Of a DNA stretch of 64,000 nucleotides, positions 1-64,000 are shown piece after piece. Each line of letters opens with the position of its first letter. Position 1 is the first letter of the stretch. The translations under genes and the position numbers were made by a program. The stretch comes from Tenacibaculum dicentrarchi (GTDB lineage: Bacteria > Bacteroidota > Bacteroidia > Flavobacteriales > Flavobacteriaceae), in NCBI RefSeq assembly GCF_964036635.1, contig NZ_OZ038524.1, forward strand, positions 1,722,001-1,786,000, in the 5' to 3' direction. The notes beneath the pieces are model-generated. The model saw only the letters and a program-made list of their open reading frames with translations, made no database searches and was not told the DNA's origin.

Positions 1-132
1 GCTAACACCGTGTATAATTAATTGCTAGTTTTAGCTCACTTTGGAAATTCCTTCGGAATTTCTGCCGTTCGTGTTTTATTTAGTAAATTAGTTGCTTAAA
101 TAACGCAACAAATCATACACAAACCGTTGTGG
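1..132 (+). repeat. attC site 0, type I variant (partly cut by window edge)
   Basis: The window opens inside the R'' box (GCTAAC at 1-6). R' is GTTGTGG at 126-132. The L arms are GTGTAT and ATACAC, with an apical hairpin GGAAATTCC/GGAATTTC. It closes the cassette to the left of the window. Crossover is predicted after G126. Confidence 0.85.
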
Positions 133-160
133 TGCATTACAAAAAAACGATATGAAATAA

Positions 161-1213
161 ATGAATAGTTTAGAAATAGATTTTTTACCTGTCGGAAATG
201 GAGAAAAGAGCGGAGATGCTATTGCTTTTAGGTATGGTAATTTTTCCAATCCATCGGAACAGAAAGTTATTATAATTGATGGAGGCACAAAAGAATCAGG
301 AAAAGAGTTATGTAAGCTTATAAAAGAAACATACAAGACATACATAATTGATATAGTTATTTGTACTCATCCGGATGGTGACCACGCATCTGGCTTAAGA
401 GAAGTTCTTGGTGATGAAGAATTAACAATTAAATCCTTAATAATACATAAGCCTTGGGAACACTCTAAAGAGATTAAAGATTTATTTCACGATGGACGGA
501 TTACATCAAATAGTTTATCTGAAAGGCTTAAAGAAGCTTATAATTTCGCTTACGAGTGTGTAGAGATTGCAGAACGTAGAGGAATTAAAATATACGAACC
601 ATTTAGTGGTTTATCATATGATAATAAAATCATTAGAGTTCTTGGTCCAGATAAGAATTATTATTTATCATTACTTCCAGATTTTGCAAAAAGTCCTAAA
701 GCTAAAGAAACAAGTCTTCAAAAGTCATTTAGTGCTGTAAAAGAAGCTGTCAATTGGGTTAGAGAATCAATGCAAATAGAGACTTTAAGTGAAGATGGTG
801 AAACTTCTGCAGAAAATAATTCTAGTGCTGTTGTTCTTCTTGAACTGGACGGAGATAAATATTTATTTACTGGAGATACTGGAATTCCAGCTCTGAAAAG
901 AATTATTGACTACTGCAATAATAAAGGAATTGATATTTCAAATGTGAAATTTATGCAAGTACCTCACCACGGAAGTAAAAGGAACATTTCACCTAGTATT
1001 CTAAATTCTATAAAATGTAAAACTGCATATGTATCAGCTTCTAAAGATGCTCCTAAACACCCTGCAAAAAAAGTGATTAATGCTTATATTAGAAGAGGTG
1101 CAAAAGTCTACACAACTGAGGGAACTGGACTAAATCATCATATAAATACTAATACTAGAATTGGATGGTCATCAGCAACACCAAAACCATTCTCTGAAAA
1201 CGTTGAAGATTAA
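161..1213 (+). CDS. MBL-fold (ComEC C-terminal-like) metallohydrolase
   Basis: A 350-residue protein with a metallo-beta-lactamase fold. The metal-binding motif is THPDGDH at about residues 69-75 (H70, D72, D74, H75). A later FTGDTG motif and PHHGS at about 268-272 are typical of the hydrolase domain of ComEC-like proteins. It has no signal peptide or membrane segment, so it is probably cytoplasmic. The ATG lies 35 nt into cassette 1, with no visible promoter. The next gene starts directly after the stop (TAA then ATG), so the two are co-translated. Pairing of an MBL hydrolase with a small membrane protein suggests a two-gene effector or nuclease system, but this is inference and the substrate is unknown. 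Confidence 0.85.
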   Translation: MNSLEIDFLPVGNGEKSGDAIAFRYGNFSNPSEQKVIIIDGGTKESGKELCKLIKETYKTYIIDIVICTHPDGDHASGLREVLGDEELTIKSLIIHKPWEHSKEIKDLFHDGRITSNSLSERLKEAYNFAYECVEIAERRGIKIYEPFSGLSYDNKIIRVLGPDKNYYLSLLPDFAKSPKAKETSLQKSFSAVKEAVNWVRESMQIETLSEDGETSAENNSSAVVLLELDGDKYLFTGDTGIPALKRIIDYCNNKGIDISNVKFMQVPHHGSKRNISPSILNSIKCKTAYVSASKDAPKHPAKKVINAYIRRGAKVYTTEGTGLNHHINTNTRIGWSSATPKPFSENVED

Positions 1214-1921
1214 ATGAATATTTATAACTTAAAAGCTCGTATCTATCCAGTGATATTATCACTACTACCTATTATAATTATTGGAACATTATTCTCGATT
1301 CAGTTCCAATCCTATTATCAGTCATTAGGTAGCCTTGGATTAACAACTATTCTATTTTTTCTGTTTTCTCAGGTTGGACGAGATAGAGGAAAAAAGATAG
1401 AAATTGATTTATGGTCTGAATGGGGTGGCGCTCCAACAACTCAAATTTTTCGTTTTTCAGATAATACCATTAATTCAATAACAAAAAGAAAGTATCATCA
1501 AACTATGTGTGAGCTAATTCCAAACGAAATAACACCATCCGCATCAGAAGAAGAGAATTCTACAGGATTATTTGATGAAGTATACCAATCGTGGACAAAG
1601 TTTTTGATAAGTAAAACTAGAGACACAAAAAAGCACGACCTTTTATTCAACGAAAACATTAATTATGGTTTTAGAAGAAATACATTAGGGTTAAAACCTT
1701 TTTCCATTGTTGTAATTATTATTCTTTCAATTGGTATATGGACTAATAATTACATATCAAATGAAACAATTAATTATATGGATTCTTCTACTCTTATTTC
1801 TCAAATAATTCTATTGGTGTTTTTGTTATTCTGGATATTTATTGTCAATAAAAGTTGGGTGAAAATACCAGCTTTTGGATATGCCGAAAGACTACTTGAA
1901 ACAGTTGATAAGATAAAATAA
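1214..1921 (+). CDS. four-TM membrane protein, partner of MBL hydrolase
   Basis: A 235-residue protein with hydrophobic segments at about 12-30, 34-53, 163-181 and 192-211 and a polar middle of about 105 residues. This is a 2TM-loop-2TM topology. It is the second gene of cassette 1, starting on the base after the upstream stop. I recognise no family. The gene ends five bases before the R'' box of the cassette's attC. Membrane localisation next to a soluble metallohydrolase resembles effector/regulator pairs in conflict systems, but this is inference only. Confidence 0.8.
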   Translation: MNIYNLKARIYPVILSLLPIIIIGTLFSIQFQSYYQSLGSLGLTTILFFLFSQVGRDRGKKIEIDLWSEWGGAPTTQIFRFSDNTINSITKRKYHQTMCELIPNEITPSASEEENSTGLFDEVYQSWTKFLISKTRDTKKHDLLFNENINYGFRRNTLGLKPFSIVVIIILSIGIWTNNYISNETINYMDSSTLISQIILLVFLLFWIFIVNKSWVKIPAFGYAERLLETVDKIK

Positions 1922-1925
1922 CGCA

Positions 1926-2121
1926 CCACAACAATGTGTATAGTTAATACGGGTTTAGTGCTTAACCAAAAGTTTTGTGTATATTTACTAAGTCCGTCAA
2001 ATCATTTTGATTTGACTTTAGTACAAAAAAAGATAAAGGCAAACAAAATGCTTTGCCTCGTGCTAAATTGAAAGTCCCTGACTTTCTATTCCCGCACTAA
2101 ACCATACACGAAACGTTATGC
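1926..2121 (+). repeat. attC site 1, type IV (long)
   Basis: R'' CCACAAC at 1926-1932 and R' GTTATGC at 2115-2121. At 196 bp it is longer than most sites here. L arms are GTGTATAGTT and AAACCATACAC, and it holds nested hairpins including CAAATCATTTTGATTTG. It closes cassette 1; the cassette start GTTGTGGTGC matches GCACCACAAC at its end. Confidence 0.85.
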
Positions 2122-2222
2122 ACTATTCTACTCATTTTCTAAAAAACCAATTACTTTAAGGAAACGTTTTCAAGAAATTATTAAGTTTATTTTTAGACAA
2201 AAAAACATAACTCAAAATTAAA

Positions 2223-3872
2223 ATGCCAGGATATAATATAGAAGGAAAAAAAATAGTTGTTTCTGATAGTAAACATAAAAAAGTTTATTGGTCAGAACTT
2301 TCTGTGTATATCAAAAAAAAACACTTTGAAAATTCTAACGAATATAATGAACCTACAAAAGTTCAAGAAATTTTAAAAGATTGTTTTACTTTCTTACTGA
2401 ATAAACTAGAATCTTTAATTAAAAATGAGAATAGATTTTCCTTTTATTTATTTTGTCATACAATCCATGAAGATTCTATTGACATTCATTTAAACTTAAT
2501 TAAAGGCAAGAAATTAGATATTAATAAAGAGAAAATAGCTGGTTCAAGAAGAATATTAAAAATAATACTTGAGCAATCTACAAGGTATAATTTGAAAGGA
2601 ACATCAAATTTCAACCATGAAATAGCAAAAAACTCATTAGAATATATCTCTTTGTTAGAAGAAATGATATATGTAGGAGAATGGGTTTTTATTTCTAGTG
2701 AATATATAGCACAGAGTCAACTGTTTCAAAAATCAATAGGTGTTAAAATGGAAGATAATGAACTTCAGTATTTAACATATCAACCTTATCCTTTATTTTT
2801 TTCTCATATATTTAATGAATTACCAAAACATGATTCAGAAGTTACTTTAACTGATTGTATCGACGATTTTAAGAATTTAATTGAAGATAAATATTCTATT
2901 AAATATAATGATTTATGTTATTTTATCGCTGAAATATTATCAAATAATTCTAATAGCCTTGGTGTTACAAAACTTCCTGAAATAATTAAAAACATCAAAG
3001 AAAACACACCTGTAAATCATAAATTTATTGACAGTTTCTATGACGGGTTAAAAATCACAAAAAATAATGCTTTAGACATAGCTCAATGTTTCTATACAAA
3101 TCAGGACATTGGAAGATATATGTATAAACCTATTTTGGAATACAACATTGATGAAAATATTTATCACTTAATAGGCCCTAATAAATGGGGAGAAAGTCTT
3201 TCTCAATTAAATACCAATTGTTTTCCATTTGGTATATTTCCTATAGAATGGAAAATCAATCATGATTTGAAAAAATTCATACAAGTAATTGATAATACTC
3301 ACGACAAAGTTTTGCAAAATCCAATAATTGAAAAACTCAAAGAACATAACCATCCTTATGAAGTAGATATTTTAAGATTTAAAACCCATAATAAACAATA
3401 CATAAATATTACAGATACAATTGGAGATATAGACATCCTTTTTATTGACATGTTTCAAAAAATAATTTATGTATCAGAATGTAAACATAATAGGTCAAGA
3501 TTTGATTACAGCAATTGGAAAAGGGATTACTCTAATTTTAAACAAAAACATGAAGCTCAATTAAAAAGGAAAATAGACTGGACTAAATCAAATAAAAAAA
3601 TAATTGAAAACCATTTCAGACTAAGAAATGAAAACCCAATTATTTTAGAATTAACAGAATACAAGATTGAGGGAATTTTTATAATTAATGCACCTAATAT
3701 ATATATGTTTAACAGTAAATATAAGTGTTATACAATACATGATTTCCAATTATTAATGAATAACGAGATTCCTTTTAATGACTTTATAATTTACGCAGAA
3801 GACAGAAAAAAAAGTTATCATATAGAGCATCCATATTTTGATAATATCGAAAAAGAAATAAACAGTGCATAA
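2223..3872 (+). CDS. hypothetical protein with PD-(D/E)xK-like nuclease core
   Basis: A 549-residue protein and the only gene of cassette 2. Around residues 400-422 the string GDIDILF, followed by YVSECKHNR, has the D...ExK pattern of PD-(D/E)xK nucleases. The rest is a long, mostly charged helical region with no signal peptide. I recognise no full-length family. A DNA-cleaving or defence role is plausible from the motif and context but unproven. The TAA stop lies inside the R'' box GCATAAC, so the attC supplies the stop codon. Confidence 0.75.
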   Translation: MPGYNIEGKKIVVSDSKHKKVYWSELSVYIKKKHFENSNEYNEPTKVQEILKDCFTFLLNKLESLIKNENRFSFYLFCHTIHEDSIDIHLNLIKGKKLDINKEKIAGSRRILKIILEQSTRYNLKGTSNFNHEIAKNSLEYISLLEEMIYVGEWVFISSEYIAQSQLFQKSIGVKMEDNELQYLTYQPYPLFFSHIFNELPKHDSEVTLTDCIDDFKNLIEDKYSIKYNDLCYFIAEILSNNSNSLGVTKLPEIIKNIKENTPVNHKFIDSFYDGLKITKNNALDIAQCFYTNQDIGRYMYKPILEYNIDENIYHLIGPNKWGESLSQLNTNCFPFGIFPIEWKINHDLKKFIQVIDNTHDKVLQNPIIEKLKEHNHPYEVDILRFKTHNKQYINITDTIGDIDILFIDMFQKIIYVSECKHNRSRFDYSNWKRDYSNFKQKHEAQLKRKIDWTKSNKKIIENHFRLRNENPIILELTEYKIEGIFIINAPNIYMFNSKYKCYTIHDFQLLMNNEIPFNDFIIYAEDRKKSYHIEHPYFDNIEKEINSA

Positions 3873-3997
3873 CAAGCTGTATAATTAATGGCTACATTGT
3901 GCTAAATTTAAAGCTCAGTAACATTTAATTAAGTCTAGTTATAAATCGAAAAATTCGGCATTTTAAAACGCCACTAACCATACAGTAACCGTTAGCT
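3867..3997 (+). repeat. attC site 2, type V
   Basis: R'' GCATAAC at 3867-3873 (holds the stop of the upstream gene) and R' GTTAGCT at 3991-3997. L arms are CTGTATAATTAATGGC and GCCACTAACCATACAG. It closes cassette 2. Confidence 0.85.
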
Positions 3998-4502
3998 TTC
4001 ATTAACAAAAAAAATGCGTGAAATTGGAAAAATAAAGCGTTTTCCTAAAGTAGAATCCTGATAAATATTACGCAATTAGAAATGGAATTTTAACGCAGAA
4101 GATTTTGAAAAATATTACGTAAGAATCTGTCCGCAATTATGAAATAGAAACGGTGGAATTTTATCCTGTTTATGCAATCGGAAATGAAAAAATGTGGGAT
4201 TCTGACAAATATTACGCAAGAATTTGTCTGTAATTATGAAATGGAAACGGCAGACTTTAGCCTGTTTATGCAATCAGAAATGAAAATTTAGACAAGTTAA
4301 ACGCCGAATAAAAATGCTGAAAAATATGTAGTTTTATATCGGTATTTTAATTGTAAAAAAGGAAAAATAAACGAAAAGCTAACAAAATATATAATTTATT
4401 GCTAGTGCTCGCCTACCTACGAAAATCCTTAGGGGATTTTCTATTTCGTTTTTATTTACTAAATTAGTTGCTCGAAAAACGCAACAAACCATATATAAAC
4501 CG
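3992..4502 (+). mobile_element. ORF-less cassette 3, family A
   Basis: A 511-bp cassette opening TTAGCTTTCATTAAC. It contains two to three degenerate copies of a repeat of about 96 bp (core ATTACGCAAGAATCTGTC), then the 3' domain shared with family B (TTTAGACAAGTTAAACGCCG at about 4287). No convincing gene. Ends with attC site 3. Confidence 0.85.
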
Positions 4503-4508
4503 TTAGCT
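4377..4508 (+). repeat. attC site 3, type I
   Basis: R'' AGCTAAC at 4377-4383 and R' GTTAGCT at 4502-4508. Apical hairpin GAAAATCCTTAGGGGATTTTC. Closes ORF-less cassette 3. Confidence 0.85.
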
Positions 4509-4956
4509 TTCATTAACAAAAAATTACGCAAAATTGGAAAAATAAAGCGGTTTAAAAAAGTAGAATCCTGATAAATATTACGCAAGAATCTGTCTGTAAT
4601 TCTGAAATGAAAACGGCAGACTTTAGCCTGTTTATGTAATCGGAAATGAAAAACTGTAGGATTCTGACAAATATTACGGAAAAATATGTTTGTAATTATG
4701 AAATGGAAACGGCAGACTTTAGCCTGTTTATGCAATCAGAAATGAAAATTTAGACAAGTTAAACGCCGAATAAAAACGCTGAAAATATGTGATTTTATAT
4801 CGGTATTTTAATTGTAAAAAAAATAACGAAAAGCTAACAAAGTATATAAAAAATGCTTAATTTAGTCATAATACAAAAGTCAGTGCCGTTTTGCTACATC
4901 TGATTTTCCTGCGGAAAATCCTCGCACACAAAACAGCACTTTTCATATACAAACCG
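4503..4956 (+). mobile_element. ORF-less cassette 4, family A (short variant)
   Basis: A 454-bp family A cassette, about 57 bp shorter than the usual 511 bp because part of the internal tandem repeat is missing. It also starts with a variant (CATTAACAAAAAATTACGC). It carries a type III attC instead of type I. No gene seen. Confidence 0.85.
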
Positions 4957-4962
4957 TTAGCT
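4832..4962 (+). repeat. attC site 4, type III
   Basis: R'' AGCTAAC at 4832-4838 and R' GTTAGCT at 4956-4962. L arms GTATATAAAAAATGCT and AGCACTTTTCATATAC; apical hairpin GATTTTCCTGCGGAAAATC. Closes cassette 4. Confidence 0.85.
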
Positions 4963-5468
4963 TTCATTAACAAAAAAAATGCGTGAAATTGGAAAAATAA
5001 AGCGTTTTCCTAAAGTAGAATCCTGATAAATATTACGCAATTAGAAATGGAATTTTAACGCAGAAGATTTTGAAAAATATTACGTAAGAATCTGTCCGCA
5101 ATTATGAAATAGAAACGGTGGAATTTTATCCTGTTTATGCAATCGGAAATGAAAATCTGTGGGATTCTGACAAATATTACGCAAGAATCTGTCTGTAATT
5201 CTGAAATGAAAATGGCGGACTTTTAGCCTGTTTACGAAATTAGGAATGAAAATTTAGACAAGTTAAACGCCGAATAAAAACGCTGAAAAATATGTGGTTT
5301 TATATCGGTATTTTAATTGTAAAAAAGGAAAAATAAACGAAAAGCTAACAAAATATATAATTTATTGCTAGTGCTCGCCTACCTACGAAAATCCTTAGGG
5401 GATTTTCTATTTCGTTTTTATTTACTAAATTAGTTGCTCGAAGAACACAACAAACCATATATAAACCG
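4957..5468 (+). mobile_element. ORF-less cassette 5, family A
   Basis: A 512-bp family A cassette, near-identical over most of its length to cassette 3. Tandem repeats in the middle, shared 3' domain near 5253-5325, type I attC. No gene seen. Cassettes 3-5 are three family A units in a row. Confidence 0.85.
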
Positions 5469-5474
5469 TTGGTA
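5343..5474 (+). repeat. attC site 5, type I
   Basis: R'' AGCTAAC at 5343-5349 and R' GTTGGTA at 5468-5474. Closes cassette 5. Confidence 0.85.
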
Positions 5475-5499
5475 CACATTTTTAAATAAAAAACACAAA

Positions 5500-6396
5500 A
5501 TGAAAGACAATTTCATCTCTCAATGTAAGCAATTATTGAGAAAAATAAAAACTGTAGATTTAATTAAAAAGATTGAAAACTTCCGAAATATTGATATAAA
5601 AACAATTAGCGATAAAGATTTATTCAATGAAATTTCAAAAACAATATCTGTAAATATAAATGGACTAAATAAAGCAATCTTGTTTCCTATGATAACTAAG
5701 TATCCTGTAAACACAAGATTCTATAGGGTTCGGAAAATTGCTAAAGATGACGTTTACCTACCTTTAAAAGCAATGACATTTGAGAGTGATGCTTGGAATC
5801 CTCCCGAAAAATTTATTACAAAAAGAGGAAGGTTAAATAAAGTTAATGAGTCACTTCTTTATACCTCTCCTAAAGACCCATCAATAGCGGTAGAAGAATT
5901 AAAAATTGAAGAAAATGAAAGATTTTGCCTTATCGTTTATGAATCAACAGATGAAGTAAAAGCCTCAATGATTGGAGTATGGGAAGATATACCTGAATTG
6001 AATGATGATGAAAATTTAAAAATGAGAATAATAAATAATTTTCTTAGAGATGAATTTACAAGAGATGTTGGAGAAGGAACAGAATTCTTGTATAAAGTTT
6101 CTGAGCAAATAACTAAAGATTATTTTGACTTACCTCCTAAAACTGTACAGGATGCTTGGTGTTATCCTTCCATAGCGAAAAAACAATCTATTAATGTATG
6201 CTTTAGACCATATATAGCTAAAAATTTATTAAAGTTAGTTGGAGTTCAAATATGTAAAGTACAAAAAGATAATAAAGGATACTTATTTAATTGTAACGTA
6301 ATCGCTTCTGGTTTTGATAATAAAGGTAAATTTATTTATCATTATATCGATAGCAAACATTCTAGAGAAATATTTCCAGAAATAAAAATTAATTGA
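5500..6396 (+). CDS. RES-domain protein (putative NAD+-degrading toxin)
   Basis: A 298-residue protein with a RES domain: RFYRVR at about residues 73-78, then GRLNKVNESLLYTS with the family's Arg, Glu and Ser positions, then AVEEL. Characterised RES toxins consume NAD+ and are usually paired with a Xre-type antitoxin. None is encoded in this cassette, so it may be solitary, have an in-built regulatory N-terminus, or not be a toxin. The frame is open upstream into the preceding attC, but the ATG at 5500, 31 nt into cassette 6, fits the position seen in other cassettes. No promoter seen. Confidence 0.8.
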   Translation: MKDNFISQCKQLLRKIKTVDLIKKIENFRNIDIKTISDKDLFNEISKTISVNINGLNKAILFPMITKYPVNTRFYRVRKIAKDDVYLPLKAMTFESDAWNPPEKFITKRGRLNKVNESLLYTSPKDPSIAVEELKIEENERFCLIVYESTDEVKASMIGVWEDIPELNDDENLKMRIINNFLRDEFTRDVGEGTEFLYKVSEQITKDYFDLPPKTVQDAWCYPSIAKKQSINVCFRPYIAKNLLKLVGVQICKVQKDNKGYLFNCNVIASGFDNKGKFIYHYIDSKHSREIFPEIKIN

Positions 6397-6402
6397 AACG
6401 TG

Positions 6403-6535
6403 TACCAACACCGTATATAATTTATTGCTAGTTCTAGCCTACTTACGAAAATCCTTAGGGGATTTTCTATTCCGTTTTTATTTACTAAATTTAGTGCTTT
6501 AAAAACGCAACAAACCATATACAAAAACGTTGTAG
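6403..6535 (+). repeat. attC site 6, type I
   Basis: R'' TACCAAC at 6403-6409 and R' GTTGTAG at 6529-6535. Closes cassette 6; start GTTGGTACAC matches end GTGTACCAAC exactly. Confidence 0.87.
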
Positions 6536-6555
6536 TGCATAAAAAAAAGAATGAA

Positions 6556-7089
6556 ATGATACAAGAATTATATCAAGAAGCAATGAAATTTGCTGGAGAA
6601 AAACATAGTGAACAAAAAGTTCCTGGGACAAATATTAATTATTTATTACATATTTCAAATGTAGCTATGGAAATTTTAATAGCTTACTATGCTGATAAAA
6701 CATTTGATATTGATTTTGCTATTCAAGTAGCAATACTGCACGATACTATTGAAGACACAAACGCTAGTTTTAAAGAAATTAAAAATAAATTTGGAGAGAC
6801 AATAGCAATAGCCGTACTAGCATTAACTAAAGACGAAAAACTACAGTCAAAACAAGAAAAGATGATTGATAGCTTAAATCGAATAAATAAACTTCAAAAA
6901 GAAGTTGGAATAGTTAAAATAGCTGATAGAATAACTAATTTACAAATTCCTCCTAATCATTGGACTAAAGATAAAATTAAAAGATATTGTGAAGAAGCTA
7001 AATTAATTTTAAAACAGCTTAACAATAAAAATTCATATTTAAATGAACGTCTTGAATTAAAAATAAATGAATATGAACAAAATATCTGA
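6556..7089 (+). CDS. HD-domain phosphohydrolase, small RSH-hydrolase-like
   Basis: A 177-residue HD-domain protein. It has LLHISNVA (His at about residue 32), then AILHDTIEDT (H62, D63) and KIADRITNL near 125. This is the order seen in the hydrolase half of RelA/SpoT proteins and in MESH1-type small alarmone hydrolases. It would be a metal-dependent (p)ppGpp or nucleotide hydrolase, but the substrate cannot be read from sequence. A GTG codon at 6535 is in frame but lies in the attC core, so the ATG at 6556 is preferred. It overlaps the next gene by 23 nt, suggesting translational coupling within cassette 7. Confidence 0.8.
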   Translation: MIQELYQEAMKFAGEKHSEQKVPGTNINYLLHISNVAMEILIAYYADKTFDIDFAIQVAILHDTIEDTNASFKEIKNKFGETIAIAVLALTKDEKLQSKQEKMIDSLNRINKLQKEVGIVKIADRITNLQIPPNHWTKDKIKRYCEEAKLILKQLNNKNSYLNERLELKINEYEQNI

Positions 7090-7369
7090 TAGTGATTTAA
7101 AATTAATTGACATACCAGAAAACAATAATTTAACTCAAGCAGGGCAATTTGCACATTCAATAGATAAACTTGATACTTTTGAAAAGATAGCAGAAATATC
7201 AAAAAAAGTAAAATCAAAAATCAACTCAAATGATTACGAAAACCTGACTTTAAGAAGTTTAAGAATTAGTTTGTTCTTTTATTTTAGAGCACTAAGACAC
7301 ACTCAATCTGACCCAGACAAAGATTTAATTAATAAACATTTGGAATTAATAAGGCAAAGGCTTAAATAA
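7067..7369 (+). CDS. hypothetical 100-aa protein coupled to HD hydrolase
   Basis: A small, charged, mostly helical protein starting inside the 3' end of the HD gene in another frame (ATG at 7067; a second in-frame ATG at 7073). No recognised domain, signal peptide or membrane segment. Sharing cassette 7 with the HD hydrolase means both move together, so it may be a partner or inhibitor. That is inference from position only. Confidence 0.7.
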   Translation: MNMNKISDSDLKLIDIPENNNLTQAGQFAHSIDKLDTFEKIAEISKKVKSKINSNDYENLTLRSLRISLFFYFRALRHTQSDPDKDLINKHLELIRQRLK

Positions 7370-7376
7370 AAACGCA

Positions 7377-7572
7377 CTACAACAACACCTATAATTAATA
7401 AGGGTTTTAAGTGTTAAATCCAAAAGTTAGTGTATATTTACTAAGTCCGCCAAATCATTTTGATTTGTCTTTCGATATAAAAAAATAAAAACAAACAAAA
7501 TGCTTTGGCTAAGTGTTAAATTGAAAGTCCGTGACTTTCTATTCCCTTACTAACCATAGCTAAACGTTAGCT
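7377..7572 (+). repeat. attC site 7, type IV (long)
   Basis: R'' CTACAAC at 7377-7383 and R' GTTAGCT at 7566-7572. 196 bp, clearly related to attC site 1 (shared CAAATCATTTTGATTTG hairpin). Closes cassette 7. Confidence 0.82.
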
Positions 7573-8077
7573 TTCATTAACAAAAAAAATGCGTGAAATT
7601 GGAAAAATAAAGCGTTTTCCTAAAGTAGAATCCTGATAAATATTACGCAATTAGAAATGGAATTTTAACGCAGAAGATTTTGAAAAATATTACGTAAGAA
7701 TCTGTCCGCAATTATGAAATAGAAACGGCAGACTTTATCCTGTTTATGCAATCGGAAATGAAAAAATGTGGGATTCTGACAAATATTACGCAAGAATCTG
7801 TCTGTAATTCTGAAATGAAAATGGCGGACTTTTAGCCTGTTTACGAAATTAGGAATGAAAATTTAGACAAGTTAAACGCCGAATAAAAACGCTGAAAAAT
7901 ATGTGGTTTTATATCGGTATTTTAATTGTAAAAAAGGAAAAATAAACGAAAAGCTAACAAAATATATAATTTATTGCTAGTGCTCGCCTACCTACGAAAA
8001 TCCTTAGGGGATTTTCTATTTCGTTTTTATTTACTAAATTAGTTGCCCGAAAAACACAACAAACCATATATAAACCG
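7567..8077 (+). mobile_element. ORF-less cassette 8, family A
   Basis: A 511-bp family A unit with the usual internal tandem repeats and shared 3' domain, ending in a type I attC. No gene seen. Confidence 0.85.
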
Positions 8078-8083
8078 TTGGCT
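7952..8083 (+). repeat. attC site 8, type I
   Basis: R'' AGCTAAC at 7952-7958 and R' GTTGGCT at 8077-8083. Closes cassette 8. Confidence 0.85.
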
Positions 8084-8121
8084 GTAATGCAAAACCGAAA
8101 TAAACTGTAAAACAAAAAAGA

Positions 8122-8511
8122 ATGAGTACAATAGTTTTTAACCGAGAAATAAAGAGACTAATTTCAAACGAAAATCATCCTGTATTGAACTTTATAAAAG
8201 ATGAATTTAAAAACAGCAATCGGAATAAAAGTTATTATGGATTTTTTGATAGTTTTTTATTCAATTATGGAGTTTTGACTTTAGGTTACTCACCAATAAT
8301 AAATGGAAATAAATATGTTCCATATGTAAATTGCAGTCGGAATAATATTTTTCGTGAGGAAAAAGGAATTACAGACTTATCACAAAAAGCTGAAAATATG
8401 ACTGAATGTCAAAAAATAATGGCTGAATATTTAATTAGTCGTTTGAAATGTTTGAATGTTGAAAACTTTAAATCCTGGAATTCTGAATTGAATTACGAAA
8501 TTTTAGCCTGA
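8122..8511 (+). CDS. hypothetical protein, 129 aa
   Basis: The only gene of cassette 9. The ATG lies 45 nt after the crossover base. The product is soluble with no signal peptide or transmembrane segment and matches no family I recognise. Base composition and spacing from both cassette ends look like a real coding region. The stop is 12 nt before the R'' box. No promoter seen. Confidence 0.7.
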   Translation: MSTIVFNREIKRLISNENHPVLNFIKDEFKNSNRNKSYYGFFDSFLFNYGVLTLGYSPIINGNKYVPYVNCSRNNIFREEKGITDLSQKAENMTECQKIMAEYLISRLKCLNVENFKSWNSELNYEILA

Positions 8512-8523
8512 AAAAAACACTAC

Positions 8524-8657
8524 AGCCAACACCATATAAAAAAAATTGCTAAATTAGTGCTTAATTAAAGGCAGTTGCATTTTTATCAACTTCTGAATTT
8601 CCTTCGGAAATTCCTCGCTGACAAAACCGCAACTTTCCTTATACATAAACGTTGTAA
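8524..8657 (+). repeat. attC site 9, rare subtype
   Basis: R'' AGCCAAC at 8524-8530 and R' GTTGTAA at 8651-8657. Apical hairpin GAATTTCCTTCGGAAATTC. Closes cassette 9; start GTTGGCTGTA matches end TACAGCCAAC exactly. Confidence 0.85.
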
Positions 8658-8677
8658 CTAATTTTAAGAAAAAAGTC

Positions 8678-9697
8678 ATGTTAGTTTATAAATATAGAGG
8701 TGGAACAAAAGAAATAATTGAAAGAGATATTCAATCTCTCGAGGAAAATCATTTTTGGAGCTCTTGCATAGATGCACTTAATGACCCTTGGGAAACGATA
8801 GTCAAGTCTGATAAATTCCAAAAACAATCTAAATCTATAGGTTGGTTTCTTAATCAAAAAAAAAAGAGTGCATTATCAAAAGTACACGACGCTTTAATGA
8901 ATGTTCTTGATGCTTTGAAAAAAGCTGGAATTTACTCATTATCTGGTAATGCACTTGATGAAATTCTATGGGCTCACTATGCCGATGGTCACAAAGGATT
9001 CTGTATTGAATATGATTTAGATAGTCTTTTAAATAGTTATTCTGGAACTTTTTTTTCCTTTCCAATTATATATACAAAAAATCCACCTGATATTGAATTA
9101 AAAGATATTCAAAGTAAAAATCAAAAGTTGATTAAAAAACTAGCAGGATATAAATCTAAAAGGTGGGATTATGAACAAGAATATAGAATTACTACAAATT
9201 TTCCTGGTCCATATTACTATGAATATGACGCTTTAAAATCGATTTATTTTGGGTTAAGAATGGATAATGACCATAAAAATTTGATTATGAAGAAATTGAA
9301 AGGAAGAGGCGTGAAATATTATCAAGTTGAGCAAGTCCATAAAAGTTATAAACTAAAAACAAAACAAGTTATAGACCCTTATATCCACGAACCAGAATAT
9401 CTAACTCAAATACCGAAAAATATTGTTGGGAATAATAAAATTGAATTTAAAATAATCAAAAAAAATTATGCTGAAATAATTAAAAGAGGAGATTTAGAAG
9501 TTCTCTTAGATAGTGAAATAAGCCAAACGAACTTAATCAAGTTTTCTGAATACCTAAAATTAAATACTTGTGGAAATGCAAAAAATTTCTTTATTCGGTA
9601 CTATTTAGACGAACAACAAGTTTTTGGAAATGCTTGGGGAGCTTATAACATTATAAATGAAAAAGTTAGTTGTTATATTAATGAAATCGAGAAATAA
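8678..9697 (+). CDS. DUF2971 family protein
   Basis: A 339-residue protein. Its opening (YKYRGG...), then an ALNDPWE motif near residue 32-38, then ILWAHYADGHKGFCIEYD near 98-115, and later RWDYEQEYRI near 160, match the DUF2971 family. That family is common in defence islands and phage-related loci but its biochemistry is not settled. It is soluble. About 100 C-terminal residues lie beyond the usual DUF core and may be an extra module. Sole gene of cassette 10, with no visible promoter. Confidence 0.78.
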   Translation: MLVYKYRGGTKEIIERDIQSLEENHFWSSCIDALNDPWETIVKSDKFQKQSKSIGWFLNQKKKSALSKVHDALMNVLDALKKAGIYSLSGNALDEILWAHYADGHKGFCIEYDLDSLLNSYSGTFFSFPIIYTKNPPDIELKDIQSKNQKLIKKLAGYKSKRWDYEQEYRITTNFPGPYYYEYDALKSIYFGLRMDNDHKNLIMKKLKGRGVKYYQVEQVHKSYKLKTKQVIDPYIHEPEYLTQIPKNIVGNNKIEFKIIKKNYAEIIKRGDLEVLLDSEISQTNLIKFSEYLKLNTCGNAKNFFIRYYLDEQQVFGNAWGAYNIINEKVSCYINEIEK

Positions 9698-9704
9698 AAA
9701 CTAG

Positions 9705-9836
9705 TTACAACAGCATATATAATTTATTGCTAGTACTAGCCTACTTACGAAAATCCTTAGGGGATTTTCTATTCCGTTTTTATTTACTAAATTTAGTGCT
9801 TTAAAAACGCAACAAACCATATACAAATCGTTAGCT
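9705..9836 (+). repeat. attC site 10, type I
   Basis: R'' TTACAAC at 9705-9711 and R' GTTAGCT at 9830-9836. Closes cassette 10. Confidence 0.85.
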
Positions 9837-10341
9837 TTCATTAACAAAAAAAATGCGTGAAATTGGAAAAATAAAGCGTTTTCCTAAAGTAGAATCCTGA
9901 TAAATATTACGCAATTAGAAATGGAATTTTAACGCAGAAGATTTTGAAAAATATTACGTAAAATCTGTCCGCAATTATGAAATAGAAACGGTGGAATTTT
10001 ATCCTGTTTATGCAATCGGAAATGAAAAACTGTGGGATTCTGACAAATATTACGCAAGAATCTGTCTGTAATTCTGAAATGAAAATGGCGGACTTTTAGC
10101 CTGTTTGCGAAATTAGGAATGAAAATTTAGACAAGTTAAACGCCGAATAAAAACGCTGAAAAATATGTGGTTTTATATCGGTATTTTAATTGTAAATAAG
10201 GAAAAATAAACGAAAAGCTAACAAAATATATAATTTATTGCTAGTGCTCGCCTACCTACGAAAATCCTTAGGGGATTTTCTATTTCGTTTTTATTTACTA
10301 AATTAGTTGCTCGAAAAACACAACAAACCATATATAAACCG
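9831..10341 (+). mobile_element. ORF-less cassette 11, family A
   Basis: A 511-bp family A unit. Same tandem-repeat middle and shared 3' domain as cassette 3. No gene seen. It abuts a family B unit. Confidence 0.85.
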
Positions 10342-10347
10342 TTAACC
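10216..10347 (+). repeat. attC site 11, type I
   Basis: R'' AGCTAAC at 10216-10222 and R' GTTAACC at 10341-10347. Closes cassette 11. Confidence 0.85.
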
Positions 10348-10784
10348 TGCATTAAGCCAAATTACACGGAATATTAACGTAATTAAGCGTTTTCGAAAAG
10401 TAAAACCCTGACAAAGATTACGTGAATCTGTTTGTAATGAAAATAGCGGACTTTCTAGCTCGTTTACGCAATAGAAACGGAATCGTAAAACAGTAGATTT
10501 TGACAAATATCACGTAAGAATTTGTCTATAATTCCGAAATGAAAATGGCGGACTTTTTAGCTCGTTTACGCAATAGAAAATAAAAAAATGTTCGGAATAT
10601 TGCCGATTTTAGATTTTTTCACGTAAGTTTATATCAAAATTTAGACAAGTTAAACGCCGAATAAAAACGCTGAAAAATGTGTGATTTTATAACGGTATTT
10701 TAATTAAAAAAGAAAAAACGCACGTTAACAAAGTGTATGAGCGCATATTTTCCTGGCGGAAAAATACGCCACATACACTAGGCG
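10342..10784 (+). mobile_element. ORF-less cassette 12, family B
   Basis: A 443-bp family B unit opening TTAACCTGCATTAAGCC. Two degenerate copies of the ACG-AAGAATTTGTC...GGCGGACTTTTTAGCTCG repeat precede the 3' domain shared with family A. Short open frames (14-19 codons) occur in the repeats but no convincing gene. Ends in a 68-bp type II attC. Confidence 0.85.
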
Positions 10785-10790
10785 TTGGCA
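10723..10790 (+). repeat. attC site 12, type II (short)
   Basis: R'' CGTTAAC at 10723-10729 and R' GTTGGCA at 10784-10790. Stem GTGTATG...CATACAC with inner TTTTCCTGGCGGAAAA. Closes cassette 12. Confidence 0.87.
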
Positions 10791-10834
10791 ATAATTAAAA
10801 TGATACTCCTCCATTCAATAACTTAGATGAGATA

Positions 10835-12934
10835 ATGAAACAAATAAAAATAATAATTACCTTATTAATTACTTTAGTTTTCAATGTTAGTTGCAGTCAA
10901 GAAACTAAAGAAGACACTTTTGATATTGCAAAAATAAAACTTACTGAATCAGAAGAAACAAGGTTAAACAAAAGCCTTGACTACATAAACAATTTAACTT
11001 TAGATGAAATAAAAAAAGAATTTAAAAAAAATATTACATCTATAAAAAAAGCAGTTTATACAGAAAAAGAAACTGTTTTTAATAAAGATAGTATTTTAGA
11101 AGAAGAGTATATTTTACCTTTTAGATTATATTTAAAAGGGATAAAAAAACAAGTAGAAGTTCTTAAAAAACACACTTATTTAATTCAAAATTTTAAAAAT
11201 GATAGTACCTACCTTAAGTTTGATACAAAAAATCAATATATCACAAACTACCACGAAGATAGAACAGTATTTGAAGATATATATACATTGAAGAAAAAAT
11301 ATTTAAATACTAAAGAAATTGATACTATTTTTAATAAAGAAGCATATTTCAAGTTTGGTCGTTTTGATATAGAATATGGTAAAGCAAAATATATAGACAG
11401 TTTATTAGTTACTGCTAATATTAACTACACTAAAGCATATGATACAATTGTTTTTGGTAAAAAAGAAATACTTAAAAATAAAAAAGGCATTATAATAAAT
11501 GAAATAACAAATAACTATGTTCATTTTCAAAATATTGACAATGTAGATTTTTTTAAAATTGAAGCTTATAACAATAAAGGCAAAAAATTAAAAGAAAAAG
11601 AACAGAGAAATTATTCTCCAAATACATTAAAAAAAGAAAATAAGGAACGTTTAAAAATAGCAGAAAAGACCTATCAAAATATTAAAAATATAGAATCTCT
11701 CGAAATCGTAAAAGAAGAAATAAAAAAAATATTTTATAAATACATCTTATTAGAACGTAAATACAATAGTTCACAATATAGTTTTCAAGGTAATATTGAT
11801 AAAATAAAGTTTTATATAGAAAAAGAAAGGGAGAATTTAGATTTCGATTTCATTGTTAAAAATAAATTTCCTTCAACATTTTATTTAAATCAATTGGAAA
11901 AAGAAACTTTGGTAATGAATACTAAAAATGAATTACTCTTTACAATTCCTGAAACGAATCTTAGTTACTTAACATTTGACGGTTTTGATAAAATTAATCA
12001 ATTTTATCTAAAAAATAAAGAAGATGAAAGTCAATACTTTTATTTAAATCCAAAAACAAAAATATTTAAAAAAATAAAGGACGTTTATATTAGGGCACTT
12101 ACAACCAATTTTGTTGAAGTTGAAAAAAGTGACAATGAGTTTTATGCTATTTATAATAATGAGTTTGAAAATGTATCAGGATTTATATACATAAATATTG
12201 AAGTACAAAAATACAATGACGAGTTTTATATTATTGCACAAAAAGAAGATAGAACATATACATTTATAAACAACAAAGGAGAAGAAATAGGAACAAAAGG
12301 TTTAACTAATATTAGAACAAGTTATTTTGAGTATGCTCCTATTGTTTCTGCAATTAAAAACAATAAAATAGGTTTTGTAGATGGAAATGGTGAAACAAAA
12401 GCACCCTTTATATATGATATTTATAATGTCCAGTTTTTAGATCTACAAATAAAAAAAAATAATTTGTATGGTCTTATGGGATATAATGGCAAGCCTTCAA
12501 TTCCATTAATTTATGACAAATTAGAAAGGTTTTACAACAACTTATACATTGTAACAAAAAATGGAAAACAAGGTATTGTAGATAGTAATAACAAAACTAT
12601 CCTACCCATAAAATATACAATTTGGAAAGAAGAATTAGAAAAATTACATATGGTTACTTGTAATGGAAAAGCAGGTTATATTAACAGAAAAGGGAAAATA
12701 ACTATCCCTGTTATGTATAAGAGAGGTAGGTTTAGTGGCTCTTATGGCTTTAGCGATGGTTTTGCTAAAGTTAGGAGAATAGAAGATAATAAAAGCACTA
12801 TAATAAATGAAAAAAACGAAGTTGTAATACCTTGGACTTACACTACAATTAGTTATAAATATCATAAAGGGGGAAAAAGAACTTATACTATAGGCTCTAA
12901 AAAATACAATCATCTATTACAGTTAATTGAATAA
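10835..12934 (+). CDS. WG-repeat lipoprotein, 699 aa
   Basis: The N-terminus is a lipoprotein signal (hydrophobic residues 4-18, lipobox ending VSC at C20), so it should be membrane-anchored and exported. The middle is a lysine-rich helical region. From about residue 480 to 660 there are several WG/KWGY-type repeats, seen as IGFVDGNG, YGLMGYNG, QGIVDSNN and AGYINRKG, each followed by IPx-Y. WG-repeat proteins are common in Bacteroidota; a binding role is usual but undefined. Sole gene of cassette 13, about 50 nt into the unit and with no visible promoter. It is one of the longest cassettes here. Confidence 0.85.
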   Translation: MKQIKIIITLLITLVFNVSCSQETKEDTFDIAKIKLTESEETRLNKSLDYINNLTLDEIKKEFKKNITSIKKAVYTEKETVFNKDSILEEEYILPFRLYLKGIKKQVEVLKKHTYLIQNFKNDSTYLKFDTKNQYITNYHEDRTVFEDIYTLKKKYLNTKEIDTIFNKEAYFKFGRFDIEYGKAKYIDSLLVTANINYTKAYDTIVFGKKEILKNKKGIIINEITNNYVHFQNIDNVDFFKIEAYNNKGKKLKEKEQRNYSPNTLKKENKERLKIAEKTYQNIKNIESLEIVKEEIKKIFYKYILLERKYNSSQYSFQGNIDKIKFYIEKERENLDFDFIVKNKFPSTFYLNQLEKETLVMNTKNELLFTIPETNLSYLTFDGFDKINQFYLKNKEDESQYFYLNPKTKIFKKIKDVYIRALTTNFVEVEKSDNEFYAIYNNEFENVSGFIYINIEVQKYNDEFYIIAQKEDRTYTFINNKGEEIGTKGLTNIRTSYFEYAPIVSAIKNNKIGFVDGNGETKAPFIYDIYNVQFLDLQIKKNNLYGLMGYNGKPSIPLIYDKLERFYNNLYIVTKNGKQGIVDSNNKTILPIKYTIWKEELEKLHMVTCNGKAGYINRKGKITIPVMYKRGRFSGSYGFSDGFAKVRRIEDNKSTIINEKNEVVIPWTYTTISYKYHKGGKRTYTIGSKKYNHLLQLIE

Positions 12935-12964
12935 TATTTAACAGATTGGACATAATAAAACTAT

Positions 12965-13096
12965 TGCCAACACCGTATAAAATTAATTGCTAGTTTTAGC
13001 CAATTTACGAAAGTCCTCGCGGACTTTCTATCTGTGATTTATTTGCTAACTTTAGTGCTTAAAATACGCAACTAATCTTATACAACAACGTTGCCA
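12965..13096 (+). repeat. attC site 13, type I variant
   Basis: R'' TGCCAAC at 12965-12971 and R' GTTGCCA at 13090-13096. Apical hairpin GAAAGTCCTCGCGGACTTTC. Closes cassette 13; start GTTGGCAATA matches end TATTGCCAAC exactly. Confidence 0.87.
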
Positions 13097-13102
13097 TTAA
13101 TT

Positions 13103-13774
13103 ATGAAATATAAATTTCTAATAATATTTTTGATATTTAACCTTAATATTAACTCTCAAATAAAAGGAAAATATTCATATGGAAATAGTTATGATTATAG
13201 ATCTATTCTTTTTAAGAAAGATTTTACTTTTGAATACTTCTCTGGAGGTTGTGTAAGTGAATCTTATGGAAAAGGTAATTATAAAATAACAAACAAAAAA
13301 CTTTACTTAAAATTTGAAGATCAAAGTACTGAATTTAATTCTAAATATTATTCTAGTTCACATAAAATTATAAACACAATAGCAACAAGTAGAAAAGATA
13401 GTATAAATATTAAAATAAAAGTATTAGATGAAATTGAAAATCCTTTTTTTTATTCTTATTTAAGTAACAGAAGGAATCATCTAGGAACCTCAGATTTAAC
13501 TGGAGAAATAAAGTCATTAAGTGGAAGTAATAAAATTAAAATTCCCTTTTCAAAATCAAATTATTTTCTTAGAGTTACAGCTATAGGACAAGAAAGCTAC
13601 CCTTTAATTATTATACCTGATAAAAACTACGAAATTGAAATAATATTAAAAGACCACCCTGAAAGAAAAGAAATTATACAAGGGGTTGTTTTTAGTTATG
13701 ATATAATAAAAATGAAAAGAAAAGAATTAGAATTAAAAACAGGAAACTCTTCATTTATTTATAAGAAAAACTAA
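13103..13774 (+). CDS. hypothetical secreted protein, 223 aa
   Basis: The N-terminus (hydrophobic residues 4-16, then NINSQ) looks like a signal peptide, so the product is probably periplasmic or surface-exposed. The rest is beta-rich (KGNYKITNKKLYLKF). Around residues 115-170 a SDLTGEIKSL stretch followed by hydrophobic strands resembles carboxypeptidase-regulatory-like beta domains, but I cannot assign it. The ATG at 13103 is chosen over an in-frame TTG at 13091 inside the cassette core. Sole gene of cassette 14. Confidence 0.7.
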   Translation: MKYKFLIIFLIFNLNINSQIKGKYSYGNSYDYRSILFKKDFTFEYFSGGCVSESYGKGNYKITNKKLYLKFEDQSTEFNSKYYSSSHKIINTIATSRKDSINIKIKVLDEIENPFFYSYLSNRRNHLGTSDLTGEIKSLSGSNKIKIPFSKSNYFLRVTAIGQESYPLIIIPDKNYEIEIILKDHPERKEIIQGVVFSYDIIKMKRKELELKTGNSSFIYKKN

Positions 13775-13907
13775 TGGCAACAAGGTATATAATTTATTAC
13801 TAGTACTAACCTACTTACGAAAATCCTTAGGGGATTTTCTATTCCGCTTTTATTTACTAAATTAGTTGCTCAAAATACGCAACAAATAATATACAAAAAC
13901 GTTAACC
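13775..13907 (+). repeat. attC site 14, type I
   Basis: R'' TGGCAAC at 13775-13781, directly after the upstream stop codon; R' GTTAACC at 13901-13907. Closes cassette 14; start GTTGCCATTA matches end TAATGGCAAC exactly. Confidence 0.87.
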
Positions 13908-14350
13908 TGCATTAAGCCAAATTACACGGAATATTAACGTAATTAAGCGTTTTCGAAAAGTAAAATCCTGACAAAGATTACGTGAATCTGTTTGTAATGA
14001 AAATAGCCGACTTTCTAGCTCGTTTACGCAATAGAAACGGAATCGTAAAATAGCAGATTTTGAAAAATATTACGCAAGAATTTGTCTATAATTCTGAAAT
14101 AAAAATGGCGGACTTTTTAGTTCGTTTACGCAATAGAAAATAAAAATGAAAAAATGTTCGGAATATTCCCGATGTTAGATTTTTTAGCGTAAGTTTATAT
14201 GAAAATTTAGACAAATTAAATGCCGAATAAAAACGCTGAAAAATATGTGATTTTATAACGGTATTTTAATTAAAAAAGAAAAAACGCACGTTAACAAAGT
14301 GTATGAGCGCATATTTTCCTGGCGGAAAAATACGCCACATACACATGGCG
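13902..14350 (+). mobile_element. ORF-less cassette 15, family B
   Basis: A 449-bp family B unit with the standard repeat middle and 3' domain; type II attC with the ACACATGGCGTT spacer variant. No gene seen. Confidence 0.85.
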
Positions 14351-14356
14351 TTAGCT
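14289..14356 (+). repeat. attC site 15, type II (short)
   Basis: R'' CGTTAAC at 14289-14295 and R' GTTAGCT at 14350-14356. Closes cassette 15. Confidence 0.87.
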
Positions 14357-14862
14357 TTCATTAACAAAAAAAATGCGTGAAATTGGAAAAATAAAGCGTT
14401 TTCCTAAAGTAGAATCCTGATAAATATTACGCAATTAGAAATGGAATTTTAACGCAGAAGATTTTGAAAAATATTACGTAAGAATCTGTCCGCAATTATG
14501 AAATAGAAACGGTGGAATTTTATCCTGTTTATGCAATCGGAAATGAAAAACTGTGGGATTCTGACAAATATTACGCAAGAATCTGTCTGTAATTCTGAAA
14601 TGAAAATGGCGGACTTTTAGCCTGTTTGCGAAATTAGGAATGAAAATTTAGACAAGTTAAACGCCGAATAAAAACGCTGAAAAATATGTGGTTTTATATC
14701 GGTATTTTAATTGTAAAAAAGGAAAAATAAACGAAAAGCTAACAAAATATATAATTTATTGCTAGTGCTCGCCTACCTACGAAAATCCTTAGGGGATTTT
14801 CTATTTCGTTTTTATTTACTAAATTAGTTGCTCGAAAAACACAACAAACCATATATAAACCG
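14351..14862 (+). mobile_element. ORF-less cassette 16, family A
   Basis: A 512-bp family A unit lying between two family B units. No gene seen. Confidence 0.85.
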
Positions 14863-14868
14863 TTAACC
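14737..14868 (+). repeat. attC site 16, type I
   Basis: R'' AGCTAAC at 14737-14743 and R' GTTAACC at 14862-14868. Closes cassette 16. Confidence 0.85.
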
Positions 14869-15312
14869 TGCATTAAGCCAAATTACATAGAATATTAACG
14901 TAATTAAGCGTTTTCGAAAAGTAAAATCCTGACAAAGATTACGTGAATCTGTTTGTAATGAAAATAGCCGACTTTCTAGCTCGTTTACGCAATCGAAACG
15001 GAATCGTAAAACAGTAAATTTTGACAAATATCACGTAAGATTTTGCTTATAATTCCGAAATGAAAATGGCGGACTTTTTAGCTCGTTTACGCAATCGAAA
15101 ATAAAAATGAAAAAATGTTCGGAATATTCCCGATGTTAGATTTTTTAGCGTAAGTTTATATGAAAATTTAGACAAGTTAAATGCCGAATAAAAACGCTGA
15201 AAAATATGTGATTTTATAACGGTATTTTAATTAAAAAAGAAAAAAACGCACGTTAACAAAGTGTATGAGCGCATATTTTCCTGGCGGAAAAATACGCCAC
15301 ATACACATGGCG
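14863..15312 (+). mobile_element. ORF-less cassette 17, family B
   Basis: A 450-bp family B unit; type II attC with ACACATGGCGTT spacer. No gene seen. Confidence 0.85.
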
Positions 15313-15318
15313 TTGTAC
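15251..15318 (+). repeat. attC site 17, type II (short)
   Basis: R'' CGTTAAC at 15251-15257 and R' GTTGTAC at 15312-15318. Closes cassette 17. Confidence 0.87.
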
Positions 15319-15343
15319 GTAATTCCAAAATATACCGAACATA

Positions 15344-15898
15344 ATGAATGAAATTATTTGCGAAATAGACTATCAAGAAATTAGATATTGGATAATTTTA
15401 ATCTTTGGTCTTATTGGTGGAATTATTTCCATTTTGACTTTTAAAAACACCTTAAAACAACGCAAATTAGAAAATACATATAAAACAATTGATTTTCTAC
15501 GAAACCATATTACTCAAAAGCAAATTGATAGGTTTATTGAATTATTTCAAGCAAATAATTTTTTGACAGGAGTTAAAGAAAATGAATTTAAATTTTCAAA
15601 TGGTTACACAGATACAGTTGAGTATATGTTTTCTGAAGGTGGCTGTGGAAATGGAGATATTCATAATTTAATTGAGTTATTTAATTTAATATCTCCCAAA
15701 TTGGAAAATTTAAATTATGAATTAATCTGGTTTGAATATGGTCAAATAATGAATACTTTGTACAAGTGGACAAGTTATCTTGAAAAGATAAAAGAAAATA
15801 AAAACCTTACTTTCTATAAAGAATTCAATTATTTTATGAAAAAAAATGAAAATAACTTATGGAAAAAATCAACAAAACATTACACTTACATTGAATAA
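15344..15898 (+). CDS. single-TM membrane protein, 184 aa (DUF4760-like)
   Basis: The N-terminal hydrophobic segment at about residues 13-32 (YWIILIFGLIGG...) is followed by KNTLKQRKLENTYKTIDFL and a soluble helical region. An N-terminal membrane anchor followed by a polar R/K-rich linker and helices is the layout of DUF4760-type proteins; the assignment is tentative. Sole gene of cassette 18, ATG 32 nt after the crossover base, no promoter. Function unknown. Confidence 0.72.
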   Translation: MNEIICEIDYQEIRYWIILIFGLIGGIISILTFKNTLKQRKLENTYKTIDFLRNHITQKQIDRFIELFQANNFLTGVKENEFKFSNGYTDTVEYMFSEGGCGNGDIHNLIELFNLISPKLENLNYELIWFEYGQIMNTLYKWTSYLEKIKENKNLTFYKEFNYFMKKNENNLWKKSTKHYTYIE

Positions 15899-15903
15899 AC
15901 TAC

Positions 15904-16037
15904 GTACAACAACGTATATAATTTATTGCTGGCTTCTCGCCTACTTACGAAAGTCCTCGCGGACTTTCTTGGTCGGTAATTATTTACTAAATTAGTTGCT
16001 TGAAACACGCAACAAACCATATACAAAACCGTTGTAA
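15904..16037 (+). repeat. attC site 18, type I variant
   Basis: R'' GTACAAC at 15904-15910 and R' GTTGTAA at 16031-16037. Apical hairpin GAAAGTCCTCGCGGACTTTC. Closes cassette 18. Confidence 0.86.
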
Positions 16038-16698
16038 AAAACTCAAAAATTTCGGTAGAATTTAAAATTTAAGAAAATATTTGAAATTTCCTTAAATATG
16101 AAAAAAAAATCTGGCGGAGTTTTTAAAATACGAATTAAAGTTTTTAGAAAAATTGATTAATCTCATTTCTAATCAAAATTCAGAATTGCCCAAAATATAG
16201 AGAAATAGATATGGCAGAATTGAAAACGTGGAATTCAAGTTTTCTTCAAATTTAATAATTTAGAATTACCTAAATATAGAGAAATAAATATCGCGGAATT
16301 GAAAACGTAGAATTAAAATTTTTCTCAAATTGAAAAATTTAGAAAAAATTGAAAATTTAGAAGTTTTATAAAAGCTGAAAATAAATATCGTGGAATTGAA
16401 AACACTGAATTAAAGTTTTCTTCAAATTTAATAATTTAAAAAATATTGAAAATTTAGAGTTTTATAAAACTGAAAATAAATATCGCGGAATTTAAAACGA
16501 CGAATTAAAGTTTTACTCAAAAAAAGTAATTTAGAAAAAATTTAAAAGAGTATTTAAACAAAAAATCGCATTTTACAACAACGTGCATAGTTCATTGCTT
16601 GTTCATTTTCCTTCGGAAAATTCTCGCGCACGTAGAAGTTTGAGTTTTTTAAACTATATTAGTGCTATAATTCCGCAACGAAACCATGCACAAAAACG
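16032..16698 (+). mobile_element. ORF-less cassette 19, family C
   Basis: A 667-bp unit seen once in this window. It holds four to five degenerate tandem repeats of about 90-100 bp (core GCGGAATT-GAAAAC then GAATTAAAGTTTT-CTCAAA). Stop codons occur in all frames. It does not share the family A/B 3' domain. Ends in a type VI attC. Confidence 0.78.
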
Positions 16699-16704
16699 TT
16701 GCAA
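16573..16704 (+). repeat. attC site 19, type VI
   Basis: R'' TTACAAC at 16573-16579 and R' GTTGCAA at 16698-16704. L arms GTGCATAGTTCATTGC and CAACGAAACCATGCAC. Closes cassette 19. Confidence 0.85.
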
Positions 16705-17191
16705 GTAATGGCGGAATTTCAGCCTGAAATTCCTAATTAGTGATTTATCTTTTCTAGAAATTAATATTGTGCTGGAAAAATTGAAAATGACTACTACTCT
16801 ATTTTTAGAAAATAAATCCTAAAAAAGAGAAAAAACAGAATTGAATGCTGAAAAATGAAGCGTGAATAAATAAGCGGAAATTAATTAAGGCGGAGTTTTA
16901 AGCTGAAACGTGAAAAAAGGCAGAATTGAACGCTGAAAATAAAGCGTGAATAAATAGGCGGAAATTAATTAAAGCGGAATTTTAAGCAGAAACGTAAAAA
17001 AAGAGAGAAATAAAACGGAAAAATTGAAAATTAAGAAATGAGAAATTTAGTTAGAAAATCACTACTTGCAACAACATATATAATTTATTGCTAGTGCTTA
17101 TCTACTTACGAAAATCCTTAGGGATTTTCTATTCCGTTTTTATTTAATATATTTAGAACTTGAAACACGCAACAAACCATATATAAAACCG
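16699..17191 (+). mobile_element. ORF-less cassette 20, family D
   Basis: A 493-bp family D unit. Near its start is a perfect hairpin GGAATTTCA-GCC-TGAAATTCC at 16713-16733. Two tandem repeats of about 83 bp follow (core GCGTGAATAAATAGGCGG). No gene seen. Ends in a type Ib attC. Confidence 0.82.
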
Positions 17192-17197
17192 TTAACC
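17066..17197 (+). repeat. attC site 20, type Ib
   Basis: R'' TTGCAAC at 17066-17072 and R' GTTAACC at 17191-17197. 3' side has TTTAATATATTTAGAACTTG. Closes cassette 20. Confidence 0.85.
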
Positions 17198-17640
17198 TGC
17201 ATTAAGCCAAATTACACGGAATATTAACGGAATTAAGCGTTTTCGAAAAGTAAAATCCTGACAAAGATTACGTGAATCTGTTTGTAATGAAAATAGCGGA
17301 CTTTCTAGCTCGTTTGCGCAATAGAAACGGAATCGTAAAACAGTAGGTTTTGAAAAATATCACGTAAGATTTTGCTTATAATTCCGAAATGAAAATGGCG
17401 GACTTTTTAGCTCGTTTACGCAATCGAAAATAAAAATGAAAAAATGTTCGGAATATCCCCGATGTTAGATTTTTTAGCGTAAGTTTATATGCAAATTTAG
17501 ACAAGTTAAACGCCGAATAAAAACGCTGAAAAATGTGTGATTTTATAACGGTATTTTAATTAAAAAAGAAAAAACGCACGTTAACAAAGTGTATGAGCGC
17601 ATATTTTCCTGGCGGAAAAATACGCCACATACACATGGCG
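17192..17640 (+). mobile_element. ORF-less cassette 21, family B
   Basis: A 449-bp family B unit, type II attC with ACACATGGCGTT spacer. No gene seen. Confidence 0.85.
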
Positions 17641-17646
17641 TTAGCA
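17579..17646 (+). repeat. attC site 21, type II (short)
   Basis: R'' CGTTAAC at 17579-17585 and R' GTTAGCA at 17640-17646. Closes cassette 21. Confidence 0.87.
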
Positions 17647-17651
17647 ATTAT

Positions 17652-18359
17652 ATGACCAAACCAACAGAAATACCGATTATTGATTATGCAGAATTTCTAT
17701 TATTCGGAATTGAATTTTCTTTGGTTGATTTTAAAAAATATCAAACTACAATTGAGAGTTTTTTAGACAAAGAGAAAAAGTCATTGGACAAATCGTATAA
17801 TAAAAGTCTGGCGGAATTAGACCAAGATGAGTATAAAAAATATAATCAAATAGCAAAAGACTATTATTATAGAAGTGGAGATATTGCAACTTTATTTCCT
17901 CATAATTTCAGAGCATCGTTTTTAGTACAAATAATAACTTTTATTGAACACGAATTGAAATTAATTTGTGAACATTACGAATTTGAAAAACAAACGAAAT
18001 ATTCTATTAACGACTTGAAAGGAACTAATGATATTGAGAAAGCAAAACAGTTTCTGGAGAAATCTTGCAACGTAAATTTCCGAAACTTGGATAAAGAGTG
18101 GCAATTTATTTTGAAAATAAAACGAATTAGGAATAAATTAGTCCATTCTCAAGGATTTGTAAAGAAAACAGAAAAGGATTGGAAAGTATTTAATGATTTT
18201 AATAATAAATTAAAATATTTTGACTTCAGTCCAAAAGGAGAATTAGTAGAAGAGCCAAAATTGATAATTAAGAACAGGTTACTGATTGACGATTTATTAA
18301 AAGTAACAGAAGATTTTTTTAATAAACTATTAGGAAAAGAATTAAAATACAATTGCTAA
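17652..18359 (+). CDS. HEPN-domain protein (MAE_28990/RiboL-PSP-like)
   Basis: A 235-residue, all-helical protein with IRNKLVHSQ at about residues 158-166. This is the Rx4-6H motif of HEPN ribonucleases (R-N-K-L-V-H). HEPN proteins are frequent RNase toxins and antiphage effectors; whether this one is active is not known, and no nucleotidyltransferase antitoxin is present in the cassette. The ATG at 17652 is 12 nt after the crossover base; an in-frame GTG at 17589 lies in the preceding attC and is not used here. The TAA stop is inside the R'' box TGCTAAC. Confidence 0.78.
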   Translation: MTKPTEIPIIDYAEFLLFGIEFSLVDFKKYQTTIESFLDKEKKSLDKSYNKSLAELDQDEYKKYNQIAKDYYYRSGDIATLFPHNFRASFLVQIITFIEHELKLICEHYEFEKQTKYSINDLKGTNDIEKAKQFLEKSCNVNFRNLDKEWQFILKIKRIRNKLVHSQGFVKKTEKDWKVFNDFNNKLKYFDFSPKGELVEEPKLIIKNRLLIDDLLKVTEDFFNKLLGKELKYNC

Positions 18360-18485
18360 CACCGTATATAATTTATTGCTAGTACTCGCCTACTTACGAA
18401 AATCCTTTGGGGATTTTCTATTCCGTTTTTATTTACTAAATTTAGTGCTTTAAATACGCAACAAACCATATACAAACCGTTAACC
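18354..18485 (+). repeat. attC site 22, type I
   Basis: R'' TGCTAAC at 18354-18360 (holds the upstream stop codon) and R' GTTAACC at 18479-18485. Closes cassette 22. Confidence 0.86.
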
Positions 18486-18929
18486 TGCATTAAGCCAAGT
18501 TACACGGAATATTAACGTAATTAAGCGTTTTCGAAAAGTAAAATTCTGACAAAGATTACGTGAATCTGTTTGTAATGAAAATAGCCGACTTTCTAGCTCG
18601 TTTACGCAGTAGAAACGGAATCGTAAAACAGCAGATTTTGACAAATATTACGTAAGATTTTGCTTATAATTCCGAAATGAAAATGGTGGACTTTTTAGCT
18701 CGTTTACGCAATCGAAAATAAAAATGAAAAAATGTTCGGAATATTCCCAATTTTAGATTTTTTAGCGTAAGTTTATATGAAAATTTAGACAAGTTAAACG
18801 CCGAATAAAAACGCTGAAAAATATGTGATTTTATAACGGTATTTTAATTAAAAAAGAAAAAAACGCACGTTAACAAAGTGTATGAGCGCATATTTTCCTG
18901 GCGGAAAAATACGCCACATACACTAGGCG
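18480..18929 (+). mobile_element. ORF-less cassette 23, family B
   Basis: A 450-bp family B unit. In this copy the first short reading frame (MKIADFLARLRSRNGIVKQ) runs on to 26 codons before a stop. Directly followed by another family B unit. Confidence 0.85.
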
Positions 18930-18935
18930 TTAACC
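18868..18935 (+). repeat. attC site 23, type II (short)
   Basis: R'' CGTTAAC at 18868-18874 and R' GTTAACC at 18929-18935. Closes cassette 23. Confidence 0.87.
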
Positions 18936-19378
18936 TGCATTAAGCCAAATTACACGGAATATTAACGGAATTAAGCGTTTTCGAAAAGTAAAATCCTGAC
19001 AAAGATTACGTGAATCTGTTTGTAATGAAAATAGCGGACTTTCTAGCTCGTTTGCGCAATAGAAACGGAATCGTAAAACAGCAGATTTTAAAAAATATTA
19101 CGTAAGATTTTGCTTATAATTCCGAAATGAAAATGGCGGACTTTTTAGCTCGTTTACGCAATCGAAAATAAAAATGAAAAAATGTTCGGAATATTCCCGA
19201 TTTTAGATTTTTTCACGTAAGTTTATATGAAAATTTAGACAAGTTAAACGCCGAATAAAAACGCTGAAAAATGTGTGATTTTATAACGGTATTTTAATTA
19301 AAAAAGAAAAAACGCACGTTAACAAAGTGTATGAGCGCATATTTTCCTGGCGGAAAAATACGCCACATACACATGGCG
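18930..19378 (+). mobile_element. ORF-less cassette 24, family B
   Basis: A 449-bp family B unit in direct tandem with cassette 23. No gene seen. Confidence 0.85.
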
Positions 19379-19384
19379 TTAGCT
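19317..19384 (+). repeat. attC site 24, type II (short)
   Basis: R'' CGTTAAC at 19317-19323 and R' GTTAGCT at 19378-19384. Closes cassette 24. Confidence 0.87.
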
Positions 19385-19889
19385 TTCATTAACAAAAAAA
19401 ATGCGTGAAATTGGAAAAATAAAGCGTTTTCCTAAAGTAGAATCCTGATAAATATTACGCAATTAGAAATGGAATTTTAACGCAGAAGATTTTGAAAAAT
19501 ATTACGTAAGAATCTGTCCGCAATTATGAAATAGAAACGGCAGACTTTATCCTGTTTATGCAATCGGAAATGAAAATCTGTGGGATTCTGACAAATATTA
19601 CGCAAGAATCTGTCTGTAATTCTGAAATGAAAATGGCGGACTTTTAGCCTGTTTGCGAAATTAGGAATGAAAATTTAGACAAGTTAAACGCCGAATAAAA
19701 ACGCTGAAAAATATGTGGTTTTATATCGGTATTTTAATTGTAAAAAAGGAAAAATAAACGAAAAGCTAACAAAATATATAATTTATTGCTAGTGCTCGCC
19801 TACCTACGAAAATCCTTAGGGGATTTTCTATTTCGTTTTTATTTACTAAATTAGTTGCCCGAAAAACACAACAAACCATATATAAACCG
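19379..19889 (+). mobile_element. ORF-less cassette 25, family A
   Basis: A 511-bp family A unit; third gene-less cassette in a row (B, B, A). No gene seen. Confidence 0.85.
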
Positions 19890-19895
19890 TTACCA
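19764..19895 (+). repeat. attC site 25, type I
   Basis: R'' AGCTAAC at 19764-19770 and R' GTTACCA at 19889-19895. Closes cassette 25. Confidence 0.85.
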
Positions 19896-19907
19896 CACAT
19901 TTGAAAA

Positions 19908-20555
19908 ATGAATAAAGAAACAAACCCCATGAATATATGGATGTTCTTATACAAAATTAAATATATTCTTTTAGTTATTATATTATTTCCATTAATATTT
20001 ATTTTATTTAAAGGATATTCAATTGAAACTCCATATTTTAAAATAGGTAGAGTACCTGATACTTTATTTATAGAAAAAAAAATTAAAATTCCTGCTGATA
20101 CAATATATAAGGAAAAAATAGTTACTAAATATATTGAGGTTCCTAAAAAAGATAAATCTATAAAAGTAAAAAATTTAGAAACAGAAGTACTAGTTAATAA
20201 CAAACCCGCCAACATAAACACAGGAACAAATAACGGAATATTAGGAAATAACAATACTATTAATAATATAAATGAAAAACCTATTAAACTGAATGAATTA
20301 GATAAGAAAAACATATTATTAGTAGTAAATAGTACATTTGATGAAATTCCCAACCGAATTAAAAAAGAAATTAAAATCACAGCAATGCTTGGAAACGCTC
20401 GTTCAATACAACTTGCAGAATTAATAGAAGAATTTCTCAAAAAAAAAGGGTTTACTATTTCAGATTTTAGCCAAGGCATGTTTTCTAAAACTTTTAAAGG
20501 TCTGAGAGTATTCCAAGAAAAGAATTTTGTTAAAATTAATATAGGCATAATTTAA
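19908..20555 (+). CDS. membrane-anchored hypothetical protein, 215 aa
   Basis: The hydrophobic segment at about residues 15-34 (IKYILLVIILFPLIFILF) follows a short cytoplasmic N-terminus. Then come a lysine-rich stretch, an Asn-rich linker (TGTNNGILGNNNTINN at about 104-119) and a folded C-terminus with FLKKKGFTISDFSQGMF. No family recognised. First gene of cassette 26, with a small opposite-strand ORF at its 3' end. Its first 20 nt of leader match those of cassette 64. Confidence 0.7.
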   Translation: MNKETNPMNIWMFLYKIKYILLVIILFPLIFILFKGYSIETPYFKIGRVPDTLFIEKKIKIPADTIYKEKIVTKYIEVPKKDKSIKVKNLETEVLVNNKPANINTGTNNGILGNNNTINNINEKPIKLNELDKKNILLVVNSTFDEIPNRIKKEIKITAMLGNARSIQLAELIEEFLKKKGFTISDFSQGMFSKTFKGLRVFQEKNFVKINIGII

Positions 20556-20695
20556 CTATTTCTTTGATAAATTAATTCATCTAGTATTGAGGTAAGTAAA
20601 ATTATTACACCTGCTTCAAAAAGAGTAAAAACGGATAGAATTAAAGAGATAATAGAACCTAATATCCCGAGAATTGCTAAAATTGAGACTTTCAT
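20552..20695 (-). CDS. possible small membrane protein, 47 aa, minus strand
   Basis: Reading leftwards from an ATG at 20695 there is a 47-codon frame with hydrophobic residues at 2-24 and 29-37 (MKVSILAILGILGSIISLI...), ending in LIYQRNS. Its stop overlaps the stop of the + strand gene by three bases, so the two are convergent. It fills the otherwise unexplained 180-nt gap before the attC. It is one of only two plausible minus-strand genes in the array. No clear promoter. Confidence 0.45.
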   Translation of the reverse strand: MKVSILAILGILGSIISLILSVFTLFEAGVIILLTSILDELIYQRNS

Positions 20696-20736
20696 AATAT
20701 TTAGTTTTTAAATTAATAATTTGATTAAAAAACGTG

Positions 20737-20868
20737 TGGTAACACTGTATATAATTTATTGCTAGCACTCGTCTACTTACGAAAATCCTTAGGGATTTTC
20801 TATTTCGTTTTTATTTACTAAATTAGTTGCTCGAAATACGCAACAAATAATATACAAAAACGTTAACC
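20737..20868 (+). repeat. attC site 26, type I
   Basis: R'' TGGTAAC at 20737-20743 and R' GTTAACC at 20862-20868. Closes cassette 26; start GTTACCACAC matches end GTGTGGTAAC exactly. Confidence 0.87.
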
Positions 20869-21311
20869 TGCATTAAGCCAAATTACACGGAATATTAACG
20901 TAATTAAGCGTTTTCTAAAAGTAAAATTCTGACAAAGATTACGTGAATCTGTTTGTAATGAGAATAGCGGACTTTCTAGCTCCTTTGCGCAATAGAAACG
21001 GAATCGTAAAACAGCAGATTTTGAAAAATATTACGTAAGATTTTACTTATAATTCCGAAATGAAAATGGCGGACTTTTTAGCTCGTTTACGCAATCGAAA
21101 ATAAAAATGAAAAAATGTTCGGAATATCCCCGATTTTAGATTTTTTCACGTAAGTTTATATCAAAATTTAGACAAGTTAAACGCCCAATAAAAACGCTGA
21201 AAAATATGTGATTTTATAACGGTGTTTTAATTAAAAAAGAAAAAACGCACGTTAACAAAGTGTATGAGCGCATATTTTCCTGGCGGAAAAATACGCCACA
21301 TACACATAGCG
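20863..21311 (+). mobile_element. ORF-less cassette 27, family B
   Basis: A 449-bp family B unit with a few substitutions (GAGAATAGCGG, CTCCTTTGCGC). No gene seen. Confidence 0.85.
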
Positions 21312-21317
21312 TTGTAC
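21250..21317 (+). repeat. attC site 27, type II (short)
   Basis: R'' CGTTAAC at 21250-21256 and R' GTTGTAC at 21311-21317. Spacer reads ACACATAGCGTT. Closes cassette 27. Confidence 0.87.
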
Positions 21318-21351
21318 CACATTACCAATCAAACTCTGAAAAATTGAAAAT

Positions 21352-21645
21352 ATGAATATAGAACAATTTAACAAAATAATTATAGGAAAATGGAAACTCG
21401 ACGATGGTCGAATATTGGATTTCTCTACAAAAGAGGATTTTTTATTTACTGACGCTTCTGGAGAAACACATTCTGAAAAAGAAAAATTTTTCAGCCATAA
21501 AAATAAATATGACGATATACAAATAATGATACCTACTTTAGCGGTCGGAATTGGAATTATAAGGTCGCTTTCCATTAATGAAATAATTTATGATGATTTT
21601 GATACTGATGGTTCGAAAACTGAATTTGTACTAACCAGAATTTAA
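21352..21645 (+). CDS. hypothetical protein, 97 aa
   Basis: A small soluble protein, beta-rich at the start (GKWKLDDGRILDFSTKEDFLF), like lipocalin-type or DUF small beta proteins, with no signal peptide. No family assigned. The ATG lies 41 nt into cassette 28. It converges with a minus-strand gene, overlapping it by four bases. Confidence 0.65.
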   Translation: MNIEQFNKIIIGKWKLDDGRILDFSTKEDFLFTDASGETHSEKEKFFSHKNKYDDIQIMIPTLAVGIGIIRSLSINEIIYDDFDTDGSKTEFVLTRI

Positions 21646-21875
21646 TATCCAGAATCCATAAGTTTTAATAATTCTTTTATCCGTGGTAATTTATCCATGT
21701 GACACTTACTTGGTTCAGTAATAATGCGAATTAAATTGAATGCGTGAGCGGAAGAAATAATTGCGGGTATTTTAACCTCTCCATAACGATTTGCTAATTT
21801 TTCTGAATTTTTTAATGACATAATATTATAATTTAATAACTCATTCACTTTAAAATCGGCGGAATGAAAAACCAT
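21642..21875 (-). CDS. hypothetical protein, 77 aa, minus strand
   Basis: A 77-codon frame running leftwards from ATG at 21875. The product is soluble, amphipathic and helical (KIPAIISSAHAFNLIRIIT, ending LLKLMDSGY). The frame covers almost all space between the + strand gene and the attC, and its composition looks coding. It would need its own promoter inside the attC region or beyond. A convergent pair in one cassette could be a two-component unit such as toxin and antitoxin; there is no direct evidence. Confidence 0.5.
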   Translation of the reverse strand: MVFHSADFKVNELLNYNIMSLKNSEKLANRYGEVKIPAIISSAHAFNLIRIITEPSKCHMDKLPRIKELLKLMDSGY

Positions 21876-21891
21876 TTACCGAATAAACGTG

Positions 21892-21959
21892 GCACAACAA
21901 AGTGTATGCGCGCATATTTTCCTGGCGGAAAAATACGCCACATACACATGGCGTTACCC
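21892..21959 (+). repeat. attC site 28, type II (short) on a coding cassette
   Basis: R'' GCACAAC at 21892-21898 and R' GTTACCC at 21953-21959. This is the family B attC (TTTTCCTGGCGGAAAA core) but on a gene-bearing cassette, the only such case here. Closes cassette 28. Confidence 0.87.
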
Positions 21960-21979
21960 AACATTAACAAAAATTGCTA

Positions 21980-22906
21980 ATGACATTACCAAAACACGAT
22001 GAAATAAGATTACCAGCTTTAAAATTATTAAAGGCGAAAGGAAAAATAAAACTTGGAGAATTTATTCAACCACTTGGAGAACATTTTAAATTAACTGACG
22101 AGGATTTAAATCAAATGTACAAATCTGGAAACGGACCAATATTTTATGATAGAGTTTCTTGGGCTTTAAGTTATTTAAATATGGGAGGACTTGTTGATAA
22201 ACCCAAAAGAGGAACTTATGAAATTAATACAAAAGGAATCGAATTAATCGAAAAACCTGAACAAATAGATAAGTTTATAAATAACGAAATTGAAAAAAGA
22301 GAGCCTAAAAAACAAAAAAATAAATTCGAAGAACAAGTTGAATTTGATGACACTTTTTCAGAATTAACTCCTCAAGAAAAGCTTTACAATTCTTTTTCAA
22401 ATATTAAAAAATCTGTTTATACTGATATAATAAATACGATTTTAACTAAAACACCAATTGCATTTGAGAAATTAGTTGTTAGCTTATTGCAGAGAATGGG
22501 ATATGGTGGAGAAATTCAAAATTCTGGATTAGTCACTAAAGCTTCAAATGATGGAGGAATTGATGGAATAATAAAAGAAGATGTTTTAGGACTTGGTAGA
22601 ATTCATATTCAAGCTAAAAGGTATAAAACAGATATTTCAATTGGAAGAGAAGAAATACAAAAATTTGTTGGAGCATTAGCTGTTGCACAATCAAATAAAG
22701 GAGTTTTTATAACAACTTCTTATTATACAAAAGGAGCTATTGAATATGCAAACAACTTAAATGGTTCAACAACTCTCGTATTAATTGATGGAAAACAACT
22801 GGCTGAATATATCTATAATTTTGGTTTAGGAATGCAAATTGAACAAACAATTGAAATAAAAAAACTTGATGCCGATTATTGGGATTCATTAAAAGATAAT
22901 GATTAA
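21980..22906 (+). CDS. Mrr-like type IV restriction endonuclease
   Basis: A 308-residue protein with the Mrr layout. An N-terminal winged helix (about 1-95; PALKLLKAKG, VSWALSYLNMGGLVDKPKRG) is followed by a linker. The restriction-endonuclease fold covers about 155-270: FEKLVVSLLQRMGY, DGGIDGII at about 190-197 and QAKRY at about 211-215 supply the D...QxK catalytic residues. Mrr enzymes cleave DNA carrying foreign methylation. The ATG at 21980 is preferred over an in-frame TTG at 21974. Sole gene of cassette 29, no promoter seen. No methyltransferase is present, as expected for type IV. Confidence 0.9.
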   Translation: MTLPKHDEIRLPALKLLKAKGKIKLGEFIQPLGEHFKLTDEDLNQMYKSGNGPIFYDRVSWALSYLNMGGLVDKPKRGTYEINTKGIELIEKPEQIDKFINNEIEKREPKKQKNKFEEQVEFDDTFSELTPQEKLYNSFSNIKKSVYTDIINTILTKTPIAFEKLVVSLLQRMGYGGEIQNSGLVTKASNDGGIDGIIKEDVLGLGRIHIQAKRYKTDISIGREEIQKFVGALAVAQSNKGVFITTSYYTKGAIEYANNLNGSTTLVLIDGKQLAEYIYNFGLGMQIEQTIEIKKLDADYWDSLKDND

Positions 22907-22914
22907 AAAACGTT

Positions 22915-23047
22915 GGGTAACATCGTATATAATTTATTGCTAGTACTAGCCTACTTACGAAAATCCTTAGGGGATTTTCTATTCCGCTTTTATTTACTAA
23001 ATTAGTTGCTCGAAAAACGCAACAAATAATATACAAAAACGTTAGCT
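22915..23047 (+). repeat. attC site 29, type I
   Basis: R'' GGGTAAC at 22915-22921 and R' GTTAGCT at 23041-23047. Closes cassette 29. Confidence 0.87.
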
Positions 23048-23553
23048 TTCATTAACAAAAAAAATGCGTGAAATTGGAAAAATAAAGCGTTTTCCTAAAG
23101 TAGAATCCTGATAAATATTACGCAATTAGAAATGGAATTTTAACGCAGAAGATTTTGAAAAATATTACGTAAGAATCTGTCCGCAATTATGAAATAGAAA
23201 CGGTGGAATTTTATCCTGTTTATGCAATCGGAAATGAAAAACTGTGGGATTCTGACAAATATTACGCAAGAATCTGTCTGTAATTCTGAAATGAAAATGG
23301 CGGACTTTTAGCCTGTTTGCGAAATTAGGAATGAAAATTTAGACAAGTTAAACGCCGAATAAAAACGCTGAAAAATATGTGGTTTTATATCGGTATTTTA
23401 ATTGTAAAAAAGGAAAAATAAACGAAAAGCTAACAAAATATATAATTTATTGCTAGTGCTCGCCTACCTACGAAAATCCTTAGGGGATTTTCTATTTCGT
23501 TTTTATTTACTAAATTAGTTGCTCGAAAAACACAACAAACCATATATAAACCG
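23042..23553 (+). mobile_element. ORF-less cassette 30, family A
   Basis: A 512-bp family A unit. No gene seen; followed by a family D and another family A unit. Confidence 0.85.
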
Positions 23554-23559
23554 TTGTAA
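23428..23559 (+). repeat. attC site 30, type I
   Basis: R'' AGCTAAC at 23428-23434 and R' GTTGTAA at 23553-23559. Closes cassette 30. Confidence 0.85.
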
Positions 23560-24058
23560 TTAATGGCGGAATTTCAGCCTGAAATTCCTAATTAGTGATT
23601 TATCTTTTCTAGAAATTAATATTGAATAATATTGCGCTGGAAAAATTGAAAATGACTTATACTCTATTTTTAGAAAGTAAACCCTAAAAAAGAGAAAAAA
23701 CAGAATTGAACGCTTAAAAATAAAGCGTAAATAAATAGGCAGAAATTAATTAGCGCTGAGTTTTAAGCGGAAACGTGAAAAAAGCAGAATTTAACGCAGA
23801 AAATAAAGCGTGAATAAATAGGTGGAAATTAATTAAGGCGGAGTTTTAAGTAGAAACGTAAAAAAAGAAAGAGAAATAAAACGGAAAAATTGAAAATTAA
23901 GAAATGAGAAATTTAGTTAGAAAATCACTAATTACAACAACATATATAATTTATTGCTAATACTTATCTACTTACGAAAATCCTTAGGGGATTTTCTATT
24001 CCGTTTTTATTTAATATATTTAGAACTTGAAACACGCAACAAACCATATATAAAACCG
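23554..24058 (+). mobile_element. ORF-less cassette 31, family D
   Basis: A 505-bp family D unit with the 5' hairpin GGAATTTCAGCCTGAAATTCC split by a GCC loop, and two tandem repeats. Its tags differ from other D copies in a compensated way: start GTTGTAATTAATG, end CACTAATTACAAC. No gene seen. Confidence 0.82.
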
Positions 24059-24064
24059 TTAGCT
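23932..24064 (+). repeat. attC site 31, type Ib
   Basis: R'' TTACAAC at 23932-23938 and R' GTTAGCT at 24058-24064. Closes cassette 31. Confidence 0.85.
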
Positions 24065-24619
24065 TTCATTAACAAAAAAAATGCGTGAAATTGGAAAAAT
24101 AAAGCGTTTTCCTAAAGTAGAATCCTGATAAATATTACGTAAGAATCTGTCCGCAATTATGAAATAGAAACGGCAGACTTTATCCTGTTTATGCAATCGG
24201 AAATGAAAAAATGTGGGATTCTGACAAATATTACGCAAGAATCTGTCTGTAATTCTGAAATGAAAATGGCGGACTTTTAGCCTGTTTACGCAATCAGAAA
24301 TGAAAAACTGTGGGATTCTGACAAATATTACGCAAGAATCTGTCTGTAATTCTGAAATGAAAATGGCGGACTTTTAGCCTGTTTGCGAAATTAGGAATGA
24401 AAATTTAGACAAGTTAAACGCCGAATAAAAACGCTGAAAAATATGTGGTTTTATATCGGTATTTTAATTGTAAAAAAGGAAAAATAAACGAAAAGCTAAC
24501 AAAATATATAATTTATTGCTAGTGCTCGCCTACCTACGAAAATCCTTAGGGGATTTTCTATTTCGTTTTTATTTACTAAATTAGTTGCTCGAAAAACGCA
24601 ACAAACCATATATAAACCG
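24059..24619 (+). mobile_element. ORF-less cassette 32, family A (expanded)
   Basis: A 561-bp family A unit. It lacks part of the 5' region but has an extra copy of the internal repeat unit (CTGTGGGATTCTGACAAA occurs twice, at about 24310 and, as TGTGGGATTCTG, about 24213). No gene seen. Confidence 0.85.
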
Positions 24620-24625
24620 TTGTGT
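24494..24625 (+). repeat. attC site 32, type I
   Basis: R'' AGCTAAC at 24494-24500 and R' GTTGTGT at 24619-24625. Closes cassette 32. Confidence 0.85.
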
Positions 24626-24704
24626 GCCATAATAGGCAGACGCAACCATTATTAGAAAAAAGCATCTCTATTGAAAGTTTTAATAACAATAAAAATATAA
24701 TGAA

Positions 24705-25148
24705 ATGAAAAAAATCACAGTGTTATTAGTTGGACTAACTATTTTATTTTCTTGTAGTAAAGAGGACGATTCTCCCAAAGAAATTACTTGCATGAAAAGT
24801 GCGGAAATTTATAATAACGACAATGGAGCGGTATTGAATTTAACTAGTCAGAAATGGAATTTGAAAGAAAATGGTATTGGTGGAGTTGATGTAGGAGTTA
24901 CTATTGTAGGAACAATCCAAGGTGATAGTGCTTCTATAAGGACTTATGGAGACGGATTAATTTATGATGCTAAAATTGAATTAAATAACAATAAAGAATT
25001 TAATCAAAAATTCGGAATATTTTTCACTTCATCGCCATCATCTGAGGAGTATGTCACAGCAAATACAATCATAATGGTATTCAATGGACAAGATACGTTG
25101 AAAGCAAATATCAGTAGTTGTTCACTAGAAAATAGTCAATATCAATAA
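24705..25148 (+). CDS. small lipoprotein, 147 aa
   Basis: A lipoprotein signal (MKKITVLLVGLTILFSC, cysteine at 17) is followed by SKEDD, typical of surface or periplasmic Bacteroidota lipoproteins. The mature part is beta-rich, with no recognised domain. Sole gene of cassette 33. Its leader is longer than in most cassettes (about 85 nt) but shows no clear TAnnTTTG promoter. Confidence 0.78.
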   Translation: MKKITVLLVGLTILFSCSKEDDSPKEITCMKSAEIYNNDNGAVLNLTSQKWNLKENGIGGVDVGVTIVGTIQGDSASIRTYGDGLIYDAKIELNNNKEFNQKFGIFFTSSPSSEEYVTANTIIMVFNGQDTLKANISSCSLENSQYQ

Positions 25149-25211
25149 TTACGACTAAGCATAAACTACTATATCGACAGATATTGAAATAGGATAAAGA
25201 CAAATTACGGC

Positions 25212-25341
25212 ACACAACACGCGGTATAAAACACTGGGGTTTAAGTGGTTATTCAAACATTCTGCCACGCATCAAGTTCGGTGTAACTTGACAGGAAAGT
25301 AGCCCGCAATCCCCAACGGTTTCATACCGCCACCGTTGCAA
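25212..25341 (+). repeat. attC site 33, type VIII
   Basis: R'' ACACAAC at 25212-25218 and R' GTTGCAA at 25335-25341. Unusually GC-rich for this array; L arms GCGGTATAAAAC and GTTTCATACCGC. Closes cassette 33; start GTTGTGTGCC matches end GGCACACAAC exactly. Confidence 0.86.
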
Positions 25342-25914
25342 GTAATGGCGGAATTTCAGCCTGAAATTCCTAATTAGTGATTTATCTTTTCTAGAAATTA
25401 ATATTGAATAATATTACACTGGAAAAATTGAAAATGACTACTACTCTATTTTTAGGAATAATATAATATCGGCGTTTAAAACGTTTAAAAGTTCTCAAAA
25501 TGAGTACTCTACTATAGAGAAGCTAAAACCTATTAAAAGGACTTAAAACACCCTTCACAGACGTGTTGATTTTAAATCTTGAGAAAAAGCCTTAAAATAA
25601 CCCAAGAATAGGGTTAAAAAGTCGGGGACCTCTTTTCTTTCTTATATAACTATAGGGGTCCCCGACTTTTGAGGTACCTCAATTATTAACATTTAAGTAT
25701 AATAATAAGACTATATATGAAACCTAATAAACATACAGATTTACAAAAGGAATATCGAAATGAAAAATTTAGTTAGAAAATCACTACTTGCAACAACATA
25801 TATAATTTATTGCTAGTACTTATCTACTTACGAAAATCCTTAGGGGATTTTCTATTCCGTTTTTATTTAATATATTTAGAACTTGAAATACGCAACAAAC
25901 CATATATAAAACCG
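25336..25914 (+). mobile_element. ORF-less cassette 34, family D with replaced interior
   Basis: A 579-bp family D unit whose ends match other D copies. The interior from about 25455 to 25757 is replaced by unrelated sequence. That segment has a small hairpin AACCC/GGGTT at 25599-25615, a long GC-rich hairpin at 25617-25670 and the palindrome GAGGTACCTC at 25671-25680. No gene seen. Confidence 0.8.
25617..25670 (+). repeat. GC-rich inverted repeat (possible terminator or RNA stem)
   Basis: AAAAGTCGGGGACC at 25617-25630 pairs perfectly with GGTCCCCGACTTTT at 25657-25670 around a 26-nt AT-rich loop. The stem is flanked by A and T runs, so it could serve as a bidirectional terminator or the stem of a small RNA. 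Nothing comparable occurs elsewhere in the window. Confidence 0.6.
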
Positions 25915-25920
25915 TTAACC
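25788..25920 (+). repeat. attC site 34, type Ib
   Basis: R'' TTGCAAC at 25788-25794 and R' GTTAACC at 25914-25920. Closes cassette 34. Confidence 0.85.
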
Positions 25921-26363
25921 TGCATTAAGCCAAATTACACGGAATATTAACGGAATTAAGCGTTTTCGAAAAGTAAAATCCTGACAAAGATTACGTGAAT
26001 CTGTTTGTAATGAAAATAGCGGACTTTCTAGCTCGTTTGCGCAATAGAAACGGAATCGTAAAACAGTAGGTTTTGAAAAATATCACGTAAGATTTTGCTT
26101 ATAATTCCGAAATGAAAATGGCGGACTTTTTAGCTCGTTTACGCAATCGAAAATAAAAATGAAAAAATGTTCGGAATATCCCCGATGTTAGATTTTTTAG
26201 CGTAAGTTTATATGAAAATTTAGACAAGTTAAACGCCGAATAAAAACGCTGAAAAATGTGTGATTTTATAACGGTATTTTAATTAAAAAAGAAAAAACGC
26301 ACGTTAACAAAGTGTATGAGCGCATATTTTCCTGGCGGAAAAATACGCCACATACACTAGGCG
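25915..26363 (+). mobile_element. ORF-less cassette 35, family B
   Basis: A 449-bp family B unit, nearly identical to cassette 21, which also follows a family D unit. No gene seen. Confidence 0.85.
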
Positions 26364-26369
26364 TTGTGT
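26302..26369 (+). repeat. attC site 35, type II (short)
   Basis: R'' CGTTAAC at 26302-26308 and R' GTTGTGT at 26363-26369. Closes cassette 35. Confidence 0.87.
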
Positions 26370-26391
26370 GTAATGCAAAAAACGAAATGAA

Positions 26392-26973
26392 ATGAAAAAA
26401 ATATTATTGATTTTAACTCTAATTTTAATAACAAATATAGCAAAAGCTCAAACCGATACTGATACAATGAAAACAGCATTAATACTTATTGACATTCAAA
26501 ATGATTATTTTAAAGGAGGAAAAATGGAACTTTCTGAACCTGAAAAAGCAGGAGAAAAAGCTCAATTAATTTTACAGAATTTTAGAGACAAAAAAATGCC
26601 AGTTATTCATATAGAACACCTTTCGACTAGAACAAATTCAACATTTTTTATTCCTAATACTTTTGGTGTAAAAATCCACGAAAGTGTTAAACCTAATAAA
26701 AATGAGAAAGTAATTACAAAAAACTACCCTAATAGCTTTAGAGAGACTGACCTTCTAGAATATTTAAATAAAATAGGAGTTGAAAAACTAGTAATATGCG
26801 GAATGATGACACATATGTGTGTAGATGCTACAACGAGAGCTGCGAAAGATTTCGGATTTGAATGTACAGTAATAAGTGATGCTTGTGCTACAAAAAATAT
26901 TGAAATTAATAACGAAACTGTTAAAGCAAAAGAAGTTCAAAAAGCCTTTTTAGGAGCACTAAATTACTATTAA
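26392..26973 (+). CDS. secreted isochorismatase-family cysteine hydrolase
   Basis: A 193-residue protein. A signal peptide (MKKILLILTLILITNIAKAQ) precedes an isochorismatase-like fold. ALILIDIQNDYF gives the catalytic Asp (about D34), ITKNYPNSF the Lys (about 106), and GMMTHMCVDATTR the nucleophile Cys (about 143), so the catalytic triad is intact. The family hydrolyses small amides such as nicotinamide, or cleaves isochorismate. An exported version is unusual. Sole gene of cassette 36. A second in-frame ATG at 26467 would give a cytosolic form, so cellular location is not certain. Confidence 0.87.
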   Translation: MKKILLILTLILITNIAKAQTDTDTMKTALILIDIQNDYFKGGKMELSEPEKAGEKAQLILQNFRDKKMPVIHIEHLSTRTNSTFFIPNTFGVKIHESVKPNKNEKVITKNYPNSFRETDLLEYLNKIGVEKLVICGMMTHMCVDATTRAAKDFGFECTVISDACATKNIEINNETVKAKEVQKAFLGALNYY

Positions 26974-27019
26974 TCAACTATTCTAACATCTGAAAAATTT
27001 CTGACTGAATAAACACTAC

Positions 27020-27151
27020 ACACAACAACATATATAATTCATTGCTAGTACTCGCCTACCTACGAAAATCCTTAGGGGATTTTCTATTCCGTTTTTATTT
27101 ACTAAATTTAGTACTTTAAAAACGCAACAAACCATATATAAACCGTTATGC
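27020..27151 (+). repeat. attC site 36, type I
   Basis: R'' ACACAAC at 27020-27026 and R' GTTATGC at 27145-27151. Closes cassette 36. Confidence 0.86.
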
Positions 27152-27182
27152 CATATTATGAAAAAGAAAATTACTGCTCCTA

Positions 27183-29012
27183 ATGAATATAATTGAACAG
27201 ATAGAAATCAAGAATTTTCGTTCATTCGGAAATAGAAAAAAAGAATCATATAAGGTAACTAAATGTCAACCTCTAAATATAATTTCTGGAGCAAATGACT
27301 CTGGTAAATCGAATATTTTAAGAGCATTAAATTTATTTTTCAATAAAAAAACAGATTTGATAAATTTCTTTGATTTTGACAAAGATTTTTTCAAACGAGA
27401 ATCAATAGACGATTTAGAAATTAAGGAAGAACTTGTTACAATAAAAGTTTGGTTCAATAACCCGAAAAATAAAGGTAAAAATCAAGAGAAAGAATCAAAT
27501 ATTTATCTTCCTGAAAAATTTTGGGTAAGTAGAAAATGGAAAAAAACTTCAGAATATAGTTTATTTGATCAACTTTCAAGCATAGAAAAAGATTTTGAAA
27601 CTGAAAAGAAAGATTTGTTTGATTCTTTTTTAGAAGAAAACAGTACAGGAGTTAAAACATTAAAATCAAATGCTAGGGCAAGCCTACAAAAGCAATTAAC
27701 TGATTTAATAAATTCAATTCAATATCATTATATTCCTGCAATAAAAGACACTAATTATTTCTCTCATTTATACGGAGAACTTCAACAAACTCTATGGAAA
27801 ACTAAAATTTCTAACGTAGAAGGAAGTAAAAATAAATTTGAAAAAGCTATACAAGAAGAAACAAATATTTTAATGTCCGAATTCAAAAATTCTATAGGGT
27901 CAACGAACTTGAATCCAATTGAACCTGTATTTCAACTTCCATCGGATTTAATTAATCTATTTAAAGCATTGATTGTACAAACTGGAAAAGTAGACTTAAC
28001 ATTAAGAGGAGATGGCTTTCAAGCGAAACTAATTCCAGAAATACTTAATTTCATTGCTATAAAAGAATTATCGTTTACAAATAACAGTATAAAAAAAGAA
28101 TATAAAGCTAAAAAATATTTCATTTGGGGTTTTGAAGAACCTGAAAACTCATATGAGTATAAAAATGCTCAAATTTTATCAGAAAAATTTAGAGATGTAT
28201 ATTCAAATAATGCACAAATATTTATAACTACACATTCTTTCAATTTTTTATCTTTAAGAGCTAGACACATCGGACTATTTAGAGTTTGGAAAGACACATA
28301 CACCAAAAGTTCTAAAATCTCTAAATTAAAATTCACTACAAACGGAAAAATCAAATTTGATTCTTCAAATTTAAACTCTGACTGGGAATTGCTACAAGAA
28401 GAACTTGGATTTTTTTATTTAAATCAAGAACTTAATCAACTCTTTGAAGAAAAGAGAAATCAATTAAAAAAAATTAAAGAGAAAATAGAAACTATTGATA
28501 AACCAATTATTTATTCAGAAGGTTTTAATTATCTATATCTGGAGAGAGCTAAAGAAATCTTTTTTCCAGAACTAGAAATTGAAATTAAGGATGCTGGAGG
28601 AAAAAATGAACTTCAAAAGTTATTTAAATTGTTTGTGAAAACAGGTTTTGACAGATTCAAAATATTTTTCATATTTGATTGTGATGCAAGAGGTTCTTTT
28701 ACTGATTGTAATACAAATAAAACAGCTTCATTAATTCCATTTATATTTAAACAAAATCCGAATAATACGATTAAAGAAATTCATTCTGGAATTGAAAATT
28801 TATTTGATGATAATATATTTGAAGAACTAGATGAGAACCTAATATTTGATATTGATGAGCATTTAAAAAATGGAGTAGTTAAATCTCGAAATAGAAAGCT
28901 AAAAAAGAGAGAATTTGAAACTTATATTTTAGAAACACGAAAACTTAATTCAGATTTTTACAACTTTGAAGATATATTCAACCAAATTGACAATAAAATT
29001 AACAGGGCATAA
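27183..29012 (+). CDS. OLD-family ATPase/TOPRIM nuclease
   Basis: A 609-residue protein with the OLD/GajA layout. The N-terminal ABC-type ATPase has Walker A GANDSGKS (about 36-43), Walker B-like GFEEPE near 317 and an H-loop TTHS near 350. The C-terminal TOPRIM domain has an acidic motif YSEGFNYLYLERA near 444 and FDCDARG near 498. OLD nucleases cleave or nick DNA and include overcoming-lysogenization-defect proteins and the Gabija effector GajA. No UvrD partner is in the same cassette, so it is a stand-alone OLD protein here. The stop codon lies inside the R'' box GCATAAC. No promoter seen. Confidence 0.87.
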   Translation: MNIIEQIEIKNFRSFGNRKKESYKVTKCQPLNIISGANDSGKSNILRALNLFFNKKTDLINFFDFDKDFFKRESIDDLEIKEELVTIKVWFNNPKNKGKNQEKESNIYLPEKFWVSRKWKKTSEYSLFDQLSSIEKDFETEKKDLFDSFLEENSTGVKTLKSNARASLQKQLTDLINSIQYHYIPAIKDTNYFSHLYGELQQTLWKTKISNVEGSKNKFEKAIQEETNILMSEFKNSIGSTNLNPIEPVFQLPSDLINLFKALIVQTGKVDLTLRGDGFQAKLIPEILNFIAIKELSFTNNSIKKEYKAKKYFIWGFEEPENSYEYKNAQILSEKFRDVYSNNAQIFITTHSFNFLSLRARHIGLFRVWKDTYTKSSKISKLKFTTNGKIKFDSSNLNSDWELLQEELGFFYLNQELNQLFEEKRNQLKKIKEKIETIDKPIIYSEGFNYLYLERAKEIFFPELEIEIKDAGGKNELQKLFKLFVKTGFDRFKIFFIFDCDARGSFTDCNTNKTASLIPFIFKQNPNNTIKEIHSGIENLFDDNIFEELDENLIFDIDEHLKNGVVKSRNRKLKKREFETYILETRKLNSDFYNFEDIFNQIDNKINRA

Positions 29013-29138
29013 CAACTGGTATAAAAAATTGCTAAATTCAATAAAATAGAATGTTTCTAAAACATAAATAACTTAAATTTAAACATCGGAAAATTACGTT
29101 TTCAAAAACGCAACTTTCCATACCAAAAACCGTTAGCA
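29007..29138 (+). repeat. attC site 37, rare subtype
   Basis: R'' GCATAAC at 29007-29013 (holds the upstream stop) and R' GTTAGCA at 29132-29138. L arms TGGTATAAAAAATTGC and GCAACTTTCCATACCA. Closes cassette 37. Confidence 0.85.
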
Positions 29139-29149
29139 AACATTAAAAA

Positions 29150-29806
29150 ATGAAATTTAAAGAAAATATAGAGAAATTTAAAGGAAAATTTGTAGCTGAT
29201 GGAATTGTAAATATATCAGAATATAATTCGACTAATCCCAAAATATTATGGATTTTAAAAGAAGCTAATAGTATTGATGATTATGATTGGGATTTTAGAG
29301 ATGCTTTAAAAGACCTTAAAAATGAAAGTGGTCAAGGAATAAAATCTGGGTGGGCTAATACCTTTACACCAATTATATATACAACATATGGAATTTTGAA
29401 TGATTTAAATTGGGAAGATATGGGAAGTGTATATAATGACCAATCAATTATTGAAATCCTTAATAAAGTTGCTTATATAAATTTAAAAAAAGTCCCTGGA
29501 GACAGCAATGCCGACTGGAATAAAATTAAGAGTTATTATAACGAAAATAAAAATGCAATTCATGAACAAATACAGCTCATAAACCCAGACATAATTATTT
29601 TTGGTAATACAATGAATTTTTTGGACAATGACTTTTTTGAAATGTTTGGAGAAATTAGAATAGATAAAAGTAACAAATCATTACACATCTACGAAAACAA
29701 AGAGAAACTTTTACTGTCAGCATACCACCCTAACAATAGAACTATAAAACAACAAGAATATTGTAATTTGATTATTGAATCTGTAAGAGCTTGGAAAAAC
29801 AAATAA
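29150..29806 (+). CDS. uracil-DNA-glycosylase-fold protein
   Basis: A 218-residue protein. ILWILKEAN near 32-40, AYINLKK near 108-114, NPDIIIFGNT near 143-152 and LLLSAYHPNNR near 182-192 follow the motif order of the UDG superfamily (an N-terminal substrate loop, a central beta strand and a C-terminal HP motif). Catalytic identity is uncertain: the N-terminal motif is not a classic GxDPY. It could be a DNA glycosylase, a mutated relative, or a UDG-fold defence protein. Sole gene of cassette 38. Confidence 0.68.
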   Translation: MKFKENIEKFKGKFVADGIVNISEYNSTNPKILWILKEANSIDDYDWDFRDALKDLKNESGQGIKSGWANTFTPIIYTTYGILNDLNWEDMGSVYNDQSIIEILNKVAYINLKKVPGDSNADWNKIKSYYNENKNAIHEQIQLINPDIIIFGNTMNFLDNDFFEMFGEIRIDKSNKSLHIYENKEKLLLSAYHPNNRTIKQQEYCNLIIESVRAWKNK

Positions 29807-29814
29807 AAACGATT

Positions 29815-29946
29815 TGCTAACAGCGTATATAATTTATTGCTAGTACTAACCTACTTACGAAAATCCTTAGGGGATTTTCTATTCCGTTTTTATTTACTAA
29901 ATTTAGTGCTTCAAAAACGCAACAAACCATATACAAAACGTTAGCT
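29815..29946 (+). repeat. attC site 38, type I
   Basis: R'' TGCTAAC at 29815-29821 and R' GTTAGCT at 29940-29946. Closes cassette 38. Confidence 0.86.
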
Positions 29947-30451
29947 TTCATTAACAAAAAAAATGCGTGAAATTGGAAAAATAAAGCGTTTTCCTAAAGT
30001 AGAATCCTGATAAATATTACGCAATTAGAAATGGAATTTTAACACAGAAGATTTTGAAAAATATTACGCAAGAATCTGTCTGTAATTCTGAAATGGAAAC
30101 GGCAGACTTTAGCCTGTTTATACAATCGGAAATGAAAAACTGTGGGATTCTGACAAATATTACGCAAGAATCTGTCTGTAATTCTGAAATAAAAATGGCG
30201 GACTTTTAGCCTGTTTACGAAATTAGGAATGAAAATTTAGACAAGTTAAACGCCGAATAAAAATGCTGAAAAATATGTAGTTTTATATCGGTATTTTAAT
30301 TGTAAAAAAGGAAAAATAAACGAAAAGCTAACAAAATATATAATTTATTGCTAGTGCTCGCCTACCTACGAAAATCCTTAGGGGATTTTCTATTTCGTTT
30401 TTATTTACTAAATTAGTTGCTCGAAAAACACAACAAACCATATATAAACCG
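29941..30451 (+). mobile_element. ORF-less cassette 39, family A
   Basis: A 511-bp family A unit with several substitutions relative to the common form (AACACAGAAG; TACAATCGG). No gene seen. Confidence 0.85.
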
Positions 30452-30457
30452 TTAACC
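30326..30457 (+). repeat. attC site 39, type I
   Basis: R'' AGCTAAC at 30326-30332 and R' GTTAACC at 30451-30457. Closes cassette 39. Confidence 0.85.
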
Positions 30458-30900
30458 TGCATTAAGCCAAATTACACGGAATATTAACGGAATTAAGCGT
30501 TTTCGAAAAGTAAAATCCTGACAAAGATTACGTGAATCTATTTGTAATGAAAATAGCCGACTTTCTAGCTCGTTTACGCAATAGAAACGGAATCGTAAAA
30601 CAGTAGATTTTGACAAATATCACGTAAGATTTTGCTTATAATTCCGAAATGAAAATGGCGGACTTTTTAGCTCGTTTACGCAATCGAAAATAAAAATGAA
30701 AAAATGTTCGGAATATCCCCGATGTTAGATTTTTTAGCGTAAATTTATATGAAAATTTAGACAAGTTAAACGCCGAATAAAAACGCTGAAAAATGTGTGA
30801 TTTTATAACGGTATTTTAATTAAAAAAGAAAAAACGCACGTTAACAAAGTGTATGAGCGCATATTTTCCTGGCGGAAAAATACGCCACATACACTAGGCG
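30452..30900 (+). mobile_element. ORF-less cassette 40, family B
   Basis: A 449-bp family B unit; A then B order as in cassettes 11-12. No gene seen. Confidence 0.85.
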
Positions 30901-30906
30901 TTATAT
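30839..30906 (+). repeat. attC site 40, type II (short)
   Basis: R'' CGTTAAC at 30839-30845 and R' GTTATAT at 30900-30906. Closes cassette 40. Confidence 0.87.
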
Positions 30907-30935
30907 ACCATTACCAAAAAAACTTCGAAAAAGAA

Positions 30936-31991
30936 ATGAAAATTGAAGAATTACCATCATATAAAGATGTTTGTAAATATTTAGAAGAAAAGAAGAGAAC
31001 GAAACATTTACTACTTGGAAATGGATTTAGTATGTCTTACGATTCGGAAATTTTTTCATACAACGCATTATACTCTTTTATAGAAAATTTAGATAATGAA
31101 GTGCTAACAAAACTATTCAATATCATAAATACAAAGAATTTTGAACTTGTAATGCAACAGATTGACAACTTCATCCAAATGGCAGAAGCTTTTAGTTCAG
31201 ATAAATCATTTGCTGAAAAATTAAGAATTGCAAACAAAGAATTACAAGAAAGTTTAATTAATGCAATTAAAGAACTTCATCCTGAACACGTATTCGAAGT
31301 TCCAGATGAAAAAAGTGAATCTTGTTTTAAATATTTATCTGACTTTCTTGATAATTCTGGAAAGGTCTTTTCAACTAATTACGATTTGTTACTTTATTGG
31401 GTTTTAATGAGAAATTCGTCTAAAAATGCAATTGACGGATTTGGAAAAGAGCTTGAAAATGAAGAAGATGTTAAAAGAGGTGAAGAACCTGAATTTTCAG
31501 AATTAACTTGGGGAGCAAATAAATCTAAACAAAGTGTATTTTATGTTCATGGAGCTTTACACCTATTTGACTCTGGAATCGATATTATTAAAGAAGTTTA
31601 TAGTAATAATACATACTTACTTGAAAATATTAAGAAGAGATTAGATAATAAGCATTATCCTATTTTTGTTACAGCTGGAAATGGAAAAGAAAAATTAAAT
31701 CATATTTCGCATAATAAATATTTAACTGACACTTATGATGAACTTTCGAGTATTTCAGGTTCATTAGTAACGTTTGGGTTTAATTTTGGAGAATATGATA
31801 ATCATATTATTGAAGCTTTGAATAAAGCATCAAAATTTAATAAAGACAATAGAAGTACAGGTAAATTATTCAGTATTTACATTGGAGTATATTCAGAATC
31901 AGATTTAAAACATATTGAATCAATTAAAGATAAATTTGATTGTAAAGTGAATATATATAATGCAAGTACCGCAAAAATTTGGAATAAATAA
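30936..31991 (+). CDS. DUF4917 family (SIR2-like fold) protein
   Basis: A 351-residue protein. HLLLGNGFSMSYD near residue 26-38, VFSTNYDLLLYW near 144-155 and FYVHGALHLFD near 200-210 reproduce the G-N-G-x-S / T-N-Y-D / H-G-x-x-H order of SIR2-like NAD-binding folds, matching DUF4917. SIR2-like proteins act as NAD+-depleting antiphage effectors in several systems; activity here is inference. The ATG at 30936 is chosen; the frame is open back into the preceding attC (GTG at 30849) but that lies outside the cassette. Sole gene of cassette 41. Confidence 0.78.
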   Translation: MKIEELPSYKDVCKYLEEKKRTKHLLLGNGFSMSYDSEIFSYNALYSFIENLDNEVLTKLFNIINTKNFELVMQQIDNFIQMAEAFSSDKSFAEKLRIANKELQESLINAIKELHPEHVFEVPDEKSESCFKYLSDFLDNSGKVFSTNYDLLLYWVLMRNSSKNAIDGFGKELENEEDVKRGEEPEFSELTWGANKSKQSVFYVHGALHLFDSGIDIIKEVYSNNTYLLENIKKRLDNKHYPIFVTAGNGKEKLNHISHNKYLTDTYDELSSISGSLVTFGFNFGEYDNHIIEALNKASKFNKDNRSTGKLFSIYIGVYSESDLKHIESIKDKFDCKVNIYNASTAKIWNK

Positions 31992-31995
31992 CGGT

Positions 31996-32127
31996 ATATA
32001 ACACCGTATATAATTTATTGCTAGTTCTAGCCTACTTACGAAAATCCTTAGGGGATTTTCTATTCCGTTTTTATTTACTAAATTTAGTGCTTTAAAAACG
32101 CAACAAACCATATACAAAACGTTGTAG
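31996..32127 (+). repeat. attC site 41, type I
   Basis: R'' ATATAAC at 31996-32002 and R' GTTGTAG at 32121-32127. Closes cassette 41; start GTTATATACC matches end GGTATATAAC exactly. Confidence 0.86.
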
Positions 32128-32147
32128 CCAATTAAAAAAAACCGCTA

Positions 32148-33632
32148 ATGAATAAAATATCAATCCTTTTAATTATTTTGACTTTATCGTTTAAAATTTC
32201 TTTTGGTCAAAATTTTGGCGATTTTCCGAATATTGAGAAACAAAAACTACACAACGATTTAGAGATTCTCTATCAAGGATTAAATAAGTTCCACTCTGGA
32301 ATGTATTGGTATACACCAAAAGACAGTGTAGATAATGCTTTCAGAAAAGTAAAAGCCCAAATAAATAAAGATATAAATGTGCTTGAATTTCATAAACTCA
32401 TTGCACCTTTAGTAGCACTTTCAAGAGAAGACCATACAGATATATATTTACCGAAAAGTGTAAAAGAAAAGATAAATAAAGAATCTACTTTTATCCCTTT
32501 AACTTTTGTCTTTCTTGGCACAAAACTATATTGTGTCAAAAATGGTTCGAATTATCAAGAATTGGAAATTGAAGGAAAGGAAATTGAATCTATAAATGGA
32601 GAGAAACCTATCGATATTGTTGGAAAAATTGGAAGCTTATTTGCTTCAGATGGTTTTATAAAAACAGTTAAATATAGTGACCTAAAAGGGTTTAATTTCT
32701 CTAAATATTATTTTTACTACTACGGTAACATTAAAAAAGTAAATATTAAATTTAAAGAATTAGATAACCCATTAATTATTAGGCCTTTAAAAATTAAAAA
32801 TATCAACAAACATTTACGTTCAAGAAATTCAAACAATAAAGATGATAAAGAAAAAGACTTATTAGAGTTTAAAATACTAAACAAAACAACTGCTTATTTA
32901 GGACTTCATTCGTTTTCTAACTCTGATATAAAAAAGGAAACTAAAGAAAGAAGCTTGAGTAAATTTTTAAAAAATAGTTTTGAGTCAATTTCAAATAATA
33001 ATATTACAAATCTAATAATTGATGTAAGCGAAAACGGAGGTGGAACAGAAGGCAATGAAGGAATCGTTTATTCATACTTAGGAGACAATTATCAAAAATA
33101 TAAGAAAGTCAGAGCAAAAACTCAAAAAGCAGTTCTTGATAATGGTATTGACAAGCCAATAACATTAAAAACATTTGGATTTTTAGAAAGAACATTTGTA
33201 AACAAAAAAATGACAGATGGCTCTTTAGAAAGAAGACAATGGATTGGATACGGTTTAATGGCGTACAAAAAAGCGCCGAAAAACAAATTTTCAGGAAAGG
33301 TATATGTTATCATCAGCCCAATAACTTATTCTGGTGGAAGTGAATTTAGCAATATGGTTTATTCAAATAATAAAGGGACTTTTGTAGGGCAAGAAACTGG
33401 AGGAGGATATTTGGGAAACACAAGTGGTTATAGCCAAGAACTTACTTTGCCAAACTCGAAAATTGAAATAGACATTCCTGCTTTACAATTTGTTATGAAT
33501 GTTGAACAAAAACTACCGTTTGGAAGTGGAGTAATTCCTGACCATAAAGTTATACCGAATTTTGAGCAATACATAAGTAATGTAAACGCACCTTTAGAAT
33601 ATATTTTAAAACAGATTGAAAACGAAAAATAA
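32148..33632 (+). CDS. secreted S41-family peptidase
   Basis: A 494-residue protein with a signal peptide (MNKISILLIILTLSFKISFGQ). A PDZ-like middle is followed by the S41 tail-specific protease domain: LIIDVSENGGG near 290-300, and ITYSGGSEFSNM near 391-402, where the Ser after TY is the expected nucleophile, then VGQETGGGYLGNTSG. Probably a periplasmic or membrane-associated protease. Sole gene of cassette 42, ATG 27 nt after the crossover base, no promoter seen. An ordinary metabolic or envelope cargo rather than a defence gene. Confidence 0.87.
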   Translation: MNKISILLIILTLSFKISFGQNFGDFPNIEKQKLHNDLEILYQGLNKFHSGMYWYTPKDSVDNAFRKVKAQINKDINVLEFHKLIAPLVALSREDHTDIYLPKSVKEKINKESTFIPLTFVFLGTKLYCVKNGSNYQELEIEGKEIESINGEKPIDIVGKIGSLFASDGFIKTVKYSDLKGFNFSKYYFYYYGNIKKVNIKFKELDNPLIIRPLKIKNINKHLRSRNSNNKDDKEKDLLEFKILNKTTAYLGLHSFSNSDIKKETKERSLSKFLKNSFESISNNNITNLIIDVSENGGGTEGNEGIVYSYLGDNYQKYKKVRAKTQKAVLDNGIDKPITLKTFGFLERTFVNKKMTDGSLERRQWIGYGLMAYKKAPKNKFSGKVYVIISPITYSGGSEFSNMVYSNNKGTFVGQETGGGYLGNTSGYSQELTLPNSKIEIDIPALQFVMNVEQKLPFGSGVIPDHKVIPNFEQYISNVNAPLEYILKQIENEK

Positions 33633-33636
33633 CTGG

Positions 33637-33766
33637 CTACAACAATCTGTATAGTTAATGGCTACTAACTGCTAAACTTAAAGTAAAGTACTTTTTTATA
33701 AAGTTCATTACTTACCGAAATTTTTAGTCTTTTAATACGCCACTAACCATACAGTAAACGTTGCCA
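33637..33766 (+). repeat. attC site 42, type V
   Basis: R'' CTACAAC at 33637-33643 and R' GTTGCCA at 33760-33766. L arms CTGTATAGTTAATGGC and GCCACTAACCATACAG, like attC site 2. Closes cassette 42. Confidence 0.86.
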
Positions 33767-33781
33767 TTAATACGAAAAAAC

Positions 33782-33822
33782 TTTGCGGACTGAATAATTT
33801 GTACTAACTTTGTAATTACAAA
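33782..33822 (+). promoter_or_regulatory. mazEF promoter and operator
   Basis: TTTG at 33782-33785, 19 nt, then TAACTTTG at 33805-33812 fit the Bacteroidota TTTG/TAnnTTTG promoter. The perfect 14-bp palindrome TTTGTAATTACAAA at 33809-33822 overlaps the -7 box, as expected for an autorepressor operator of MazE/MazEF. Confidence 0.72.
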
Positions 33823-33830
33823 TATAAATT

Positions 33831-34076
33831 ATGGAAACAGCAATTATAAAAATCGGAAATTCTAAAGGTCTGCGTTTAAGCAAGACTGTTTTGGAAAAGT
33901 ATAATATTAAAGACAAAGTCGAAATGATTTTGGAAAGAGGGCAAATAATCCTAAAACCAATTAGTAGTCCAAGAAAAAACTGGGGAAAAGCATTTGAAGA
34001 AATGCGTGAGAATAATGACGACCGATTATTATTCAATGATGTTTTTGAAGACGAAAATTTTGAGGAATGGAATTAG
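33831..34076 (+). CDS. mazE: MazE-like antitoxin (AbrB/SpoVT-type)
   Basis: An 81-residue protein. METAIIKIGNSKGLRLSKTVLEKYNI is the swapped-hairpin AbrB DNA-binding motif of MazE antitoxins, followed by EMILERGQIILKPI and an acidic tail (EDENFEEW) that would bind the toxin. First gene of cassette 43, with its own promoter and an operator palindrome just upstream. It overlaps the toxin gene by 10 nt. Confidence 0.9.
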   Translation: METAIIKIGNSKGLRLSKTVLEKYNIKDKVEMILERGQIILKPISSPRKNWGKAFEEMRENNDDRLLFNDVFEDENFEEWN

Positions 34077-34390
34077 AACAATATTCAATCATACTCGTAA
34101 ATCTTGACCCAACAATTGGTAGCGAAATTAAAAAAACAAGACCTTGTGTGATTGTTTCACCTAACGAGATAAATAAGTTTTTAAGAACAATCGTAGTTGC
34201 ACCAATGACGACTAACTTGAAAAATTATCCGACCAGAATTAAAGTAAAACATAACGGAAAGAAAGGAATGATTGCAATTGACCAAATCCGGACAATTGAC
34301 AAATCTCGAATATTAAAAACGTTTGACCAATTATCGAAATCTGAAATAGAGAAATGTAAAGATATTATAAGAGAAACTTTTGTGGATTAA
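34067..34390 (+). CDS. mazF: MazF-like mRNA endoribonuclease toxin
   Basis: A 107-residue protein. LVNLDPTIGSEIKKTRPCVIVSPN is the MazF signature, followed by VVAPMTTN and KKGMIAIDQIRTIDKSR, all in the usual order, and length is typical. MazF cleaves mRNA at short motifs and is neutralised by MazE. It is translationally coupled to mazE by a 10-nt overlap. Toxin-antitoxin cassettes with their own promoters are known to stabilise large cassette arrays. Confidence 0.92.
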   Translation: MELEQYSIILVNLDPTIGSEIKKTRPCVIVSPNEINKFLRTIVVAPMTTNLKNYPTRIKVKHNGKKGMIAIDQIRTIDKSRILKTFDQLSKSEIEKCKDIIRETFVD

Positions 34391-34424
34391 AACTGGATTT
34401 TGAACAAAAAATGAAAAGTACTAA

Positions 34425-34556
34425 TGGCAACAACATGTATAATTAATGGCTGGTTCTCGCCTACTTACGAAAATCCTTGTGGATTTTCTATTCGGTTTAT
34501 ATTTGCTAAATTAGGTGCTTAAACCACGCAACTAATCTTATACAAACACGTTGTGC
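34425..34556 (+). repeat. attC site 43, type I variant
   Basis: R'' TGGCAAC at 34425-34431 and R' GTTGTGC at 34550-34556. Closes cassette 43; start GTTGCCATTA matches end TAATGGCAAC exactly. Confidence 0.87.
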
Positions 34557-34624
34557 TTAATTAAAAAAAATGAACTTTACTGAAATAGGTTGACTAAAAA
34601 TTCATCAATTACTGATAGTCACTT

Positions 34625-35083
34625 ATGAAATTACAAAAACAACCCTGGCGAAAAAAAACGTACGAAAAAGTAACTTTAGAACTCAAATTATTCATCGTTG
34701 ACCAAATTCAAAATGGTCAAATATCTACAAACTTTGCTTCCAAAAAATATGAGGTTCCTAGAACTACTATTGCATATTGGATTAGAAAATATAGTACCTT
34801 AGCTCAACAAAATAATGGTATGAGTAAATTAGATGAAATTAAAAAACTAAAGGAACGAATTGAAGAACTGGAGTTTGTAAAAGACTTTCAGCAAGATATT
34901 ATTGCCGATATGGAAATCATTACTGGAGTCGATATGTCAAAAAAGTCGTTGCCCGAAACATTAGCAAAAGAGATAGAAATAAAGAAGAAAAACATTTTAA
35001 AAGAAAATGGTTCTATCAGTGTTTTGGGATTAGTAAACAAGCCTTCTACAAAAGAATTAAAAAACAAGAAAACAAACAGTTAA
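34625..35083 (+). CDS. IS3-family transposase OrfA, copy 1
   Basis: A 152-residue protein with an N-terminal helix-turn-helix (TNFASKKYEVPRTTIAYWIRKY at about 37-58, broken into its helices) and a leucine-zipper-like stretch (IKKLKERIEELEFVKDFQQDI). It binds the IS ends. A slippery heptamer AAAAAAC at 35059-35065 (TTA AAA AAC in the OrfA frame) would allow a -1 shift into the orfB frame, which is open there, to make an OrfAB fusion. Confidence 0.9.
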   Translation: MKLQKQPWRKKTYEKVTLELKLFIVDQIQNGQISTNFASKKYEVPRTTIAYWIRKYSTLAQQNNGMSKLDEIKKLKERIEELEFVKDFQQDIIADMEIITGVDMSKKSLPETLAKEIEIKKKNILKENGSISVLGLVNKPSTKELKNKKTNS

Positions 35084-35103
35084 ATGATAAAAAACTAATT
35101 AAA

Positions 35104-35877
35104 ATGGTGCTACAATATCGTAAAACTGTAGGTTCGAAAACTGGAGGAATTAAACTGTACACCGAATTGAAAAACGATATGGTTAATCAGAATATTAACA
35201 TCGGTAGAGATAAGTTTTATCGATTTTTAAGGCTTCATAACTTACTTATTCCTAAAAGAAAAAACTATGTAACAACAACAAATTCTAAACATCTTTTTAG
35301 AAAATATAAAAACATTGTAAAACAACACGTTCCTACTAGACCAGAGCAACTTTGGGTAGCTGATATTACATACATCAAAACTGAAAATGGACACAACTAC
35401 TTAGCAATCGTTACGGATGCATACTCAAAGCAAATTATGGGATATAAACTCGATAACCACATGAAGACATCACTTTGTACCGATGCGCTCGCTATGGCTA
35501 TTAAAAATAGAGAATACCCTCATGAAAAACTTATCCATCATTCTGACAGAGGATTCCAATATTGTAATCCTAAATACACTGAGTTTGCTGAAAGTAATGG
35601 AATTATCATGAGTATGACCGAAAAATATGATCCCTACGAAAATGCTATTGCTGAAAGAATCAACAGAACTTTAAAGTACGAATATGCTTTAAAAGAAATC
35701 ATTAAAAATACAGCTATTGCTCAAAAAATCACAAAACAAGCGATAGATATATACAATAATTTAAGAACACATTTTAGCCTAAATTTAAGAAAACCTGCGG
35801 AAGTACATTTAAATCCGAATATAAAATATAAATCATATCGAAAAAATAATGTAAATTTACCCCAACTAACTATTTAA
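35104..35877 (+). CDS. IS3-family transposase OrfB (DDE integrase), copy 1
   Basis: A 257-residue catalytic subunit with an HTH_21-like N-terminus (IGRDKFYRFLRLHNLL) and an rve integrase core: WVADITYIKT (first D), HHSDRGFQY (second D) and NAIAERINRTLK (E), giving an intact DDE triad. The frame is open upstream of the ATG across the slippery site, so the active form is probably an OrfA-OrfB fusion. It differs from copy 2 by about a dozen residues. Confidence 0.92.
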   Translation: MVLQYRKTVGSKTGGIKLYTELKNDMVNQNINIGRDKFYRFLRLHNLLIPKRKNYVTTTNSKHLFRKYKNIVKQHVPTRPEQLWVADITYIKTENGHNYLAIVTDAYSKQIMGYKLDNHMKTSLCTDALAMAIKNREYPHEKLIHHSDRGFQYCNPKYTEFAESNGIIMSMTEKYDPYENAIAERINRTLKYEYALKEIIKNTAIAQKITKQAIDIYNNLRTHFSLNLRKPAEVHLNPNIKYKSYRKNNVNLPQLTI

Positions 35878-36001
35878 AAACAAATATAGTTCAAATTATT
35901 TTTTGCATTATAAACGGCTAAAAAAATAGTTTGAACGATATAAATTAACCTAAAAAAAGGTCAACCTATATCAGTATAATACAAAAAGAGACTCTAAATA
36001 A

Positions 36002-36811
36002 ATGTCTAAAATTACTCGAATTGAAAGAAAAAAATTAGAAAAATGCCTCGATATGGAAGAAGGATATGTTTTAGATTTTGTTAACAGAACATTTGAAGAT
36101 TTTTTTTTAGAGTCATTTAATATTGAAATATATAATGAAAAATACAATAGTGGAAATAGTGGCTCAAAAGCAAACAGATTAAGAGAGTTTTGGAAAAAAG
36201 AGAATAATTATTTAGTTGGAAAATCTATAATTGAATTACTTGATTACAGTAAAGAAATTGGTTATTCTTACAATAAACCTTATGAAACTCTTGAAGAATG
36301 CTATAAAATTGGTCACAAATTAAAAGATGAAATAGATATTGCTGAAATTGATGCAATAAAACCAATTGAAAATACTCGAGATTATAAATTATTATCAGAG
36401 TCTATAAAAAATCACATATTAAAAAATCAGCCTGAAGCTGGTTTAGATAGATTACACACGTATATTGTTGGATATATAAGAAATTTATGTGAAAAACATC
36501 AAATTCATTATGAAAAGAAAGAGTCTTTAAATGCTATTTTTGGAAAATATGTAAAAGTATTAACCCAAAAAAATGTAATCGAATCTGAAATGACAATTAG
36601 AATATTAAAATTCTCTATTTCAATTTTAGATTCTTTTAATTATGTTAGAAATAATCAAAGTTTTGCTCATCATAATAAATCAATTATAAATTATTCTGAA
36701 AGTATTTTAATTTTAAATAATGTAAACAGTTTAATTAAGTTTATTCAAGAAATTGAAGAAAAAACAGATAATAATTGTAATATAGATGAACCTGAAAATC
36801 TTCCTTTCTAA
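36002..36811 (+). CDS. abortive-infection-type protein with Abi_C-like C-terminus
   Basis: A 269-residue protein. The N-terminus GYVLDFVNRTFEDFF, followed by SKANRLREFW and a VGKSIIELL helix, is shared with many bacterial proteins annotated as abortive infection. The C-terminus has DRLHTYIVGYIRNLCEKH, NAIFGKYVKVL and YVRNNQSFAHHN, the R-N...A-H pattern of the Abi_C (HEPN-like) domain. It looks complete at its start although the ATG is only 18 nt downstream of IS copy 1, so the original leader was lost or replaced. The IS right end might supply transcription. Only cargo gene of cassette 44. Confidence 0.72.
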   Translation: MSKITRIERKKLEKCLDMEEGYVLDFVNRTFEDFFLESFNIEIYNEKYNSGNSGSKANRLREFWKKENNYLVGKSIIELLDYSKEIGYSYNKPYETLEECYKIGHKLKDEIDIAEIDAIKPIENTRDYKLLSESIKNHILKNQPEAGLDRLHTYIVGYIRNLCEKHQIHYEKKESLNAIFGKYVKVLTQKNVIESEMTIRILKFSISILDSFNYVRNNQSFAHHNKSIINYSESILILNNVNSLIKFIQEIEEKTDNNCNIDEPENLPF

Positions 36812-36819
36812 AAAACATT

Positions 36820-36952
36820 TGCTAACACCATATATAATTTATTGCTAGTGCTAGCCTACTTACGAAAATCCTTAGGGGATTTTCTATTCCGTTTTTATTT
36901 ACTAAATTTAGTGCTTCAAAAACGCAACAAACCATATACAACAACGTTGTAC
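36820..36952 (+). repeat. attC site 44, type I
   Basis: R'' TGCTAAC at 36820-36826 and R' GTTGTAC at 36946-36952. Closes cassette 44, whose own start tag does not match (IS-associated chimera). Confidence 0.86.
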
Positions 36953-36972
36953 TGCATTAAAAAATAAAATTA

Positions 36973-38937
36973 ATGAATAGAGCCTACTATAAAAATTCAA
37001 TTTCAAAATTTATTACAGAGGATAAAAACTCAATATTAGGACAATTAAGTCTAAACCATTCAAACAGACAATTAGAAGACTTACAAAAAAATGCGTGGGT
37101 TAAACAAATTGAAATTTTAAAAGTTCAATTAACTGGTTTTGAAGGGCAGATATATTTTGAATTTGCTATTCCAAGAATGGGGAAACGAGTTGATAATATT
37201 ATAATAATTAAAGATTCAATATTTGTAATTGAATTCAAAGTTGGTGATGGAGGTTTTGAAAATTATGCACAAGCACAAGTACTTGATTATACTCTAGATT
37301 TAAAAAATTTTCACGAAGGAAGTCATAATGCTAAATTAATTCCAGTTTTAGTTGCTACAAATGCACAAAGTCAAGAATCTGAAATAATAAAAATTTCGAA
37401 TCTTAAAGATGTAGCAAAAACTAACAAAGAGAATTTAAAAGAAACTTTAAAGAAGTTTTTAAATGAATCAAAAAATTATATTAATTATAATTCTTGGGAA
37501 AATTCGATTTACAAACCCACTCCAACTATTGTTGAAGCTGCACAAGCTTTATACAAAGGACATAATGTAGAAGAAATATCAAGATCAGATTCGGGAACTA
37601 TAAATCTATCTAAAACTACAAGTTGTTTAAATAGAATAATTGAAGATTCTAAAATTAATAACAAAAAAACTATTTGTTTTGTAACTGGTGTTCCAGGTGC
37701 TGGAAAAACTCTTGCTGGACTTAATATTGCTAACGAGAGAATGAAAGCAGATGAAAATGAACATGCGGTATTTCTCTCAGGAAATGGCCCTTTAGTAGAT
37801 GTTCTTAGAGAAGCATTAGCTCGTGATTTAGTTAAAAGTTCAAAAAAAAATGGAGAATCTATAACTAAAGAAAATGCAAAACGAGAAACCAATGCATTTA
37901 TTCAGAATATACACCACTTTAGAGATGAATATTTAAAATACAATATTGAACCAACAGAAAAGGTTGTTGTTTTTGATGAAGCTCAAAGAGCTTGGAATGA
38001 AAAACAAGTAAGTTCTTTTATGAAACGTAAAAAAGGAATTGAAAATTTTGGTATGTCGGAACCTGAATTTTTGATTGACGTAATGAATAGACATAAAGAT
38101 TGGTGTACTATCATTTGTCTTATTGGTGGTGGTCAAGAAATAAACACAGGAGAAGCTGGACTTGAGGAATGGATCAATGTATTTGAAAATAATTATTCTG
38201 ACTGGAATATTCATTATTCAAACTTAATAACTGATAGTAAGAATTACATAAAAACAGAGAATCAAAAACAATGGCTTGAATCAAATGCAAATTCTAAAAA
38301 AGAATTACACTTATCTGTTTCTGTTAGGTCTTTTAGATCTGAAAAACTTGCTACTTTTGTACATGAACTTTTAAATTTAAATACGGATAATGCAAGTACT
38401 ATTTATCAAGAAATAAAAAATGACTTTCCAATTTATATTACTAGGGATCTATCTATAGCAAAAAAATGGGTTAGAGAACAAGCTAAAGGTTCTGAAAGAA
38501 CTGGTTTAATTGCGTCTTCAGGAGCAAGAAGATTGAGACCTTTAGGAATTGACGTAAAGAATGAAATTAAAGCTCCTAATTGGTTCTTAAACTCAAAAGA
38601 AGATATTAGGTCTTCCTATTTTTTAGAAGAGATTGCTACAGAGTTTGATATTCAGGGTTTAGAAATAGATTGGACTTGCTTAGCTTGGGGTGCTAATTTT
38701 CATATTGAAAATAAAAAATGGTGTTTTCAAAATTTCAAAGGCAGCAAATGGCAAAATATAAATCAAGAAATAAGTAAAGAATATCTTAAAAACACATATA
38801 GAGTTCTTTTAACTAGATCTAGACAAGGAATGATTATATTTATTCCAAATGGGTCTGAAATAGATCATACAAGACCTAAATCATTTTATGATGGCACCTG
38901 GAATTATTTTAAAGAAATCGGGATAGAAGAAAAATAA
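36973..38937 (+). CDS. DUF2075 helicase with nuclease-like N-terminus
   Basis: A 654-residue protein. The N-terminal region (about 55-130) has FEFAIPRMGKRVDNIIII and FVIEFKVGDG, a D...ExK pattern of PD-(D/E)xK nucleases. From about 230 comes a DUF2075/Schlafen-group-3-like SF1 helicase: Walker A GVPGAGKT (about 238-245), Walker B VVFDEAQRAW (about 331-340) and a C-terminal YRVLLTRSRQGM motif VI. Nuclease-helicase fusions of this kind are common in defence islands. Sole gene of cassette 45, with the ATG 27 nt after the crossover base and no visible promoter. Confidence 0.87.
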   Translation: MNRAYYKNSISKFITEDKNSILGQLSLNHSNRQLEDLQKNAWVKQIEILKVQLTGFEGQIYFEFAIPRMGKRVDNIIIIKDSIFVIEFKVGDGGFENYAQAQVLDYTLDLKNFHEGSHNAKLIPVLVATNAQSQESEIIKISNLKDVAKTNKENLKETLKKFLNESKNYINYNSWENSIYKPTPTIVEAAQALYKGHNVEEISRSDSGTINLSKTTSCLNRIIEDSKINNKKTICFVTGVPGAGKTLAGLNIANERMKADENEHAVFLSGNGPLVDVLREALARDLVKSSKKNGESITKENAKRETNAFIQNIHHFRDEYLKYNIEPTEKVVVFDEAQRAWNEKQVSSFMKRKKGIENFGMSEPEFLIDVMNRHKDWCTIICLIGGGQEINTGEAGLEEWINVFENNYSDWNIHYSNLITDSKNYIKTENQKQWLESNANSKKELHLSVSVRSFRSEKLATFVHELLNLNTDNASTIYQEIKNDFPIYITRDLSIAKKWVREQAKGSERTGLIASSGARRLRPLGIDVKNEIKAPNWFLNSKEDIRSSYFLEEIATEFDIQGLEIDWTCLAWGANFHIENKKWCFQNFKGSKWQNINQEISKEYLKNTYRVLLTRSRQGMIIFIPNGSEIDHTRPKSFYDGTWNYFKEIGIEEK

Positions 38938-38941
38938 CGCA

Positions 38942-39074
38942 GTACAACAATATATATAATTCATTGCTAGTACTAATCTACTTACGAAAATCCTTAGGGG
39001 ATTTTCTATTCCGTTTTTATTTAATATATTTAGAACTTGAAATACGCAACAAACCATATATAAAACCGTTAGCC
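38942..39074 (+). repeat. attC site 45, type Ib
   Basis: R'' GTACAAC at 38942-38948 and R' GTTAGCC at 39068-39074. Closes cassette 45; start GTTGTACTGC matches end GCAGTACAAC exactly. Confidence 0.87.
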
Positions 39075-39098
39075 ACAATATATAAACCGAGAAAACGA

Positions 39099-40496
39099 AT
39101 GTCATTTAACCCAAAACAAGAATATTTAATCGTAGAAGATAAAATACGACTGAAAGATTTTCACGATTATACCGATTACTATATCACAAGACCACCTTAC
39201 CAAAGAAAAGCTGTTTGGAGTGTAAAAAAACAACAAGCTCTAATTGATAGTGTTTTTAGACGTTACTATGTTCCAAAGTTAGTAATTAGAGAAGTACGAC
39301 TTTCAGATGAAAAAACTGTAAATGAAATTATTGACGGACAACAAAGAATTACCTCAATTCAAAATTTCTTTAACAACATTTTCAAATTACCAAAATCACT
39401 TGCAGAAATTCACCCAGAACTTCCAGGAAAGTATTTTAAAGATTTGTCACCTGAGTTTAGAATGTTCATTGACAAAAATCTTCACATAAGCGGAGATGTA
39501 ATCAAAAGTATTGAAGACCCAAAAAACCCAAAACATCAAAAAATTGCAACCGAGATTTTTTGGAGACTTCAACAAGGAGAAAGTCTAAATTTTATGGAGA
39601 TTGCTCACGCTCAATTAGCTTCAACTGCAAGGAATTTTGTTGTAAAATATAGTGATGATATAACTTTCGATTTTGAGAATTATAAACCAATCGACTCAAA
39701 CAAAAATAAACATAAGTTTTTCAAAATAATAGATCGAAAAAATGACCGAATGCAACATTTGGCACTTTTTACAAGGTTCTTAATTTTAGAAGAGGAAAAC
39801 GATTATATTGATGTTAGAGACAAAGTAATCTTTGATTTTATAGACAAGTATATAAGGGTAGATGGAATTGGGAATGAAGATTTTGAAAATACAGAAACAG
39901 CTAAAAGTTGTATCCGAACTCTGAATTTACTTTTTGATATTTTTGGCAACGACACAATGATTGACGAAAAGAACGGAATTAAAGAATTAAGTCGTGAATA
40001 TGTAATTATTTCAGTCTATCAATTAGTTAGACATTTGAGAAATCATTACGTAATTGACGACAAAGAAAAACAATGGATTAAAGACTCTTTCTTTTCTTTC
40101 TATCAACGTTGGAGCAAACAAAATGGAGACGATTTAGATATCATACATTTTAGTAATAACAGACAACAAAGCGCTTATAATTTAAAAGAACGAGACATGA
40201 TTTTTCGTCAACTATTTTTTGAGTATTTAGATAAAAATGAACTTTCATTAACGACAAAAGACGACAGACGAATGTTTAGTGAGGCAGATAGAATTAAAAT
40301 TTATCGTAGAGATAAAGGACTTTGTCAAAAATGTTTGAGAGAAAACAAAGGAGAAAAGGAATCAACAGTAAGTTGGAGTGAATATCAAGCTGACCATGTT
40401 TTTCCTCACGCAAAAGGTGGAATAACAGACATTGAAAACGGACAAATATTATGTAGATATCATAATGCACAGAAAGGTGCGAGAGTTGAAGCGTAA
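39099..40496 (+). CDS. DUF262 - HNH nuclease (GmrSD-like)
   Basis: A 465-residue protein. The N-terminal DUF262/ParB-like NTPase has YITRPPYQRKAVW near 30-42 and EIIDGQQRITSI near 76-87. A helical middle leads to a C-terminal HNH nuclease: CQKC near 407-410, then QADHVFPHAKGG near 427-438 and GQILCRYHNAQKG. This resembles DUF262/DUF1524 modification-dependent restriction enzymes, but with a zinc-binding HNH instead of DUF1524. A role against modified phage DNA is likely from family knowledge. The frame runs back into the attC (38964); ATG 39099 is chosen. Sole gene of cassette 46. Confidence 0.88.
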   Translation: MSFNPKQEYLIVEDKIRLKDFHDYTDYYITRPPYQRKAVWSVKKQQALIDSVFRRYYVPKLVIREVRLSDEKTVNEIIDGQQRITSIQNFFNNIFKLPKSLAEIHPELPGKYFKDLSPEFRMFIDKNLHISGDVIKSIEDPKNPKHQKIATEIFWRLQQGESLNFMEIAHAQLASTARNFVVKYSDDITFDFENYKPIDSNKNKHKFFKIIDRKNDRMQHLALFTRFLILEEENDYIDVRDKVIFDFIDKYIRVDGIGNEDFENTETAKSCIRTLNLLFDIFGNDTMIDEKNGIKELSREYVIISVYQLVRHLRNHYVIDDKEKQWIKDSFFSFYQRWSKQNGDDLDIIHFSNNRQQSAYNLKERDMIFRQLFFEYLDKNELSLTTKDDRRMFSEADRIKIYRRDKGLCQKCLRENKGEKESTVSWSEYQADHVFPHAKGGITDIENGQILCRYHNAQKGARVEA

Positions 40497-40507
40497 AAAA
40501 ATACTGT

Positions 40508-40641
40508 GGCTAACACCGTATATAATTTATTGCTAGTGTTAGCCTACTTACGAAAATCCCTTAGGGGATTTTCTTTTCCGTTTTTATTAACTAAATTAGT
40601 TGCTCGAAACACGCAACAAACCATATACAATCACGTTACCA
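40508..40641 (+). repeat. attC site 46, type I
   Basis: R'' GGCTAAC at 40508-40514 and R' GTTACCA at 40635-40641. Closes cassette 46. Confidence 0.87.
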
Positions 40642-40658
40642 AACATTTTTTAAAAAAA

Positions 40659-41354
40659 TTGAGTGAACTAACAAAAATTTGGAACCTTATAAAAACAGGC
40701 TCTGTTGAAAACAAAAAAAGAAGTCCTTTTCAAATGTCTATTTTCATAGGGAAAATACTTTTAATATTACTAGTTTTCAAAATAATATCATTAGGTCTAA
40801 TTTCCTTTTTAAGCTGGTTAGGAGTTTTTGAGATACCTCTAAATTTGATTGAAACAGGACTCGAATCATTTTCAGAAATTGAAATACTAATACTAGCTTC
40901 TATATACGCACCTATATTAGAAGAATTGTCTTTTAGACTTCCTCTTAAACTTTCAAAATGGAATTTAACTATTGCTTCAATTGGTCTTTCACTAAGTTTT
41001 TGCAGAGTTTTAGCAGAATTGAAATATGAATATTCACTTATTTTATCGATTACAGTAGGAATAATTGTTTACTTGGTTTTAAATGAAAAAAGATTAAAAA
41101 ACATACTCGATTTCTCGTCTAAAAATAAACTACCAATTTTTTATTCTTTTTTATTAATATTTAGTTTCTTGCATTTAAAAAACTATGAATTAACAATAGA
41201 ATTATTAATATTTTCTCCTATATTTCTTTTACCTAGAATTTTAGACGGTATTTTATTATCTTATATTAGATTGAATTCTGGAATTTTATCTGCAATTTTA
41301 TTTCATTCGTTCAACAATAGTTTTTTTTCAATAATAGAAATAATAGCTAAATAA
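40659..41354 (+). CDS. CPBP-family intramembrane protease-like protein
   Basis: About 231 residues with several hydrophobic segments. APILEELSFRLPL carries the EExxxR motif of CPBP (Abi/CAAX-protease-related) membrane proteins, and FHSFNN near the C-terminus fits the later His/Asn motif. CPBP proteins process prenylated or bacteriocin substrates, or act in abortive infection. The start is uncertain: TTG at 40659 is the first plausible codon inside cassette 47, while the first in-frame ATG is 40734 and a GTG at 40506 lies in the previous attC. Confidence 0.75.
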   Translation: MSELTKIWNLIKTGSVENKKRSPFQMSIFIGKILLILLVFKIISLGLISFLSWLGVFEIPLNLIETGLESFSEIEILILASIYAPILEELSFRLPLKLSKWNLTIASIGLSLSFCRVLAELKYEYSLILSITVGIIVYLVLNEKRLKNILDFSSKNKLPIFYSFLLIFSFLHLKNYELTIELLIFSPIFLLPRILDGILLSYIRLNSGILSAILFHSFNNSFFSIIEIIAK

Positions 41355-41362
41355 AAACGTGT

Positions 41363-41494
41363 GGTAACACCGTATATAATTTATTACTAGTACTAACCTA
41401 CTTACGAAAATCCTTAGGGGATTTTCTATTCCGCTTTTATTTACTATATTTAATGCTTGAAATACGCAACAAATAATATACAAAAACGTTAGCT
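41363..41494 (+). repeat. attC site 47, type I
   Basis: R'' TGGTAAC at 41363-41369 and R' GTTAGCT at 41488-41494. Closes cassette 47. Confidence 0.86.
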
Positions 41495-41510
41495 ACAACT
41501 AAAACAAACT

Positions 41511-43214
41511 ATGAATATTGTAAAATTTTCTGTTACAAACTATAGAAGTATAACACAAGCTTATAAGATTCCAATTTCCGAAATTACTGTTCTAATCGGA
41601 AAAAATAATGAAGGAAAATCAAATATGCTTAAGGCACTGAATGTTTCAATGGAAATTTTGAGAATTCACGGTTCAAATAGAAGAAGTTCTTATCTGAATA
41701 GTTTAGCTAGGAGAAGGAGAAATGGAATGTCATATGATTGGGAAAGAGATTTTCCTATCTCAATACAAAATAGAAAAACTAATACTCAATCAATTTTCAG
41801 ACTTGAATTTGAATTAACGGAAGATGAAGTCGTTGAATTTAAAAAAGAAATCAAAAGTAATCTAAACGGTACATTACCTATTGAAATTAGAATAGGTAAA
41901 GACTTAGAGCCCAAAATTAAAGTGATTAAAACGGGGCGTGGTTCTAAAACTCTTAATTCAAAATCTAGCCGAATTGCCGAATATATTGCTCGAAGAATAG
42001 TTTTCAACTATATTCCTGCTGTTAGAACAGACAAAGAAGCAATGGATGTAGTAGACGATATGCTTTCAAAAGAATTATCTATTCTTGAAAGAGAAGAAGA
42101 ATATAAAGAAGCATTACAAGTTATTAAAGACTTACAAGCACCCATACTTGCTAAACTATCAAATAACATTAAAGAATCCTTGATAGAATTCATACCCAAT
42201 ATAAAAGAAGTTAATATTGAAATTCAAGAAAGAAGAAGACGTTTTGCATTACGTCAACAGTTTGATGTAATGATTGATGACGGGAATAAAACAAACCTTG
42301 AGTATAAAGGTGATGGAGTAAAAAGTCTGTCTGCATTAGGTCTTTTAAAGGATATAACCTTAGATAAAGGAACTGCATCTATTGTCGCAATTGAAGAACC
42401 AGAATCACACTTACACCCAGGAGCTATACATATCTTAAAAGATACAATTTATGATTTAGCTAACTCAAATCAAGTTATTGTTTCAACTCACAATCCATTA
42501 TTTGTAAATAGAAACAATATCAAAGGAAATATTATTATTGATTCAGGAAAAGCAAAAGCGTCCAAAAATATTAAAGAAATAAGAGAATTAATTGGAGTGA
42601 AAGCTTCAGATAATTTATTAAATGCAAGCTATGTTCTTGTTGTTGAAGGTGAAGAAGATGTAATTGCATTAAAGTCACTCTTACCACATTTAAGTGATAA
42701 ATTATCTAAAGCTTTAAAAAATCATTATTTAGTAATTGATAAGTTAGGTGGAGCAAGTAATTTGGGTTATAAATTATCTCTATTAAAAAATGCATTATGC
42801 ACCAATCACGTTCTTTTAGATAATGATTCAGCAGGTAAAGAAGCTTTTGAGAAAGCTGAAAAAGAAGGAATGCTTAAGCAAAAAGATGCAACTTTTATAA
42901 TCTGCAATGGTATGACAAATTCAGAGTTTGAAGATTGTCTAAATAAAGTCGTGTATGCAGAAAATATTCTAAATGATTATGGTGTTGATATTAATGTAAC
43001 TCAATTTAGAGGAAATTCTAAATGGTCGGATAGAATGAGAAATGTCTTTCTTTCACAAGGCAAAAATTGGAATGAAAATGTTGAAGCAAGAGTTAAGCAT
43101 ACCGTAGCTGAATCTATTAAAGAGAATCTAGAAAATGCTTTATGTACTCATAAAAGAGGTTCGATTGATGCATTAGTAAAAACATTAGAAAGAATGATTG
43201 AAAAAATAAAATAG
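41511..43214 (+). CDS. OLD-family ATPase/TOPRIM nuclease (second, distinct)
   Basis: A 567-residue protein. Walker A GKNNEGKSNML (about 29-39), Walker B AIEEPESHLHP (about 293-303), H-loop STHNPLF (about 326), then a TOPRIM domain with VVEGEEDVIAL (about 376) and LDNDSAGKEA (about 436). All key motifs are present, more canonical than in the OLD protein of cassette 37, from which it is clearly diverged. Length is close to GajA-type proteins. It is alone in cassette 48; the next cassette holds a protein kinase. No promoter seen. Confidence 0.9.
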   Translation: MNIVKFSVTNYRSITQAYKIPISEITVLIGKNNEGKSNMLKALNVSMEILRIHGSNRRSSYLNSLARRRRNGMSYDWERDFPISIQNRKTNTQSIFRLEFELTEDEVVEFKKEIKSNLNGTLPIEIRIGKDLEPKIKVIKTGRGSKTLNSKSSRIAEYIARRIVFNYIPAVRTDKEAMDVVDDMLSKELSILEREEEYKEALQVIKDLQAPILAKLSNNIKESLIEFIPNIKEVNIEIQERRRRFALRQQFDVMIDDGNKTNLEYKGDGVKSLSALGLLKDITLDKGTASIVAIEEPESHLHPGAIHILKDTIYDLANSNQVIVSTHNPLFVNRNNIKGNIIIDSGKAKASKNIKEIRELIGVKASDNLLNASYVLVVEGEEDVIALKSLLPHLSDKLSKALKNHYLVIDKLGGASNLGYKLSLLKNALCTNHVLLDNDSAGKEAFEKAEKEGMLKQKDATFIICNGMTNSEFEDCLNKVVYAENILNDYGVDINVTQFRGNSKWSDRMRNVFLSQGKNWNENVEARVKHTVAESIKENLENALCTHKRGSIDALVKTLERMIEKIK

Positions 43215-43218
43215 CAGT

Positions 43219-43349
43219 AGCTAACAATGTATAAAAATAATAGCGGTTTAATCGCTAAAACGAAAGTAAGTAAATATAAAAAAGAGCTGTGTTTAACCGA
43301 AAATTTAGTGTTTGAAAATCCGCTACTATTCTTATACTAACCGTTAGCT
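43219..43349 (+). repeat. attC site 48, type VII
   Basis: R'' AGCTAAC at 43219-43225 and R' GTTAGCT at 43343-43349. L arms GTATAAAAATAATAGCGG and CCGCTACTATTCTTATAC. Closes cassette 48. Confidence 0.86.
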
Positions 43350-43363
43350 ACAATTATAAAAAA

Positions 43364-44464
43364 ATGAAAGTCCAAGAATTACAAAATATTTCAGAGGAAG
43401 ATGATATTCTTCTTCAAGTTGAGAAACTGAAAATTGGATTAATTGCAAATGCAACTGGTGGTGAATTTGAACAAAAAGAATATAGTCGTTTAAGAAAACT
43501 TGTTTTAAACATTCCCGATATTAAAAATGTAATTCCAAGGTTTTTAAAACTTTGCAGAACAACTGATGAATTTTGGAGTTGGATTAAAGCCCAAGCTGGA
43601 ACTTATTCGGATAGACGTTTAATAATTGGAGAAGCAATAAATCCTATTTTAGAAATTGTTGAATACGAAACAAGCGAAGGTTCTCTTGAATTTCAAAAAA
43701 ACTATGAAGAAAAAAAAATTATTGGACAAGGTGGATTTGGATTAGTGTATTTATACGAACATAAATTATTAGAACTACCTTTTGCAGTCAAAGTTTTTGC
43801 TCCAGCTTTCTATGAAGGTGGAGAAAAAGAACTTGAAAGATTTTTTCAAGAAGCTAAAATGCTTTTTAAACTTAATCACCCTTCAATTATTCGAGTTTAT
43901 GATGCGGGTTTAATAGGCAAAAGACCTTTTATTCGAATGGAATATTTTGAAGGCTTAAACCTTAACGAAATATTAAGTAAACACGGTAGATTAACTCTTG
44001 AAAAAGCTCTGATAATGATGAAAAGTATCGTTTCTGGAATGAAATATGCTCACGAAGAAGTTGGAATTATTCATCGTGATTTAAAACCTAGTAATATTAT
44101 GGCTTCTATTCCAAATCAATTTAGAATAATAGATTTTGGGTTAGGAATTTTTATTGAAAATGAATTACATTCTAGATTAACAAAAATAGGAGAAGCAACT
44201 ATTAGCGGGTATTATAACGCTCCCGAATTAGTCGAAAATCCTAAACTTATAGATAAAAGGTCAGACATTTATTCATTAGGAGCAATATGGTTTACTATGA
44301 TTACAGGTCAACCTCCAGCTGGAACTTCTATTTTGGAATCTTTAAAAGAAATTGAAGGAATTAATGAAAATTATATAAATTGTATTATAAACTGTCTTGC
44401 AAATATAAATTTGAGAACTAAAAATTGCGAATTATTACTTGATGAAATAAAAAACTGTAGCTAA
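43364..44464 (+). CDS. Ser/Thr protein kinase with N-terminal adaptor-like domain
   Basis: A 366-residue protein. Residues 1-105 have ATGGEFEQKEYSRLRK, IPRFLKLCRTTDEFW and YSDRRLIIGEAINPIL. This pattern occurs as an N-terminal module on varied bacterial conflict-system effectors (possibly an AbiJ-type adaptor; name uncertain). The kinase domain follows: GQGGFGLVY (about 122-130), AVKVF Lys (about 142), HRDLKPSN (about 234-241), DFGLG (about 256-260). All catalytic residues are present. It ends shortly after subdomain XI, so it is compact. The TAA stop lies inside the R'' box AGCTAAC. Sole gene of cassette 49. Confidence 0.87.
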   Translation: MKVQELQNISEEDDILLQVEKLKIGLIANATGGEFEQKEYSRLRKLVLNIPDIKNVIPRFLKLCRTTDEFWSWIKAQAGTYSDRRLIIGEAINPILEIVEYETSEGSLEFQKNYEEKKIIGQGGFGLVYLYEHKLLELPFAVKVFAPAFYEGGEKELERFFQEAKMLFKLNHPSIIRVYDAGLIGKRPFIRMEYFEGLNLNEILSKHGRLTLEKALIMMKSIVSGMKYAHEEVGIIHRDLKPSNIMASIPNQFRIIDFGLGIFIENELHSRLTKIGEATISGYYNAPELVENPKLIDKRSDIYSLGAIWFTMITGQPPAGTSILESLKEIEGINENYINCIINCLANINLRTKNCELLLDEIKNCS

Positions 44465-44591
44465 CACCGTATATAATTTATTGCTAGTACTAGCCTACTT
44501 ACGAAAATCCTTAGGGGATTTTCTATTCCGTTTTTATTTACTATATTTAATGCTTAAAATACGCAACAAATAATATACAAAAACGTTGGCG
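44459..44591 (+). repeat. attC site 49, type I
   Basis: R'' AGCTAAC at 44459-44465 (holds the kinase stop codon) and R' GTTGGCG at 44585-44591. Closes cassette 49. Confidence 0.86.
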
Positions 44592-44658
44592 TGCATTAAC
44601 CAAATGAACTTTACTGAAATAGGTTGACTAAAAATTCATCAATTACTGATAGTCACTT

Positions 44659-45117
44659 ATGAAATTACAAAAACAACCCTGGCGAAAAAAAACGTACGAA
44701 AAAGTAACTTTAGAACTCAAATTATTCATCGTTGACCAAATTCAAAATGGTCAAATATCTACAAACTTTGCTTCCAAAAAATATGAGGTTCCTAGAACTA
44801 CTATTACATATTGGATTAGAAAATATAGTACCTTAGCTCAACAAAATAATGGTATGAGTAAATTAGATGAAATTAAAAAACTAAAGGAACGAATTGAAGA
44901 ACTGGAGTTTGTAAAAGACTTTCAGCAAGATATTATTGCCGATATGGAAATCATTACTGGAGTCGATATGTCAAAAAAGTCGTTGCCCGAAACATTAGTA
45001 AAAGAGATAGAAATAAAGAAGAAAAACATTTTAAAAGAAAATGGTTCTATCAGTGTTTTGGGATTAGTAAACAAGCCTTCTATAAAAGAATTAAAAAACA
45101 AGAAAACAAACAGTTAA
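44659..45117 (+). CDS. IS3-family transposase OrfA, copy 2
   Basis: A 152-residue protein, nearly identical to OrfA of copy 1 (a few substitutions such as TTIT for TTIA and LVKE for LAKE). Same helix-turn-helix and zipper layout. The slippery heptamer AAAAAAC is at 45093-45099. Confidence 0.9.
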   Translation: MKLQKQPWRKKTYEKVTLELKLFIVDQIQNGQISTNFASKKYEVPRTTITYWIRKYSTLAQQNNGMSKLDEIKKLKERIEELEFVKDFQQDIIADMEIITGVDMSKKSLPETLVKEIEIKKKNILKENGSISVLGLVNKPSIKELKNKKTNS

Positions 45118-45137
45118 ATGATAAGAAACTAATTAAA

Positions 45138-45911
45138 ATGGTACAAAAATATCGTAAAACTGTAGGTTCGAAAACTGGAGGAATTAAACTGTATACCGAA
45201 TTGAAAAACGATATGGTTAATCAGAATATTAACATCGGTAGAGATAAGTTTTATCGATTTTTAAGGCTTCATAACTTACTTATTTCTAAAAGAAAAAACT
45301 ATGTAACAACAACAAATTCTAAACATCTTTTTAGAAAATATAAAAACATTGTAAAACACCACGTTCCTACTCGACCAGAGCAACTTTGGGTAGCTGATAT
45401 TACATACATCAAAACTGAAAATGGACACAACTACTTAGCAATCGTTACGGATGCCTATTCCAAGAAAATTATGGGATATAAACTCGATAACCACATGAAG
45501 ACATCACTTTGTACGGATGCGCTCGATATGGCTATTAAAAATAGAGAATATCCTCATGAAAAACTTATACATCATTCTGACAGAGGATTCCAATATTGTA
45601 ATCCTAAATACACTGAGTTTGCTGAAAATAATGGAATTATAATGAGTATGACCGAACAATATGATCCATACGAAAATGCTATTGCTGAAAGAATTAATAG
45701 AACTTTAAAGTACGAATATGCTTTAAAAGAAATCATTAAAAACACAGCTATTGCTCGAGAAATCACAAAACAAGCGGTAGATATATACAATAACTTAAGA
45801 ACACATTTTAGCCTAAATTTAAGAAAACCTGCAGAAGTACATTTAAACCCTAATATAAAATATAAATCATATCGAAAAAATAATGTAAATTTACCCGAAC
45901 TAACTATTTAA
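45138..45911 (+). CDS. IS3-family transposase OrfB (DDE integrase), copy 2
   Basis: A 257-residue protein with intact WVADITYIKT, HHSDRGFQY and NAIAERINRTLK motifs. Small differences from copy 1 (for example MVQKYRK, LLISKRK, MTEQYD) show that the two copies have had time to diverge or came from different donors. Confidence 0.92.
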   Translation: MVQKYRKTVGSKTGGIKLYTELKNDMVNQNINIGRDKFYRFLRLHNLLISKRKNYVTTTNSKHLFRKYKNIVKHHVPTRPEQLWVADITYIKTENGHNYLAIVTDAYSKKIMGYKLDNHMKTSLCTDALDMAIKNREYPHEKLIHHSDRGFQYCNPKYTEFAENNGIIMSMTEQYDPYENAIAERINRTLKYEYALKEIIKNTAIAREITKQAVDIYNNLRTHFSLNLRKPAEVHLNPNIKYKSYRKNNVNLPELTI

Positions 45912-46346
45912 AAACAAAGCTAGTTCAAATTATTTTTTGCATTATAAACGGCTAAAAAAATAGTTTGAACGATATAAATTAACCTAAAAAAAGGTCAACC
46001 TATATCAGTATAATACAAAAAATACGCAAAAATTGGAAAATAAAGCGGTTTAAAAAAGTAGAATCCTGATAAATATTACGCAATTAGAAATGGAATTTTA
46101 ACGTAGCAGATTTTGACAAATATTACGCAAGAAATTGTTTGTAATTATGAAATCGGAAATCAAAAACTGTGGGATTCTGACAAATATTACGCAAGAATCT
46201 GTCTGTAATTCTGAAATGAAAACGGCGGAATTTTAGCCTGTTTATGCAATCAGAAATGAAAATTTAGACAAGTTAAACGCCGAATAAAAAACGCTGAAAA
46301 TATGTGATTTTATAACAGTATTTTAATTGTAAAAAAAATAACGAAA

Positions 46347-46470
46347 AGCTAACAACGTATATAAAAAATGCTTAATTTAGTCATAATACAAAAGTCATTT
46401 GCTACATCTGATTTTCCTGCGGAAAATCCTCGTACACAAAACAGCACTTTTCATATACAAACCGTTAGCT
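46347..46470 (+). repeat. attC site 50, type III
   Basis: R'' AGCTAAC at 46347-46353 and R' GTTAGCT at 46464-46470. Slightly shorter than other type III sites. Closes cassette 50. Confidence 0.85.
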
Positions 46471-46968
46471 TTCATTAACAAAAAAAATGCGTGAAATTGG
46501 AAAAATAAAGCGTTTTCCTAAAGTAGAATCCTGATAAATATTACGCAATTAGAAATGGAATTTTAACGCAGCAGATTTTGAAAAATATTACGTAAGAATC
46601 TGTCCGCAATTATGAAATAGAAACGGCAGACTTTATCCTGTTTATGCAATCGGAAATGAAAAACTGTGGGATTCTGACAAATATTACGCAAGAATCTGTC
46701 TGTAATTCTGAAATGGAAACGACGGACTTTTAGCCTGTTTGCGAAATTAAGAATGAAAATTTAGACAAGTTAAACGCCGAATAAAAATGCTGAAAAATAT
46801 GTGATTTTATAACAGTATTTTAATTGTAAAGAAAATAACGAAAAGCTAACAACGTATATAAAAAATGCTTAATTTGGTCATAACACAAAAGTTAGTGCCG
46901 TTTTGCTACATCTGATTTTCCTGCGGAAAATCCTCGCACACAAAACAGCACTTTTCATATACAAACCG
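46465..46968 (+). mobile_element. ORF-less cassette 51, family A
   Basis: A 504-bp family A unit with a type III attC. No gene seen. Confidence 0.85.
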
Positions 46969-46974
46969 TTGGCA
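46844..46974 (+). repeat. attC site 51, type III
   Basis: R'' AGCTAAC at 46844-46850 and R' GTTGGCA at 46968-46974. Closes cassette 51. Confidence 0.85.
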
Positions 46975-46999
46975 AACATTACCAATCACACCTAGAAAA

Positions 47000-47593
47000 A
47001 TGAATAAATTAGCTAAAGAAGATATTACTGTTTTAGATTTTATTATTGATAAGTGTATTAAAACTGGAAATGCAGTTAGTATTAATGACTTAATTAATGC
47101 GAAATTGATTAAAGTAAATAATGAAAGTGCTACATTTTCAATTGACTTAAATTCAAAACAAGAATTTATTCGATTATTAGGTATATTAAAAGAATATAAT
47201 GTTTGTGAATGTAAATTTGAAGAAGATTGCGAATTTGCTCGTACAAATGAAAACACTTTAAATTTCCAGAAAAATGGAGGTTTTAGTGAATTATATAAAT
47301 CTCTAAATAAAAAAACTTTAGACTGGTATAAAATAATTGCTATCATAGTTCCTATTTTATTTGGATCTGTTTCTGTTTATTTTTTAAATGCAAATTACAA
47401 TTTGAAGATAAATCAATCGAATTTAAAGAAAGAAAACGATTCTCTAACAAATCATAATTTGATTGTAAGAACTGAACTTTTGTCTTATAAAGACAGTGTG
47501 TATCAACTAAAAGATAAGTTAAAACAAGAGAATTTAAAACCATTGTATAAAAAAGAAAACAGTAAAAAGGAACCTTATATAAACGTTGAATAA
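47000..47593 (+). CDS. membrane protein with coiled coil, 197 aa
   Basis: A soluble N-terminal region (1-110) looks like a small helical domain. One hydrophobic segment at about 115-132 (IIAIIVPILFGSVSVYFL) is followed by a heptad-like charged coil (LKKENDSLTNHNLIV...LKDKLKQEN). No family recognised. Sole gene of cassette 52. Its start tag GTTGGCAAACATT is identical to that of the unrelated cassette 61. Confidence 0.7.
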   Translation: MNKLAKEDITVLDFIIDKCIKTGNAVSINDLINAKLIKVNNESATFSIDLNSKQEFIRLLGILKEYNVCECKFEEDCEFARTNENTLNFQKNGGFSELYKSLNKKTLDWYKIIAIIVPILFGSVSVYFLNANYNLKINQSNLKKENDSLTNHNLIVRTELLSYKDSVYQLKDKLKQENLKPLYKKENSKKEPYINVE

Positions 47594-47644
47594 GTTTATT
47601 CATAATAATTTTATTTTTTTTAATAATGATAATAATAAACGATT

Positions 47645-47776
47645 TGCCAACACTATATATAATTTATTGCTAGTGCTAGCCTACTTACGAAAATCCTTAG
47701 GGATTTTCTATTGCGTTTTATTTACTAAATTTAGTACATGGAAAACGCAACAAACCATATATAAATAACGTTAACC
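47645..47776 (+). repeat. attC site 52, type I
   Basis: R'' TGCCAAC at 47645-47651 and R' GTTAACC at 47770-47776. Closes cassette 52. Confidence 0.86.
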
Positions 47777-48221
47777 TGCATTAAGCCAAATTACACGGAA
47801 TATTAACGGAATTAAGCGTTTTCGAAAAGTAAAATCCTGACAAAGATTACGTGAATCTGTTTGTAATGAAAATAGCCGACTTTCTAGCTCGTTTACGCAA
47901 TAGAAACGGAATCGTAAAACAGTAGATTTTGACAAATATCACGTAAGATTTTGCTTATAATTCCGAAATGAAAATGGCGGACTTTTTAGCTCGTTTACGC
48001 AATCGAAAATAAAAATGAAAAAATGTTCTGAATATTCCCGATTTTAGATTTTTTAGCGTAAGTTTATATGAAAATTTAGACAAGTTAAACGCCGAATAAA
48101 AATGCTGAAAAATATGTGATTTTATAACGGTATTTTAATTAAAAAAGAAAAAAAACGCACGTTAACAAAGTGTATGAGCGCATATTTTCCTGGCGGAAAA
48201 ATACGCCACATACACATGGCG
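47771..48221 (+). mobile_element. ORF-less cassette 53, family B
   Basis: A 451-bp family B unit; type II attC with ACACATGGCGTT spacer. No gene seen. Confidence 0.85.
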
Positions 48222-48227
48222 TTGTGG
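48160..48227 (+). repeat. attC site 53, type II (short)
   Basis: R'' CGTTAAC at 48160-48166 and R' GTTGTGG at 48221-48227. Closes cassette 53. Confidence 0.87.
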
Positions 48228-48290
48228 TGCATTAAAAATAAAAATCTACCAAAAACTGAATTTTATAGTAACTAATCTAAAAATTATTCT

Positions 48291-48315
48291 TAAATTTGTA
48301 TCCAAGTAGATACAA
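48291..48315 (+). promoter_or_regulatory. promoter -7 box and operator of RelE/HigA-type module
   Basis: TAAATTTG at 48291-48298 fits the Bacteroidota -7 box. It overlaps an inverted repeat TTGTATC (48296-48302) / GATACAA (48309-48315) with a 6-nt spacer, a good candidate for autorepression by the antitoxin. Confidence 0.65.
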
Positions 48316-48319
48316 TATT

Positions 48320-48619
48320 ATGTTCTTTATTGAGAAAACAACCGAATTTGACAAATGGCTGAAAAAGTTGAAAGACTTCAAAGCAAAAGCTAAAATTTTG
48401 TTCAGAATTCAAAAATTGGAATCTGACGAACATTTTGGAGATTGTAAAACTGTTGGTGATGGAATTCGGGAAATGCGAATAAATTTTGCAAAAGGTTACA
48501 GAATTTACTTCAAGGAAAAAGATGGAAAAGTAATTATTCTGTTAATTGGTGGAGATAAATCAACACAACAAAAGGATATTACGAAAGCGAAAGAAATTTG
48601 GAAAAAATTAAATAAATAA
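48320..48619 (+). CDS. RelE/ParE-family toxin (addiction-module killer)
   Basis: A 99-residue protein. FIEKTTEFDKWLKKLKD, ARILFRIQKLE-like core (KAKILFRIQ), GIREMRINFAKGYRIYF and LLIGGDKSTQQKDI match the RelE/ParE 'addiction module killer' family. Probably a ribosome-dependent mRNA nuclease. The ATG at 48320 follows the promoter/operator; an in-frame TTG at 48296 lies inside the operator and is unlikely. Toxin precedes antitoxin (HigBA order). First gene of cassette 54. Confidence 0.87.
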   Translation: MFFIEKTTEFDKWLKKLKDFKAKAKILFRIQKLESDEHFGDCKTVGDGIREMRINFAKGYRIYFKEKDGKVIILLIGGDKSTQQKDITKAKEIWKKLNK

Positions 48620-48622
48620 AAA

Positions 48623-48907
48623 ATGGGAACTTCAAGATTTGAAATAGCTGATTATTTGGAAAGCAAGGAAATGATTGCCGAATACCTTAACACAGTTTTG
48701 GAAGAAGGCAATAATGCAGATGTAATTAATGCAATCGGGAATATTGCTAAAGCTATCGGAATGACAAAAATTGCAGAAGAAACTGGTTTAAGCAGACCGA
48801 GTTTGTACAAAGCGTTATCAGATGGAGCGAAACCTCAATTTGCAACAATTATGAAAGTATTAAAAGCTATCGGAGGACAAATACAAGTAAATCCAGCATC
48901 TGCCTGA
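48623..48907 (+). CDS. HTH antitoxin of RelE-type module
   Basis: A 94-residue protein starting three bases after the toxin stop. It has ADYLESKEMIAEYLN and an HTH (GMTKIAEETGLSRPSLYKAL) followed by FATIMKVLKAIGG, the 'addiction module antidote' family. It should bind the toxin and the operator upstream of it. Confidence 0.9.
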   Translation: MGTSRFEIADYLESKEMIAEYLNTVLEEGNNADVINAIGNIAKAIGMTKIAEETGLSRPSLYKALSDGAKPQFATIMKVLKAIGGQIQVNPASA

Positions 48908-48917
48908 AAATAACGCA

Positions 48918-49049
48918 CCACAACAACATATATAATTTATTGCTAGTGCTAACCTACTTACGAAAATCCTTAGGGGATTTTCTATTCCGTTTTTATTTAC
49001 TAAATTAGTTGCTCGAAACACGCAACAAACCATATATAAAACGTTGCAA
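48918..49049 (+). repeat. attC site 54, type I
   Basis: R'' CCACAAC at 48918-48924 and R' GTTGCAA at 49043-49049. Closes cassette 54; same tag pair as cassette 1 (GTTGTGGTGC / GCACCACAAC). Confidence 0.87.
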
Positions 49050-49546
49050 GTAATGGCGGAATTTCAGCCTGAAATTCCTAATTAGTGATTTATCTTTTCT
49101 AGAAATTAATATTGAATAATATTGCGCTGGAAAAATTGAAAATGACTACTACTCTATTTTTAGAAAATAAACCCTAAAAAAGAGAAAAAAACAGAATTGA
49201 ATGCTAAAAAATGAAGCGTGAATAAATAAGCGGAAATTAATTAGGGCGGAGTTTTAAGCTGAAATGTGAAAAAAAGCAGAATTGAACGCTGAAAATAAAA
49301 CCTGAATAAATAGGCGGAAATTAATTAAAGTGGAATTTTAAGCAGAAACGTAAAAAAAGAGAAATAAAACGGGAAAATTGAAAATTAAGAAATGAGAAAT
49401 TTAGTTAGAAAATCACTACTTGCAACAACATATATAATTTATTGCTAGTGCTTATCTACTTACGAAAATCCTTAGGGGATTTTCTATTCCGTTTTTATTT
49501 AATATATTTAGAACTTGAAATACGCAACAAACCATATATAAAACCG
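49044..49546 (+). mobile_element. ORF-less cassette 55, family D
   Basis: A 503-bp family D unit with the 5' GGAATTTCA/TGAAATTCC hairpin and two tandem repeats. The only D unit followed by a gene cassette. No gene seen. Confidence 0.82.
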
Positions 49547-49552
49547 TTACCC
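49420..49552 (+). repeat. attC site 55, type Ib
   Basis: R'' TTGCAAC at 49420-49426 and R' GTTACCC at 49546-49552. Closes cassette 55. Confidence 0.85.
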
Positions 49553-49598
49553 TTTATTAAAAAAAGATTAAAAGTTCGTATTATGAGAACATTTTATT

Positions 49599-49606
49599 TA
49601 TATTTG
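49599..49606 (+). promoter_or_regulatory. higBA promoter -7 box (first module)
   Basis: TATATTTG at 49599-49606, 17 nt before the higB start, fits TAnnTTTG. Upstream GTTC...GAAC half-sites in GTTCGTATTATGAGAAC may be an operator. Confidence 0.6.
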
Positions 49607-49622
49607 CAACAGATAATAAAAT

Positions 49623-49919
49623 ATGAAGCGAATAATAGCTAAAAAAACTTTGCGTGAATTTTGGGAAAAACATGCGGAATCTGAACAATATTTAAAAACC
49701 TGGTACGAAACTGCTAAAAATTCTAATTGGAATTCTCCAAATGAAGTTAAGGAAACTTATATTAATGCAAGTATTTTGAAAGATAGTAGAGTTGTTTTTA
49801 ATATTAAAGGAAACTCATATCGACTTATTGTAAAGTTCAACTATGTTAGACAATGGGCATTTATTCGATTTATTGGAACTCATGCTGAATATGACAAAAT
49901 TAACGCTGACACTATTTAA
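49623..49919 (+). CDS. higB: HigB-type mRNA interferase toxin
   Basis: A 98-residue protein. RIIAKKTLREFWEKHAESEQYLKTWYE, then VVFNIKGNSYRLIVKFNY and FIRFIGTHAEYDKI are the HigB-family signatures in order. It cleaves mRNA on the ribosome. First gene of cassette 56, directly followed by higA, with its own promoter box. Confidence 0.92.
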   Translation: MKRIIAKKTLREFWEKHAESEQYLKTWYETAKNSNWNSPNEVKETYINASILKDSRVVFNIKGNSYRLIVKFNYVRQWAFIRFIGTHAEYDKINADTI

Positions 49920-49934
49920 TAAAAACATCAAATT

Positions 49935-50312
49935 ATGAACATTAAACCTATAAAAACAGAACAAGATTACGACAAAGCTATTGAAAGGCTTGAGTTAATA
50001 TTTGATGCAGATGCTAATTCAAAAAAGGGAGATGAAGCTGAAATATTATCTTTATTAATTGAAAATTATGAAAATAAACACTATGCTATTGAAGCTCCCG
50101 ACCCAATTGAAGCTATCAAAATTAGAATGGAAGAAATGAATCTTAAGCAAAAAGATTTAATTGGAGTAATTGGTGGAAAAAGTAGAGTATCTGAAATATT
50201 AAATAAAAAGAAAAAACTAACAGTAGAAATGATACGAGAATTAGAACATCTTTTAAACATATCTGCTTCTGTATTAGTAAATAATTATAATCTATTACGA
50301 ACTGGAAAATAA
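49935..50312 (+). CDS. higA: HigA-type HTH antitoxin
   Basis: A 125-residue protein. MNIKPIKTEQDYDKAIERLE and KKGDEAEILSLLIENYE form the toxin-binding N-terminal part. A Xre HTH follows (MEEMNLKQKDLIGVIGGKSRVSEILNKKKKLT, about 71-102). It binds HigB and represses the module. Confidence 0.92.
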   Translation: MNIKPIKTEQDYDKAIERLELIFDADANSKKGDEAEILSLLIENYENKHYAIEAPDPIEAIKIRMEEMNLKQKDLIGVIGGKSRVSEILNKKKKLTVEMIRELEHLLNISASVLVNNYNLLRTGK

Positions 50313-50316
50313 CAAA

Positions 50317-50449
50317 GGGTAACACCGTATATAATTTATTACTAGTACTATCCTACTTACGAAAATCCTTAGGGGATTTTCTATTCCGCTTTTATTTACT
50401 AAATTAGTTGCTCGAAATACGCAACAAATAATATACAAAAACGTTAACC
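50317..50449 (+). repeat. attC site 56, type I
   Basis: R'' GGGTAAC at 50317-50323 and R' GTTAACC at 50443-50449. Closes cassette 56; start GTTACCCTTT matches end AAAGGGTAAC. Confidence 0.87.
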
Positions 50450-50892
50450 TGCATTAAGCCAAATTACACGGAATATTAACGGAATTAAGCGTTTTCGAAA
50501 AGTAAAATCCTGACAAAGATTACGTGAATCTGTTTGTAATGAAAATAGCCGACTTTCTAGCTCGTTTACGCAATCGAAACGGAATCGTAAAACAGTAAAT
50601 TTTGACAAATATCACGTAAGATTTTGCTTATAATTCCGAAATGAAAATGGCGGACTTTTTAGCTCGTTTACGCAATCGAAAATAAAAATGAAAAAATGTT
50701 CGGAATATTCCCGATGTTAGATTTTTTAGCGTAAGTTTATATGAAAATTTAGACAAGTTAAATGCCGAATAAAAACGCTGAAAAATATGTGATTTTATAA
50801 CGGTATTTTAATTAAAAAAGAAAAAACGCACGTTAACAAAGTGTATGAGCGCATATTTTCCTGGCGGAAAAATACGCCACATACACTAGGCG
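50444..50892 (+). mobile_element. ORF-less cassette 57, family B
   Basis: A 449-bp family B unit. No gene seen. Confidence 0.85.
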
Positions 50893-50898
50893 TTAGCA
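50831..50898 (+). repeat. attC site 57, type II (short)
   Basis: R'' CGTTAAC at 50831-50837 and R' GTTAGCA at 50892-50898. Closes cassette 57. Confidence 0.87.
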
Positions 50899-50912
50899 AA
50901 TATTACAAAAAA

Positions 50913-51395
50913 ATGGAAAAGGAATTAAAACAATTAATTGAAAAAGCTAAAATTAAAGATTATAAAAATCTTACAAAAGATGAAATATTGAGAATTACCG
51001 AAATGCAAGGTAGAAATGAAATAAGTAAATCTCAAATAGAAGCTTTAGTGAAAGTAACTCCTGAATTTGTAAAAATGCAAATTGAAGTTGTAAAATCATT
51101 TGCTGAAATGACTAAAAATATTAAAGATGTTCAAGTAAAGGCACTTGACCCAATAATTGAAAGTATAAAGAGTTTATCTAAAATTTTAGAAATAATAGCC
51201 ACTAACGCATCAAGTGATGAAGTTCAAATAAAAGTTCTTGAGACTTCTGAAAAAATTGCTGATAAATATGAAAAAATACTCGAAATAAACCGAAAACAGC
51301 AAAAAAACAATAACAATACCTGGAAATTAGTCTTAACTACTTTTGCAACAGTTGCCGGAAGTTTAGCATTATTTCTTTATACAAAAAAAAGGTAA
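50913..51395 (+). CDS. helical protein with C-terminal membrane anchor, 160 aa
   Basis: Charged helices throughout (KELKQLIEKAKIKDYKN, SEKIADKYEKILEIN) end in one hydrophobic segment at about 138-155 (LVLTTFATVAGSLALFLY) and KKR, giving a tail-anchored layout. No family recognised. The ATG at 50913 is 21 nt after the crossover base; the frame is open back into the previous attC. About 175 nt of unexplained AT-rich sequence lie between its stop and the attC of cassette 58. Confidence 0.7.
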   Translation: MEKELKQLIEKAKIKDYKNLTKDEILRITEMQGRNEISKSQIEALVKVTPEFVKMQIEVVKSFAEMTKNIKDVQVKALDPIIESIKSLSKILEIIATNASSDEVQIKVLETSEKIADKYEKILEINRKQQKNNNNTWKLVLTTFATVAGSLALFLYTKKR

Positions 51396-51569
51396 TTAAT
51401 TTAGGAAAAGAAGAATTATAAAACGCAGGAATTTACTCAAACTGAAAAAAAATTAGGGAATTTCCACTCAAGGTTTGAATTATGGAAATTAAGAAATCTA
51501 AATTGCTGAATATTTCTTAAAAAAAAAGGAAAAGTTTGGATATCGAAATATGTGTATGAAAAAAACATT

Positions 51570-51703
51570 TGCTAACACCATATATAATTTATTGCTAGCA
51601 AATCGCTTACTTACGAAAATCCTCACGGATTTTCTAGGTTAGTTTTTATTTAGTAAATTAGTTGCTTAAACCACGCAACAAACCATATATAAACACGTTA
51701 ACC
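51570..51703 (+). repeat. attC site 58, type I variant
   Basis: R'' TGCTAAC at 51570-51576 and R' GTTAACC at 51697-51703. Apical hairpin GAAAATCCTCACGGATTTTC. Closes cassette 58. Confidence 0.86.
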
Positions 51704-52146
51704 TGCATTAAGCCAAATTACACAGAATATTAACGTAATTAAGCGTTTTCGAAAAGTAAAATCCTGACAAAGATTACGTGAATCTGTTTGTAATGAAAAT
51801 AGCCGACTTTCTAGCTCGTTTACGCAATAGAAACGGAATCGTAAAACAGCAGATTTTGAAAAATATTACGTAAGATTTTGCTTATAATTCCGAAATGAAA
51901 ATGGCGGACTTTTTAGCTCGTTTACGCAATCGAAAATAAAAATGAAAAAATGTTCGGAATATTCCCGATTTTAGATTTTTTAGCGTAAGTTTATATGAAA
52001 ATTTAGACAAGTTAAACGCCGAATAAAAACGCTGAAAAATGTGTGATTTTATAACGGTATTTTAATTAAAAAAGAAAAAACGCACGTTAACAAAGTGTAT
52101 GAGAGCATATTCTCCTAGCGGAAAAATACGCCACATACACTAGGCG
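51698..52146 (+). mobile_element. ORF-less cassette 59, family B
   Basis: A 449-bp family B unit. Its attC loop carries two changes (GAGAGCATATTCTCCTAGCGG). No gene seen. Confidence 0.85.
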
Positions 52147-52152
52147 TTAGCT
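52085..52152 (+). repeat. attC site 59, type II (short)
   Basis: R'' CGTTAAC at 52085-52091 and R' GTTAGCT at 52146-52152. The inner TTCTCCTAGCGGAAAA stem is weakened relative to other type II sites. Closes cassette 59. Confidence 0.85.
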
Positions 52153-52701
52153 TTCATTAACAAAAAATTACGCAAAATTGGAAAAATAAAGCGGTTTAAA
52201 AAAGTAGAATCCTGATAAATATTACGCAAGAATCTGTCTGTAATTCTGAAATGAAAACGGCGGACTTTTAGCCTGTTTATGCAATCGGAAATCAAAAACT
52301 GTGGGATTCTGACAAATATTACGTAAGAATCTGTTTGTAATTCTGAAATGAAAACGGCGGACTTTTAACCTGTTTATGCAATCGGAAATCAAAAACTGTG
52401 GGATTCTGACAAATATTACGTAAGAATCTGTTTGTAATTCTGAAATGAAAATGGCGGACTTTTAGCCTGTTTATACAATCAGAAATGAAAATTTAGACAA
52501 GTTAAACGCCGAATAAAAATGCTGAAAAATATGTGATTTTATAACAGTATTTTAATTGTAAAAAAAATAACGAAAAGCTAACAACGTATATAAAAAATGC
52601 TTAATTTGGTCATAACACAAAAGTTAGTGCCGTTTTGCTACATCTGATTTTCCTGCGGAAAATCCTCGCACACAAAACAGCACTTTTTATACACAAAACC
52701 G
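52147..52701 (+). mobile_element. ORF-less cassette 60, family A (expanded)
   Basis: A 555-bp family A unit in which the internal repeat (CTGTGGGATTCTGACAAA... ) is present in near-identical tandem copies at about 52300 and 52396, 96 nt apart. Type III attC. No gene seen. Confidence 0.85.
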
Positions 52702-52707
52702 TTGGCA
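52576..52707 (+). repeat. attC site 60, type III
   Basis: R'' AGCTAAC at 52576-52582 and R' GTTGGCA at 52701-52707. Closes cassette 60. Confidence 0.85.
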
Positions 52708-52770
52708 AACATTTGAACGCAACCTTTTGAGAGAAATCTCAATATCATCTATATAAAAAACTAAATACAA

Positions 52771-53223
52771 ATGAAAAAAATTAATTTATTACTTGTTCTA
52801 ATTGCAATAGTATTCCAAGGTTGTAAAGATGATGATGAATGTAATCAACTATGCTTTACACCACCACAACCTTTTCAATTTGAAATTGTCGATAAAGAAA
52901 ACGGAGAGAATTTATTCACAAATGAAACATTTGACTCTAATAAAATTACGATAACTGACAATTTGAATAATAATGAGTCTGTTGAATTTTCGTTTATATC
53001 TGAAAATAATATCAATTTGATTCAAATCCGTTCAATAGGTTGGGTAACTGAAATTGTAAATCTAAAAATTGACATATCTGACAATCATATTTTTAATTTT
53101 TACGTTGAAGCAGAAAGAATAGAAGATTGTTGCAGTCATACAGAATATGATGAAATTAATTTAACAGATTCAGAATTTGAATTAGACAGTCAAACTGGAA
53201 TTTATAAAATACTTGTAGAATAA
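52771..53223 (+). CDS. small lipoprotein, 150 aa
   Basis: A lipoprotein signal with lipobox VFQGC (Cys 18), followed by KDDDEC. Cysteine-containing, beta-rich mature region (CNQLCFTPP; DCCSHTEY). No recognised domain. Sole gene of cassette 61. Its leader has a small inverted repeat TTGAGA/TCTCAA at 52727-52742 of unknown meaning. Confidence 0.77.
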   Translation: MKKINLLLVLIAIVFQGCKDDDECNQLCFTPPQPFQFEIVDKENGENLFTNETFDSNKITITDNLNNNESVEFSFISENNINLIQIRSIGWVTEIVNLKIDISDNHIFNFYVEAERIEDCCSHTEYDEINLTDSEFELDSQTGIYKILVE

Positions 53224-53231
53224 AAACGATT

Positions 53232-53363
53232 TGCCAACACCGTGCATAGTTCATTGCTTGTTCATTTTCCTTCGGAAAATTCTCGCACACGTCGAAGTTT
53301 GAGGTTTTTAAACTATATTAGTGCTATAATTCCGCAACGAAACCATGCACAAACACGTTAGCA
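53232..53363 (+). repeat. attC site 61, type VI
   Basis: R'' TGCCAAC at 53232-53238 and R' GTTAGCA at 53357-53363. Same subtype as site 19. Closes cassette 61. Confidence 0.86.
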
Positions 53364-53386
53364 CCAATAAAAAAACCAAAAAAATA

Positions 53387-53415
53387 ACCAAATTGGTAAC
53401 TTTTTATTATATTTG
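53387..53415 (+). promoter_or_regulatory. higBA promoter and operator (second module)
   Basis: TATATTTG at 53408-53415, 16 nt before the higB start, fits the -7 box. The palindrome ACCAA-A-TTGGT at 53387-53397 lies just upstream and may be the HigA operator. Confidence 0.62.
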
Positions 53416-53431
53416 CATAAATTAATAGAAT

Positions 53432-53725
53432 GTGAGAATTATTGCAAAACGAACTTTACGAGATTTCTGGACTAAACATTCAGATTCCGAACAACAATTA
53501 ACAGCTTGGTACAGAGAAACCGAAAAAGCAAATTGGGAATCCTTAAACGAATTAAAAAAAGAATATCCAAGTGCTAGTATTTTGAAAGAAAATAGAGTTG
53601 TATTTAACATCAAAGGAAATAATTATAGATTAATTGTTAAATTTAATTTAGAATATCAAATTTGTTGGATAAGATTTATAGGAACTCACGCCGAATATGA
53701 TAAAATAAACGCAAACGAAATTTAA
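53432..53725 (+). CDS. higB: HigB-type mRNA interferase toxin (second copy)
   Basis: A 97-residue HigB protein homologous along its length to the one in cassette 56 (RIIAKRTLRDFWTKHSDSEQ, VVFNIKGNNYRLIVKFN, FIGTHAEYDKIN) but clearly diverged. The start is GTG at 53432; the overlapping ATG at 53430 is immediately closed by TGA. First gene of cassette 62, with its own promoter. Confidence 0.92.
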   Translation: MRIIAKRTLRDFWTKHSDSEQQLTAWYRETEKANWESLNELKKEYPSASILKENRVVFNIKGNNYRLIVKFNLEYQICWIRFIGTHAEYDKINANEI

Positions 53726-53726
53726 G

Positions 53727-54083
53727 ATGAATATTAGACCAATAAAAAACGAAACAGATTACTTAAACGCACTTGAAAGACTTGAAGTCATTTTTGACGC
53801 AAAAAAAGGAACAAAAAAAGGAGATGAGTTAGAAATACTTTCAATACTAATTGACAAATACGAAAACGAAACTTCTCCAATTGGATTTCCTGACCCAATT
53901 GAGGCTATTAAATTTAGAATGGAACAAATGGGGTTGAAACAAAAAGATTTAGCAGAAGTTGTTGGGTTTAAAAGTAGAGTTAGTGAAATTTTAAATAAAA
54001 AAAGAAAATTGACATTGGAAATGATTAGAAACTTAAATTTAAAATTACACATTCCTACTGAAGTTTTAGTACAAGATTATTAA
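53727..54083 (+). CDS. higA: HigA-type HTH antitoxin (second copy)
   Basis: A 118-residue protein. N-terminal NIRPIKNETDYLNALERLE and KKGDELEILSILIDKYE, then a Xre HTH (MEQMGLKQKDLAEVVGFKSRVSEILNKKRKLT). It starts one base after the higB stop. Divergence from the first HigA suggests cross-neutralisation is unlikely, but this is inference. Confidence 0.92.
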   Translation: MNIRPIKNETDYLNALERLEVIFDAKKGTKKGDELEILSILIDKYENETSPIGFPDPIEAIKFRMEQMGLKQKDLAEVVGFKSRVSEILNKKRKLTLEMIRNLNLKLHIPTEVLVQDY

Positions 54084-54092
54084 AATTACTGG

Positions 54093-54225
54093 TGCTAACA
54101 ACATATATAATTTATTGCTAGTGCTTATCTACTTACGAAAATCCTTAGGGGATTTTCTATTCCGTTTTTATTTAATATATTTAGAACTTGAAATACGCAA
54201 CAAACCATATATAAAACCGTTAACC
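54093..54225 (+). repeat. attC site 62, type Ib
   Basis: R'' TGCTAAC at 54093-54099 and R' GTTAACC at 54219-54225. Closes cassette 62; start GTTAGCACCA matches end TGGTGCTAAC exactly. Confidence 0.87.
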
Positions 54226-54667
54226 TGCATTAAGCCAAATTACACGGAATATTAACGTAATTAAGCGTTTTCGAAAAGTAAAATCCTGACAAAGATTACG
54301 TGAATCTGTTTGTAATGAAAATAGCCGACTTTCTAGCTCATTTGCGCAGTAGAAACGGAATCGTAAAACAGCAGATTTTGAAAAATATTACGTAAGATTT
54401 TGCTTATAATTCCGAAATAAAACCGCAGACTTTTTAGCTCGTTTACGCAATCGAAAATAAAAATGAAAAAATGTTCGGAATATCCCCGATTTTAGATTTT
54501 TTCACGTAAGTTTATATGAAAATTTAGACAAGTTAAACGCCCAATAAAAACGCTGAAAAATATGTGATTTTATAACGGTATTTTAATTAAAAAAGAAAAA
54601 ACGCATGTTAACAAAGTGTATGAGCGCATATTTTCCTGGCGGAAAAATACGCCACATACACTAGGCG
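54220..54667 (+). mobile_element. ORF-less cassette 63, family B
   Basis: A 448-bp family B unit; a diverged copy (AAACCGCAGAC in the second repeat, end ACGCATGTTAAC). No gene seen. Confidence 0.85.
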
Positions 54668-54673
54668 TTACCA
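54606..54673 (+). repeat. attC site 63, type II (short)
   Basis: R'' TGTTAAC at 54606-54612, a variant of the usual CGTTAAC; R' GTTACCA at 54667-54673. Closes cassette 63. Confidence 0.86.
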
Positions 54674-54691
54674 CACATTTGAAAAAATACA

Positions 54692-56023
54692 ATGGAACTA
54701 ACCACAATTAATGAAATTAGAGAACTGAGAAATCAAATACGAGGAAGTATTAAATCTCTAAACTTGAACGAATATAAATCATTAGAATACGGAAATGAAA
54801 ATGAATATAATTTTCGTGGTTTAGTTGGTGGTATTGAAGCATTATTAACTGACATATCTACTTTAACTCAGTATCCAAGCAAATTTGTGAAAGTTTCAAC
54901 TTATACAGAACGAACAAACATAAGAGCCTATTTAACTACAATAAATTCTTATATAGAAAGCCCAAATAATTATATAACACATTTTGAGGCTTTAAAAATT
55001 CTTTTGAGAAATTATGACGTAAGATATTTTAGTGAAAGACATTTAGAGTTTGAAAAAGAAATTGAAGAAGTTAGAAAAGTCAAATTACAACTTCAACAAA
55101 TTCTAGTAGAAGTAAAAGAAGTAAATAGTAGTATTGACGAAAGAAAAGAATCAATTGACGATAAACTAGATAGTAGTACTGAAAAACTTACTGAAATTGA
55201 AACAGAATTAGAAAAAATAACAGGAAGAAAAAACGAATTAATTGAAGAATCAGAAACTCTTCAAACGATAAATACAGAACTAAAAGCAATTAAGGAAAGT
55301 GCTTCTGAAAACTTAGACGAAATAACAACCTCATTAACAGAAAGCAAAGGAAACGAAAAATTAATTACTTCATTTGCAAGTAAAGTACAAGACAGAGAGA
55401 AAAGGTTAGACGAATTAGAATTAAACACTAAAACAAATAATGAAAAGCTTGCGGAATATGAAACGGAAAGAAAATCGATTTTAAAGCAAGCAAATCAATT
55501 AATTGAATCTTCTAAAAAAGCTTTGAACTACACAACAGCTGAGGGTATTAGTGCTTCTTTTCAAGAACAGTATAAAAATTCAAACAGTTTGAAAATACTT
55601 GGAAGTTGGATATTAGGAGCAGTTGTTTGTTTACTAGGGACAATAGCATTAGGAATTTGGATTTTAAAGAATAGCAATGATAGTATTGGAATTATAATTG
55701 GTAGAATATCACTTTTACCACTACCAATTATAGGAGCAATATTCTGTGCGAATCAATTTACTAAACAGAAAAACATAATTGAAGATTACGCTTATAAAAT
55801 GGTTCTTTCAAAGGCAATAGTAGGTTTTTCTGAACAATTAAAGAAAAATGGAACAGAAGGTAATGGAGAATATGTTCATTACATTAAAACAGCTCTAGTT
55901 GAAATTCATAAAGACCCATTAAGAAAAAGAGAAAAAACAAAACCAACTGAAACAAAAGAGATAAATTTTAAAGATTTAATAGAGGTTGCAGAACGTATTG
56001 TTAAATTAACAAAAGTTCAATAA
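54692..56023 (+). CDS. coiled-coil protein with two C-terminal TM segments, 443 aa
   Basis: A soluble helical N-terminal domain (1-110) is followed by a long coiled coil at about 120-275 (EKEIEEVRKVKLQLQQILVE, ESETLQTINTELKAIKES). Two membrane segments follow at about 305-325 (ILGSWILGAVVCLLGTIALG) and 335-352 (GIIIGRISLLPLPIIGAIF), then a cytoplasmic tail. No family recognised; the layout is that of membrane-tethered sensor or effector proteins. Sole gene of cassette 64, with the same start and end tags as cassette 26. Confidence 0.75.
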   Translation: MELTTINEIRELRNQIRGSIKSLNLNEYKSLEYGNENEYNFRGLVGGIEALLTDISTLTQYPSKFVKVSTYTERTNIRAYLTTINSYIESPNNYITHFEALKILLRNYDVRYFSERHLEFEKEIEEVRKVKLQLQQILVEVKEVNSSIDERKESIDDKLDSSTEKLTEIETELEKITGRKNELIEESETLQTINTELKAIKESASENLDEITTSLTESKGNEKLITSFASKVQDREKRLDELELNTKTNNEKLAEYETERKSILKQANQLIESSKKALNYTTAEGISASFQEQYKNSNSLKILGSWILGAVVCLLGTIALGIWILKNSNDSIGIIIGRISLLPLPIIGAIFCANQFTKQKNIIEDYAYKMVLSKAIVGFSEQLKKNGTEGNGEYVHYIKTALVEIHKDPLRKREKTKPTETKEINFKDLIEVAERIVKLTKVQ

Positions 56024-56030
56024 AAACGTG

Positions 56031-56161
56031 TGGTAACACCGTATATAATTTATTGCTAGTGCTAGCCTACTTACGAAAATCCTTAGGGGATTTTCTATTC
56101 CGTTTTATTTACTAAATTAGTTGCTCGAAACACGCAACAAACCATATACAAAACGTTAGCT
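56031..56161 (+). repeat. attC site 64, type I
   Basis: R'' TGGTAAC at 56031-56037 and R' GTTAGCT at 56155-56161. Closes cassette 64. Confidence 0.86.
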
Positions 56162-56658
56162 TTCATTAACAAAAAATACGCAAAAATTGAAAAAATAAAG
56201 CGGTTTAAAAAAGTAGAATCCTGATAAATATTACGCAATTAGAAATGGAATTTTAACGCAGAATATTTTGAAAAATATTACGTAAGAATCTGTCCGCAAT
56301 TATGAAATAGAAACGGCAGACTTTAGCCTGTTTATGCAATCGGAAATGAAAAACTGTGGGATTCTGACAAATATTACGCAAGAATCTGTCTGTAATTCTG
56401 AAATGAAAATGGCGGACTTTTAGCCTGTTTGCGAAATTAGGAATGAAAATTTAGACAAGTTAAACGCCGAATAAAAACGCTGAAAATATGTGATTTTATA
56501 ACAGTATTTTAATTGTAAAAAAAATTAACGAAAAGCTAACAACGTATATAAAAAATGCTTAATTTAGTCATAATACAAAAGTCAGTGCCGTTTTGCTACA
56601 TCTGATTTTCCTGCGGAAAATCCTCGTACACAAAACAGCACTTTTCATATACTAACCG
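56156..56658 (+). mobile_element. ORF-less cassette 65, family A
   Basis: A 503-bp family A unit with a type III attC and a leader variant (CATTAACAAAAAATACGC). No gene seen. Confidence 0.85.
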
Positions 56659-56664
56659 TTGGCT
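56534..56664 (+). repeat. attC site 65, type III
   Basis: R'' AGCTAAC at 56534-56540 and R' GTTGGCT at 56658-56664. Closes cassette 65. Confidence 0.85.
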
Positions 56665-56688
56665 GTAATACCAAAAATTAACTAATTA

Positions 56689-57498
56689 ATGAAAAGTTTA
56701 CTTGAAGAAAGATTGGAGGAAAAATATATTGATGCCGATAAATATATTTTAATACTTAAAAAATATAAACTTGAATATTTCATTAATAAAGTTATAACAA
56801 CTATTGAAAACACAAAAAACGAAGAAGATATAGTTTCAATATCAAACACAATTCTGACAAATGTTAATGAAAATCTAAAAGGAATAAAGTCAAGTAATGA
56901 TAAAAAAACTATAAAATACTTATTAAGCCATATTTTTAACGACTATATCATAAACTTAGATAAAAATATGTCTAAGGATTTCATACCTTCCCTAATTCAA
57001 AACTTTAAAAGAACCTGTGAATTATCAGGATATGATTTTGATGAATTAATACAACTTCTAAAATTAGATTTTAATATTAATCTTGATATTAAAAAAGTAG
57101 AGAAAATAGAAAACAAAATATACTATCAATGGAATAAAAAAGACTATGAATTAGATACTTTTGTCAAGGATTTAAAAGATAGAAAAATTATCAATAGTAT
57201 TAAAGAGTTTAAATCACTCTTCAAAAAAAAAGGGAATAATCATTACACTATAAATTGCTCAAAAATTGACGAGTTACTTCTAATTTTTGTAATTCTTTAC
57301 GAGTTAAAAATTATATCTCCTAAAAACACAAATGGTTACTTAAAACCTTTATTTAAATACGGAATAGACAATCAAGGAAAATTTTCATTTAAAAAAGAAC
57401 CTAATAAACATCACGAAATACTAAAGAGAAATAGAATAAAATATAATAATGATAAAGAAAAAATCAGCAAATGGGTTAAATCAATTATTGACAATTAG
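56689..57498 (+). CDS. hypothetical protein, 269 aa
   Basis: A soluble, lysine-rich, helical protein with no signal peptide or TM segment and no recognised family. The C-terminal part (KGNNHYTINCSKIDELLLIF, then NGYLKPLFKYGI) has the look of a small wHTH-like or RteC-type C-terminal module, common in Bacteroidota, but this is a weak impression. First gene of cassette 66, 31 nt from the crossover base, 74 nt upstream of an LRAT-like gene. Confidence 0.68.
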   Translation: MKSLLEERLEEKYIDADKYILILKKYKLEYFINKVITTIENTKNEEDIVSISNTILTNVNENLKGIKSSNDKKTIKYLLSHIFNDYIINLDKNMSKDFIPSLIQNFKRTCELSGYDFDELIQLLKLDFNINLDIKKVEKIENKIYYQWNKKDYELDTFVKDLKDRKIINSIKEFKSLFKKKGNNHYTINCSKIDELLLIFVILYELKIISPKNTNGYLKPLFKYGIDNQGKFSFKKEPNKHHEILKRNRIKYNNDKEKISKWVKSIIDN

Positions 57499-57542
57499 TG
57501 GACAAGTATAATTGTCTATTAAATATTAGTGTATTTATATAG

Positions 57543-57550
57543 TAGATTTG
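57543..57550 (+). promoter_or_regulatory. possible internal promoter -7 box
   Basis: TAGATTTG lies 22 nt before the LRAT-like gene start. No well-spaced TTG -33 box is seen. An inverted repeat GACAA/TTGTC at 57501-57516 lies upstream. Confidence 0.35.
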
Positions 57551-57572
57551 TGAACTAATCAAAAAAAATAAA

Positions 57573-58079
57573 ATGAATTTAACAACATTTACAACTAATT
57601 ATCAATTAGAAGAAACAGATGCGATTGTTTTAAAAAAATCTTTTTTAGGAATGGTTGACCATTATGTTATATATATGGGTAAACGAGAAAATAGACCTAT
57701 TTTCATAGCAAACTTTCAAGATGGTATAAAAGAGATCCCTTACTATGAAATCCAAAAATATTTAAATAAATATCAACCTGAAAGAATTGAGCGTTTTCAA
57801 GGAAGTTACGAAGAAAGGGCAATTGCCTTTAAAAGAGCGGTCTCAAGAATTGGAGAAAAAGCATATAATTATGTAAGTAATAATTGTGAACACTTTAAAA
57901 ATTGGGTTCATTATGGCGAAAATTACAGCAAACAAGTAAATGCCGTAGGAAACGGTGCTATAGTAACGGGGTTAACAGTTGGTACAATTGGTTTAGCTAA
58001 AAAAAATAAGACTACTGCTATTGTTGGCGCAAGTATTATCATCCTTGGAGGAATTTTAAAGAAACTATCTAACAATTAA
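57573..58079 (+). CDS. LRAT-domain (NlpC/P60-like) acyltransferase/hydrolase with C-terminal TM
   Basis: A 168-residue protein. VDHYVIYMG (His at about 30) and SNNCEHFKNWVHYGE (Cys at about 106) form the permuted NlpC/P60 papain-like core of LRAT/HRASLS proteins. A hydrophobic C-terminus follows (about 132-163; AIVTGLTVGTIG, TTAIVGASIIILGGIL). Such proteins transfer or cleave acyl groups on lipids; a C-terminal membrane segment is typical. Found with an unknown partner in cassette 66, it may act as a membrane-lipid effector (inference). Confidence 0.82.
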   Translation: MNLTTFTTNYQLEETDAIVLKKSFLGMVDHYVIYMGKRENRPIFIANFQDGIKEIPYYEIQKYLNKYQPERIERFQGSYEERAIAFKRAVSRIGEKAYNYVSNNCEHFKNWVHYGENYSKQVNAVGNGAIVTGLTVGTIGLAKKNKTTAIVGASIIILGGILKKLSNN

Positions 58080-58089
58080 AAAGTACTAC

Positions 58090-58222
58090 AGCCAACACCG
58101 TGTATAATTAATTGCTGGTTTCGGCTCACTTTGGAAAATCCTACGGATTTTCAGCGTTCGATTTTTATTTACTAAATTTATTACTTGAACATCGCAACTA
58201 ATCATACACCAAACCGTTAACC
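58090..58222 (+). repeat. attC site 66, type I variant
   Basis: R'' AGCCAAC at 58090-58096 and R' GTTAACC at 58216-58222. L arms GTGTATAATTAATTGC and CAACTAATCATACAC. Closes cassette 66. Confidence 0.86.
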
Positions 58223-58665
58223 TGCATTAAGCCAAATTACACGGAATATTAACGGAATTAAGCGTTTTCGAAAAGTAAAATCCTGACAAAGATTACGTGA
58301 ATCTGTTTGTAATGAAAATAGCGGACTTTCTAGCTCGTTTGCGCAATAGAAACGGAATCGTAAAACAGTAGGTTTTGAAAAATATCACGTAAGATTTTGC
58401 TTATAATTCCGAAATGAAAATGGCGGACTTTTTAGCTCGTTTACGTAATCGAAAATAAAAATGAAAAAATGTTCGGAATATCCCCGATTTTAGATTTTTT
58501 AGCGTAAGTTTATATGAAAATTTAGACAAGTTAAACGCCGAATAAAAACGCTGAAAAATGTGTGATTTTATAACGGTATTTTAATTAAAAAAGAAAAAAC
58601 GCACGTTAACAAAGTGTATGAGCGCATATTTTCCTGGCGGAAAAATACGCCACATACACATGACG
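58217..58665 (+). mobile_element. ORF-less cassette 67, family B
   Basis: A 449-bp family B unit; attC spacer ACACATGACGTT. Followed by D, B and B units, the longest gene-less run here (about 1.85 kb). No gene seen. Confidence 0.85.
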
Positions 58666-58671
58666 TTGCAA
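58604..58671 (+). repeat. attC site 67, type II (short)
   Basis: R'' CGTTAAC at 58604-58610 and R' GTTGCAA at 58665-58671. Closes cassette 67. Confidence 0.87.
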
Positions 58672-59171
58672 TTAATGGCGGAATTTCAGCCTGAAATTCC
58701 TAATTAGTGATTTATCTTTTCTAGAAATTAATATTGAATAATATTGCGCTGGAAAAATTGAAAATGACTGCTACTCTATTTTTAGATAGTAAACCCTAAA
58801 AAAGAGAAAAAACAGAATTGAACGCTGAAAAATAAAGCGTGAATAAATAAGCGGAAATTAATTAGGGCGGAGTTTTAAGCTGAAACGTGAAAAAAACAGA
58901 ATTGAACGCTGAAAATAAAGCGTGAATAAATAGGAGGAAATTAATTAAAGCGGAGTTTTAAGTAGAAACGTAAAAAAAAGAAATAGAAATAAAACGGAAA
59001 AATTGAAAATTAAGAAATGAGAAATTTAGTTAGAAAATCACTAATTGCAACAACATATATAATTTATTGCTAGTGTTTATCTACTTACGAAAATCCTTAG
59101 GGGATTTTCTATTCCGTTTTTATTTAATATATTTAGAACTTGAAACACGCAACAAACCATATATAAAACCG
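58666..59171 (+). mobile_element. ORF-less cassette 68, family D
   Basis: A 506-bp family D unit with the 5' hairpin and two tandem repeats. Tags GTTGCAATTAATG / CACTAATTGCAAC again differ from other D copies in a compensated way. No gene seen. Confidence 0.82.
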
Positions 59172-59177
59172 TTAACC
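59045..59177 (+). repeat. attC site 68, type Ib
   Basis: R'' TTGCAAC at 59045-59051 and R' GTTAACC at 59171-59177. Closes cassette 68. Confidence 0.85.
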
Positions 59178-59621
59178 TGCATTAAGCCAAATTACACGAA
59201 ATATTAACGTAATTAAACATTTTCGAAAAGTAAAATTCTGACAAAGATTACGTGAATCTGTTTGTAATGAAAACAGCGGATTTCCTAGCTTATTTGCGCA
59301 ATCAAAACGGAATTGTAAAACAGCAGATTTTGAAAAATATCACGCAAGAATTTGTCTATAATTCCGAAATGAAAATGGCGGACTTTTTAGCTCGTTTACG
59401 CAATCGAAAATAAAAATGAAAAAATGTTCTGAATATTCCCAATTTTAGATTTTTTAGCGTAAGTTTATATGAAAATTTAGACAAGTTAAACGCCGAATAA
59501 AAACGCTGAAAAATATGTGATTTTATAACGGTATTTTAATTAAAAAAGAAAAAAACGCACGTTAACAAAGTGTATGAGCGCATATTTTCCTGGCGGAAAA
59601 ATACGCCACATACACTAGGCG
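59172..59621 (+). mobile_element. ORF-less cassette 69, family B (holds a 48-codon frame)
   Basis: A 450-bp family B unit. Unlike other copies, an ATG at 59267 opens a 48-codon frame to a TAA at 59411-59413, spanning both repeat units (each contains ADFLA-LRN). In other copies the same frame is closed by TAG or TAA at former CAG/CAA positions. Whether this frame is translated is unknown. Confidence 0.82.
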
Positions 59622-59627
59622 TTAACC
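59560..59627 (+). repeat. attC site 69, type II (short)
   Basis: R'' CGTTAAC at 59560-59566 and R' GTTAACC at 59621-59627. Closes cassette 69. Confidence 0.87.
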
Positions 59628-60069
59628 TGCATTAAGCCAAGTTACACGGAATATTAACGTAATTAAGCGTTTTCGAAAAGTAAAATCCTGACAAAGATTA
59701 CGTGAATCTGTTTGTAATGAAAACAGCGGACTTTCTAGCTCGTTTACGCAATAGAAACGGAATCGTAAAACAGCAGATTTTAAAAAATATCACGTAAGAA
59801 TTTGTCTATAATTCCGAAATAAAACCGTAGATTTTTTAGCTCGTTTACGCAATCGAAAATAAAAATGAAAAAATGTTCGGAATATTCCCGATTTTAGATT
59901 TTTTAGCGTAAGTTTATATGAAAATTTAGACAAGTTAAACGCCGAATAAAAATGCTGAAAAATATGTGATTTTATAACGGTATTTTAATTAAAAAAGAAA
60001 AAACGCACGTTAACAAAGTGTATGAGCGCATATTTTCCTGGCGGAAAAATACGCCACATACACTAGGCG
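59622..60069 (+). mobile_element. ORF-less cassette 70, family B
   Basis: A 448-bp family B unit in tandem with cassette 69. No gene seen. Confidence 0.85.
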
Positions 60070-60075
60070 TTAGTA
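60008..60075 (+). repeat. attC site 70, type II (short)
   Basis: R'' CGTTAAC at 60008-60014 and R' GTTAGTA at 60069-60075. Closes cassette 70. Confidence 0.87.
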
Positions 60076-60095
60076 GCAATTAAAGAAAAAACTTC

Positions 60096-60899
60096 ATGAT
60101 AAAATGTTGGATATGTGAAAAAAAAGAAGCAAATTCTGATGAACATAAGTTTAAAGCATCTGATATAAAAAGAAATTTAGGAAAAAAGTTTAAAGCAAAA
60201 TTTATTTCAAATGATATAAAACCTTTAAACACCTATAAAGATAAATCAATTAAATTCAATAATATTTTATGTATTGAATGTAATAATAATTTAACTCGAC
60301 CACACGATAATGCGTATGATAAGTTTGCTCGATATATCGAAAAAAACTATGAAACGTTATTTAATCAAAATTATATTGATTTTGAACAAATTTATGGAGA
60401 GAATTGGCAAAATGAAAAATCGAACTTATACAAATATTATGCTAAACATTCAGGTTGCAGATTAAAAAGTATCCATAATAAAATAGACTTATCTGATTTA
60501 TCTAAATTTATCACTGAAGGTAAAATACCTGAAACATTCACATTACAATTTGAGATTAAAGAACATATAAGAATGATAATAAAATATATGGAAATAATGA
60601 AATCTCATAAATATACTCATATGTTTATGAGTCCATTAATTGAATTTATCTATAATGAAAGTAAAATTTATGGTGGCTGGATTTCTTATGAATGGATTTC
60701 CATTAATTGGGTTTTATCAAATCAAATAAACCAAAAGAAAAAAATTAAAATAGAAAAACAAATTGAACCATTGATAATTACTAAAATTACGAATATAAAA
60801 ACTCCTAAAAATGCAACGGCTGACGAAATATTGATTTCAGCAGAATATGGTAAATACAAAGTTGAAAACCTTAAAGAGCATATAAAAACGATAATATAA
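60096..60899 (+). CDS. HNH-type nuclease-like protein
   Basis: A 267-residue protein. The N-terminus has CWIC (C4, C7), then SDEHKFK (E16-H17), then ILCIECNNNLTRPHDNAYDKFARY near 62-84. This CxxC...EH...CxxCN...D..F arrangement is that of zinc-supported HNH nucleases. The remaining two-thirds are unassigned and could be a specificity or effector module. Sole gene of cassette 71, with the ATG 27 nt after the crossover base and no promoter. A DNA-cleaving defence role is likely from context. Confidence 0.75.
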   Translation: MIKCWICEKKEANSDEHKFKASDIKRNLGKKFKAKFISNDIKPLNTYKDKSIKFNNILCIECNNNLTRPHDNAYDKFARYIEKNYETLFNQNYIDFEQIYGENWQNEKSNLYKYYAKHSGCRLKSIHNKIDLSDLSKFITEGKIPETFTLQFEIKEHIRMIIKYMEIMKSHKYTHMFMSPLIEFIYNESKIYGGWISYEWISINWVLSNQINQKKKIKIEKQIEPLIITKITNIKTPKNATADEILISAEYGKYKVENLKEHIKTII

Positions 60900-60904
60900 A
60901 CTGC

Positions 60905-61034
60905 CACTAACACCGTATATAATTTATTGCTAGTACTCACCTACTTACGAAAATCCTTAGGGGATTTTCTATCCCGTTTTTATTTACTAAATTAGTTGCT
61001 CGAAACGCAACAAATCATATACAAAACGTTGGGC
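60905..61034 (+). repeat. attC site 71, type I
   Basis: R'' CACTAAC at 60905-60911 and R' GTTGGGC at 61028-61034. Closes cassette 71. Confidence 0.86.
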
Positions 61035-61056
61035 TTAATACGAAAAAACAACTCAA

Positions 61057-63972
61057 ATGAATAGCATTGAGAAGCTGAAAGAAAATTTAAATGAACAACA
61101 ATTAGAAGCTGTAACAGAAACTGAAGGTTTTGTTAGAGTAATAGCAGGTGCAGGTTCGGGAAAAACAAAAGCTCTTACTTCAAGATATGCATATATAGTT
61201 GAAGCATTAGGAATTAACTCTTCTAATATCCTCTGTGTAACCTTTACAAATAAGGCTGCACAAGAAATGCGGAAAAGAGTAAAAAGATTAGTCGGAGAAA
61301 ATTCAGATTTGAGTTATATAACTACTTATCACGGATTTTGCGTTAGAGTTTTAAGAGAGGACATAAACAAGCTAAAGTACCCTAAGAACTTCATAATAAT
61401 GGACGTTGAAGATCAGAAGACCGTTCTTCGTCAAGTATATAATGAACTTGGTTTAACATCAAAAGTATTCACTTTCAAACAAGTATTAAGATATATAAGT
61501 AAACAAAAAAACTCACAAGAATATTTGCAATATATACTTGAATCCAAGAAAAAAGAAACCGATAATGAAATCGAAAAAGTATTTATAAGATACTTAGAAA
61601 AACAACAACGGAATTTTGCTTTAGACTTTGACGACCTACTAAATTTTGCACTTTATATATTTGTAAATAATCCAGACACTCTTGAAAAGTGGCAGAAAAG
61701 ACTGCATTACATTCAAGTAGACGAAACTCAAGATAGTTCGCAAAAACAATTTATGTTAATTGAGATGCTCTCACAAATTCATGAAAATCTTTTTGTTGTT
61801 GGCGACCCAGACCAAACTATTTATGAATGGAGAGGTGCTAAACCCGAAATTCTGGTTGATTTTGATAAACAATTCGTTGATTCAAAGACAATTATAATGA
61901 ATCAAAATTATCGTTCCACACCGAATATATTAAACCTTGGAAATCATATTATCAAAAACAACAAGATTAGGGTTGATAAAGATATGTTTACTCAAAATCC
62001 CGAAGGAGTCGAAGTTGTCCATTTTCACGGTAAAAATGATTATGAGGAAGGTTTATGGGTTGCAAATGAAATTAAGAAACTTGTAGCTAACGAAACGTGT
62101 AAACATTCAGACTTTGCCATTTTATATAGAGCCAATCACATTTCACGCAGCATCGAACAATCTCTAATTAGAGAGAATATCCCTTATTCTGTTTTTGGTG
62201 GCATTAGATTTTTTGAACGTAAAGAAATTAAAGATGTACTTGCTTATTTAAGATTGGTTGAACTTGGGGATGATTTTTCTTTTCTAAGAGTAGTTAATAC
62301 TCCAAGCAGAGGTTTAGGTAAAAAGTTTATTGAAAATGTAGCCAAAATTGCCGAAAAGGAAAATATTTCTCTTTACTCAGCATTAAAAGAAAATATATCA
62401 CAAAAGGATTTAAGTCGTAAAGGAGCCATAGAATTTATAGAATTAATCGAAAAGTTTAAAAAAACAAAAAATGATTTAATTATCTCAGATTTAACCAAAG
62501 AAATAATGGACGAAAGTGGTCTTTCTGCGTATTATAGAACTGATGGAGACACAGATAGATTAGACAATGTAAAAGAACTTCAAAACTCTATTATTTTATT
62601 AGAAACACAGGATGAAGAACAAATAAATCTTACTGAGTATTTGCAAGAAATAGCACTCTATACAAATATGGATATTGAAGACGATAAAAATGATAGAGTT
62701 AAATTAATGACCATTCATACTTCTAAAGGTTTAGAATTTCCTTACGTTTTTCTTTGCGGTTTTACAGAAGGGGTTTTACCGAGTGCAATGTCAATTAAGG
62801 AAAGAAGAGCAAAAGCCATTGAAGAAGAAAGACGTTTGACCTATGTTGCTATAACAAGAGCTGAAAAAGCATTTTATATGACCGAATCTGAAGGTTTCAA
62901 TTTCAGTACAGGTCTAAATAAATACCCTTCACGCTTTCTCTTTGAAATAAGCGATAACTATTTTGTTCGTAAAGGTGAATTAAGTCAAGAAATTATAGAT
63001 GAAGCCAAAGAACAACTCAAATTAGATTCAACTCGCCAATCTATGCAAAAAAGATTTGAAGTTGGAGATATAGTAAATCATGCTATTTGGAAACAAGGAA
63101 AAATTATTGAAGTAAACGAAGACAAAGGTGAGTATCAAATTGAATTCTCTGAAACATTAAAGGTTAAACCAATAAATTTTGAATTTAGAGGGCTGTCAAT
63201 AATAGATGTGCCTGCCGAAAAAAATGATGAAACCAAAGAAGAAGCCGAACGAGTTGAAAGAGAAAAAGCTGAATTGAAATCCAAAGAAGAAGCCGAACGA
63301 GTTGAAAGAGAAAAGGCTGAATTGAAAGCCAAAGAAGAAGCTGAACGAGTTGAAAGAGAAAAGTCTGAATTGAAAGCCAAAGAAGAAGCCGAACGAATTG
63401 AAAGAGAAAAGGCTGAATTGAAAGCTAATGAAGAAGCTGAACGAGTTGAAAGAGAAAAGTCTGAATTGAAAGCCAAAGAAGAAGCCGAACGAATTGAAAG
63501 AGAAAAGGCTGAATTGAAAGCTAATGAAGAAGCTGAACGAGTTGAAAGAGAAAAGTCTGAATTGAAAGCCAAAGAAGAAGCCGAACGAATTGAAAGAGAA
63601 AAGGCTGAATTGAAAGCTAATGAAGAAGCTGAACGAGTTGAAAGAGAAAAGTCTGAATTGAAAGCCAAAGAAGAAGCCGAACGAGTTGAAAGAGAAAAAG
63701 CTGAATTGAAATCCAAAGAAGAAGCTGAACGAGTTGAAAGAGAAAAGTCTGAATTGAAAGCCAAAGAAGAAGCCGAACGAATTGAAAGAGAAAAGTCTGA
63801 ATTGAAAGCCAAAGAAGAAGCCGAACGAATTGAAAGAGAAAAAACTGAGTTGAAAGCTAATGAAGAAGTACTAAGCCCAACAAAGTATAAAAATAATGGC
63901 GGAGATCCAGAAAAACACGTAGATAGTACAAGTAATAATTTTTGGTCTAGATTTAAAAAGTTGTGGTCTTAA
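61057..63972 (+). CDS. UvrD/Rep-family SF1A helicase with repeat tail
   Basis: A 971-residue protein. Q-motif NEQQLEAV, Walker A GAGSGKTKALT (about 32-42), motif Ia FTNKAAQEMRKR, motif II VDETQDSS (about 224), motif III GDPDQTIYEWRG, motif IV QNYRSTPNI, motif V MTIHTSKGLEF (about 551) and motif VI TYVAITRAEKAFYM are all present. A KOW/Tudor-like segment follows (VGDIVNHAIWKQGKIIEV, about 669). Residues 728-935 are 13 copies of a 16-residue charged repeat. The last 32 or so residues are encoded within the attC of cassette 72. UvrD-like helicases pair with OLD nucleases in Gabija, but none is adjacent here. Confidence 0.93.
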   Translation: MNSIEKLKENLNEQQLEAVTETEGFVRVIAGAGSGKTKALTSRYAYIVEALGINSSNILCVTFTNKAAQEMRKRVKRLVGENSDLSYITTYHGFCVRVLREDINKLKYPKNFIIMDVEDQKTVLRQVYNELGLTSKVFTFKQVLRYISKQKNSQEYLQYILESKKKETDNEIEKVFIRYLEKQQRNFALDFDDLLNFALYIFVNNPDTLEKWQKRLHYIQVDETQDSSQKQFMLIEMLSQIHENLFVVGDPDQTIYEWRGAKPEILVDFDKQFVDSKTIIMNQNYRSTPNILNLGNHIIKNNKIRVDKDMFTQNPEGVEVVHFHGKNDYEEGLWVANEIKKLVANETCKHSDFAILYRANHISRSIEQSLIRENIPYSVFGGIRFFERKEIKDVLAYLRLVELGDDFSFLRVVNTPSRGLGKKFIENVAKIAEKENISLYSALKENISQKDLSRKGAIEFIELIEKFKKTKNDLIISDLTKEIMDESGLSAYYRTDGDTDRLDNVKELQNSIILLETQDEEQINLTEYLQEIALYTNMDIEDDKNDRVKLMTIHTSKGLEFPYVFLCGFTEGVLPSAMSIKERRAKAIEEERRLTYVAITRAEKAFYMTESEGFNFSTGLNKYPSRFLFEISDNYFVRKGELSQEIIDEAKEQLKLDSTRQSMQKRFEVGDIVNHAIWKQGKIIEVNEDKGEYQIEFSETLKVKPINFEFRGLSIIDVPAEKNDETKEEAERVEREKAELKSKEEAERVEREKAELKAKEEAERVEREKSELKAKEEAERIEREKAELKANEEAERVEREKSELKAKEEAERIEREKAELKANEEAERVEREKSELKAKEEAERIEREKAELKANEEAERVEREKSELKAKEEAERVEREKAELKSKEEAERVEREKSELKAKEEAERIEREKSELKAKEEAERIEREKTELKANEEVLSPTKYKNNGGDPEKHVDSTSNNFWSRFKKLWS
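63238..63861 (+). repeat. 48-bp minisatellite in the UvrD gene (13 copies)
   Basis: Thirteen in-frame copies of a 48-bp unit encode EEAERVEREKAELKAK with A/S, V/I and K/N variants. Copies 3-8 form three near-identical 96-bp dimers, which points to recent tandem duplication. The protein product is a highly charged helix. Confidence 0.93.
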
Positions 63973-64000
63973 TCCCGCCACTATTCTTATACAGACCGTT
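63875..64000 (+). repeat. attC site 72, type VII, overlapping the UvrD coding end (cut by window edge)
   Basis: R'' GCCCAAC at 63875-63881 and GTT at 63998-64000; the rest of R' is outside. L arms GTATAAAAATAATGGCGG and CCGCCACTATTCTTATAC. Cassette start GTTGGGCTTA matches end TAAGCCCAAC exactly, so this is the cassette's own attC even though the gene reads through it. Confidence 0.86.

What the first reader, a model, noticed from the sequence alone, without database searches (positions are those of the whole stretch)
1..64000. A 72-cassette integron-type array fills the window in what looks like a Bacteroidota genome
Seen: 73 sites with R'' (..YAAC) and R' (GTT...) boxes enclosing long imperfect hairpins, one after another, with genes between them almost all in one orientation. 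Known: this is the plan of integron gene-cassette arrays, best studied in Vibrio and other Proteobacteria. Inference: a very large chromosomal or mobile integron in a flavobacterium, where such arrays are rarely described. The array continues past both edges. The integrase should lie to the left, as the R' sides face right.
Basis: partly seen in the sequence, partly recalled or inferred. Interest (0 to 1): 0.9.

Follow-up and report, generated by a model that had tools for sequence, protein, structure and literature searches.

The report
Giant flavobacterial integron with unusual integrase
The window is the middle of a 181-kb stock of about 200 exchangeable gene cassettes in a marine fish bacterium, apparently kept by an integron whose recombinase lacks a part held to be essential in integrons, and related bacteria carry the same kind of system.

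Summary
In detail: 73 attC-like hairpins bound 72 cassettes in the window. Each cassette's first bases are the reverse complement of its own last bases, not of its neighbour's, the signature of circles closed at G|TT. The bottom strand folds better in 54 of 55 distinct sites. In the whole genome, a Tenacibaculum (most likely T. dicentrarchi), the array runs 181 kb with 202 sites. At its left end, 104 kb left of the window, lies one tyrosine recombinase and directly behind it an attI-like site. Cassettes sit between other neighbours in a second strain; two checked to the base break exactly at G|TT. So this has the plan of an integron. But the recombinase lacks the IntI-specific domain, the R boxes are not the classical ones, and the integrase reads towards the cassettes. 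Of 299 sampled family genomes 193 carry relatives of the recombinase and 254 such sites; in 20 of 20 chosen integrase loci all 115 model matches lie on one side and point away. Bacteroidales rAID loci look related. Catalysis is inferred, not shown.

The parts
1..64000 (+). middle part of a 181-kb cassette array (G000:C1:1617584-1798688; window = 1722001-1786000)
4..128 (-). attC (AAC to GTT; bottom strand folds)
1930..2117 (-). attC, long type
3871..3993 (-). attC
4381..4504 (-). attC
4836..4958 (-). attC
5347..5470 (-). attC
6407..6531 (-). attC
7381..7568 (-). attC, long type
7956..8079 (-). attC
8528..8653 (-). attC
9709..9832 (-). attC
10220..10343 (-). attC
10727..10786 (-). attC, short type
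12969..13092 (-). attC
13779..13903 (-). attC
14293..14352 (-). attC, short type
14741..14864 (-). attC
15255..15314 (-). attC, short type
15908..16033 (-). attC
16577..16700 (-). attC
17070..17193 (-). attC
17583..17642 (-). attC, short type
18358..18481 (-). attC
18872..18931 (-). attC, short type
19321..19380 (-). attC, short type
19768..19891 (-). attC
20741..20864 (-). attC
21254..21313 (-). attC, short type
21896..21955 (-). attC, short type
22919..23043 (-). attC
23432..23555 (-). attC
23936..24060 (-). attC
24498..24621 (-). attC
25216..25337 (-). attC
25792..25916 (-). attC
26306..26365 (-). attC, short type
27024..27147 (-). attC
29011..29134 (-). attC
29819..29942 (-). attC
30330..30453 (-). 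attC
30843..30902 (-). attC, short type
32000..32123 (-). attC
33641..33762 (-). attC
34429..34552 (-). attC
36824..36948 (-). attC
38946..39070 (-). attC
40512..40637 (-). attC
41366..41490 (-). attC
43223..43345 (-). attC
44463..44587 (-). attC
46351..46466 (-). attC
46848..46970 (-). attC
47649..47772 (-). attC
48164..48223 (-). attC, short type (not listed by the model at E up to 0.01; set by hand)
48922..49045 (-). attC
49424..49548 (-). attC
50321..50445 (-). attC
50835..50894 (-). attC, short type
51574..51699 (-). attC
52089..52148 (-). attC, short type
52580..52703 (-). attC
53236..53359 (-). attC
54097..54221 (-). attC
54610..54669 (-). attC, short type
56035..56157 (-). attC
56538..56660 (-). 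attC
58094..58218 (-). attC
58608..58667 (-). attC, short type
59049..59173 (-). attC
59564..59623 (-). attC, short type
60012..60071 (-). attC, short type
60909..61030 (-). attC
63879..64000 (-). attC, last in window
10784..13089 (+). cassette (WG-repeat protein) found 100% identical over 2306 bp between other neighbours in T. dicentrarchi TDCHD05
21974..22906 (+). cassette gene, Mrr-type type IV restriction enzyme
33831..34390 (+). cassette genes, PemK/MazF-type toxin and MazE-like antitoxin (antitoxin match is under Pfam's cut-off)
36973..38937 (+). cassette gene, Schlafen group 3 helicase, PADLOC candidate PDC-S41
49623..50312 (+). cassette genes, HigB-type toxin and HTH protein
61057..63972 (+). 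cassette gene, UvrD-type helicase (best PADLOC models RTasHel, GajB)
34625..35877 (+). transposase gene pair (HTH and rve domains) inserted in a cassette; not part of the integron plan
44659..45911 (+). second copy of that pair (97% identical)

Best explanation
The window is the middle third of a sedentary chromosomal integron of 181 kb and 202 attC sites. Seen in the sequence: a tyrosine recombinase gene at the left end (391 aa, G000:C1:1616366-1617541), a palindrome-like stretch and a G|TT core within 43 bases after its stop (attI), then cassettes, each ending in an imperfect hairpin. Inferred: the recombinase binds the folded bottom strand of a cassette's hairpin, cuts at G|TT, joins a circular cassette to attI, and can cut cassettes out again between two hairpins. 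It would do this without the extra domain that classical IntI uses on the folded site; its own N-terminal domain or the conserved stem (YAAC/CGTTR, TGTAT/ATACA) may take over that role. Genes begin a median of 32 bases after the cassette start and no promoter motif is enriched, so they probably rely on transcription from upstream.
For: Own-end complementarity; bottom-strand bias in 54 of 55 distinct window sites; 12 of 18 pairs with a change on both sides; array starts at the recombinase and lies between ordinary chromosomal genes; 99% identity between two strains runs through recombinase and attI and stops at the first cassette; two coding cassettes (2306 and 817 bp) checked base by base are shared between strains with other neighbours on both sides, identity ending at G|TT; inverted repeat with arms of 8 or more behind the recombinase in 30 of 46 loci against 2.2% of shuffles; 115 of 115 model matches in 20 of 20 chosen integrase loci on one side, pointing away.
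Against: No recombination was observed. The literature calls the missing domain necessary or essential (PMC9668308, PMC8138268, passages). Four other tyrosine recombinases of the genome were found, so another enzyme could in principle act. More sampled family genomes show sites than show a strong relative of the recombinase (254 against 193 of 299). In this genome itself the palindrome behind the recombinase is imperfect: the longest perfect repeat found there lies in the first cassette. Five of 202 cassettes with poor own-end match are unexplained.
Confidence: 0.9

Rival explanations
1. A classical IntI integron whose integrase has merely lost the extra domain recently and is now dead; the array is a relic.
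For: Recombinase scores under the integron-integrase cut-off; activity is not seen directly; 3 of 45 class-A rows had an in-frame stop and were left out of the counts.
Against: 41 of 41 class-A rows kept (three are duplicates of others) and 9 of 10 class-B rows (the tenth has no readable motif) have the short distance and head arrays where looked at; IntI forms its own clade (100/100); two strains at 99% share few coding cassettes.
Confidence: 0.04
2. The sites are moved in trans by XerC/XerD or by another recombinase, and the adjacent gene is unrelated.
For: XerD- and XerC-like recombinases are present.
Against: 115 of 115 matches on one side of this recombinase family in 20 of 20 chosen loci, and an inverted repeat with the core directly behind it in many genera.
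Confidence: 0.04
3. The repeats are terminator or REP-like hairpins between genes, and the array arose by tandem duplication.
For: 56 copies of one gene-less unit.
Against: Own-end complementarity, and identity ending exactly at G|TT in different neighbourhoods; 102 of 202 units have no ORF of 60 aa, so a terminator role does not fit.
Confidence: 0.02

Closest known systems
Sedentary chromosomal integrons (Vibrio superintegrons) with IntI
   Same: recombinase, attI-like site, long one-way array of cassettes with hairpin attC whose bottom strand folds better, toxin-antitoxin and defence genes, gene-less cassettes; size comparable (217 cassettes in Vibrio vulnificus, PMC8946536 passage)
   Different: no IntI-specific domain, integrase co-directional with the array, core YAAC/CGTTR instead of RYYYAAC/GTTRRRY, inverted repeat at attI
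rAID (recombinase-associated acquired interbacterial defence) loci of Bacteroidales
   Same: tyrosine recombinase followed by co-oriented short genes with conserved intergenic motifs (PMC12247911 passages); the Bacteroides ovatus plasmid locus L127 carries a relative of this recombinase without the domain
   Different: rAID is described as an immunity-gene system and its mode of building is called an area of active research there; window cassettes are not mainly immunity genes, and my model found no site in L127, though similar hairpins are visible by eye. That L127 is a rAID locus is my reading of its layout
Integron-like subgroup of tyrosine recombinases (PMC8138268, passages)
   Different: it calls the insertion essential for integron function; here domain-less members head attC arrays. 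Whether these proteins fall in that subgroup was not tested
Tyrosine recombinases beside IS91-family transposases
   Same: related recombinase without the extra domain where measurable (4 of 6 rows)
   Different: no cassette array seen in the annotations

Membership tests
Integron | tyrosine recombinase gene at one end of the array | tested here: met
Integron | IntI-specific additional domain in the recombinase | tested here: not met
   motif distance 91-92 aa in 41 of 41 class-A rows kept, 133 in 11 of 13 IntI rows (2 without the motif); alignments
Integron | attI next to the recombinase | tested here: met
   as a sequence feature only, imperfect in this genome
Integron | attC sites: R and L boxes, hairpin, bottom strand better folded | tested here: met
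Integron | R boxes RYYYAAC and GTTRRRY | tested here: not met
   6 of 202 each; the core kept is YAAC (202 of 202) and CGTTR (201 of 202)
Integron | cassettes gained and lost as units cut at G|TT | tested here: met
   comparison of two strains, two coding cassettes checked to the base; not an experiment
Integron | integrase transcribed divergently from the cassettes | tested here: not met
   co-directional here and in 17 of 20 chosen loci; divergent in 3 of 20
Integron | recombination catalysed by the integrase | not testable with these tools
   needs an assay
rAID | recombinase plus co-oriented short genes with conserved intergenic motif | tested here: met
rAID | genes are orphan immunity genes against type VI effectors | tested here: inconclusive
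   40 window proteins scanned with Pfam gave restriction, toxin-antitoxin, ATPase and other families or nothing; no immunity-specific search was made
XerA-like recombinase (NF040815) | score over the curated cut-off | tested here: met
   230.8 against 220 bits; the model's own description reads recombinase/integron integrase

The most novel reading that the evidence does not exclude
Integrons come in at least two lineages. One, with IntI, carries the extra domain; the other, overlooked because finders demand that domain, serves most Flavobacteriaceae and reaches Cytophagia, Saprospiraceae and Bacteroidales (rAID). Folded-site recombination would then predate or not need the extra domain, and some mobile genes, such as tet(X3) on pHH1107, would have left their source genomes as first cassettes of such integrons.
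Probability: 0.55. Interest if true: 0.92.

Novelty: new variant of a known kind. Interest (0 to 1): 0.82.

Why it matters
The IntegronFinder 2.0 paper, on more than 20,000 genomes, names one complete integron in Bacteroidetes proper, in Salinibacter ruber (PMC9024848, passages); the description of T. larymnensis, using that program, reports no integrons (PMC10013915, passage; I did not test whether that genome has sites of the present kind). Here 254 of 299 sampled family genomes carry such sites. Classical IntI is not rare in the wider GTDB phylum (84 of 296 genomes over the cut-off, none of those listed in this family). If the domain-less recombinase works, the rule that integron recombination needs the extra domain falls, a large hidden reservoir of defence and toxin-antitoxin cassettes opens, and the building of rAID loci becomes testable.

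Tried and rejected
Rfam scan of the window: 0 matches. tRNA scan: none. A first free duplex scan for sites was too loose (266 forward and 364 reverse against 202 in a shuffle at the same threshold) and was replaced by curated sites and a covariance model. Flavobacterial promoter motif (recalled consensus TTG-N17-23-TAnnTTTG): 13 in array direction, 29 reverse, 18.9 on average in shuffles; the TAnnTTTG part is rarest in gene-less cassettes, so no support for promoter cassettes of the Vibrio kind (PMC11014356 passages say that such promoters cannot be predicted in silico). Replication direction: dnaA lies at 1820133 but sampled GC skew is ambiguous, so no claim on leading or lagging strand. First tree had very long outgroup branches; second tree contained a wrongly picked row, L099; the third tree (46 rows) was used: integron-type and IS91-type recombinases against Xer 100/100, IntI one clade 100/100, class A 98/97, order among them unresolved, one clade of the domain-less Bacteroidota rows not rejected (p-AU 0.36). 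The structure model is of middling quality (pLDDT 78.5, pTM 0.47), best matches XerA 5hxy, then IntI4 2a3v at rank 4; it was not used for a mechanism. In one search two of five shared coding cassettes (165, 182) could not be anchored by exact words and are not counted as base-exact; cassette 35 has a new left neighbour and the same start of a right neighbour. The inverted-repeat count is crude: in some loci the longest repeat lies in the first cassette.

No earlier description of this class was found in the held library in searches (listings; passages read only of the papers named); the library lacks most subscription papers. Ross et al. 2019 on rAID is recalled, not read.
Full report
What was claimed.

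The sites are real. I found 73 sites with YAAC and CGTTR cores. The strongest test needs no model: in an integron a cassette that once was a circle must have its first bases paired with its own last bases. In the window the match is 7.58 of 8 on average against 5.03 when starts are permuted (largest of 2000: 5.49), while the match to the next cassette's start, the physical neighbour, is 4.94. Over the whole array 190 of 202 cassettes match at 9 or 10 of 10; mean 9.18, permuted 5.52, largest of 1000 5.95. Ten of 202 score under 8: the first one by my coordinate error (10 when set right), one by my choice of AAC, three because a transposase gene pair with an rve domain is inserted in them (window 34625-35877, 44659-45911 and G000 1791698-1792950), and five that I did not explain.

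The hairpins fold like attC. With DNA parameters the bottom strand is more stable in 54 of 55 distinct window sites, against 24% of 300 control stretches. The consensus has 18 pairs in an R stem and an L stem separated by an unequal spacer; 12 pairs show changes on both sides. A covariance model (R1) finds 203 matches in 200 kb around and in the window, two of them counted twice at overlaps, and none in 400 kb sampled elsewhere in the genome. The whole-genome scan, which scores only 150 candidates, gave 130 matches, by my reading of the list all but one in the array. That one (2514727) has lost its GTT; a match of the same score is in TDCHD05.

The whole element. The window is 1722001-1786000 of a 2,808,268-base single contig. 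The array spans 1617584-1798688, 181 kb or 6.4% of the genome, with 202 sites after adding one hand-set site, median cassette 558 bp; one of the 202 has ATT instead of GTT. To the left lie genes with Pfam domains of enoyl-ACP reductase, RecN-type ATPase, CoaBC flavoprotein, YfiO, ferritin and dihydrodipicolinate synthase, to the right an acetate/butyrate-kinase-type and a phosphate acetyl/butyryl-transferase gene. Directly left of the first cassette is one tyrosine recombinase, 391 aa, in the direction of the array; the first cassette's G lies 43 bases after its stop codon. 100 of 202 cassettes have an ORF of 60 aa or more, the longest one in array direction in 94 and against it in 6; 102 have none, and 56 are copies of one gene-less cassette of about 450 bp; short hairpins of 57-58 bases end 57 gene-less and 4 coding cassettes. 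Genes start a median of 32 bases into the cassette. Of 40 window proteins scanned with Pfam, hits include an Mrr-type restriction enzyme, AAA_15/OLD-type ATPases, a Schlafen-type helicase, a GmrSD-type nuclease, Abi_C, a protein kinase and toxin-antitoxin families; 10 proteins were also scanned with PADLOC and 8 had matches.

The organism. The recombinase is 99.7 to 100% identical to that of Tenacibaculum dicentrarchi TDCHD05 and 96-97% to T. finnmarkense; flanking DNA is 99% identical to TDCHD05 over 8.3 kb. T. dicentrarchi is a fish pathogen (recalled).

Cassettes move as units. Identity with TDCHD05 runs through recombinase and attI and stops at the first cassette, which differs. TDCHD05 has 62 scored sites, spread over many short contigs. 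In 16 of its stretches (91 kb), 78 of 202 cassettes have a full-length copy at 95% or more, 73 of them gene-less and 5 coding; all 5 coding ones have another left neighbour. Two were checked to the base, the 2306-bp window cassette 10784-13089 (100% identical) and an 817-bp one (99%): outside the cassette only the C before and the GTT after are shared. This is what excision and insertion at G|TT predicts. The stretches are from a draft, so the number shared is a lower bound.

The recombinase is not a classical IntI. It has Pfam PF00589 and PF13495, scores 195.9 against a cut-off of 265 for integron integrases and 230.8 against 220 for NF040815, 'site-specific tyrosine recombinase/integron integrase'. 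Against the sequence of the solved Vibrio integrase (2a3v) it aligns on both sides of a gap: 71 residues there, 24 here. The distance from the GLRxxE motif to the HxLRH motif is 91-92 in 41 of 41 class-A rows (three are duplicates; 4 of 45 rows had been left out for a stop or short length), 91 in 9 of 10 class-B rows, 133 in 11 of 13 IntI rows and 95-99 in 9 Xer rows; rows without a readable motif are the rest. The Archaea paper calls this domain a defining trait and describes the finder's profile as built on it (PMC9668308, passages); Smyshlyaev et al. note that it is not fully conserved in their integron-like subgroup but essential for function (PMC8138268, passages). In a tree of 46 rows the integron-type and IS91-associated recombinases separate from Xer (100/100), IntI is one clade (100/100) and the window's class another (98/97); their order is unresolved.

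The class is widespread and tied to the sites. In 299 sampled genomes of the family, 193 match the recombinase at E up to 1e-40 and 254 hold model matches at E up to 0.001, at most 11 candidates scored per genome. Of 296 phylum genomes, 86 match the classical IntI model at E up to 1e-50 and 84 pass its cut-off; one of the 86 is of the same class, the other 85 of other classes, none of this family. In the same sample 74 of 296 hold matches of the site model, some outside the family. For 20 recombinases that I chose on long contigs I took about 9 kb on either side: 115 of 115 model matches lie on one side and point away, downstream in 17 loci and upstream, i.e. divergent as in classical integrons, in 3. 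Behind the stop codon of class-A recombinases stands an inverted repeat, often followed within a few bases by the G|TT of the first cassette; arms of 8 or more in 30 of 46 loci against 2.2% of shuffles, with sequences that differ between genera but keep the palindrome. I take this as attI. In this genome it is imperfect. Within 1.5 kb of 15 classical IntI genes the site model found nothing.

Related things. A Bacteroides ovatus plasmid carries a domain-less relative followed by nine co-directional small genes, several annotated with immunity domains; this is the layout of rAID (PMC12247911, passages), whose mode of building that paper calls an area of active research. The Rufibacter and Persicobacter plasmid loci show one model match each and Rufibacter further hairpins by eye. 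On pHH1107 a truncated recombinase (tpnF, 54% identical over residues 158-391) is followed by an attI-like palindrome and tet(X3) in first-cassette position; the end of that gene does not show the expected own-end match and the model finds no site there, so this is a lead only. Tet(X) has been traced to relatives in Flavobacteriaceae (PMC7722449, passages).

How it most likely works. Shown: anatomy, precise units, strand bias, linkage of recombinase and sites across genera. Inferred: that this recombinase binds the folded bottom strand and joins at G|TT. Not known: how it holds the folded site without the extra domain, how 100 genes are expressed, and why one gene-less cassette has 56 copies; its short, nearly perfect hairpin suggests a cassette that recombines well and spreads by itself (idea, untested).

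Verdict. A real, very large integron of a variant kind. In array size it is close to the largest Vibrio case that I saw quoted (217; PMC8946536, passage).

Noticed in passing
L125 (FJ012881.1) 3052-5073: Truncated recombinase tpnF, attI-like palindrome and tet(X3) in first-cassette position on plasmid pHH1107; own-end match of the gene's cassette not found.
   Followed up: partly
L127 (NZ_CP081918.1) 4974-11053: Bacteroides ovatus plasmid with a domain-less relative of the recombinase heading nine co-directional small genes with similar intergenic hairpins by eye (rAID layout); the site model finds none there.
   Followed up: partly
window, 16 cassettes starting GTTAACCTGC and 13 starting GTTAGCTTTC: Gene-less cassettes in many copies (56 of 202 in the array for the first type). 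A DNA search of 58 genomes of the genus found it in 3, this one included; outside, 83% identity over most of its length in one genome and shorter pieces in another.
   Followed up: partly
G000:C1:2514727-2514858 (L135 2728-2859): Lone decayed attC far from the array; a match of equal score is in TDCHD05.
   Followed up: partly
L009 9963-10328 and L135 4803-5153: Small cysteine-rich (zinc-ribbon-like by eye, no Pfam match) ORFs stand both beside the integrase and beside the lone attC.
   Followed up: partly
window 34625-35877, 44659-45911; G000:C1:1791698-1792950 and 1798762-1799382: Transposase gene pair (rve domain), three full copies and one partial in the array region; in all three cassettes that hold a full copy the two ends no longer match, as after a deletion next to the insertion.
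   Followed up: partly
L091, L092, L094: A recombinase type of 355 aa lies divergent from its array, as in classical integrons.
   Followed up: partly
L129-L134: A related tyrosine recombinase stands directly upstream of an annotated IS91-family transposase in five of six plasmid loci read, and of an unnamed transposase in the sixth.
   Followed up: no
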